From Lachnospiraceae bacterium (GTDB lineage Bacteria > Bacillota > Clostridia > Lachnospirales > Lachnospiraceae), in contig JAJQGP010000100.1 in NCBI GenBank assembly GCA_021200475.1, positions 1-35,096 of the forward strand: DNA of 35,096 nt, written 5' to 3'. Shown in pieces: positions 1 through 35,096 of the stretch (its first letter is position 1; every line of letters starts with the position of its first letter). The position numbers were made by a program, and so were the translations under genes. The notes beneath the pieces are model-generated. The model was given only the letters and a program-made list of their open reading frames with translations. It made no database searches and had not been told where the DNA came from.

Positions 1-243
1 CTGAGCCGCTAAGTTATAAATCTCATCCGGCTGAACTTTCAGCACAATTCTAATAATGCTGGAAGAATCGGACAGGTCACCTTCGTGAACCGTGATTTTA
101 TCCAAAATATGATCAATACGGGAAGTCGTTGATACCGAAGCGCGGCGGATAATACCATGTACTTCATATCCTTTCTCCAACAATAACTCTGTCAGATAAG
201 AACCATCCTGACCGGTGATGCCAGTAATCAATGCTTTCTTCAT
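1..243 (-). CDS. gmd: GDP-mannose 4,6-dehydratase, N-terminal part (runs off the window)
   Basis: The first 81 residues of a short-chain dehydrogenase/reductase are visible; the rest lies beyond base 1. The protein opens [20 protein letters not shown], whose GxxGxxG stretch is the Rossmann NAD(P)-binding loop. It continues with an IIRRAS segment, GDLSD, and ends in NLAAQ, all characteristic of GDP-mannose 4,6-dehydratase. The enzyme converts GDP-mannose to GDP-4-keto-6-deoxymannose, precursor of GDP-fucose, GDP-rhamnose and related sugars. An AGGAG ribosome site lies 8 nt before the ATG. It is the last visible gene of a minus-strand run that makes GDP-mannose, which supports the call. The truncation is only the window edge. 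Confidence 0.92.
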
Positions 244-268
244 AGTGTTTTCTCCTCGTAATTTATTT

Positions 269-1237
269 TTAACATCTAACCTTTAAAATCTCTGCTTCAC
301 CGAGCAGGTAGCACCTGCCCATTCTTGCAGGGATATACAGGCAGTCGCCTTTTTGAAACCGAACCGGCTTCTTTGTGTCATCCATCGTTTCAATCTGTCC
401 GTCGCCGTCAAGACAGAGAATTATCTGAAACGACTCAGGTTTGACCGAAAACGATAGACCTTTTGTAACTACAATCCGCTCTGTTTCAAAATACTTGCAT
501 CGGCAGAGAACCTCTCTTGAACAACCCGGATAATAATGAATAAACCTGTGTTTCTGCTTGACGTCAGGAGCAACACCCATATCCATGACTTCCACAGCCT
601 TATCGAAGTGCAGCTCGCGCTTCTGGCCATTCTTGTCCACACGATTATAGTCATACACACGGTAGGTCACATTTGAACTTTCCTGTATCTCAGCTACCAG
701 TGTACCGGCACCGATACCATGGACTGTTCCGGCAGGGACATAGTAGATGTCGCCCTTGTGGACTTTCACCTTTTGCAGATGCTTGTCCAGGCTTCCTTGT
801 TCCACCGCATTTCTTAGCTGAGTCTCTGTCACAGGATGTGTGAAGCCATATATAAGACTGGCATCTTCACCCGCATCCATGACGTACCACATCTCGGACT
901 TGCCGTTCTGTCCTTCGTGTTCCTTGGCATAGACATCGTCTGGATGCACTTGGACTGACAAGTCTTTTTTCGCATCAATGAACTTAACCAGAACCGGCAG
1001 TTCTTTTGTATCTCCAACCTTTGTGCCGAGATATTCCGGATGCTCTTTCAACACCTCTGCCAGCGTTCTGCCTGAATGCTTGCCGTTTGCTACGATACTT
1101 GGACCGTCCGGATGGACGGAACATTCCCACGTTTCAGCCAGCGGCGTTAAATCAATTTTCTTACCAAACTCATCTCTTAGTCTTGTACCACCCCAGAGGT
1201 AGTCTTTACCCGCCGGGAGAAGTTTCATAATTTCCAT
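269..1237 (-). CDS. manA: Mannose-6-phosphate isomerase, class I
   Basis: A 322-residue cupin-fold isomerase interconverting fructose-6-P and mannose-6-P, the entry step to GDP-mannose. Zinc-site signatures are visible: QVHPDD near residue 97, SEMWYV near 114 and the later TVHGIG. The length fits the short bacterial class I form, and the N-terminal [12 protein letters not shown] is typical. The start at 1237 is chosen because CAGGAG lies about 8 nt upstream; a second Met three codons later is possible. The gene begins 15 bp after the end of manC and is followed by gmd after 25 bp, so the genes are almost certainly co-transcribed. Confidence 0.9.
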
Positions 1238-1252
1238 GACGGGTCTCCTGCG

Positions 1253-2569
1253 TTACTTCTCTATCTCATATTTCTTCTTGTCATCTACATTAATGGCTTC
1301 GCCAATCTGGACTTCGATGATATCCAAATCAGTCTCTGCTTCCACCATATGCTTGCAGCCGGCAGCTATCGTAATCACATCTCCGGTACGAAGTATCTGC
1401 TCCATCCCGTCCACAGTAGCTTTACCCCTGCCGGAAACCACTGTCTACACTTCCTCACGATAGTCGTGGCTGTGGTAGCTCATATGCTCTCCGGCACGGA
1501 TAGAAACCTTGACTGTCATAGAGCCTTGCTGTGCGTCCATTACTGTGTATGTACCCCAAGACTTCTCCGCAAACATTACATCGGTGCTTATCTTCTCGAC
1601 AAATGGCTTCATGTAACCGCTGCGCTCTTTATCTGAAACCAAAATACCATCGCCGCTTGCAGCGATTACCATATCTTTGCAGCCCATAGCGAGAATCGGG
1701 ATATTCAATTCATTGACAATCTGTGTGTTCTCACAGGTTTCGTCCATGACAGCCTTGCCCTTGATATTGTCTGCCATGACTTCGGCCATCATGTTCCACG
1801 TTCCGACATCCTTCCAAGAACCGGAATAACGGACAACCTGGATGGAGGGTTCCTTCTCAACCACAGCATAGTCGAAACTGATCTTCATCAGCGTTTCATA
1901 CTTAGAGTAAAGATCACGGTAATCCGTAAACTCCACCATGCTGTGAGCCTTTTCAAGCAGATAACTCAGCTTGAATGCAAACACACCGGCATTCCACAGG
2001 GCATTCTGTTTCAGATATTCCTTAGCCGTCTCAGTATCCGGCTTTTCTTTGAATTCCTTAACATTGCTGACCTCTCCATCTGTTTCAGGAATGATATAGC
2101 CGTACTTCTCGCTCGGATAGGTTGGTTCAATGCCCATAAGCGTCAAGTTTGCAGTCCCCTGCTTCACTGTAGCTTCCAGCTTCTCTACGCATTCGTAATA
2201 GCTGTTCTCCACATATGGATCGACCGGGCAGACAGCCACCGCATCATCAAGTCCAACTCCAATCTCATCGTGCAAATATGCAGCAACCAAAAGTATAGCC
2301 GGGAAGGTGTCGCGTCTGCATGGCTCCACGCAGATGGAAACTTTATCTCCCAGCTGGTTATGTATGGCACTCGCCTGTGACTTGCTTGTTGCAATCGTCA
2401 CCTTTGCTGATGGGTCAACCTCAGTAATCTGACGGTAGACCCTCTGCACCATCGACTCATAGTTTCCATCACTGTCTTTGAACAACTTAATGAACTGTTT
2501 GCTTCTCACATCATTGGACAGAGGCCATAACCGCTTACCGCTTCCGCCAGAAAGTAAAATGATGTTCAT
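1253..2569 (-). pseudogene. manC: Mannose-1-phosphate guanylyltransferase, interrupted by an in-frame amber codon
   Basis: The gene makes GDP-mannose from mannose-1-P and GTP. The N-terminal nucleotidyltransferase domain starts MNIILLSGGSGKRLWPLSN. A C-terminal cupin domain has GEHMSYHSHDYREE. At 1445-1447 the codon is TAG; the same frame then continues TVVSGRGKATVDG to a TAA at 1253. Relatives usually read EVWTVVSG here, so TGG to TAG is the simplest explanation. Without readthrough the product is 374 residues instead of 438: it keeps the catalytic domain and loses most of the cupin. The start at 2569 is favoured over an upstream ATG at 2605, which abuts the mutase stop, because AGGAGG precedes it by 7 nt. 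A sequencing error cannot be excluded. Confidence 0.85.
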
Positions 2570-2605
2570 GTGGTCTCCTCCTGTGTTTTTATCTACTTCT
2601 TTCAT

Positions 2606-4294
2606 TCAAGCAAAATAAACCTTCAATGCTTCTACAACCTTCTGTTCCATCTCAGCCGCAATTTCTTTATCTTTGGCGCTGATGGATATATAGGTTTTCA
2701 ACTTCGGTTCCGTTCCGCTGGGGCGTACCACTACGGAGCAGTTATCATCCAGCAGATACTTCAGAACATCCGACTTTGGCAGTCCATCCAGCCCTTTGCT
2801 GTAATCCAGTGTAGTCAACACTTTTTTCGGGCCGATCTCGTCCACTCCTTCATGGAACTTTGCCATGATGTTCTGCATCTTTTCAAATCCTGCAGAACCC
2901 TCAAAAGTGAAGGAATGGAGTGTGTTGAGACAGTAACCGAACTCCTTATACAACTCATTCAGCTTATCCAGTAGGGAAACGCCCCTTGTCTTGTAATAAG
3001 CGAACATCTCGCAAATCAGGAACGCACCGTCAACAGCATCCTTGTCCCGAACGTAACCGCCGCTCAGATAGCCGTAACTCTCTTCAAAACCAAAGATATA
3101 GGAATTTTCTTTCCCCTGTTTCTCCAAAAATCCAATCTGCTCACCGATAAACTTAAATCCTGTCAGAACATTAACTGTTCTCACACCGTATTTCGCCGCA
3201 ATTCGTTCTGTCATATCAATGGTAACGATGGTCTTTACCAGAACCGGATCGTCTGGCATTTTTCCGTGTTTGGTTCGCTGTAAGCAGATGTAATCCAGCA
3301 GAAGCATTCCTGTCTCATTTCCAGAAAGCAGAACATACTCCCCGCCATCGTTCTTCACAGCAATGCCCACACGGTCACAGTCGGGGTCTGTGGCTAGAAG
3401 AAGATCTGCATTGCACTTTGCAGCGTACTCCATGCCCAGCGCCATTGCTTCCTTAATTTCAGGATTGGGATACGGGCATGTCGAAAAGGTGCCGTCAGGC
3501 TGCTCTTGTTCTTTTACCACTGTAATATTGGTGTATCCGCTCTCCTTTAATGTCCGCAGTACCGGTTTCAAACCAGTACCATTCAGCGGAGAGTAAACGA
3601 TAGAAACGTCTTTGTTGATCTCATCTCCAAAGAGGACAGACTGCTTCTTTACTTCCTCCACAAACAGTGTATAGACATCATTAGAAATATAGGAAATCTT
3701 TCCTTCCGCAATGCCCTGTTCAAATGATTCATTATTAACATCATCAAAAATATCCAGTTTTTCAATTTCAGCCAGAATAGCAGCAGCCGCCTCTGTAGTA
3801 ATCTGGCAACCGTCTGCCCCATAAACCTTATATCCGTTGTATTTGGACGGATTATGGGAGGCCGTCACCATAATGCCAGCTGCACAATCCAACGCCCTCA
3901 CAGCATAAGAAAGGCAAGGCGTCGGCATCAGTTCCTTATAGATGGATACCTGAATACCGTTCGCGGCAAACACACCTGACGCAACCTGCGCAAACAGATC
4001 AGATTTGATACGCGAATCGAAACTCACCGCAATCTTCCATTTGTTATCAGAAAAGTTCTTTTTCACATAATCGGAAAGTCCCTGCGATGCCTTTGCTACT
4101 GTGTAGATATTCATACGGTTTGTCCCTGCTCCAATCACACCGCGCAAACCACCCGTACCGAAAGCCAAGTCACGGTAAAAAGCATCCTCAATATCGTCTT
4201 CTCTCATGCTCTTTAGTTCGTTTACTATATCCTGATCAGCAGTCGCTTTATTTAACCAGCGTTTATATTCTTGAGATATGGTCATTGGTTCCAT
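2606..4294 (-). CDS. Alpha-phosphohexomutase (phosphomannomutase/phosphoglucomutase)
   Basis: A 562-residue member of the alpha-D-phosphohexomutase superfamily. It shows all four hallmark sites: the phosphoserine loop TASHNPSKYNGYK (residues 144-156), the metal loop DPDCDR, the sugar-binding GFEESYGYLSG, and the phosphate-binding RPSGTEPK near the C-terminus. Length and order match the long PgcA-type enzymes, which act on glucose-1/6-P and often mannose-P. Sitting directly before manC and manA, its likely job is mannose-6-P to mannose-1-P; the sequence alone does not settle substrate preference. It starts 6 bp after the NUDIX gene stop, with a GGAGG about 11 nt before the ATG. Confidence 0.92.
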   Translation of the reverse strand: MEPMTISQEYKRWLNKATADQDIVNELKSMREDDIEDAFYRDLAFGTGGLRGVIGAGTNRMNIYTVAKASQGLSDYVKKNFSDNKWKIAVSFDSRIKSDLFAQVASGVFAANGIQVSIYKELMPTPCLSYAVRALDCAAGIMVTASHNPSKYNGYKVYGADGCQITTEAAAAILAEIEKLDIFDDVNNESFEQGIAEGKISYISNDVYTLFVEEVKKQSVLFGDEINKDVSIVYSPLNGTGLKPVLRTLKESGYTNITVVKEQEQPDGTFSTCPYPNPEIKEAMALGMEYAAKCNADLLLATDPDCDRVGIAVKNDGGEYVLLSGNETGMLLLDYICLQRTKHGKMPDDPVLVKTIVTIDMTERIAAKYGVRTVNVLTGFKFIGEQIGFLEKQGKENSYIFGFEESYGYLSGGYVRDKDAVDGAFLICEMFAYYKTRGVSLLDKLNELYKEFGYCLNTLHSFTFEGSAGFEKMQNIMAKFHEGVDEIGPKKVLTTLDYSKGLDGLPKSDVLKYLLDDNCSVVVRPSGTEPKLKTYISISAKDKEIAAEMEQKVVEALKVYFA

Positions 4295-4300
4295 GATTGT

Positions 4301-4867
4301 TCATTCCTCCAGATTGTCTTTTCTATTACCTTGTTCCTCTTGCAGATATACCGTCATAATCGTGTGTACAGAACTTCCAACTTTGATTTCGTTGTTCATA
4401 CACATTTCCACAGCCCTCGCCAGAGGAACAACTAATACATCAATATCTTCTGTCTTATCCAATTGTTGAACCGATACCTTCACTGCATTTTTTGCAAGGA
4501 ACATATGCAGCTTACTGTTGCACTTAGAAGGACTGTCAATAGAAACACCTAGATACGTCCAATCCTCCGAAGCATATCCGGTTTCTTCAAGAAGTTCCCT
4601 CTCTGCTGCGGTCTGCGGATTCTCACCATCTTCAATGCCGCCCGCTGGCAATTCGATCAGAGTACAACCCACAGGGTATCGATACTCTTTCTTCAAAACC
4701 AGGTTTCCGCATTGATCTATCGCTGCCACAATCACAGCTCCTACCAACTCGACAACATAGTAGTCCTCTACTATCAAGCCATTGGGAAGCAACGCCTTAT
4801 CTTTATGTACTGTAAGCCACTGATTTTTCAGGAGTTCATGGGACGATAAGCATTTCCATTCTTCCAA
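4301..4867 (-). CDS. NUDIX hydrolase (ADP-ribose/nucleotide-sugar pyrophosphatase type)
   Basis: A 188-residue protein with a full NUDIX box: a Gly, five residues, Glu, seven residues, then RELLEETGY (GX5EX7REUXEEXGU). It is preceded by KEYRYPVG and ELPAGG, as in ADP-ribose pyrophosphatases and GDP-mannose hydrolases. Such enzymes cleave nucleoside diphosphate sugars. Position as first gene before mutase-manC-manA-gmd suggests a link to GDP-mannose turnover, which is inference only. The start codon is TTG at 4867, with AGGAG 7 nt upstream; no ATG fits as well. A TATAAT at 4895-4900 could be the -10 of its promoter, but I see no good -35. Confidence 0.88.
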
Positions 4868-5395
4868 TCTCTATCTCCTCGTATTGAGTTTCTTATTATA
4901 TAAATGGCTCTGTGTTGATCATAGCGCTATCTATCTGGTTTTCTATGCCGCCTATGCCCCTCTCATCCATACGATGAAAGAGTTATCGCGCCTTTATCCA
5001 ACAAAATAAGTTTTAATTCTCTTCAATTCGATACATATATTCAAACAGGTCTACCCAACAGAAAATTATTTCACAAACACCATACCATTTGATATACTTG
5101 CCTCTTTTGCACTGCCTCGTAATCGATTCTTTATCCTGTCTTTACTCCTTTTACGCAGCAAAACCAGACTCGCTGTGATCGGCTCTGGACGATCCACTGC
5201 GGATCTGGTTCAGCCTCCTCCTTCTTCCATTTTGTACTCTTTCTTTTGGGATCAATAGGGAGCAGTCGGAAACAGCTTTTCATTGTTCCTCTCAGGCAAC
5301 CTGCCTTGCTTCTAATCTTGCACAAAATTGGCTTTTGGAGATGAAGTTGATTTTGAATTATCAAGCTTTTTCCCAGGTCTGTCTCTACCTATATC
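4868..5395. other. Gene-poor gap inside the polysaccharide locus
   Basis: About 530 bp between the sugar-phosphate transferase and the NUDIX gene on the same strand. A 77-codon frame at 5131-5364 (minus) has no ribosome site and no recognisable motif, with a Lys/Arg/Gln-rich composition; I do not accept it as a gene. The only regulatory hint is the TATAAT at 4895-4900 on the minus strand. Polysaccharide operons are normally compact, so the gap may be a deletion scar or remnant. Confidence 0.5.
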
Positions 5396-6853
5396 CTATC
5401 TCGACCCCTTCCGCATAAACACCACCAGCACCGTCTTCACCAGTATTTTCACATCCAGGCTCAAACTCCAGTTCTGTATGTACTGTGTATCCAGCCTTAC
5501 GACTTCCTCAAAGTCATCAATATCACTTCTCCCGCTCACCTGCCACATCCCCGTGATCCCGGGCTTTATGGCAAGCCGCGCCCTGTGATACGTGTTGTAC
5601 ATATTTACTTCGCTAGGCAGAGGCGGTCTCGTTCCGACCAGCGACATATCCCCCTTCAGCACATTCCAGAACTGTGGCAGCTCATCAATACTGCTCGCAC
5701 GTAAAAAATGCCCCAGCCCATGCCGTGTCCCGTCCGGTCCGCTCCCGATGATTCTGGGGTCGTTTTCCATCTTGAACATCTGGCCTTTCATTTCGTTCTT
5801 TTCCATCAGCTCCGCCTTGCGGGCTTCTGCGTCCTGATACATGCTGCGGAATTTGTAAAGTTTAAATGTCCTGCCGTTTTTTCCAACCCGCTCCTGTTTG
5901 AAAAAGATCGGTCCCGGGTCAGAAAGGTAAATCGCCGGTGCCACAAAAAGGAAAGCAATCCCGGTGATAATTAATCCGACGATTGCTCCCACGATGTCCA
6001 TGGTTCGCTTGAAGAAGGCCTGTCCGGTTGTGATTAATTTCAGGTAGCTTGTCATCACAGTCACACCGGCGATGTCTTCCTCATATCGGGTTTCGGATAG
6101 CTCGTCGGAGGTCGTGATCTCCAGATGGATCGTGATCCCGGTCAGGCTGCATTCCCGGATCAGTTCCGGCGGCAGCTGGGTGTTCTGTGGGATGCTGAAG
6201 AGGATTTCGTCTGTCGCGGATTTCATCAGATAATCGATCAGAGTTTCTGTATTTGCGACTACCGGGACTTCGTTTACCTCTTTTATCCTGCCCGGATTTT
6301 CCCCGACTAAGGCAATCCCGTTTACCTGAAAGTCCAGCATCTGGTCCTCAAACTGGTTCAGGATTCGCTCGGCTCCGGCGAGGTCTGTTACCAGCAGCAG
6401 GAAGCGCGGATTTTTTGCCAGCCGATGGTGGATGAATTTTTTCCACAGCGTCCGCTCCAGCCAGATCACAGCCAGGGAAAAGACAGCCGTATAAGCCACT
6501 ACGATCCTCGAAAGTGAATCCAGCGATTTCTGGAAAAACATCAGGATCAGCATGACTGATATCACGAGGGCCACGTGCCGGATCACCGCTGTGAATTCCT
6601 TCAGATAGCCGCGGCGAAGGATGTTCTTGTAATTGCTGTCAAAGGCAGATACGCAGATATGTACCAGAGCGATGATGATCATTAAGCTCCGGTATAATTG
6701 GGATTCCCAGATCTCCCACTGGTTCATATGGATCGCATAAGCCAGCCAGATCGATATAAGGAAGCAGATCAGATCCAGTATCATAAAATCAATGTGCTTA
6801 ATCAGGCTGCTTGGATTTTTCTGGTACATAGGTTCGTAAATTGTCCTTTCCAC
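5396..6853 (-). CDS. Polyprenyl-phosphate sugar-1-phosphate transferase (exopolysaccharide initiation)
   Basis: A 485-residue membrane protein of the WbaP/CpsE type, which loads the first sugar-1-phosphate onto undecaprenyl phosphate and starts repeat-unit assembly. The N-terminal third has hydrophobic membrane segments. A nucleotide-binding-like middle domain follows (around residues 145-250). The C-terminal catalytic domain shows KRTMDIVGA, SDPGPIFFKQERVG, KLYKFRSM, SSIDELPQFWNVLKGDMS and LVGTRPPLPSE. The start is uncertain: the longest frame opens with GTG at 6853 without a clear ribosome site, and ATG 6829 has AAAGGA about 15 nt upstream. Whether the sugar is galactose, glucose or another cannot be told. 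It is the first gene after the locus promoter. Confidence 0.9.
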   Translation of the reverse strand: MERTIYEPMYQKNPSSLIKHIDFMILDLICFLISIWLAYAIHMNQWEIWESQLYRSLMIIIALVHICVSAFDSNYKNILRRGYLKEFTAVIRHVALVISVMLILMFFQKSLDSLSRIVVAYTAVFSLAVIWLERTLWKKFIHHRLAKNPRFLLLVTDLAGAERILNQFEDQMLDFQVNGIALVGENPGRIKEVNEVPVVANTETLIDYLMKSATDEILFSIPQNTQLPPELIRECSLTGITIHLEITTSDELSETRYEEDIAGVTVMTSYLKLITTGQAFFKRTMDIVGAIVGLIITGIAFLFVAPAIYLSDPGPIFFKQERVGKNGRTFKLYKFRSMYQDAEARKAELMEKNEMKGQMFKMENDPRIIGSGPDGTRHGLGHFLRASSIDELPQFWNVLKGDMSLVGTRPPLPSEVNMYNTYHRARLAIKPGITGMWQVSGRSDIDDFEEVVRLDTQYIQNWSLSLDVKILVKTVLVVFMRKGSR

Positions 6854-7366
6854 GCCGCATTGTCATATGCTTCCGCAAGGCAATACGCCATGTATATGGT
6901 TGCTTTTGTGAAGTGTCTCGGATTCGTATTTCGTATCTGCTGCAAAGGTACGGAACAATCCCGTTTTGTAACAATGAACGAGTTCTTCTTCCATCCTGCC
7001 AGGATTTCAAAGAAATTCAATATTAATCACCGCATCAAATTTAACCGCACCACCGTTTTGCTGCCTTTCCCGTTCAGAGGTCATAGCTTCGCCATACCGC
7101 CCGTCTCTCAGCGCAGTCCAAAATTCCGCTATAATATCCGGCATCAGCAACAGCGACGGAGCGACATGCTGCCAAATCCCGAAGTTTTGAATCTATTTAA
7201 CCGTTCCGAAGCGCAGGTAAACAGAGATGGGGATATACCTCAAACAGCAGCTGCCAGGCGAAGCATCAACTACACCCTGCTGTTCTGAATCGCCATCATC
7301 ACATTTCCTTCCTATGATAATAAGGAACTATTATTTTTAAGTAAAAGGTCAAATAATCCCTTAACA
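6854..7366 (-). promoter_or_regulatory. Long 5' leader of the polysaccharide operon
   Basis: From the predicted start of transcription near 7367 to the first gene is about 510 nt. No gene with a ribosome site is seen. One minus-strand frame (7192 to 7007, 61 sense codons) reads protein-like, with IWQHVAPSLLLMPDIIAEFW, but has no convincing start, so it may be a gene remnant. Long leaders in front of capsule/EPS operons often hold processive antitermination or attenuation elements. I cannot identify a known one here. Confidence 0.45.
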
Positions 7367-7373
7367 TGCATGA

Positions 7374-7402
7374 ATTCTACCTCACAATGTTTTATCTGTC
7401 AA
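7374..7402 (-). promoter_or_regulatory. Sigma-A promoter of the polysaccharide operon
   Basis: On the minus strand a perfect -35 TTGACA (7397-7402) is separated by 17 nt from TAGAAT (7374-7379). Just upstream is an inverted repeat AGGTAT/ATACCT (7406-7411 and 7418-7423), followed on the plus strand by six T. That could be an operator, or a terminator for plus-strand transcription. Confidence 0.75.
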
Positions 7403-7720
7403 GATAGGTATCCGAAAATACCTGTTTTTTACTGTTCCGTTGTAACAAATTTCATTGCACGGGAAACAGACCCGTAAAAGGGACTTCTTATTATATAGTC
7501 AGATTCTGTCCATGACCAGAATCATTACCAGATCACATAGCGCTTATACAAAAGACCGACTCGATTGATAATTCTGAAAAAGCCGCTGCATTTCTGCAAA
7601 TTATCATTTGCAATTTACCAGTTTATATGGTACCATGTCAACGAAGGAAATGCGTATGAACCTTATAATACACACGAAATTTATACACCATCCGTGATTC
7701 AGCGAAGGAGCATTTTGAAA

Positions 7721-8953
7721 ATGGCGAAGATATTTAATGTGAACGGCGTATGCCTGCCGGAGATGCACTACATGGTGGATCTGACTTCCCGGCTGGAAGC
7801 AATAAAAAAAATGGTGGATGCCGGAGATTATTTTACAATCAACCGGGGCGGCAGTATGGAAAGACTACGACGATAAACGCCCTTACTGATCATCTGTCAA
7901 AAGATTATATCGTAATAAATATGGATTTTCAGACCCTGGACACCTTTTCATTCGAAAATGCAGAAAACTTTGTAGCAGCTTTCGCTGGTGAGATCCTGGA
8001 TCTTGTAGAAGAATTTCCGGAAGGTATCGAGGAAAAGTTCTCTGCTTTCGAAGAAAAAAATGCGAATTTTAATTCTCTCAATGCACTTTTCAGGGTGATA
8101 AAAGACTGGTGCAGGAAGGCAGCCAGACCGCTTGTTCTGATCATTGACGAGGTTGACTCTGCTTCGAACAATCAGATCCTTATTGACTTTCTCGCACAGC
8201 TGCGGGCGTATTACCTGAAGCGGGCACGCGTCCCAGCGATTCATTCAGTCATCCTTGCGGGAGTATACGATATCCGAAGTATACGGATGAAGATTCGCTC
8301 TGATCAGGAACACAAAGAAAACAGCCTTTGGAACATTGCGGCAGATTTTGACATCGATATGAGTTTTTCCACAACTGATATCGAAGGGATGTTATCGGAA
8401 TATGAAAAGGATTACCACACCGGAATGAATCTCGACGAAATAGCGGGGTTAATTTATACCTACACCGCCGGCTATCCGGTATTGGTTTCACGCCTCTGCA
8501 AACTCCTGGATGAGAAAATTGCCGGCACTCCCGCGTTTCCAGACAAACGCAGTGCGTGGAGCAGGGATGGCTTCCATGAAGCACTAAAGAGAATCATCAA
8601 AGAAGATAACCCGCTTTATGAATCCATACTCGGGAAGCTAAGATTGTACCCGGAGCTGAAAGCATTTTTACAGGAACTGCTTTTTAACGGCATCCCGATC
8701 CCCTACGTTGCGACATCCCCTTATATCAAAGACGCCGCTATGTTTGGGTTTATCCGAAATGTAAATGAAACTTGTAAATGAAACTGCCGTCATCTCCAAC
8801 CGTATTTTTGAGACAGTTCTCTATAATACGTTTATTGCGGAAGAATTTGCCGGTAATGAGCTGTATGCTGTCGGCTCAAAAGAGCGAAATCAGTTATATG
8901 AGAAGGGAACACCAATTAGTTATGGAAGAAAACACACTGATAAAACTGGATGA
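7721..8953 (+). pseudogene. AAA ATPase, two frameshifts and C-terminal truncation
   Basis: The gene starts MAKIFNVNGVCLPEMHYMVD at 7721, with AAGGAG 10 nt upstream. It resembles AAA-ATPase-like proteins whose N-terminus precedes INRxRQYGKTTT. Near 7844-7852 one base is missing, so the Walker A loop GRQYGKTTT is read in the next frame. That frame continues with Walker B LVLIIDEVDS to residue FIRNVNETCK and stops. A 13-bp tandem duplication at 8760-8785 causes the second shift. The old frame then resumes ETAVISNRIFETVLYNTFIA and ends at 8953. The usual C-terminal nuclease-like domain is absent; the alarmone synthetase gene starts inside the tail. Confidence 0.8.
8760..8785 (+). repeat. 13-bp perfect tandem duplication
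   Basis: TGTAAATGAAACT occurs twice in a row (8760-8772 and 8773-8785). Removing one copy joins FIRNVNET directly to AVISNRIFET in one frame, so the duplication is the lesion that shifts the ATPase frame. Confidence 0.95.
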
Positions 8954-9731
8954 TGAATACGTAGAGCAGATGTTTCTCGGCCAGACGGAGAATCCGATTG
9001 CCTTGTCGGGACTTTCGCTCACACAGGTAGAGAAGATTATCGACCAGATGGTAGAATACAAAAAGCTCCGGATGATGTATACCTGCGCGCTCAAGGAGAT
9101 TCGGACGAAGTTCGATGTGCTTAACACGGAATTCAGTGTCCGCTACCAGCGCAACCCGATCAATTTTATTACCATGAGAGTGAAGAGTACGCACAGTATT
9201 TTTGAAAAAATGCGGCGGCAGGATCAGAAGCTTTCGATGAAATATTTGATAGAAAATATCAACGACATCGCCGGAATCCGTGTGATCTGCTCTTATGTAG
9301 ATGATATTTACCTGCTGGCACAGGCGCTGATCGCGCAGGATGATATCCATCTGATACGGGAAAAGGATTATATTTCCCATCCGAAACCGAACGGATATCG
9401 AAGTCTGCACCTGATCGTCAGCGTACCGGTCTTTTTCACTGACCAGAAAAAGGACATGAAGGTAGAGGTGCAGATCCGTACGATTGCCATGGACTTCTGG
9501 GCGAGCCTGGAGCACGAGATGAAATACAAAAAGGATATTCCGAACCAGCAGGCCATCGCGGATCGTTTGAAAAACTGCGCGGACGTGATTTCAGAGACGG
9601 ACATGACAATGCTGGACCTCCGAAGGGAGATAGAAGCTACGGAAAATATGGAAAAGACAGACGACACCGAACGGCTGGAGATTGAGTCCCTTCTGGAAAA
9701 AATCAAGCGGCTGGATGATCCAATACTCTGA
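8922..9731 (+). CDS. Small alarmone synthetase (RelA/SpoT synthetase domain protein)
   Basis: A single-domain GTP pyrophosphokinase of the RelQ/YjbM-YwaC type, making (p)ppGpp from ATP and GDP/GTP. Synthetase motifs in order: RVKSTHSIFEKM, INDIAGIRVIC, SHPKPNGYRSLHLIV and EVQIRTIAMDFWASLEH. There is no hydrolase (HD) or TGS/ACT domain. The C-terminus is a charged helix (DLRREIEATENMEKTDD). The start is taken as ATG 8922 (MEENTLIKL), about 270 residues, normal for the family; ATG 8898 is possible, and AGAAGG lies a little far upstream. The gene begins within the decayed tail of the preceding ATPase and is followed after 23 bp by another ATPase gene. Confidence 0.88.
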   Translation: MEENTLIKLDDEYVEQMFLGQTENPIALSGLSLTQVEKIIDQMVEYKKLRMMYTCALKEIRTKFDVLNTEFSVRYQRNPINFITMRVKSTHSIFEKMRRQDQKLSMKYLIENINDIAGIRVICSYVDDIYLLAQALIAQDDIHLIREKDYISHPKPNGYRSLHLIVSVPVFFTDQKKDMKVEVQIRTIAMDFWASLEHEMKYKKDIPNQQAIADRLKNCADVISETDMTMLDLRREIEATENMEKTDDTERLEIESLLEKIKRLDDPIL

Positions 9732-9754
9732 GCAAATCAGGAGGTGAGCAAAAC

Positions 9755-11374
9755 ATGGGATATTATCTGAATCCGGTCGATATCATCGACATTTACAAAA
9801 GAGAAACAGTAAAACCGTATTTCGTAGATAAGACAGAAATGCTTAAAGAACTCATTCCGCTCGTAGAACAACAGGGCAGCTGCCTTTCTGTCACGAGACC
9901 AAGAAGATTTGGAAAATCCGTGATGGCTGCCATGATCGGCTCCTTTTTCGGCAAGGGTGTAGACAGCACCGAAATGTTTTCTCACCTTAAAATCGGCCGA
10001 GAAAAGGATTACGCGAAACATCTGAACCAGCATAATCTGATCTATATTGATTTTAGCCGGGATGTATCGGAATGTAGTTCTTATAAAGAATACATCACAA
10101 TTATCAAAAAACGCTTGATACGCGATTTGAAGAAAGCGTATCCAAATGCGGATATTTTTGAGGAGGATTCCATCGGAGCAATCTTGCGCACCATATCATT
10201 AGAATATAACAATGAGAAATTTCTGATGATTTTTGACGAATGGGATTATGTTTTTCACAAAAATTATTTTGCAGAGGCAGACCGCGGAAAATTCACCGCT
10301 TTCCTTGGAGATATGACAAAAGGCAGAGCCTATGTTGAGATGGCATATCTGACAGGAGTTCTTCCTATAAAAAAATATTCTGCCAGTGACACGATGAATC
10401 ACTTTGATGAGTATAACATGGCGAACAGCGACGTGTATGATGAATATTTCGGATTTACTGATGAAGAAGTAGATGAATTATACCTGCGCTATCTTGAAAA
10501 TCACGACAAAGCAGAATTTTCACGGGACGATCTGGCCGAGTGGTATGACGGATATCAGCGGGAAAATGGCGACAGTATCTACAACCCGAATTCGGTTGTG
10601 CGGGCGCTCACACGAAACACGCTCAAGAATTACTGGGCAAAAGCCGGTGAATACGATGAGCTGAAGGATTACGTACTGGACGATGTCGACGGTATGAGGG
10701 AGGCGGTGATGCTTCTTGCGGCTGGCGAACCGGTAGAAGCAGACCTTTCCGAATATGCCTCCACCGCAACCGAGTTAAAATATCGGGATGAGATTCTCTC
10801 TGTCATGACTGTGTATGGTTATCTGAATTATTCGAACGGTCGTGTGCGGATTCCAAACAAAGAACTGGAAATGGAATTCGACCGAATTATGCGGACAGAG
10901 TCAAAATATAGTTATATGCGCGAACTGGAGAAAGAGTCTGCCCGTATCCTGCAGGCAACCTATGACGGAGATGAAGATACTGTTGGCAAAATATTAGCTA
11001 TTGTTCATACTACAGAATCTCCGCTAAAAGCATATAATGACGAAGCAGAACTTTCCGGCAGTGTGAAGCTCGCATATATTGCCGCAAGGAACAAATACGA
11101 TATGCAACGTGAAGATCAGGCAGGAATCGGTTATGTGGACTATATCTTTTACCCGCATAATCGTTCGGATGACGGTATCATCATCGAGTTGAAAGTGGAC
11201 GACTCTCCTGAGACTGCGCTGAAACAGATCAAGGATAAAAACTATGCCTTAAAGTTTCAGGGAAAGCTGGGAGAACAGCCAAAGACCACCGGACGAATTA
11301 TCCTGGTAGGTATCGGGTACTGCCGAAAGGATAAAGTGCATCGGTGCAAAATTGAGATACTTTACAATATATAG
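9755..11374 (+). CDS. AAA-ATPase-like protein with C-terminal PD-(D/E)XK nuclease-like domain
   Basis: A 539-residue intact gene of the AAA-ATPase_like/PDDEXK_9 architecture. The N-terminus has VDIIDIYKRETVKPYFVDKT. Walker A is TRPRRFGKSVMAA (near residue 49), and Walker B is FLMIFDEWDYVF (about 155). The C-terminal region GIGYVDYIFYP...GIIIELKVDD carries the Asp and ExK of a PD-(D/E)XK fold. These proteins are common, multi-copy and of unknown function in gut anaerobes. AGGAGGTGA lies 6 nt before the ATG. It is close enough to the alarmone synthetase to be in one operon. A hairpin terminator follows at 11407-11438. Confidence 0.87.
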   Translation: MGYYLNPVDIIDIYKRETVKPYFVDKTEMLKELIPLVEQQGSCLSVTRPRRFGKSVMAAMIGSFFGKGVDSTEMFSHLKIGREKDYAKHLNQHNLIYIDFSRDVSECSSYKEYITIIKKRLIRDLKKAYPNADIFEEDSIGAILRTISLEYNNEKFLMIFDEWDYVFHKNYFAEADRGKFTAFLGDMTKGRAYVEMAYLTGVLPIKKYSASDTMNHFDEYNMANSDVYDEYFGFTDEEVDELYLRYLENHDKAEFSRDDLAEWYDGYQRENGDSIYNPNSVVRALTRNTLKNYWAKAGEYDELKDYVLDDVDGMREAVMLLAAGEPVEADLSEYASTATELKYRDEILSVMTVYGYLNYSNGRVRIPNKELEMEFDRIMRTESKYSYMRELEKESARILQATYDGDEDTVGKILAIVHTTESPLKAYNDEAELSGSVKLAYIAARNKYDMQREDQAGIGYVDYIFYPHNRSDDGIIIELKVDDSPETALKQIKDKNYALKFQGKLGEQPKTTGRIILVGIGYCRKDKVHRCKIEILYNI

Positions 11375-11406
11375 CTTTCAAATTTTAATGCTTTACAGTT
11401 ATGAGC

Positions 11407-11438
11407 AAAATCCCCGATTTTCAACAACCGGGGATTTT
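11407..11438 (+). terminator. Intrinsic terminator after the ATPase gene
   Basis: A perfect 10-bp stem, AAAATCCCCG pairing with CGGGGATTTT, with a 12-nt loop, 33 bp after the stop. Its A and T ends let it work on both strands. Confidence 0.75.
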
Positions 11439-11533
11439 ATGTGATTGATTGCGAAAGACTGCGTTATGAAATGATATACATGAAACCAATCCTGCTCACC
11501 GGTAACGCTCCTTCTGAACAAGTCTTCATCCTG

Positions 11534-11812
11534 TTACTCGCTCTCCCGCCCATATACTTCTATCTGAACGAGCGCCGGAAACGGCGAACCGTCTTCCTCT
11601 CCTTTGATCAGGCGTTCCAGCTGCAGCCACTGGATCTCCCTTTCCTCAAACACATATTCCTGTGCCTCCCCGGTCTTTTTCAGCTCCAGCCCGACTTCGC
11701 TTCCGTCTGAAAAAACGACCGTCGCCTGCTTCCACCAGTTGTCGTGCGGATAATCCGCCCTGGTGTAAAGAATGATCCGGTCTGCCTTATATAAAGCTCT
11801 TTTATATAACAA
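11534..11812 (-). pseudogene. C-terminal fragment with a galactose-binding-like beta-sandwich
   Basis: A 92-codon frame with clear protein character: RIILYTRADYPHDNWWKQ, TVVFSDGSEVGLELKKTG, EREIQWLQLERLIK and PFPALVQIEVYGRES. This looks like the last domain of a larger carbohydrate-active protein. It has no ribosome site, and the sequence before the first codon is low-complexity. I suspect it is the C-terminus of a heparinase II/III-type protein, the N-terminus of which lies at 14302-14826, but that link is a guess. Confidence 0.5.
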
Positions 11813-11842
11813 ATCTGCCCTATTGCCTGTACGTATGAAACA

Positions 11843-11868
11843 AGGCGCAACCCTATTTGAAGCTGCGC
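11843..11868. terminator. GC hairpin between two gene fragments
   Basis: GGCGCA (11843-11848) pairs with TGCGCC (11863-11868) over a 14-nt loop, with AA before and TTT after. It could terminate the remnant lying at 11980-12321 or plus-strand transcription; it is weak. Confidence 0.35.
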
Positions 11869-11979
11869 CCTTTAACTTACCTTTTATTCCATTTATCCTA
11901 TCCCATTATTGCTAAGCATACGCTTCTACAGCGGCGCCCAAATGCGCGGCATTTCTCTCTAAGGCGTCGCTTCCATGCT

Positions 11980-12321
11980 TTACTGCTCTGCAAGGAAAGT
12001 GGTCAGTTGCTCAGTCAGTGCATCCAGAATCTCCTGTCCGCCATTCTCCATCGCTTCCGCTACGTTATGTTGGATCATCTCCGTCATCGTATCGTAGCTG
12101 TTACCATCGCCATCTGTTTTGATACCATGCAGGATAACTGCTGCAATCTTATCGGTCACAGCCTTGCACTGTGCAACTGACGTAGAGAGGTCCACATCTG
12201 ACGCATCGAAATGGAAACCGAGGATCGGATAGGATGTAAACCGCCCGGCGCCAGATTCGAAGGTACTCTCACCCGCACGCAAAAAGCTCTGCTGCCATAT
12301 CCCGGAAGCAAAAATTCGCAC
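11980..12321 (-). pseudogene. Probable C-terminal fragment of a sugar ABC solute-binding protein
   Basis: A 113-codon frame whose second half reads SYPILGFHFDASDVDLST, then a helical stretch and LDALTEQLTTFLAEQ before the stop. This is the shape of the C-terminal domain of large extracellular sugar-binding lipoproteins (LipO/DUF3502 type). No ribosome site or signal sequence is present. The bases upstream (12322-12440) also read like coding sequence but in other frames (for example ETVRDDYWQFVTAVTVELAA), so this is a patch of decayed genes. Confidence 0.4.
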
Positions 12322-12441
12322 TCTTTCCCGTATTCTCCTGAGGGGTTCTGCAGAAATTCGGCATCCCGGCAGCCAATTCCACGGTAACCGCCGTCACAAA
12401 CTGCCAGTAATCATCTCTGACTGTCTCCAGGGGAAACTCTT

Positions 12442-12470
12442 GGCTACTTCAATGGCTGTGGAAACAGTAT
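12442..12470 (+). repeat. 29-bp near-copy of part of the MATE gene
   Basis: The bases match 16372-16400 inside the MATE transporter gene at 28 of 29 positions and in the same frame encode GYFNGCGNS. Nothing further out matches. The copy ends 2 bp from the stop codon of the DUF4143 ATPase. A match this long is not expected by chance. Confidence 0.75.
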
Positions 12471-12472
12471 TC

Positions 12473-13744
12473 CTAATCTTTCAGGCACCCTATCGGCACG
12501 ATGAAAACCCCATCTTCCCTCTGATAGGCACATTCTGTTCCTGTCAAAACCATCAAAAAGGAAGGCTCTCTCATTTTTTCTGTATTGACCTTCTCCTTCA
12601 ATTCACGAAGATGAACGGCGGCTTCCTCAATTTCTCTGGATCCCAGTTTCACTTCTACCGCTGCCCAGCGTCCGTCGTTCAGACAGATCACTGCATCTGC
12701 CTCCAGGCCGCTGGCATCCCGATAATGAAACACCTGGCCATCGTTCGCCTCAGCGTATATCCTCATATCCCTGTCGCAGAGAGATTCAAACAAAAATCCA
12801 AAATAACAGAAGTCATCCAGCAGACATTCCGGCGTAAGCCGCATGATGGCTGTGGCAATAGACGGATCGGTGAATTGCCGTTTTGGAGAGGTACGAATTG
12901 CTGTTTTGGAACGGAGTGCCGGATTCCAGGCGGGAAGATTTTCCGTTACAAAAATCCGATCCAGCGCATTCAGATACTGACTGATCGTTTTTTCTGACAG
13001 TGAATCATCTCCATCCCCCATCGCTATGTCGTTATGAATGGTCCGAATCGTGGCAAGAGTAGAAATATTGCGCGAGAGCGAGCGCAGCAATGCCCGCACA
13101 CGGGTTGGACTTTTTTCAATTCCATCCACCCTGGAGACATCTGCGTTAATCACTGCCTCTACATAATCAATCGCATGACGCATGGCAACTTTTTTTTCTT
13201 CTCCGATCGATGCCGGCCAGCCGCCTCTCACAATCACATCAGCAATCTCTTCAATCGTTAACTCCGAAATTTCTTCAACATCCGTATCGCCATCAAATAA
13301 TTTTTTCAATGAAACGCTGCCATTTGATTCTCCTGATTCGTACAGACTCATAGGGCGCATCAGCATTCTTGAAATACGACCGATACCAGTGTGCTGAACG
13401 ACATTATCTCTGGGTACGGCGGAACCAGTCAGGATAAACTGCCCGGTCTCTCCCCTCTGATCCACTGTAAATCGTACGGCATCCCATAAGACAGGAGCCA
13501 TCTGCCATTCATCCAGAAGCCTGGGGGTCTCTCCCTTCAGCAGCAATGAAGGTTTTGTATCAGCTGCTTTTAAATAAGAAATCACACGGTCCGGATCCTG
13601 CATAAAAAGCTGGCTGTTTGACGCTTCCATGGCCGTTCTTGTCTTTCCGCACCACTTGGCTCCCTCAATCAGCACCGCTCCGCTTGCTTCCAGTCTCTGC
13701 TGCAATATTTTATCCGCAATTCGCTTTACATACGTTTTTTCCAT
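12473..13744 (-). CDS. AAA_14/DUF4143 family ATPase
   Basis: A 423-residue ATPase. Walker A is LIEGAKWCGKTRTA (near residue 26), Walker B is PRLLDEWQMAP, and a sensor-like QFILTGSAVP follows. The DUF4143 region contains LNALDRIFVTENLPAWNP and RQFTDPSIATAIM. At the C-terminus GLEADAVICLNDGRWAAVEV gives the Asp and ExK of a PD-(D/E)XK-like core. The family (COG1373) is widespread, often multi-copy, with no settled function. GGAGG precedes ATG 13744 by about 8 nt. A promoter containing a 12-bp inverted repeat, and a 23-nt tandem array, lie immediately upstream. The gene appears intact among remnants. Confidence 0.88.
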   Translation of the reverse strand: MEKTYVKRIADKILQQRLEASGAVLIEGAKWCGKTRTAMEASNSQLFMQDPDRVISYLKAADTKPSLLLKGETPRLLDEWQMAPVLWDAVRFTVDQRGETGQFILTGSAVPRDNVVQHTGIGRISRMLMRPMSLYESGESNGSVSLKKLFDGDTDVEEISELTIEEIADVIVRGGWPASIGEEKKVAMRHAIDYVEAVINADVSRVDGIEKSPTRVRALLRSLSRNISTLATIRTIHNDIAMGDGDDSLSEKTISQYLNALDRIFVTENLPAWNPALRSKTAIRTSPKRQFTDPSIATAIMRLTPECLLDDFCYFGFLFESLCDRDMRIYAEANDGQVFHYRDASGLEADAVICLNDGRWAAVEVKLGSREIEEAAVHLRELKEKVNTEKMREPSFLMVLTGTECAYQREDGVFIVPIGCLKD

Positions 13745-13771
13745 GAGTTTGCCTCCATCTTACTACCACTT

Positions 13772-13820
13772 ACAGAAGTTCCGATACATACAGTATACAC
13801 GGAACTTCTGTTTTTATCAA
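13772..13820 (-). promoter_or_regulatory. Promoter and inverted-repeat operator of the DUF4143 ATPase
   Basis: On the minus strand TTGATA (13815-13820) is 17 nt from TATACT (13792-13797). The 12-bp arms ACAGAAGTTCCG (13772-13783) and CGGAACTTCTGT (13800-13811) are perfectly complementary and bracket the -10. The distal arm coincides with the first, degenerate unit (from 13804) of the adjoining 23-nt array, so the array runs into the core promoter. Confidence 0.75.
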
Positions 13821-14010
13821 GAGTTTACTTCCGATTTTATTGGCATTTTGCTTCTGAATTTATTGGTGTTTTACTTCCGATTTTATTAGTATCTCGCTTC
13901 CGATTTTATTAGTATTTTACTTCCGATTTTATTAGTATTTTACTTCCGATTTTATTAGTATTTCACTTCCATTTTGGGTTTGATTTTACTTCTGATAATT
14001 TCAATTATTT
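13804..14010. repeat. 23-nt tandem repeat array upstream of the DUF4143 ATPase
   Basis: Nine units of ACTTCCGATTTTATTAGTAT plus three T start at 13804, 13827, 13850, 13873, 13896, 13919, 13942, 13965 and 13988, always exactly 23 nt apart. The central units are nearly identical and the outer ones diverge. The unit nearest the gene overlaps the -35 box and the operator arm. No coding role is seen. It has no spacers, so it is not CRISPR. Confidence 0.9.
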
Positions 14011-14301
14011 CATAAAACCTTCAGCGGTACAAAGGACCATATTCCTTACATGTTGCATAGTCTGCAGCCTGCACAACCGCTTCCCCTGGAAACCACCGGC
14101 TACTGCGTTTTTACCCCAAGCCTTCCTCATGCCTGCTAAGCTCCGCCGACCTGGGATGAAACGATCAACATGGCTCCACAAGAAACCTGCATCGCCTTTC
14201 CCCTCGTCCACCCATCGGCGTTTCCCAGGAAAGACCATAAACAACCCTCCGGTTTCCTCTGTGATCAATATGACTTTTTTCTTCTGTCGTAATCGATCCG
14301 G
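14011..14301. other. Decayed sequence
   Basis: Short protein-like stretches occur in different minus-strand frames (for example AVVQAADYATCKEYGPLYR before a stop near 14030) with no start or ribosome site. They may be the far end of the heparinase-like gene or another remnant. I cannot identify them. Confidence 0.4.
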
Positions 14302-14826
14302 TCACTCCCTCCACCGTGATCCGGCAGGAATGTTCTTTTCCTTTTCCAGAAAAGGAAGTAGCACGCGATCCAATACATTTTCTCTTGCCTGCTCCCGTAT
14401 CTCCGGATTCAGCCGGTCTCCGGCCAGAGCCAGGATTTCTGCCAGCGCCTGTCCGGTTTCCGACGCGAACAGATCCACTGTTTTGCGCCAGGAAAGGTCC
14501 TTCGCGCGGTCTACATGGGCGGGCAATGCCCAGCATTCCTCCTCACAGATTCCGCGAATCACTTCTTCCAGCTTCACCGCATCGTCCGGATTCTCCCGAA
14601 GGATTGTCATGCAGCCGTATACGGACAGATATTTCCTGCGCTGAAAGTAGACGTTCTCGTAAAGCAGCCGGTTTCCTGTCGTTTCAAACAGCGAAAACAG
14701 TGACTCACTCAGCTCCGGCATGGGGACATTCCGCATGGATTTAGCGTTTTTCTCCATGCATTTGATATATGCAGCAAGGTTTGTTTCCAGTCCTCTCTTT
14801 TTCACTTCCGATAATTGCTGTGGCAT
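14302..14826 (-). pseudogene. Heparinase II/III-type polysaccharide lyase, N-terminal fragment
   Basis: From ATG 14824-14826 (MPQQLSEVKKRG), with AGGAAGG about 9 nt upstream, about 174 residues are readable. NRLLYENVYFQRRKYLSVY, then IRGICEEECWALPAH and VDLFASETGQALAEILALAG followed by a helical RVLLPFLEKE are typical of the alpha/alpha-toroid start of heparinase II/III-family lyases. The family is usually over 550 residues, so the C-terminal beta-sandwich is missing; the frame closes at 14302 and decayed sequence follows. Upstream, a 33-nt-period array could have been read as a WKNT-rich extension, which I reject as coding. Confidence 0.65.
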
Positions 14827-14879
14827 GAGATTATCCTTCCTCATTTTGCTCCGAATCAAGGATGACTTTATCACAGCGC

Positions 14880-14994
14880 TTGTATTTTTCCAACCACACT
14901 CTTGCGTTTTTCTTGTATTTTTCCAACCATAAATGCATTCATATTTTGTATTTTTCCAACCTGGTTTCGAGCAAAATTTTGTATTTTTCCAACT
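14880..14994. repeat. 33-nt-period array of a 15-16-nt motif
   Basis: TTGTATTTTTCCAAC starts at 14880, 14913, 14946 and 14979, exactly 33 nt apart, with about 17 nt of unrelated sequence between copies. On the minus strand the motif is GTTGGAAAAATACAA, and it shares GGAA...AAATAC with the 23-nt array. Copies lie between the heparinase fragment and its upstream region. By analogy with the other arrays, a lost ATPase gene may once have followed. Confidence 0.9.
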
Positions 14995-15093
14995 ATATGG
15001 TTTATAAAATTGCAAAACCATCTATATATATTGCATCCAAACATTCTACACATATAACACACCTCACAATTTCTGCGTTTCCGAAAAATCAAC

Positions 15094-15122
15094 TTGAAAT
15101 AACGACACTTCTCCTGTATGAT
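15094..15122 (+). promoter_or_regulatory. Promoter of the MATE gene
   Basis: TTGAAA (15094-15099), 17 nt, TATGAT (15117-15122), about 115 nt before the start codon. The leader holds an inverted repeat, CTCCAGA/TCTGGAG, that could be a regulator site. Confidence 0.6.
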
Positions 15123-15238
15123 GAAGAAAAAATGCTTCGCATCACACTCCAGAGTCTGACGATTCTGGAGTTGCCGATTGAAACAATTGCTACAGAAGCT
15201 TTTCTGAATAACAAATGCCATACCGGAGGAATGTATCT

Positions 15239-16594
15239 ATGTCTGCAAAAAAAGAAATCTCATTTACAGAAGGCCCTATCTTTGGGTCTCTGATCCGCTT
15301 CGCGGGGCCGGTTCTGGGCGCCTTGATCCTGCAGGCCGCCTACGGAGCCGTAGACCTGCTTGTGGTCGGTCAGTTCGGCGATGCCGCCAGCATCTCCGCC
15401 GTCGGTACCGCAAGCAGCTTTATGCAGATGGTGACTTTTATTATCACCAGTCTGGCGATGGGCTCCACGGTGCTGATCGGCCAGCATATCGGCGAAAAGA
15501 ATCCGAAAGCGGCGGGTGATGCCGTCGGCACCACCATCATTCTGTTCGCTGTCATCGGCATCGTCCTGACCGTTGCGCTGGAAGCCTCGGCGGAAGGGAT
15601 TGTCCGGATCCTGCAGGTACCGGAGAGCGCCACAGAGAAAGCAGTCCTGTATCTTCGCATCTGCTCCGGGGGGCTTCTGGTCATCATCACCTACAATGTC
15701 ATCAGCGGCATTCTTCGCGGCATCGGGAATGCCAATCTTCCGTTTGTTTTTGTAAGCATTGCCTGTGTGGTAAACATCGCCGCCGACCTGCTTCTGACCG
15801 GCCTGCTCAGCATGGATGTGGCGGGCGTGGCGATTGCCACCGTTTTCGCCCAGTTTGTCTCGGTCGTCATTTCCCTTGGCATCATCCGCAGACAGAAAAT
15901 GCCGCTCGAATTCTCATTGAAACAGTGCCGCATCTACCCGGTCGAGCTGAGAAAAATCCTGCATGTCGGAATTCCCATCGCCCTGCAGGAGACGCTGAGT
16001 GAAGTCTCCTTTCTGGTGATCAATTCGATTGTAAACAGCATGGGACTGATGCCGTCCGCCGGATACGGCGTCGCCCAGAAGCTGGTTTCCTTTATCATGC
16101 TGGTTCCTTCTTCCGTTATGCAGAGTGTCTCCGCCTTTGTGGCGCAAAACATCGGCGCCGGGCAGCAAAAGCGGGCCCAGCGTGGTTATCTGACCGCGAT
16201 GGGCACCGGCGTGTGCATTGGAGTCTTCGTATTCCTGGCCGGCTTCTTCGGAGGCTCTGCCCTGTCCTCGCTGTTCACCTCCGATCCGGAGGTCATCGCG
16301 GAGAGTGCCAGCTATCTGCGCGGATTTTGCCTGGATTGCATCCTTACCTGCGTCATGTTCAGTACAAGCGGCTACTTCAATGGCTGCGGAAACAGTATGC
16401 CCGTCATGCTCCAGGGCATCTCCGCCGCCTTCTGTGTCCGCATCCCGGTAGCACTTTATATGGCATCCCTGCCAGGTGCCTCACTGTTCTACATCGGTCT
16501 GACGACTCCCATCTCCACGCTTTACGGGATTCTCTTCTATGGAATCTGCTTCGCGTGGATGCGCAGAAAAAAAGGAAAGAAACGCGCTGCATGA
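15239..16594 (+). CDS. MATE family multidrug/organic-cation exporter
   Basis: A 451-residue polytopic membrane protein with about 12 hydrophobic segments in two similar halves. It opens KEISFTEGPIFGSLIRFAGP, a typical MATE start, and carries GQHIGEKNPK after the second helix pair and AQNIGAGQQKRA in the second half. These proteins export drugs or metabolites using Na+ or H+ gradients; the substrate cannot be told. The start at 15239 is chosen for CGGAGGA 8 nt upstream. It appears to have its own promoter. No regulator gene adjoins it on the same strand. Confidence 0.9.
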   Translation: MSAKKEISFTEGPIFGSLIRFAGPVLGALILQAAYGAVDLLVVGQFGDAASISAVGTASSFMQMVTFIITSLAMGSTVLIGQHIGEKNPKAAGDAVGTTIILFAVIGIVLTVALEASAEGIVRILQVPESATEKAVLYLRICSGGLLVIITYNVISGILRGIGNANLPFVFVSIACVVNIAADLLLTGLLSMDVAGVAIATVFAQFVSVVISLGIIRRQKMPLEFSLKQCRIYPVELRKILHVGIPIALQETLSEVSFLVINSIVNSMGLMPSAGYGVAQKLVSFIMLVPSSVMQSVSAFVAQNIGAGQQKRAQRGYLTAMGTGVCIGVFVFLAGFFGGSALSSLFTSDPEVIAESASYLRGFCLDCILTCVMFSTSGYFNGCGNSMPVMLQGISAAFCVRIPVALYMASLPGASLFYIGLTTPISTLYGILFYGICFAWMRRKKGKKRAA

Positions 16595-16604
16595 ATATTT
16601 TTTC

Positions 16605-16633
16605 TTGCTTTTCACTTTTTCCTGTGCTATGAT
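16605..16633 (+). promoter_or_regulatory. Promoter of the peptide ABC operon
   Basis: TTGCTT (16605-16610), 17 nt, TATGAT (16628-16633), right after the MATE stop. The start of transcription would be near 16640, only about 10 nt before a terminator-like hairpin. Confidence 0.6.
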
Positions 16634-16650
16634 GAATGAGATTTGCAAAG

Positions 16651-16683
16651 GAGCAGACCAAAGGGAATGGTTTGCTCTTTTTT
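16651..16683 (+). terminator. Terminator or attenuator in front of the binding-protein gene
   Basis: GAGCAGACCA (16651-16660) pairs with TGGTTTGCTC (16668-16677), ten pairs including one G-U, followed by six T. It may end MATE transcription or attenuate the downstream operon, because the likely promoter lies before it. Confidence 0.75.
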
Positions 16684-16733
16684 ATGCACACAGGGGCATA
16701 AATCGTCCCGCTCAATTAAGGAGGATAGGATCC

Positions 16734-18356
16734 ATGAAAAAAATATCAAGACGAGATTTCCTGAAGGGTTCGGCCAGCGCGCTGGCAGCATCCGTAATGT
16801 TTGGCAGCGGACTGAATGTCGCTGCGGAAGAGGGCGCAGATGGTACGCTTTACATCGCCTGGACTTCTGACATGCAGACGATGGATGTCCACACGACCAG
16901 CTCCAACTACCAGATTCCGCTGAATATTTTTGACCGTCTGTTCGAGATTCAGCTGAATGACGACGGCTCGACAGAGCTGGTAAACAGCCTGGTAGAGGAT
17001 TACACGGTATCAGAGGATGGACTGACTTATGAGTTTACCCTGCATGAGGGCGTCCTTTTCTCAGATGGCACACCGCTGACGTCGGCTGATGTAAAATATA
17101 CCTTTACCCGTATGCTTGCGCTTCCTGAGAGCGTACAGACCGACTTTGCCAACGCGATTGCAGGTTCTGACGAGGTCATGGAAGGCACGGCAGAGGAGCT
17201 GAGCGGTATTGAAGTCGTTGATGACACGCACTTTACCGTCACCTTAAGCGAACCGTTCGCGGGCTTTTTGTATCAGCTGGCGACGCCGTCCTGCTGTATC
17301 TACAGTGAGTCAATTGTAGAAGCCGCTGGCGATGATTATGGCATTGATCCGGCTCTGACGATCGGCACCGGCCCGTATGTAGTGACCAGCTGGGATCACG
17401 ACAACAGCATCATTCTGGATCTGAACCCGAATTACTGGGGCGAGACACCGTCGGTGACGCACGTAGAGATTTCCATCATTCCGGATGCTTCTACAATGAG
17501 CATGATGTTCCAGAGCGGTGAGATCGATATTCTGGACTGCGATTACCTGGATTCTTCTGTCGTGGAATCAACTTATAAGACTGCTTACGCGGATCAGATT
17601 GTATCGGCAAACCGCCTTTCCATTACTTACTTTATGCTGAATGAGAACGTGGAGCCGCTCAATGATGTGAACGTGCGCAAGGCGATCCAGATGGCGGTTG
17701 ACCGTGAGAGCATCCTGACGAGTGTTTACAGCGGCGAGGGTACGATAGAGGACGGCATTTTCCCGACCGGTCTGATTGGCCACTCCGAGGAAAACCAGGG
17801 CTGGCTCGAATATGATCCGGAGGGTGCAAAGGCGCTTCTGGAGGAAGCGGGCTATGCAGACGGCTTCACCATGGAGATTTCTTCCGATGAATCCGCATCC
17901 TCCGGTGTCCTTCTGGTATTGCAGATTATCCAGCAGAATCTGGCTGATGTGGGTATCACAGCGGAAATCGTATCCTACGATGAGGCGAGCTGGCTGGCAC
18001 TGAGAAAGAGCGGTGAGATGTGCAGCTTTGTCGCTACCTGGACGGCCGATTACAATGATCCGGATAACTTCATCTACACCTTCTTCGGATCTGCTGACAA
18101 GTCTCTGATCCGCAGCGGAAACTATTATAATACCGAGGTCATGGAGCGGGTTGCCGCAGCGCGTGCGATCGTGGATGATGACGAGCGCCTGGCAGAGTAT
18201 GCCGCCCTGGAAGCACAGATTGTACAGGAGGATGCCGCGTGGGTGCCGCTCTTCAGCCGTACACACCTGTTTGTCGTGAGCGACCGGGTTGCTTCCTATA
18301 CGCCGCACTGGGCCGGATACAGCGATTACAGCTTCGTAGGGGTAACGCTGGCGTAA
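16734..18356 (+). CDS. ABC transporter substrate-binding protein, peptide/nickel (DppA/OppA) family
   Basis: 540 residues of the SBP_bac_5 fold. It captures peptides or similar solutes outside the membrane for the permeases encoded downstream. The N-terminus MKKISRRDFLKGSASALAAS has a canonical twin-arginine motif followed by a hydrophobic stretch, with no lipobox Cys. Family features are TFTRMLALPES, GTGPYVVTSWDHD, LNPNYWG and VRKAIQMAVDRESIL. The start is set by AGGAGG about 9 nt before ATG 16734; a longer upstream frame is spurious. Expression is probably higher than that of the permeases, since a strong hairpin follows the gene. The absence of a lipid anchor in a Gram-positive-type cell is notable. 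Confidence 0.9.
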   Translation: MKKISRRDFLKGSASALAASVMFGSGLNVAAEEGADGTLYIAWTSDMQTMDVHTTSSNYQIPLNIFDRLFEIQLNDDGSTELVNSLVEDYTVSEDGLTYEFTLHEGVLFSDGTPLTSADVKYTFTRMLALPESVQTDFANAIAGSDEVMEGTAEELSGIEVVDDTHFTVTLSEPFAGFLYQLATPSCCIYSESIVEAAGDDYGIDPALTIGTGPYVVTSWDHDNSIILDLNPNYWGETPSVTHVEISIIPDASTMSMMFQSGEIDILDCDYLDSSVVESTYKTAYADQIVSANRLSITYFMLNENVEPLNDVNVRKAIQMAVDRESILTSVYSGEGTIEDGIFPTGLIGHSEENQGWLEYDPEGAKALLEEAGYADGFTMEISSDESASSGVLLVLQIIQQNLADVGITAEIVSYDEASWLALRKSGEMCSFVATWTADYNDPDNFIYTFFGSADKSLIRSGNYYNTEVMERVAAARAIVDDDERLAEYAALEAQIVQEDAAWVPLFSRTHLFVVSDRVASYTPHWAGYSDYSFVGVTLA

Positions 18357-18704
18357 GAATAATAAAAACAAGAACGATTCAGAACAGCAGGCCATTGACT
18401 GTTCTGAACCGTTACGAATGATACAATGAGATGCAATGCTGCATAGCGAACTCGCCCGCGGCTGGTCAAACTGGCCGCGGGCTTCCTTTTGTCGGAACAT
18501 TCCTGTCCGGCAGAGGCTAAGCGGACACGAGAGAACCCGCCCGATTATGCGTGAAGGAACATGAGACGGTCGGTTACGGTTCACAACCCGGCCACGCATC
18601 TGCTGCGTGGTCGGGGCTTATCCCACACGCAGTGTGGAATGCCACCCGGCGAAGGTTGAGAACGCAGTGGCAGTAACAAAAGCTGAGAAAGGAGACTTTA
18701 CCGG
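18357..18704 (+). other. Structured gap between binding-protein and permease genes
   Basis: About 350 nt with no gene but several hairpins. TTCAGAACAG/CTGTTCTGAA lies at 18378-18408. GCCCGCGGC/GCCGCGGGC (18454-18462 and 18474-18482) precedes TTCCTTTT and looks like a terminator. A 12-pair stem with one G-U follows around 18586-18613, then CCACAC/GTGTGG. The gap probably limits read-through into the permease genes or stabilises the binding-protein mRNA. I do not recognise a known riboswitch. Confidence 0.6.
18454..18490 (+). terminator. Intra-operon terminator
   Basis: A GC-rich 9-bp perfect stem with an 11-nt loop, followed by TTCCTTTT, about 100 nt after the binding-protein stop. Confidence 0.65.
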
Positions 18705-19625
18705 ATGAAAAGCTTTTTAAAGCGCCTGTTAGGGACAATACCGGTTTTATTCGGCGTAGTTTTGCTGATCTTTATCATGCTGCGCATCATTCCCGGTGAC
18801 CCTGTCACCATGCTGCTGGGAGAGCACGTGAATCAGGACACCATTGACCGCCTGACGGAGGTGATGGGACTGAATGACCCGCTTCCCACACAGTTTTTTA
18901 ATTACATTGTCAATGCACTGCACGGGGATCTGGGCGTCAGCTACAAATATAACCGGGAAGTGACCGATATGATTCTGGAAGCGCTCCCCTATACGATCAA
19001 GCTCGCGGTGCTTGCTGCCCTGTTTGCCTGGGTCATTGGCCTGGTGACCGGTATTATTTCCGCGGTTCGCCAGAATCATCTGGCTGACCGGCTGTTTATG
19101 GGCTTTTCTCTGGCCGGCGTCTCGATTCCGATCTTTATGACGTCACTGTTTTTGCAGTACTTTCTGGCTTTTAAAATAAAATTGTTTCCTCTGACAGAGG
19201 ATGGCTCGCTCTATTCGATGATCCTTCCGGCCATCGCGCTTGGATGGAACAGCGCCGGCCGGATCGCCCGGATGACACGCTCCAATCTGCTTGAGGAGCT
19301 TCAGGCAGACTACATAGATACGGCCCGCGCCAAAGGGCTTCGCCAGAATGCAGTCATTGTCAGTCACGCATTAAAAAACAGTATGCTGCCGATTGTTACC
19401 ATGATGGCGCTGCAGCTTTCCTCCATGCTTTCCGGAGCAGTGATTACGGAAAGTGTCTTTGCAATCCCCGGAATCGGACGACTGGCGACGACCGCAATCT
19501 CCAATCGTGACATGCCGGTTCTGCAGGGGACCGTGCTGTTTACGACAGTGATTGTAATCGCGGGAAACCTGCTCGCAGATCTGCTCTATTCGGTGCTGGA
19601 TCCGCGTATCAGAAAGGAGGCGTAG
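18705..19625 (+). CDS. Peptide ABC transporter permease, DppB/OppB family
   Basis: 306 residues, about six membrane helices. It starts MKSFLKRLLGTIPVLFGV, a typical DppB opening, with the early FIMLRIIPGDPV. The cytoplasmic coupling loop is EELQADYIDTARAKGL followed by NSMLPIVTMM, the EAA motif that docks with the ATPase subunits. It forms the channel with the following gene, 2 bp away. AGGAGA lies upstream of ATG 18705. Confidence 0.93.
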   Translation: MKSFLKRLLGTIPVLFGVVLLIFIMLRIIPGDPVTMLLGEHVNQDTIDRLTEVMGLNDPLPTQFFNYIVNALHGDLGVSYKYNREVTDMILEALPYTIKLAVLAALFAWVIGLVTGIISAVRQNHLADRLFMGFSLAGVSIPIFMTSLFLQYFLAFKIKLFPLTEDGSLYSMILPAIALGWNSAGRIARMTRSNLLEELQADYIDTARAKGLRQNAVIVSHALKNSMLPIVTMMALQLSSMLSGAVITESVFAIPGIGRLATTAISNRDMPVLQGTVLFTTVIVIAGNLLADLLYSVLDPRIRKEA

Positions 19626-19627
19626 CT

Positions 19628-20581
19628 ATGGCAGAACAGGATTTTTTCAGAAAACAGAGCGCATCAGACACACCTCATAATATGGAACAGAGTACCGCCG
19701 CCTCCGGGGAAGACCTGCTTGGTCAGATCGGGGAAAAAGATGGAATTACGGATAAGCTCCGCCGCATGTGCAAACAGAATAAGCTGGCAGCCTTTTCTGC
19801 TGTCATAATTCTGATTATCCTCCTGATGGCTGTTTTTGCACCGGTGATTGCTCCTTACGGAGAAGCGGAGCAGGATCTGCTGAACCGCCTGCAGGCGCCG
19901 AGTGCGGCTCACTGGCTGGGAACGGACGAGCTGGGGCGGGATGTATTTTCACGCCTTCTGTACGGAGCCAGAGTCTCTCTTTCGATCGGCATTATCCCCA
20001 GCATCATCTCTTTGCTGATTGGCATTTTTCTGGGACTGACTGCCGGATATTTCGGAGGCTGGTATGATTATATCGTCATGCGTCTGGCGGACGTCATGCT
20101 CTCGGTTCCTTCCCTTCTGATGGCTATGGTCGTAATGTACACGCTCGGTTCCTCCATTACGAGCCTGTTTATCGCTCTGATCATTGTGGACTGGGCCAGC
20201 GTAGCCAGGGTGGTGCGCAGCCAGACCCTGAGTCTGAAGGAGAGCGAATATGTGGAGGCGGCCCGTTCAATCGGCGTCGGACGGTTTACAATTATGATAC
20301 GGCATATTCTGCCGAACTGTATTCCATCGCTGATCGTCCTTTTCACACTGAATGTTCCTTCGGCGATTTTATCGGAAAGCTCCTTAAGCTTCCTGGGCAT
20401 CGGTGTACAGCCGCCGGCCGCCAGCTGGGGACTGATTGTCAACCAGGCAAAGCAGTTTCTGTTCACACAGCCCTGGCTCTGTCTGGCTCCCTGTATTGCG
20501 ATTATGATTGTTGTCCTGGCGTTTAATTTTCTCGGGGACGGACTGCGGGATGTGTTAGATCCCTATATGAAGGATCAGTGA
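19628..20581 (+). CDS. Peptide ABC transporter permease, DppC/OppC family
   Basis: 317 residues. A soluble N-terminus of about 50 residues precedes the first helix and the OppC signature PYGEAEQDLLNRLQAPSAAH then WLGTDELGRDVFSRLLYGAR. The coupling loop is SEYVEAARSIGVGRFTIM with HILPNCIPSLI. It pairs with DppB as the second half of the channel. AAAGGAGG lies just before ATG 19628. Confidence 0.93.
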   Translation: MAEQDFFRKQSASDTPHNMEQSTAASGEDLLGQIGEKDGITDKLRRMCKQNKLAAFSAVIILIILLMAVFAPVIAPYGEAEQDLLNRLQAPSAAHWLGTDELGRDVFSRLLYGARVSLSIGIIPSIISLLIGIFLGLTAGYFGGWYDYIVMRLADVMLSVPSLLMAMVVMYTLGSSITSLFIALIIVDWASVARVVRSQTLSLKESEYVEAARSIGVGRFTIMIRHILPNCIPSLIVLFTLNVPSAILSESSLSFLGIGVQPPAASWGLIVNQAKQFLFTQPWLCLAPCIAIMIVVLAFNFLGDGLRDVLDPYMKDQ

Positions 20582-20598
20582 AAGGAGGCAGATACGGA

Positions 20599-21726
20599 AT
20601 GGAACAAAAAGAGAATGTACTGGAAATCCGCGGGCTGCGCTCCTGCTTTTTCACGGAAAAGGGGGTCGTCCCCGCGGTAGACGGGATTGACCTGGATATT
20701 CCGGAGGGAAAAATCATCGGCCTGGTCGGGGAAAGCGGCTGCGGAAAAAGTATGACCGCCAAATCCATTATGGGGCTTTTGAAATATCCGGGTCGGATTG
20801 CGGACGGACATATCTGGTTTGACGGTCAGGATCTGGCTCACCTCTCCGAAAAAGAACTGCGAAACATCTGCGGGAAGGATATTTCCATGATTTTTCAGGA
20901 GCCGATGACAAGCCTGAACCCGGTACTGAAGGTCGGAAGGCAGGTACGGGAAACCCTGCTGGTTCACGACCGCGGCATGGATAAAGAGGAAGCCAAACGT
21001 CAAGTAATCGACATGTTTGCGCGCGTAGGAATCCCGGAACCGGAAAAACGCTACGACAGCTATCCGCATCAGCTCTCCGGCGGCCTGCGTCAGCGTGTGA
21101 TGATCGCGATGGCGATGGTGTGCCGACCGCGGCTTTTGATCGCGGATGAGCCGACCACCGCACTGGATGTGACCATTGAGGCACAGATCCTGCGCCTGAT
21201 CCGCCAGCTTCGCGACGAGACGGGAATGAGCGTGCTGATCATCACGCACAACATGGGCGTCGTCGCAGAGATCTGTGATTACATCTATGTCATGTACGCA
21301 GGCAAAATCATGGAACAGGCAGAGACTTACGAACTGTTTGACCACAAAGCACACCCTTACACCAGGGGTCTGCTGGATTCCATTCCCAGAATCGGAAAAA
21401 ATCCGGATCGTCTCTATACGATTCCCGGTGTTGTGCCGAACCTCCTGCATCTGCCGGAGGGCTGCGCCTTCAGCAACCGCTGCCCGAACGCATCGGAACG
21501 CTGCCGCAGCGTAAAGCCGGAACTGTGTGAGGTCGGGGAAGGTCATCTGGCGCGCTGCCTGAATTGTATACCGGAACTCTCTGCGGCCTGGCCGGAACCA
21601 GATGAAAACACACCGGCTGCAGCAAAACCTCCGGGCACGAAAAATACTGCGTACTCTGCAGATACGTTGGAACTGTCTGGCAATCCCTGTAGGGAAAATA
21701 CTGCGAAAGGAGGCAGTGCTTTATGA
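20599..21726 (+). CDS. Peptide ABC transporter ATPase, DppD/OppD family
   Basis: 375 residues. Walker A is [14 protein letters not shown], the ABC signature is [15 protein letters not shown], Walker B is [12 protein letters not shown], and the C-terminal oligopeptide-transport extension has [18 protein letters not shown] further tail of about 55 Ala/Pro/Asn-rich residues is longer than usual. The start ATG 20599 is preferred to GTG 20578 because AAAGGAGG precedes it at normal spacing. Its stop overlaps the next start by four bases (ATGA), showing translational coupling. Confidence 0.93.
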
Positions 21727-22733
21727 CCGATGCGGCCGTCAAAAACACGAAGTCTGGAAACGGAGAACCGGAAATCCTTCTGCAGGCGGAAAATCTTTCT
21801 AAGGAATTTGATACCGGGAAAAAGGATTCCAAAATCCACGCCGTCTCCAATGTAGACCTGGAAATCCGCCGCGGCGAGACGCTCGCCCTGGTCGGGGAGA
21901 GCGGCTGCGGCAAGAGTACGCTTGGACGGACGCTCATTAAAATGCTCCCTGCCACAGGCGGCAGGGTCCTGTTCCACGGTGAAGATATCACGTCAATGTC
22001 CGAAAAGAAATTTCGCCCGCTGCGCCGGAAAATGCAGATGATCTTCCAGGATCCCTATGCCAGCCTGGATCCCCGCATGACCGTGCGCAATATCATCGCG
22101 GAGCCTTTGGTGACCTATCATGTGTGCGTGGGCAAAAAAGAAACGACTGCCCGTGTCCTGGAGCTGATGCAGGCGGTGGGCGTGCCGACGGAATTTCTGG
22201 ACCGCTATCCGCATCAATTTTCCGGCGGGCAGAGACAGCGCATTGGCATCGCCCGCGCGATTGCCCTGAATCCGGAGCTGATCGTCTGCGACGAGCCGGT
22301 GTCCGCACTGGACGTATCGGTGCAGAGCCAGGTGCTGAATCTGCTGAAGGATTTGCAGCAGCAGTACAGCCTGACATACCTCTTCATCGGCCATGATCTG
22401 TCCGTAATCAATTTTATCGCAGACCGTGTCTGCGTCATGTTCCTCGGGAGTGTCTGTGAAATCGCTTCTAAGGAAGAAATCTACGCAAAGCCGATGCATC
22501 CTTATACCAGCTTCCTGCTGGACGCCATTCCGCAGGCGGACCCGCATCTTCGCAATGAGCATCGGCAGGTGCTCACCGGCGAGGTTCCAAGCCCTGTCCA
22601 TCTGCCGGAAGGGTGCTTTTTCCACACCCGCTGTCCGTACGCGACCGACCGCTGCCGCAGGGAAAGGCCAGCCCTTCGCGTAGTTAAGGGACGGCAGGTC
22701 GCCTGTCACCGCGCGGAGGAATTAGAACTCTGA
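21723..22733 (+). CDS. Peptide ABC transporter ATPase, DppF/OppF family
   Basis: 336 residues. Walker A is [14 protein letters not shown], the Q-loop is MIFQDPYASLDPRM (typical of OppF), the signature is FSGGQRQRIGIARAI, and Walker B is LIVCDEPVSALDVS. The Cys-containing oligopeptide-transport tail is PEGCFFHTRCPYATDRC. It heterodimerises with the DppD-like protein to power import. It is the last gene of the operon; a 10-bp hairpin follows. Confidence 0.93.
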   Translation: MTDAAVKNTKSGNGEPEILLQAENLSKEFDTGKKDSKIHAVSNVDLEIRRGETLALVGESGCGKSTLGRTLIKMLPATGGRVLFHGEDITSMSEKKFRPLRRKMQMIFQDPYASLDPRMTVRNIIAEPLVTYHVCVGKKETTARVLELMQAVGVPTEFLDRYPHQFSGGQRQRIGIARAIALNPELIVCDEPVSALDVSVQSQVLNLLKDLQQQYSLTYLFIGHDLSVINFIADRVCVMFLGSVCEIASKEEIYAKPMHPYTSFLLDAIPQADPHLRNEHRQVLTGEVPSPVHLPEGCFFHTRCPYATDRCRRERPALRVVKGRQVACHRAEELEL

Positions 22734-22756
22734 TCACTGCCGCGAAGATGAAAAAT

Positions 22757-22788
22757 CGAGTAGGAGGCGGCTCGTCGGCTCCTACTCG
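22757..22788 (+). terminator. Hairpin at the end of the peptide ABC operon
   Basis: CGAGTAGGAG (22757-22766) pairs with CTCCTACTCG (22779-22788) over a 12-nt loop. There is no T run after it, so termination strength is uncertain. Confidence 0.55.
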
Positions 22789-22838
22789 CCCGCGCAGGCT
22801 GCGTCCGGCGTCAATCGGAAAATACCTCTCGCAGTCCT

Positions 22839-23449
22839 GTGCAAATAAAATACCCTGATTTAACTTCTATTTTCATGCAGTCGCTTCACTTTCGCAAAAA
22901 TCTCCCCAAATTCTATCAGACAATTTCCGTCAAAAATCTGCACCGGAAATGTCTTGACAGACCAGAACTCGGTCATATCCTGATTTATGCCCATTCGGAT
23001 GATCTATGGAGTATCTTATGGGTTCACTTTAAGGGGACAGACGCCTGCTATTTCCCGCTCGAAGACTGCCGCATTATCCACTTTACCACCGAACACGCTA
23101 CGAACCGTATGCAATTTCTTTTTGATCTGCTCTTTCGTGTCCTCGACGGGAATTATACGCTTGGAAACTTTATCTATATTTCTCAGGTGCTCTCTTTAAT
23201 CCTCGCAGAGACGTATGACCGCGAAAAAAGGTTCTGCCTATGAGCTTCTTTATCAATCTGAAAATGAAACAGGCCTGCAAGCTGCTGCGCACGACAGACC
23301 TGTACATTTACGAAATCGCCCATGAACTGGGCTACACGGATCCCTACTATTTTTCCAGACAGTTTAAGAAAACAGTCGGGGTAGTTTCCATTCGATTCTA
23401 TAATGGTCTGAAACCCACGGTCTCAATTCCTGCTGTCTGTCCGGTTTGA
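22839..23449 (+). pseudogene. AraC-family regulator with internal deletion and frameshift
   Basis: The first frame (22839-23243) holds part of an AraC ligand-binding domain: HILIYAHSDDLWSILWVHF, then YFPLEDCRIIHFTTEHATNR and LGNFIYISQVLSLILAETYD. The second frame (23240-23449) begins inside the DNA-binding domain: FFINLKMKQACKLL and then the second helix-turn-helix IYEIAHELGYTDPYYFSRQF. The roughly 45 residues that should lie between, including the first helix-turn-helix, are missing, and the N-terminal cupin start is also lacking. It cannot be a working regulator. It may once have controlled the adjoining peptide ABC operon. Confidence 0.75.
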
Positions 23450-23535
23450 CCTGTTTGTCCGGCTTAGGCCTGCCTGTCTGGCTCAAACTCTTCTGTCTGG
23501 CTTAGACCCGTCTGTCCGGCTCAGATCTGTCTGTC
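23439..23535. repeat. 19-nt degenerate tandem repeat
   Basis: Five units of roughly GTCYGGCTYAGRCCTGTCT start at 23439, 23457, 23476, 23495 and 23514, with a partial sixth at 23533. Spacing is 19 nt except the first, at 18. The array fills the gap between the AraC remnant and the SGNH gene and supplies that gene's last codons (SEPDRRV). Confidence 0.8.
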
Positions 23536-24236
23536 ACAAAACCTGCGATATATTCCGCAATATACCGGTTGCCATCTTCATTCGGGTGTACGCCGTCCGG
23601 AAACCATTCCGGATGATTCTGGGTAAAATGATACAGATCAATCACCGGAATTCCGATCTTTTCCGCAATTTCATCAATTATTTCCAGTTCCTTTTGAATC
23701 ACCTCGTCACGGATGTTATACATGACTTCACTCTGACCATTCACAACGAAAGCCTTCGGCGGCTTCATGACAAAAACATGCCCCTGTTTTACCACAGCAC
23801 AATATTTTTGCAGAAAAGTTTCCAATTCTTTTTTATAGTCAGCTTCATCCCAGTTATACGGCTTGGAATCATTCGTGCCCAGCATACACAGGCAGCAGTA
23901 AGGCTTCGCCTGAAAAGTCATCGGATAAAATTTTTCCCTGGTGTACGGCATATCTCCGCCTGCAAGCAATGTCCGACCGCTCAGCCCGAAATTCATAACC
24001 TGATATTCATTTCCGATCATCTGCTGCAGCCTCATCGGCCAGGCATCCTTTGCCGGATGCTTTACCCCCGCCCCGAATGTGATGGAATCCCCCACACATA
24101 CGATACGTTTCTTTCCTTCTGCAGGTTTGGGCGCAGACGGGTGCCAGCTACGGTACTCCCGCAGAATCCGGCAGCCTGCCGCAGCCGCCGCAGACACTCC
24201 AGCCATTGTCAGAATCTTTCCTTTTTTTATCACCAT
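23502..24236 (-). CDS. SGNH/GDSL-type hydrolase, probably membrane-anchored
   Basis: 244 residues from ATG 24236. A short cationic start and the hydrophobic ILTMAGVSAAAAAG suggest a signal or anchor. The SGNH blocks are visible: VCVGDSITFGAG (catalytic Ser), NFGLSGRTLL (Gly), LGTNDS (Asn) and DGVHPNEDG (Asp and His). Such enzymes deacylate or deacetylate esters, often on carbohydrates. GGAG precedes the chosen start; an upstream in-frame Met at 24299 would read through nine consecutive Cs and is unlikely. The C-terminal codons lie within a 19-nt repeat, so the original stop may have been altered. Confidence 0.83.
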   Translation of the reverse strand: MVIKKGKILTMAGVSAAAAAGCRILREYRSWHPSAPKPAEGKKRIVCVGDSITFGAGVKHPAKDAWPMRLQQMIGNEYQVMNFGLSGRTLLAGGDMPYTREKFYPMTFQAKPYCCLCMLGTNDSKPYNWDEADYKKELETFLQKYCAVVKQGHVFVMKPPKAFVVNGQSEVMYNIRDEVIQKELEIIDEIAEKIGIPVIDLYHFTQNHPEWFPDGVHPNEDGNRYIAEYIAGFVTDRSEPDRRV

Positions 24237-24299
24237 ATTCTCCCACTCCAGTCTGATATTTTTTTCTGAAATTATACCCCCCCCCACTCCGGCACACAA

Positions 24300-24458
24300 T
24301 CAAGGGCTGTCAAAACTCCTGCCCGGCTCTGTGCAATCGAATAGGGGATTTCTCTCTCCCCTATCCGCCTGCGCCAGGCGGGTGCGGTGCAAACCGCAAA
24401 TTTACACACCCGCCTGTGTGCACAAGAAAGGTCGCAGCGGCCAATCCCGAGAAACATA
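24300..24458. other. Gap with several hairpins
   Basis: No gene. ATAGGGG/CCCCTAT (24341-24347 and 24358-24364) and a GC-rich CCGCCTG/CAGGCGG stem near 24365-24380 could end transcription from either side. CACACCCGCCTGTGTG near 24405-24420 is another short dyad. Confidence 0.45.
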
Positions 24459-25846
24459 CTACATCTTATCGAAGTCTACTAAGTGAACGTTGCCGCAGCT
24501 TTGCGAGACATCTATGGCATCCTGACTGAAGCCGGATTTTGAAAAAACAAAAAATTGCTTTTTTCGATATGTGAACAAATCTCCACGCTCCAGCAGACAC
24601 TTTACAACAGCTGCGTCTGTTTTCTCATTTCTCCATTTACACTCACCAAACAAAGCCTGATCCTCACAGACCGCCATCAGGTCAATTTCTTCCTGCCTTC
24701 TCGTTTTAGGATTATTCCCCCGCCAACGTCCCATCTTGCCTGCCGGAAATAATAAATCCGCATAAACAGATGGCTGAAATAAATATTGTATACAGATTTC
24801 TTCAAATATCTGTCCCATAAAATCGTTTATCTGAGGCAATACCAGAGACTCATAAATCATCGGTCCTGCCCCACGTATTATCGCGCTTGTATTCGGTCTC
24901 ACAAAACGATACCAGAACAGATACATACCGTCTGCCAGCCGGTAAATGGTTCTGCGGCTCGTCTCTGGATCCGCTATCGGAATCTCTTTTTTCACAATCC
25001 CAAGAGAAATCAATGACGCCAGCTGATTGCTGCAGCCACTGGTTTCCAGGCCTGTCTTCGTAGCAATCTCATTTAATCTGCTCGCACCGCCAGCGATCGC
25101 GGAAATAATCGAGTGATAGGTCATGGGCTCCTTCAGTTCCTGCTTCATTAAATTAAGAGGTTCTTCAAACAGGCGTCCGGATTCATCAAAAAATAACTGC
25201 TTAATATTTTCATGTACAGAAACATCTCCCTGAATGTGAGACAGATATTCCGGAATTCCCCCCGTTACGCCATAAAAAACAGCCTGTTCTTCTTTCTGAT
25301 AGCCACAGAGCATCTGCCGGGCTTCAAAAAATGTAAAAGGCTGAATCTTGAATTGAGCTGTGCGCCGTCCATATAAGGGACTTTTATATCCCAGAACCTG
25401 CTCTTCCATAAAGCTCATAGAGGAACCGCATAAAATAAAAAAAGACTGCTGTCCTTCCAGCAATTGTCGATATGGCTCTGCAGCATGGAAGAAATCACCG
25501 GATAGGAGGCTGCCAGATAGGGATATTCATCAATAGCCACAATAAGCCTTTTCCCACTTTTCGCAAGAGTATCCAGGTGCCCCAGCATGGACTCATAATC
25601 CTTGAATTCAAAGTTTTCCTGCAGGCTGTCTTCCTGTGAAAGGAAAGCTCTTGACAGGCCTGCCAGATTCTCCTTCTTCGCGCCTTCAACGCTCATGTAA
25701 TAATATCCCTGTTTATCCTTCATGAATTCCCGGATCAGTGTCGTCTTGCCCACCCGGCGTCTCCCGTACACAACTGCAAACTCGAAGTTGCCGCTCTGGT
25801 ACATCCTGTTTAATTTGCTTAATTCCCGTTCTCTTCCAACGAACAT
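24459..25846 (-). pseudogene. Archaeal-type ATPase with DUF234 nuclease-like domain, frameshifted in a 7-base homopolymer
   Basis: Translation should start at MFVGRERELSKLNRMY (ATG 25846, AGGAGG 6 nt upstream). Walker A is YGRRRVGKTTLIREF and Walker B is LIVAIDEYPYLA. After DNCWKDSSLFL the frame is lost at seven A on the plus strand (25437-25443). One extra base would give SSLFLILCGSSMSFMEEQ, which continues in the other frame to 24459. That part has a winged-helix-like region (NEIATKTGLETSGCSNQLAS) and RRQEEIDLMA...FGECKW, a PD-(D/E)XK-like core. As it stands the product stops after about 143 residues. A real mutation, slippage or a homopolymer read error are all possible. Confidence 0.82.
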
Positions 25847-25925
25847 ACCACGCCTCCTCACTGGTTTTATGTTTTTGCCCATGTCACGCAGAAAATGCGT
25901 GGCTTGGGTGTGAACAATAACCAAC

Positions 25926-25977
25926 GCTATACGAATATTTGCTAATTGTTCAATTACTAATTGTTTAATTAGTAATT
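25926..25977 (-). promoter_or_regulatory. Promoter and repeats of the DUF234 ATPase gene
   Basis: On the minus strand TTGAAC (25948-25953) is 16 nt from TATAGC (25926-25931). Two 15-bp direct repeats, CTAATTGTTCAATTA (25942-25956) and CTAATTGTTTAATTA (25957-25971), overlap the -35. An 11-bp perfect inverted repeat, AATTACTAATT/AATTAGTAATT, spans 25952-25977. This is consistent with a repressor operator. Confidence 0.65.
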
Positions 25978-26055
25978 TTGTTATATACTACCACAGCAGA
26001 CAGCGATCGTCAACGGATTTCCGTTCGATTCCCAATCCGCGGAGGATTTCTACAA

Positions 26056-26598
26056 TCACAGCTCCCCGTTTAATACCTGCTCCCGCAGCTTCATCCACAG
26101 CCTGCCCATATGATTCTCGCCATCGCGGTCCGGTCCCCAGCCCCAGAAGGTGTCCTTTGGAGAATCCTCGACGATCCGGTTATGCTGCGTCTTTATCAGC
26201 ATTTCTCTGACATACGGATGCTGCTTTACTTTTTCACGCAAAAGTTCTTCCATCACCTCCAGTTTTTCCGTCTCCCAGTCCGGTCTTTTTCTGTCCTTAT
26301 TCGCCACAGAAATCTGCTTCGCTTCGTAAGGCGACCCGGCGTGCCGAATCTGCTCTGCCACATCATCAGCCACCTCCAGAAAGGTGCTCGCCTGGTAGGC
26401 TTCCTCTACAGTGGCGTATACCCAACCCTTGTATTCGATTTTAAACGCACTGTAATTATCCAGACAGTAAAATTCTCTGGGGAAGAAGCCAATCGCCTTA
26501 TTTACTCCCGCTGCCAGCCATGGATCCCGGTAGTCCTCTGGTTTCAGGTTTACACTGGACTCGCATTCCGGAGTCTTTGTATTTTTTTCATCACACAT
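26056..26598 (-). CDS. NADAR family protein (YbiA-like N-glycosidase)
   Basis: 180 residues of the NADAR superfamily. Family signatures are FYCLDNYSAFKIEYKGW followed by YATVEEAYQASTF, and at the C-terminus FWGWGPDRDGENHMGRL with WMKLREQ. Members cleave N-glycosidic bonds in ADP-ribose-related or riboflavin-pathway compounds; some remove ADP-ribose from guanine in DNA and act as antitoxins to DarT-type toxins. No DarT-like gene is seen nearby, so its role here is open. It has its own promoter at 26669-26697, and GAGAGGG lies before the ATG. Confidence 0.85.
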   Translation of the reverse strand: MCDEKNTKTPECESSVNLKPEDYRDPWLAAGVNKAIGFFPREFYCLDNYSAFKIEYKGWVYATVEEAYQASTFLEVADDVAEQIRHAGSPYEAKQISVANKDRKRPDWETEKLEVMEELLREKVKQHPYVREMLIKTQHNRIVEDSPKDTFWGWGPDRDGENHMGRLWMKLREQVLNGEL

Positions 26599-26668
26599 CT
26601 TTTATCCCTCTCTTTAAAAATAATACTGGCCTGCTGCTGCAAGGAACTTCAGACAAACCTTTTCATAC

Positions 26669-26697
26669 AATATATCCTTCATTGTCCGATTATGCAA
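26669..26697 (-). promoter_or_regulatory. Promoter of the NADAR gene
   Basis: TTGCAT (26692-26697), 17 nt, TATATT (26669-26674) on the minus strand, about 70 nt before the start codon. Confidence 0.6.
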
Positions 26698-26803
26698 ACA
26701 TTTTTTGGTTTTGTCCGTTTTTTCGTATCAATAAAAACAAGTTAATAATAATCCCTTACTGAAAAACCTGTGGCAGAAATCTCAAGGCATTGAGACTGTG
26801 TGC

Positions 26804-26833
26804 AAAACTCCCCCGCAAGTGCGGGGGAGTTTT
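26804..26833. terminator. Terminator of the hydrolase/DUF362 operon
   Basis: A perfect 13-bp stem, AAAACTCCCCCGC with GCGGGGGAGTTTT, and a 4-nt loop, 35 bp past the DUF362 stop. The A/T ends make it bidirectional. Confidence 0.9.
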
Positions 26834-26868
26834 ATTATTCCAAAATTAATACTGGACTTCATTCTTCC

Positions 26869-27810
26869 TTATATAAATGGTTTTACATCCTTCACGGCAT
26901 CTTCCACGGAGATTTCCATATCCATATGGTCGATATCTGCCAGAATATACTGGTCATTGCCCATACCCAGCTCTTTCATGTAGGTCAGCTGACGTAGTCC
27001 ATGGCGTGATTCGATGCGTTCCACCAGGTCGTGATGGTCCTCTTCCTTCAGAGCGTAGACCATATCAATGGACGCCTGATCGGCCGCCAGAATGTCTGTC
27101 GAGGCCAGGATACCGATATTTGGCGTCACGACCGGCATAGCCGCTGTTCCCTCACAATCACAGGAAACCGACATATTCCGCAAAACATTGATATAAGCGA
27201 TATGCGCCCCAAAGTGGTCCACCACAGACTTGGTAGATTCCGTCATACGTTCCATAAATTCTTCCTTGCCAATATCCCACATATCCGAAGAACCCGGTGT
27301 TGTGTGAATCATTGCTTTTCCGATCCGGCCATCCGCGCAGCCAATCCCGATATTCTTATTAGAGCCGCCGAAACCGCCCTTGGTATGACCCTTAAAATGC
27401 GTCAGCACAAGCAGAGAGTCGTAATCCAGAATTCCTCTTCCTACAGACATCTCCTTGAACCATTTGCCGCCTTTTACCGGCAGCATGACCGTTCCATGCT
27501 CATCCATAATATCCACCGGACAGAACGTCCAGCCATTGGTTTGAATGGTTTCTCTGTGCTGTTCAGTCGTATAGCGGTCTCCTTCATAGTAGGTGTTCGT
27601 CTCTACAATCGCAGCTCCCGGAAGCTCCGTTTTGATCAGCTGCTCCACCCAGGGACGGGGAATGATGTTTGGTCCATGTTTTTCTCCGGTATGCAGCTTG
27701 ATTCCCACCTTTCCGCTGATGCCGGAAGCGATTCGCCCATAAATGCGCAGCAGGCCTTCCGCGGAAAGATCACGGGTAAAGTAAACCATCGATTTTTTAT
27801 CAGTCATCAT
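26869..27810 (-). CDS. DUF362 domain-containing protein
   Basis: 313 residues matching DUF362 (PF04015) throughout: VGIKLHTGEKHGPNII, then ETNTYYEGDRYTTEQH, LTHFKGHTKGGFGGSNKNIG with IGCADGRIGKAMIH, and PNIGILASTDILAADQASID. No ferredoxin-like Cys clusters (CxxCxxC) are attached, so this is the short form. The function is unsettled. It is the last gene of a three-gene minus-strand operon, 20 bp after an alpha/beta hydrolase gene, and is followed by a strong terminator. Either of the first two Met codons could start it. Confidence 0.85.
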   Translation of the reverse strand: MMTDKKSMVYFTRDLSAEGLLRIYGRIASGISGKVGIKLHTGEKHGPNIIPRPWVEQLIKTELPGAAIVETNTYYEGDRYTTEQHRETIQTNGWTFCPVDIMDEHGTVMLPVKGGKWFKEMSVGRGILDYDSLLVLTHFKGHTKGGFGGSNKNIGIGCADGRIGKAMIHTTPGSSDMWDIGKEEFMERMTESTKSVVDHFGAHIAYINVLRNMSVSCDCEGTAAMPVVTPNIGILASTDILAADQASIDMVYALKEEDHHDLVERIESRHGLRQLTYMKELGMGNDQYILADIDHMDMEISVEDAVKDVKPFI

Positions 27811-27830
27811 GCGTCTCCTTTCATCTTTGC

Positions 27831-28838
27831 TTATTTCAGATACATCTTGAAAAACGATTCCATTTTGTCGAACGGAATGATGTCCGTCTGGTCATAAAGA
27901 TCCGTATGAACGGCTCCCGGAATAATCAGAAGCTCCTTATTGTCGCCGGTCAGCTTCGCAAACGCATCCTTGCTGAAATAGCAGGAATGCGCCTTTTCTC
28001 CATGGATGACAAGGACGGCGCTGCGGATTTCCTGGCTGTACTGCAAAATCGGCATATTCAGGAACGACTGGCAGCCGGTCACATTCCACCCGCCATTGGA
28101 ATTCAGGCTGCGGGGATGATAGCCGCGCTCCGTCTTGTAATAATCATAATAATCCTTCACAAAGAATGGCGCGTCCTCCGGAAGCGGGTCAACCACGCCG
28201 CCGCCCAGGGCATAGCTGCCGTTTTTGTAATCGACAATGCGCTGCGCGCAGAGAGCCCTGCGCTTCTCATAGCGGGCCTCCTCGCTATCTTCACTGTCAA
28301 AATATCCGTTCGCATTCACACGGGTCATGTCGTACATCGTAGAAGCGACCGTAGCCTTGACGCGGGTATCCAGCGCCGCTGCATTCAATGCCATGCCGCC
28401 CCAGCCGCAGATACCAATGATACCGATCCGCTCCGGATCTACATTATCCTGTACGGAAAGAAAGTCCACCGCTGCCATGAAGTCCTCCGTGTTGATGTCC
28501 GGGGACGCCATGTAACGGGGCTGACCGCCGCTCTCACCGGTGTAGGACGGGTCAAAGGCGATCGTCAGAAAGCCCCGTTCCGCCATCGTCTGCGCGTACA
28601 GTCCGGCTGCCTGCTCTTTGACTGCACCGAAGGGGCCGCAGACCGCGATAGCCGGGAGCCGTCCGGATCCGGCAGCCTCGCCGCCGCGAGAGGACTCCTC
28701 CACATCCTTTGGCTCGTAGAGATCCGCCGCCAGAGTGATACCGTAGCGGTTGTGGAAGGTTACCTTCCTGTGATTTACCCTGTCGCTCTTTGGGAAAGTC
28801 TTATCCCATTCCATTGTCAGATTTAATTTTTCTTCCAT
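27831..28838 (-). CDS. Alpha/beta hydrolase, dienelactone-hydrolase-like with Cys at the nucleophile position
   Basis: 335 residues. The N-terminus has KVTFHNRYGITLAADLYEP. The core has FDPSYTGESGGQPRY and the nucleophile elbow IGIIGICGWGGMALNAA, where Cys replaces the usual Ser, as in dienelactone hydrolases. LVIHGEKAHSCYF and IIPGAVHTDLYD supply the likely acid and His. The substrate is unknown. It lies between a small helical protein and DUF362 on the same strand, apparently one operon. A LysR regulator upstream is the probable controller, given the duplicated regulatory sequence. Confidence 0.85.
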   Translation of the reverse strand: MEEKLNLTMEWDKTFPKSDRVNHRKVTFHNRYGITLAADLYEPKDVEESSRGGEAAGSGRLPAIAVCGPFGAVKEQAAGLYAQTMAERGFLTIAFDPSYTGESGGQPRYMASPDINTEDFMAAVDFLSVQDNVDPERIGIIGICGWGGMALNAAALDTRVKATVASTMYDMTRVNANGYFDSEDSEEARYEKRRALCAQRIVDYKNGSYALGGGVVDPLPEDAPFFVKDYYDYYKTERGYHPRSLNSNGGWNVTGCQSFLNMPILQYSQEIRSAVLVIHGEKAHSCYFSKDAFAKLTGDNKELLIIPGAVHTDLYDQTDIIPFDKMESFFKMYLK

Positions 28839-28923
28839 AATAATAATTGCCTCACTTTCTCAATCGTCCGAATTCGTTTTGCCGGTACACCGCCTGCTAC
28901 CGTATATGGCGGAATATCTTTGG

Positions 28924-29166
28924 TCACGACTTCTTTGCCCCCTTTTTATCCAGCCAGTTCACAAGGTAGTCCAGGCAGTCCAGCTTTTTCTGTTCCGTAT
29001 GGATCTGATCCAGTAAATTTCTCCGGCTGTTTTGCAATGTAAGCCGTAATTCCCGTTCTCGTCCTTCTTTTTGCAGCAGGACACAGCGAGCGATCATTTC
29101 CTCTCCAAAACCGATGTCCACGAGATTCTGGTAGAAACGTTGGGTTTCGTTGTTTGCTTCCGGCAT
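28924..29166 (-). CDS. Small helical protein, unknown function
   Basis: 80 residues, charged and mostly helical: FYQNLVDIGFGEEMIARC, RERELRLTLQNSRRNLLDQI and KKLDCLDYLVNWLDKKG. It has an excellent ribosome site (GGAGGTGA, 8 nt before the ATG) and its own promoter, so I take it as real. The pattern of a helical hairpin with LDCLDYL recalls the C-terminal part of MerR-type regulators without the DNA-binding domain; this is only a resemblance. It is the first gene of the hydrolase/DUF362 operon, with 85 bp to the next gene. Confidence 0.7.
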   Translation of the reverse strand: MPEANNETQRFYQNLVDIGFGEEMIARCVLLQKEGRERELRLTLQNSRRNLLDQIHTEQKKLDCLDYLVNWLDKKGAKKS

Positions 29167-29191
29167 GACTGCTCACCTCCCCGTTGCCTTG

Positions 29192-29220
29192 ATTTTATAA
29201 TGTGGGCGTCAGAATATCAA
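29192..29220 (-). promoter_or_regulatory. Promoter of the small protein/hydrolase/DUF362 operon
   Basis: TTGATA (29215-29220), 17 nt, TAAAAT (29192-29197) on the minus strand, overlapping copy A of the 76-bp repeat that carries LysR-type sites. Confidence 0.65.
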
Positions 29221-29285
29221 ATACTTTGTTTCTATTTCTGGTTATTCTTGAAATGAATAACTGCTTATGCTATACTATTATCAGA
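29210..29285. repeat. 76-bp direct repeat, copy A (regulatory region)
   Basis: Matches 30918-30993 at 66 of 76 positions without gaps. It holds a plus-strand promoter, TTGAAA (29248-29253), 17 nt, TATACT (29271-29276), and the dyad GTTATTC/GAATAAC around the -35, a LysR-type site. No gene follows this promoter on the plus strand here. Confidence 0.88.
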
Positions 29286-29335
29286 TTGCAGAAAATAAAG
29301 AGGGAAAATCTTACGCATCCCCCGGAGGGTTTTTG

Positions 29336-29370
29336 TCCAATAGGGAAGTTCGGAGAACTTTCCTATTGGA
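29336..29370. other. 16-bp hairpin in the gap before the ATPase 3' end
   Basis: The arms 29336-29351 and 29355-29370 pair over 16 positions with one G-U and a 3-nt loop. No T run follows on either strand, so it is not a classic terminator. The rest of 29286-29444 shows no gene. Confidence 0.6.
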
Positions 29371-29444
29371 TAAAAAAGTTCCGCCTATGAGCAGAACTTT
29401 CATAAGAGTCTCCAGAACCTGCCGTGGCGAACGAAAAGTAAAGA

Positions 29445-30776
29445 CTACAGGAACGGTGTCATATAGAAAGGCAGGCAAAAAATATCCTGTTCTTTCCGGA
29501 TATCCTTCGTGTAAATCAGATAGCGGTTGCGGATTCTGGAGGAAAACTTCGTCTGAAAAGCATCCAGAGAAGCGTGCGTCTGGTAACCGGATGATTTCAC
29601 TTCCATTGGGCAGATTTTTCCCTTTCTGGAAATCAGGAAGTCCACCTCATAGTTCTGCCTGGATGTTTCCTTTGGAAATGTATAATAATACAGCTCATTT
29701 CCGGCTGCCTTCAGCATCTGCGCAACAATATTTTCATAAAGATACTCCAAATCTGCACTCAGGTGATCATTAAGAAGCTTTTCATAAATTTCATTTTCAG
29801 TATAATCACTGTCCTTGAATGACAGAGTCACAAATAATCCCGTGTCAGCCAGAAAAAGCTTATACCGCCGCGGGTCTTTATGAAGAGCCATACCCGCATT
29901 TGGATTATCCGCGTGATAAGCAATATTCACTGTCAGGGAATCCTGCATATCCGCTATAATCTCCCGAACCCGTTCTTCTTTCTCACCGGCAATCACACTG
30001 GACACCTGATAACGCGAAGCGTTTTTGTGAAGCTCGGCAGGGATCGCATCAAACAGCATCCCCGCACGGCCTGACGGGTCTATTTTTCTGAAATCATCCT
30101 CATACAGCTCCAGAATACTTCTCTTCATCTGGTCGACGATACTCATGTTGTTGGTTGAAAGATAGGTGTCTACCGCCTGCGGCATCCCTCCTACCAGCAT
30201 ATAAAGGCGGAAGTCCCGCATCAGGCGCCTGTTCATGGCGTCGCCAAGAGGTCTCATCTTCTCATAAGCCTCGCGCAGCAGCGGAATCGTTGTCTGATCT
30301 CCCAGAGCCCATCGAAATTCCTCATAATCCAGCGGATACAGGGTCAGCCTGGTCTCTTCACTCGGGATTACTATATTTTTAATATTCTTTTTGATGGAAA
30401 GCAAAGAGCCTGTTTCAATATAATCATACCTTCCATCTTTCACCAGATGCTTGATTGCCTGTCTGGCCAGGGGCTGCATCTGCACCTCATCAAAAATAAT
30501 CACTGATTTCCGCGCTGTCAGGTTCACCCGGTAAATCATTTGCAGGCGCAAAAACAAATAATTCAAATCAGATAAATCACTGAACAGATCATTTACCTCC
30601 TGCGACGCAACAGAAAAATCAATCAAGATATAGCTTTCGTATTCCTTCCTGGCAAATTCCTCCACCAGAGTCGATTTTCCCACCCGCCGTGCTCCTTTAA
30701 TCAGCAGAGCCGTCTTTCCATCAAATCCACTTTTCCAGTCGAGCATTTTATCGTACAATTTTCTTTTAAATATCAT
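29445..30776 (-). CDS. AAA_14/DUF4143 family ATPase
   Basis: 443 residues from ATG 30776 (MIFKRKLYDKMLDWK), with AAGGGG 5 nt upstream. Walker A is LIKGARRVGKSTLVEEFA and Walker B is KSVIIFDEVQMQPLARQ. YMLVGGMPQAVDTY lies mid-protein, and RYKLFLADTGLFVTLSF is in the DUF4143 region. The C-terminal NYEVDFLISRKGKICPMEVK forms a PD-(D/E)XK-like core. It is only distantly similar to the ATPase at 12473-13744. Upstream, a repeat array overlaps its promoter and its own ribosome site. The gene plus array is flanked by 76-bp direct repeats, suggesting it was inserted between the hydrolase operon and lysR. Confidence 0.88.
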   Translation of the reverse strand: MIFKRKLYDKMLDWKSGFDGKTALLIKGARRVGKSTLVEEFARKEYESYILIDFSVASQEVNDLFSDLSDLNYLFLRLQMIYRVNLTARKSVIIFDEVQMQPLARQAIKHLVKDGRYDYIETGSLLSIKKNIKNIVIPSEETRLTLYPLDYEEFRWALGDQTTIPLLREAYEKMRPLGDAMNRRLMRDFRLYMLVGGMPQAVDTYLSTNNMSIVDQMKRSILELYEDDFRKIDPSGRAGMLFDAIPAELHKNASRYQVSSVIAGEKEERVREIIADMQDSLTVNIAYHADNPNAGMALHKDPRRYKLFLADTGLFVTLSFKDSDYTENEIYEKLLNDHLSADLEYLYENIVAQMLKAAGNELYYYTFPKETSRQNYEVDFLISRKGKICPMEVKSSGYQTHASLDAFQTKFSSRIRNRYLIYTKDIRKEQDIFCLPFYMTPFL

Positions 30777-30901
30777 GAAAATCCCCTTCTTCACATACTT
30801 CCGAAGCTATTTTGCCGAAAATCCCTCTTTTCAAAATAACTATTATGCCGAAAATCCCTCTTTTTATATGCCATTATATGCCGAAAATCCCTCTTTTTCA
30901 A
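30777..30901. repeat. 33-nt-period array overlapping the ATPase promoter and ribosome site
   Basis: ATGCCGAAAATCCCTCTTT units have their GAAAATCCC core at 30817, 30850 and 30883 (33 nt apart), and a diverged copy at 30777 forms the ribosome site of the ATPase gene. On the minus strand TTGAAA (30896-30901) and TATAAT (30873-30878) make a promoter whose 17-nt spacer is the outermost repeat unit. The other units are in the transcribed leader. Confidence 0.88.
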
Positions 30902-30917
30902 GTATAAATATACTCTC

Positions 30918-30993
30918 CAGAACATCAGATTCTTTATTTCTATTTCTGGTTATTCTTGAAAAGAATATCTGCTTGCGCTATATTATTTTCAGA
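30918..30993 (+). promoter_or_regulatory. 76-bp direct repeat, copy B, containing the lysR promoter
   Basis: The plus-strand promoter is TTGAAA (30956-30961), 17 nt, TATATT (30979-30984), ahead of lysR. The dyad ATTCTT/AAGAAT overlaps the -35, as expected for autoregulation by a LysR protein. The minus-strand promoter seen in copy A has lost its -35 and -10 here. Confidence 0.82.
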
Positions 30994-31060
30994 AAGCATT
31001 TATATTTTCTGGTGCAGGAAACTCACAAAAAGCAGGGAATGAACGAACAGAGGGAACACA

Positions 31061-31960
31061 ATGGAATTGAGAGTTTTACGGTATTTTATCGAAGTCGCCC
31101 GGGAGGGCAGTATCACGGGCGCAGCCAGAACGCTGCACATTTCCCAGCCAACTTTATCCAGGCAGCTCAAAGAGCTGGAAGCTGAGCTTGGATGTAAGCT
31201 GTTTGTGCGGGGTAACTACAACGTACATCTGACGGAGGAAGGAATTTTATTGCGTAAACGAGCGGAAGACATTCTGGATATGACAGATAAGACCATAGAG
31301 GAATTTCAATCCTTAAATGACGTAACCGGCGGAGATGTGCGCATCGGCTGTGCCGAATCCTGGCTGATCCACCATCTGGCCGAGGCCATCCAGGAGTTCC
31401 GTCAGCTATACCCGGGGCTGCGTTTCCACATCACCAGCGGTGATACCCGTGTAGTAGTGAATGATCTGGAACAGGGACTCTCCGATTTTGCAGTCATTGT
31501 GGAGCCGCCCGATCTTTCAAAATATAATTACCTCTCCCTCCCGGGCGGCGACATCTGGGGGCTTTTGATGCGAACAGACAATCCCCTGGCGCAGAAAACA
31601 GCAATCTGTCCGGAGGATTTACAGGGAGTCCCACTTATCACCTCGCCGCAGTCGATCCGTGCAGATCTTCCCAGATGGTGCGGTGAGGCTGTCGATCAGC
31701 TGAATATCATCGGAACCATTAACCTCTTTTATAACGGCTCTGTTTTTGTCCGGGAGGGACTTGGGTGTCTGCTGGTTTTTGACCGCCTGGCTGACGTCAG
31801 CCCGGAGAGCGGACTGTGTTTCCGGCCTCTTTATCCAAAACTGGAAACAAAAATGTATATCATCTGGAAAAAATATCAGGTCTTTACGCCGATTGCGGAG
31901 AAACTGGCAGATTTGCTGAAAGAGCGGTTTGGCGAAGATCAGGGACTACATGACAGATAA
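31061..31960 (+). CDS. LysR-type transcriptional regulator
   Basis: 299 residues. The N-terminal winged helix-turn-helix reads MELRVLRYFIEVAREGSITG then AARTLHISQPTLSRQLKELE. It is followed by the periplasmic-binding-protein-like effector domain (VRIGCAESWLIHHL, FAVIVEPPDLS, LGCLLVFDRLAD). The effector is unknown. It probably controls the hydrolase/DUF362 operon: a copy of its own promoter-operator region sits at that operon's start. AGAGGGA lies before ATG 31061. Confidence 0.92.
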   Translation: MELRVLRYFIEVAREGSITGAARTLHISQPTLSRQLKELEAELGCKLFVRGNYNVHLTEEGILLRKRAEDILDMTDKTIEEFQSLNDVTGGDVRIGCAESWLIHHLAEAIQEFRQLYPGLRFHITSGDTRVVVNDLEQGLSDFAVIVEPPDLSKYNYLSLPGGDIWGLLMRTDNPLAQKTAICPEDLQGVPLITSPQSIRADLPRWCGEAVDQLNIIGTINLFYNGSVFVREGLGCLLVFDRLADVSPESGLCFRPLYPKLETKMYIIWKKYQVFTPIAEKLADLLKERFGEDQGLHDR

Positions 31961-32038
31961 ATTATGAAGATACATGACCGATTGAAAGGCTCATGGAAAT
32001 ACATTTCGCCTGCTTTGTTCACAATTTTCCAAACAGCG

Positions 32039-32070
32039 TGGGACGTTTTTGCAGCTTTGTCCGTCTAATA
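32039..32070 (+). promoter_or_regulatory. Likely ECF-type autoregulated promoter
   Basis: TGGGACGTTTTT near 32039-32050 and CGTCTAATA at 32062-32070 resemble the -35 and -10 of ECF sigma promoters, directly ahead of the sigma gene, which suggests self-activation. Confidence 0.6.
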
Positions 32071-32091
32071 TATGAAAGGGGGAAGAAGAGC

Positions 32092-32598
32092 ATGGAAGAA
32101 TTAGCTGAACTGGCTGAAAGAGCCGCCGGACATGACGCCGATACATTTACAGCACTGATGCAGTCGCAGATGCAGAATATGTATAAGACGGCACGCGCGA
32201 TTCTGTCAAATGAGTCAGACATCGCCGATGCGATTTCCGAGACGATTCTCACCTGCTGGGAAAAACTGGAGCAACTGAAGGATCCGGCCTGGTTTCGGAC
32301 ATGGATGACGCGGATTCTGGTCAACAAATGCAATGATCTCATCCGACAGGGGAAGCATCTGTCTATGCCGGGAGATGTGCCGGAGATATCCGCGACAGAT
32401 GCCGGCTTCACTAATGCCGAGTGGAATGAAGCGCTGAATATGCTGGATGAAAAATACCGGCTGGTGCTGATGCTGTATTATGTGGAGGGCTATAAGACCA
32501 GTGAAATCAGTGCGATTCTGGAAATAACCGAAAGTACCGTTCGCACACAGCTGGCAAGAGGACGTGAAAAGCTGGCACAGGCTGTTACAGGGAAATAG
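32092..32598 (+). CDS. ECF-type RNA polymerase sigma factor
   Basis: 168 residues. Region 2 is FTALMQSQMQNMYKTARAIL with SDIADAISETILTCWEKL and FRTWMTRILVNKCNDLIRQ. Region 4 is LDEKYRLVLMLYYVEGYKTS, then EISAILEITESTVRTQLARG. The start at ATG 32092 follows AAAGGGGG at good spacing; a longer upstream frame is spurious because the promoter lies in it. It is paired with the anti-sigma gene 21 bp downstream, so it probably responds to an envelope signal. Confidence 0.92.
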   Translation: MEELAELAERAAGHDADTFTALMQSQMQNMYKTARAILSNESDIADAISETILTCWEKLEQLKDPAWFRTWMTRILVNKCNDLIRQGKHLSMPGDVPEISATDAGFTNAEWNEALNMLDEKYRLVLMLYYVEGYKTSEISAILEITESTVRTQLARGREKLAQAVTGK

Positions 32599-32619
32599 TG
32601 GTAAGGAGGCGAGGCGCTT

Positions 32620-34095
32620 ATGAAAGAAATAAAAACCGATCATTGGCAGGTAGATGAGAACCAAAACGATGCAGATAAAAGCTTCCGAAAGGAATGGGAG
32701 CCCGGAGAAGTCATCGAAGTACTGCGGGAAGACATTGCGATTCCGGAAGCCGTAAAACAAAAAGCGAACGAGGCTTTTTCCAAAATACAGCAGGAAGCAG
32801 AAGCAAATGAAGCTTTTTCCAAAATACAACAGGAAGCAGAGGAGAACGAAGTTTTTTCCAAAATGAGACAGGGAACAATTACAGATACGCATTCCGAGAT
32901 TCCAGAGGAAGAAACTATGTATGAGGCCGAAGCCATTGCTATCAATGGTTCTGGCGAACAGAGTCAAAAAGGCAACAGACATTCTGGCACAGGAAAAAGA
33001 AGCACCCGCAGACACGCACTGACCATCGGAATCGCAGCAGCGTGCGCGGTGATGGTCTGCGGCGTCGGCGCGGTGGCCGCGTACCGGCAGTGGAGCCGCT
33101 CTGTAGAGAAGGGAATGCAGGCGGATGAAGACCAGCTTGCCGACCTGGAAGCGGAGCAAATGCTGTCCGTATCCGGGACATCGGTGGCCGACCAGGGCGT
33201 GACGATTACCTCAGAAGAATCCATTGTAGACAATCATTATGCCTATCTCGTATTCAAAGTGGAAGGCTACACACTGGAAGATGGCGCACAGCCGGAATTT
33301 ACAAATGTGGAGGTGAACGCGACTGACGGAGAAGACCTGTATCTGGACGGAAGCGGAGCTACCGCCTGCAACTTCTATAACGGTCTGATTGTCGGCGAAA
33401 ACGGAAGAGCGGTAAACGCGGATGGAAGTGAGATCAAAACGGATGCGGATGGAAACTTTCTGCTGCAATATGTGCAGGACGACGGAAGTCTGGAATATTG
33501 TATTACCCTTTATTCCACAGAAGAAGGCGCATTTATCGGAAGGGAGCTGCACATTGAATTCCAGGGGCTGGGGGCGTATATTGAAGATTCCGAAGAGGAA
33601 ATCCGAACAGACATCGGCGGTACGTGGAGCTTTGATCTGACTCTGGCCGGTTCCGCCAACACGACCACCTTTGATCTGGATGCGGAGCTTGGAGGCAGCG
33701 ATGCGACTGTCATTCAGGCGGTTCTCTCGCCGCTTTCCGCAACCATATACTATGAGTTTCCTTATTCCAAATACACCGTAGAAACGGTCGAACCAGACGG
33801 AACGACACGAACCACCTCTCTGTTTGATGAGGCGCCGGCATTTCTCGGCTTCCGCATGAAAGATGGCACAGATATCCGTTATCTGACCGGCGGAGGATCA
33901 AGCGGCTATGAAAACGGCGGGACCGACGCCGAGAATGGGGAAATGATCCTTTACCATGTGATACAGGGTTACGGACGGGTCATTGATGTGGATGAGATCG
34001 AAAGCCTGTTGTTCCTGAAATCCTATCCGGAAGAATCAGAAGATGGAGAAACGGCGCTCACGGATGAGAATCTGTATATTGTACCGCTGCAATAA
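32620..34095 (+). CDS. Membrane-anchored anti-sigma factor, DUF4179/RsiV-like
   Basis: 491 residues. A cytoplasmic N-terminal part of about 130 residues is followed by one membrane helix (HALTIGIAAACAVMVCGVGA, about 132-154) and a large Thr/Asp-rich extracellular beta domain beginning TSVADQGVTITSEESIVDNH. This is the layout of anti-sigma factors encoded after ECF sigma genes in Clostridia. The cytoplasmic part contains nearly three copies of a 13-residue repeat (ANEAFSKIQQEAE). AAGGAGG precedes ATG 32620 by 10 nt. Confidence 0.83.
   Translation: MKEIKTDHWQVDENQNDADKSFRKEWEPGEVIEVLREDIAIPEAVKQKANEAFSKIQQEAEANEAFSKIQQEAEENEVFSKMRQGTITDTHSEIPEEETMYEAEAIAINGSGEQSQKGNRHSGTGKRSTRRHALTIGIAAACAVMVCGVGAVAAYRQWSRSVEKGMQADEDQLADLEAEQMLSVSGTSVADQGVTITSEESIVDNHYAYLVFKVEGYTLEDGAQPEFTNVEVNATDGEDLYLDGSGATACNFYNGLIVGENGRAVNADGSEIKTDADGNFLLQYVQDDGSLEYCITLYSTEEGAFIGRELHIEFQGLGAYIEDSEEEIRTDIGGTWSFDLTLAGSANTTTFDLDAELGGSDATVIQAVLSPLSATIYYEFPYSKYTVETVEPDGTTRTTSLFDEAPAFLGFRMKDGTDIRYLTGGGSSGYENGGTDAENGEMILYHVIQGYGRVIDVDEIESLLFLKSYPEESEDGETALTDENLYIVPLQ
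32764..32871 (+). repeat. 39-bp in-frame tandem repeat in the anti-sigma gene
   Basis: Units start at 32764, 32803 and 32842 (the last partial, 30 bp). They encode ANEAFSKIQQEAE twice and then ENEVFSKMRQ, in the cytoplasmic linker between the presumed sigma-binding end and the membrane helix. Confidence 0.9.
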
Positions 34096-34188
34096 TACGA
34101 TATGTAAAATAAGAGCAGCATTTTACAAAGCATTATCTGTGGCATAGGAGCCAGTTATAGGGAAATGTCTCATGGATAAATCACACAG

Positions 34189-34232
34189 AAAAGTTCGCCG
34201 GGAATCGGATCATCGGTTCCCGGCGAACTTTT
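34189..34232. terminator. Strong bidirectional terminator between convergent genes
   Basis: A perfect 16-bp stem, AAAAGTTCGCCGGGAA with TTCCCGGCGAACTTTT, and a 12-nt loop, between the anti-sigma and acetyltransferase genes. A weaker TGTAAAAT/ATTTTACA hairpin lies at 34103-34127. Confidence 0.9.
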
Positions 34233-34258
34233 CATATAGCAGAAGAGTCAGCGCTTTC

Positions 34259-34882
34259 TCATGCTTCTGATTCGAACTCTGCCCAGTCAATCTTTCTGTC
34301 TTTAAAATAATACTCCCGGTCGTGCTCGTTCACTTCCCGCAACACCCGGCAGGGATTGCCGACCGCGATGGTGTTGGACGGCAGATCCTTTGTGACCACA
34401 CTGCCAGCGCCAATCACCACATTATCGCCAATGGTAATGCCCGGCAGAATCTGAACGCCCGCGCCGATCCAGCAGTTTTTTCCGATGTGGACGGGCATAT
34501 TATACTGATACCCTTTTTCACGCAGCTGGGGCAGGATCGGATGTCCCGCAGTCGCTACTGTCACATTCGGGCCAAACATGGTATGGTCGCCCACATAGAT
34601 ATGGGTGTCGTCCACCATCGTCACGCCAAAGTTGCAGTAAACACCATTGCCAAAATGGACATGGCCGCCTCCCATGTTCGAGTAAAAGGGCGGCTCGATA
34701 TAGCATTCCTCCCCAATTTCAGCGAACATTTCTTTCATTAGAGCCTGCCGTTTCTCCATCTCTGTCGGACGGGTCTGGTTAAAGTCATAAAGGCGGTCAA
34801 GCCGTTTCAGCTGATCGCGCATGATTTCCTCATCTCCTGGCAGATACAATTCCCCTGTGTGCAGTCTGTCTTTCATAGCCAT
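34259..34882 (-). CDS. Sugar O-acetyltransferase (LacA/Maa family)
   Basis: 207 residues of left-handed beta-helix acetyltransferase. The N-terminal MKDRLHTGELYLPGDEEI is the Maa domain. Then PFYSNMGGGHVHFGNGVYCN, MFGPNVTVATAGHP with the catalytic His, and hexapeptide repeats NCWIGAGVQILPGITIGDN then VVIGAGSVVTKDL follow. It transfers acetyl from acetyl-CoA to sugar hydroxyls. The ATG is 1 bp past the stop of the MATE gene, with GGAGG at good distance, so the two are co-transcribed. Confidence 0.92.
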   Translation of the reverse strand: MAMKDRLHTGELYLPGDEEIMRDQLKRLDRLYDFNQTRPTEMEKRQALMKEMFAEIGEECYIEPPFYSNMGGGHVHFGNGVYCNFGVTMVDDTHIYVGDHTMFGPNVTVATAGHPILPQLREKGYQYNMPVHIGKNCWIGAGVQILPGITIGDNVVIGAGSVVTKDLPSNTIAVGNPCRVLREVNEHDREYYFKDRKIDWAEFESEA

Positions 34883-34883
34883 T

Positions 34884-35096
34884 TTAAAATTCCTCCTTCT
34901 TTGTCAGGTTTTTCACCCATCTGTATTTTTTATAATGAATATACACCGCCGGCAGCTTGATCAGCTCGTCAAGGCTGACGATGAAATATACTGCAATAAC
35001 CGGAAGTTTGATAACGAATGCGCTTAAAAAACCAAGCGGAACAGAAATACACCACATCACTACTGTGTCGCAGAGGAAACCAAATTTAGAGTCTCC
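34884..35096 (-). CDS. MATE family transporter, C-terminal part (runs off the window)
   Basis: The last 70 residues are visible: GDSKFGFLCDTVVMWCISVP, a hydrophobic helix, then LDELIKLPAVYIHYKKYRWV and KNLTKKEEF. This is the usual end of MATE exporters, in which the final helix is followed by a basic tail. It is a different protein from the MATE at 15239-16594. The 5' part is outside the window. Confidence 0.82.
   Translation of the reverse strand, partial: GDSKFGFLCDTVVMWCISVPLGFLSAFVIKLPVIAVYFIVSLDELIKLPAVYIHYKKYRWVKNLTKKEEF

Follow-up and report, generated by a model that had tools for sequence, protein, structure and literature searches.

Introduction

Do ATPase/nuclease-like genes that are preceded by direct repeats encode the proteins that read those repeats? 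The question is raised by a stretch of 35,096 nt from a Lachnospiraceae bacterium (contig JAJQGP010000100.1 of assembly GCA_021200475.1), hereafter the window. A sequence-only reading had noted five ATPase genes of three families (AAA-ATPase_like, AAA_14/DUF4143 and archaeal ATPase/DUF234), direct repeats across the promoters of three of them and one further array, and had suggested that each ATPase, or its complex, recognizes a repeat private to it and either regulates its own synthesis or labels its locus. The five genes are present according to Pfam. Both AAA_14/DUF4143 proteins, encoded by the 12473 and 29445 genes (Table 1), matched PADLOC profiles of PDC-S01, with E values of 6.7 × 10−64 (PDLC04790) and 1.6 × 10−95 (PDLC04786), respectively. 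PDC-S01 is listed in PADLOC as a candidate for phage defence (preprint of Payne et al, 2024, which PMC12988326 cites); the available text of that article describes an ATPase fused to PD-(D/E)XK, the fourth commonest prokaryotic defence system and unvalidated, and neither promoter arrays nor self-recognition were found in it. A role of the AAA_14/DUF4143 family against viruses in bacteria and archaea is suspected.

Results

Repeat arrays across the promoters of two AAA_14/DUF4143 genes

The −35 box of the 12473 gene was located inside the last, degenerate unit of its 23-bp array, and the repeat unit of this array was unique to its locus in the 3.2-Mb genome when up to three mismatches were allowed. 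At the 29445 gene, the outermost of the three 33-bp units overlapped the −35 box and filled the −35/−10 spacer, with two further units downstream of the −10; its unit was private in the same genome except for one match with three mismatches. The ownerless array contained four copies of a 16-mer; neither a family gene nor a fragment of one was found beside it, and it matched, with 77% identity over 79 nt, the array belonging to family gene L154 in genome G008. These three arrays stand as first noticed. The two 15-nt direct repeats reported at 25942–25971 turned out to overlap a perfect palindrome, a different arrangement, in front of a DUF234 gene that is split into two overlapping frames (25415–25924 and 24459–25463).

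Table 1. Coordinates of the repeat arrays, genes and associated features in the window
Feature	Positions	Strand	Remarks
12473 gene, AAA_14 + DUF4143, ATPase/nuclease-like, 423 aa	12473–13744	−	Pfam; 23-bp clade
Array upstream of 12473 gene, eight contiguous 23-bp units	13808–13991	−	TRF score 220; lag score 100, shuffle P = 0.005; 0–8 mismatches per unit to consensus
Putative promoter of 12473 gene	13792–13820	−	−35 TTGATA 13815–13820, −10 TATACT 13792–13797, 17-bp spacer
Ownerless array, four units, exact 33-bp spacing	14880–14994	−	
Palindrome, 11-bp arms, upstream of split ATPase_2/DUF234 gene	25952–25977	.	Not an array of the described kind
29445 gene, AAA_14 + DUF4143, ATPase/nuclease-like	29445–30794	−	Pfam; 33-bp clade; start GTG 30794 or ATG 30776
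Array upstream of 29445 gene, three units, exact 33-bp spacing	30813–30898	−	Units 30813–30832, 30846–30865, 30879–30898
Putative promoter of 29445 gene	30873–30901	−	−35 TTGAAA 30896–30901, −10 TATAAT 30873–30878, 17-bp spacer
Segment with 29445 gene and array	29286–30916	.	Absent at the same site in five genomes of the genus

The Walker lysine K34, D78 and the PD-(D/E)XK residues D350, E364 and K366 of the 12473 protein were invariant in 76 aligned relatives, and D385, E398 and K400 were invariant in 14/14 sequences of the 33-bp clade, giving the ATPase plus PD-(D/E)XK architecture with catalytic residues of PDC-S01. A putative winged helix was indicated by a motif and by weak matches to Pfam PF00486 in 4 of 8 fragments (E 0.02–0.11). 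The Pfam matches of the window proteins were AAA_14 and DUF4143 rather than Orc/Cdc6, and sequence searches of the PDB yielded no relative that covers the protein.

Arrays of two pitches characterize one ATPase family

The upstream regions of 312 family genes were surveyed. Because of how loci were picked (genus loci, 30 plus a further 60 hand-picked rows, all among the matches listed; named loci, best 80 of 588 relatives), the sample is not random and the following proportions are not population frequencies: a period of 23/46 was found in 149 genes and one of 32–34 in 49, 15 more genes had other lags (all P ≤ 0.02), 78 had no array (P > 0.1) and 36 were unclear, indicating that the array is not universal in the family. 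Lag 23/46 occurred in 63/79 loci of the named set and 78/86 of a held-out set. The 23-bp arrays shared a common framework and were found in archaeal MAGs as well as in several phyla of bacteria. Pitch was locked to clade, with 23 and 32–34 interchanging three times on the family tree, and up to 23 family copies per chromosome were present in the genus among the matches listed.

As a control, 559 other genes were scored, of which 31 (about 5.5%) passed the shuffle test at P ≤ 0.01, with scattered lags. Lag 23 or 33 was seen in five of the 559: a decayed family gene, an unrelated gene, two genes lying divergently next to family genes, and a histidine kinase gene (L265), which is preceded by an array of the same unit type as family arrays.

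The same score test (P ≤ 0.01) in the window's genome was positive for 9/17 DUF4143 matches, 0/6 DUF234 matches (one at P = 0.03) and 2/27 AAA-ATPase_like matches, with a third at P = 0.015 (lags 26, 20 and 25). Even with mixed thresholds that favour the ATPases, 3/27 AAA-ATPase_like against 31/559 other genes gave no excess (Fisher P = 0.20). The generalization that promoter repeats are common to three ATPase families was therefore rejected by these counts, and the claim survived the comparison of repeat frequency and position with other genes for AAA_14/DUF4143 only. Two of the nine DUF4143 positives were unusual: L013 lacks the N-terminal part, and the array at L002 is what remains of an adjacent family gene, which genome G010 has and this genome has lost by deletion.

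The arrays are in register with the promoter

In 23-bp arrays, 46/65 −35 boxes were located at unit phase 8–10 (Rayleigh P = 5 × 10−13); part of this clustering is inherent in the units, many of which carry a TTGCCA-like sequence. The test on −10 boxes, restricted to those outside the array, avoids this, and 36/53 were found at phase 8–11 (P = 2 × 10−7). The sites of the 23-bp clade thus lie in register with the promoter, as those of an autorepressor would. In the 33-bp clade, 29/49 arrays overlapped a promoter-like pair, the window gene being the one inspected closely. An RNA or CRISPR-like reading of the repeats was not favoured, since the majority of 23-bp units precede the predicted −10.

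In a rival reading, the protein would use its array to activate or pulse its own promoter, or to position itself at its gene for another purpose; sequence alone does not tell repression from activation. Activators bind upstream of the −35 box, and the bulk of each 23-bp array is found there; many −35 boxes are intact, and the units are in phase with the −10. Furthermore, the available text of PMC9738581 describes Orc1-2, an AAA+ winged-helix protein, as an activator of damage-response genes. Against this, the last 23-bp unit in the window holds the −35 box, and at the 29445 gene one unit fills the spacer and two more lie past the −10, which are the positions of a repressor. A non-repressive use of the array is thus considered unlikely.

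Gene and array often have tight boundaries

Among 964 pairs of family loci at 65–99% protein identity, 70 pairs, which are not independent of one another, were examined. No common downstream DNA was found in 54/70, and similarity stopped within 20 nt of the stop codon in 47 of these 54. Where an array was present, similarity tended to begin near its outer edge (L216/L243, start −58, edge −58; L167/L349, start −109, edge −108). The pairs L233/L238, L349/L351 and L110/L112 were syntenic by BLAST.

Such boundaries, the absence of the 29445 segment from five genomes and the fact that the repeat-covarying loop described below adjoins the catalytic motif would suit a single-gene mobile cassette, in which the array is primarily the recognition end and the nuclease moves or copies array and gene at the repeats. 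However, array-less family genes showed equally tight boundaries (L080/L095 and L134/L135), indicating that the array is not needed for them. The ends were looser in L147/L135, where similarity extended about 136 nt beyond the outer side of the array and 44 nt past the stop, and the L104/L002 pair shows loss of just the gene, with retention of the array. The segment in the window is flanked by a 77-bp direct repeat (29209–29285 and 30917–30993, 87% identity), which fits ordinary recombination equally well. No 3′ repeat was seen at the family loci examined, where repeats occurred on one side only and the ends varied; the two-sided terminal repeats and exact sites of insertion that mark a mobile element were thus not found. 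We regard such a primary role of the array as decidedly improbable.

Repeat bases covary with two segments of the protein

Covariation between protein residues (numbered as in the 12473 protein) and positions of the 23-bp unit was analysed in 143 arrays; one of 69 phased arrays (L203), in which a second gene reads the same array backwards, had been dropped beforehand. Repeat bases covaried with residues 250 and 252 of the putative winged-helix recognition helix and with residues 344 and 345 of a loop adjoining PD-(D/E)XK, the top couplings (residue × unit position) being 252 × 22 (z = 11.9), 252 × 0 (z = 10.9), 344 × 13 (z = 10.0) and 250 × 0 (z = 9.8). Permuting units within protein clusters left these couplings in first place or close to it, with 288 × 2 ranking first in one of two such permutations. 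In phylogenetically independent pairs, K/R344 and G12 gave 9.2 in the same direction and 0.1 in the opposite one (P = 0.004), and among 48 base states K344 ranked 12G, 13C and 14C first and K/E252 ranked 22G and 21G first.

The code was further evaluated on 75 held-out arrays, with pairs drawn solely from the training table, unit phases re-estimated on all arrays without residues, non-cognates of at least 60% protein identity left out and three arrays dropped for at least 90% identity to training proteins. The cognate repeat was ranked at percentile 0.865, compared with 0.589 ± 0.050 for random columns, 0/100 of which reached 0.865; adding the pair 252 × 21, noticed in the combined data, gave 0.859. 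Among rules fixed before the held-out arrays were fetched, K252→G22 held in 7/7, K344→G12C13 in 18/22 and D252→C22G0 in 12/21, and N252→C0 (2/5) and E252→GG (5/12) did badly. Two rules were found afterwards, D252→G0 (20/21 held-out, 13/17 training) and P252→A0 (7/8 held-out, 3/3 training). Covariation and held-out prediction indicate that, in the 23-bp clade, the protein determines site specificity. No clear code emerged from the 58 arrays of the 33-bp clade, where 272 × 16, in the putative helix, ranked fourth (z = 5.3).

Overall, protein identity and unit similarity were correlated with a Spearman coefficient of 0.37, as would be given by ancestry alone if another regulator read the repeats. 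Such a reading is made very unlikely by the couplings, which sit in two short segments, persist within clusters and recur in phylogenetically independent pairs, and by held-out units being predicted far better than by random columns. Since a few protein residues predict the repeat sequence, it is probable that every such gene is self-reading and self-controlling via a private DNA address. Recognition of its own array by the AAA_14/DUF4143 protein, as predicted from these comparisons, is strongly supported. The original suggestion of a private repeat and self-controlled synthesis is thus well supported for this family by privacy, register and held-out covariation, and it did not extend to DUF234 or AAA-ATPase_like genes.

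Discussion

We consider it likely that the ATPase-nuclease oligomerizes on its private array, one protomer per unit, and represses its own promoter. The AAA_14/DUF4143 (PDC-S01) protein would probably be both ATPase-nuclease and regulator of its own transcription, each protomer probably contacting one repeat unit with two of its parts. The winged-helix recognition helix (residues 250, 252 and perhaps 256) would read unit positions 21–2, and the loop 344–345 by the PD-(D/E)XK active site would read positions 11–14, about one helical turn off. A fixed protomer pitch (23 bp for one clade, 32–33 bp for the other) would presumably arise from ATPase-domain contacts. A row of protomers covering the −35 box or the −35/−10 spacer would thereby repress the gene and keep a dangerous nuclease scarce. 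Loss of the protein from the array, through capture on invading DNA or a change in nucleotide state, would turn on expression. As paralogues have their own repeat sequences, many copies could coexist in one genome without cross-repression.

Iteron plasmid Rep proteins also combine direct repeats near a 22-bp pitch with winged-helix reading and autorepression; they are not known to have an AAA+ or nuclease domain and sit at plasmid origins. The 23-bp pitch is close to that spacing, as would be expected if the arrays were sites of replication origin or partition, in the manner of iterons or of the origin recognition boxes (ORBs) beside orc1/cdc6 genes. The resemblance to haloarchaeal orc/cdc6–ORB pairs points the same way: archaeal Orc1/Cdc6 proteins have AAA+ and winged-helix domains (the latter putative here), diverse paralogues and repeats by their own gene (PMC3528665, available text). 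In Orc1-2, a transcription regulator, the ATPase and winged-helix domains both contact DNA, and ATP hydrolysis matters (PMC9738581, available text). The available parts of both articles describe ORBs that mark origins, with no mention of a PD-(D/E)XK nuclease and no description of a promoter pitch of the PDC-S01 kind. Up to 23 copies per chromosome of the genus among the matches listed and the phasing of arrays to the promoter argue against origins, as do the few relatives in plasmid records (223/72,556 at E ≤ 1 × 10−10, all below 60% identity) and phage records (4/50,697), leaving this reading a very slim chance. A phage-borne system was also rejected: four relatives were confirmed among 13 pattern matches in viral contigs, in a search that reaches pattern-bearing sequences only. 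Finally, chance or ordinary AT-rich low-complexity DNA, to which the other genes passing the shuffle test might point, is refuted with near certainty by the scattered control lags, five of them at 23 or 33, and by family arrays having two lags across phyla and, at 23 bp, a common framework.

The proposed arrangement also differs from that of RptR, a repressor of a phage-defence island, which according to the available text of PMC12255303 is a 9-kDa dimer that regulates neighbouring genes through a 6-bp palindrome in 9-bp repeats. In PDC-S01 the candidate effector itself would bind, and the units are spaced at 23 or 33 bp and differ in sequence between paralogues.

More tentatively, PDC-S01 proteins may be a large class of self-addressed, immune-like nucleases that serve as sensor, repressor and address reader at once, forming ATP-driven rows on the private promoter array in which the active site is positioned at the repeat. 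A fast-evolving two-site code of winged helix and nuclease loop might insulate the many paralogues of a genome, resembling a natural set of orthogonal DNA-binding switches, and array and gene might spread as a single-gene cassette with its own regulation.

The promoter array together with the residue–base code makes PDC-S01 a testable system: the code predicts the DNA bound by each protein, and the arrays provide a reporter for the trigger. Private arrays would explain how up to 23 copies per genome, among the matches listed, are carried without cross-talk, and the code may offer a natural family of orthogonal repressor–operator pairs.

Promoter arrays of the PDC-S01 family

The window, part of a 3.2 Mb genome in 180 contigs, contains the five ATPase genes reported in the sequence-only reading. 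Two of them are AAA_14+DUF4143 genes (the 12473 and 29445 genes), and both proteins match the PADLOC candidate PDC-S01, which is reported to rank fourth in abundance among prokaryotic defence systems and to be as yet unvalidated (PMC12988326). Literature searches covering mainly open-access papers brought up no account of repeat arrays at the promoters of these genes.

Features of the window and their coordinates
Feature	Coordinates	Strand	Description
12473 gene, AAA_14+DUF4143	12473-13744	(-)	eight contiguous 23-bp units at 13808-13991
29445 gene, AAA_14+DUF4143	29445-30794	(-)	three units, exact 33-bp spacing, 30813-30898
Orphan array	14880-14994		four units, exact 33-bp spacing, without owner gene
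Inverted repeat	13773-13783, 13800-13810		perfect, 11 bp, around -10 box of 12473 gene; arms look like part of 23-bp unit
Palindrome	25952-25977		perfect; before DUF234 gene
77-bp element	29209-29285, 30917-30993		promoter-like, of LysR gene; two diverged copies
Dispersed repeat	29315-29377		palindromic (REP-like), about 63 bp, many copies across genus
Tandem repeat	23433-23535		19 bp
Tandem repeat	32762-32864		39 bp, within ORF 32620-34095
RelA/SpoT-domain gene	8778-9731		immediately after AAA ATPase gene
NADAR-domain gene	26056-26598

Self-similarity at lags 18-60 was scored in the 350 nt upstream of each gene against dinucleotide shuffles. In the window's genome, p ≤ 0.01 was reached by 9/17 DUF4143 matches, 2/27 AAA-ATPase_like matches and 0/6 DUF234 matches; promoter repeats as a property of these ATPases were thus confirmed for AAA_14/DUF4143 and not supported for the other two families. 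The 15-nt direct repeats claimed at 25942 overlap the perfect palindrome, and the DUF234 gene behind it is broken into two frames. Two of these nine DUF4143 matches are special: the L002 array was left from a deleted adjacent family gene, and the L013 gene is truncated. Scores of at least 18 were found for 5/251 genes of 20 control stretches, family genes included: four DUF4143 genes and a divergent neighbour of a fifth.

Of 559 other genes sharing no upstream DNA with any recognised family gene, 31 passed p ≤ 0.01, with scattered lags. Lag 23 or 33 occurred in five: divergent neighbours of family genes (L033, L249), a decayed family gene with upstream 33-bp repeats (L100, 3043-3477(-)), an unrelated case (L024), and a histidine kinase gene (L265, 5878-7158) preceded by a second 23-bp array (5728-5830), whose unit resembles that of the nearby family gene and which is possibly a trans target or a leftover.

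Pitch and promoter register

In the window's genus, 44/103 family genes had lag 23/46 (6) or 32-34 (38). Lag 23/46 was seen in 63/79 family genes taken from named archaeal and bacterial records, the latter spanning several phyla (the best 80 of 588 relatives), in 78/86 of a later-collected set and in 2/21 of the phylum set; in the class set 9/23 had an array lag, every one at 32-34. Over the whole non-random sample (n = 312), 149 genes had lag 23/46, 49 had 32-34, 15 had other lags and 78 showed no array (p > 0.1). On the tree, one pitch replaces the other just three times; pitch thus tracks protein clade. Arrays of 23 bp occurred among records of Bifidobacterium, Actinomyces, Corynebacterium, Treponema, Prevotella and Fibrobacter, and in MAGs labelled Methanomassiliicoccaceae, labels that may be wrong. 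A very long array of about 12 such units lies upstream of L194 gene 2992-4263.

The 23-bp period is the same length as the usual step from the start of a -35 box to that of its -10 box (6+17 bp). Among 65 -35 boxes of 23-bp arrays from the phylum to which the window belongs, 46 started at unit phase 8-10. This clustering is partly built in, because units often contain TTGCCA; -10 boxes beyond the array end were therefore tested alone, and 36/53 lay at phase 8-11 (Rayleigh p = 2 × 10−7). For the 12473 gene, the last unit contains the predicted -35 box; for the 29445 gene, the outer unit occupies the spacer of the predicted promoter, TTGAAA-17-TATAAT.

Residue-base covariation

The 23-bp unit combines a constant framework (A-tract, CAA) with variable positions. 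Across 68 arrays, the strongest couplings joined residue 252 (numbering of the 12473 protein) to unit positions 0 and 22 (z 10.8 each) and residue 344 to position 13 (z 9.2), the next best reaching z 6.6. Rules were fixed in writing before 75 new arrays (protein identity <90%) were collected. K252->G22 held in 7/7 and K344->G12C13 in 18/22, D252->C22G0 held in part (12/21), E252->G22G0 was weak (5/12) and N252->C0 failed (2/5). Noticed post hoc were D252->G0 (20/21 held-out, 13/17 training) and P252->A0 (7/8, 3/3). With all 143 arrays, 252x22, 252x0, 344x13 and 250x0 led (z 9.8-11.9) and stayed at or near the top when permuted within protein clusters; 288x2 ranked first in one of the two permutation settings.

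Phylogenetically independent pairs, on a tree made without the covarying columns, gave for versus against 9.2/0.1 for K/R344-G12 (p = 0.004), 7.2/0.8 for K/E252-G22 (p = 0.039), and, each at p = 0.031, 6.8/0.3 for D/E252-G0, 5.7/0 for N252-C0 and 6.5/0.1 for K344-GC. Using four residues and training-table pairs only, the cognate unit was ranked against the held-out units at a mean percentile of 0.865 (0.859 in an earlier ranking including one later-noticed pair); random variable columns gave 0.589 ± 0.050, and 0/100 matched 0.865.

Residues 250-256 fall within a motif typical of a winged-helix recognition helix, a putative assignment for which PF00486 gave weak matches in 4/8 fragments. Residues 344-345 directly precede catalytic D350, followed by E364 and K366, all invariant in 76 sequences. 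The two read sites lie about ten base pairs apart on the unit.

Privacy, probable leftovers and movement

In the window's genome, the 12473 unit (≤3 mismatches) matched its own array only (5 matches), and the 29445 unit gave three perfect matches in its own array and one 3-mismatch match elsewhere. The orphan unit (≤1 mismatch) gave four matches in its array and one elsewhere. No family gene fragment lies beside the orphan array, which over 79 nt shares 77% identity with the array belonging to a family gene (L154) from a different member of the genus. Since L104/L002 is a direct case of gene loss with the array retained, ownerless arrays are most simply leftovers of lost family genes.

Of 964 family gene pairs (65-99% protein identity), 70, not mutually independent, were examined. 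Downstream DNA was common to 16/70, and similarity stopped ≤20 nt from the stop codon in 47 of the remaining 54. Upstream, it often ended near the outer edge of the array. Tight boundaries do not require the array, since family genes that lack one show them too. Five genus genomes lack the 29445 segment at the corresponding site and carry the 77-bp element there once; in the window two copies of the element flank the segment, a pattern compatible with insertion by a single crossover or with deletion between repeats. The lone element of genus genome G010 joins the left half of one window copy to the right half of the other.

Recognition and likely function

The proposal that each ATPase recognises a private repeat gained ground for the 23-bp clade, where covariation and held-out ranking strongly support recognition by the protein of its own promoter array. 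In the 33-bp clade 58 arrays gave no clear residue-base code; there self-recognition of a private array is likely by analogy. As far as the accessible parts of their sources describe them, RptR comes closest in regulation, and Orc1-2 and the orc/cdc6-ORB pairs come closest in architecture. The most economical function for the family would be autorepression by an ATP-dependent oligomer.
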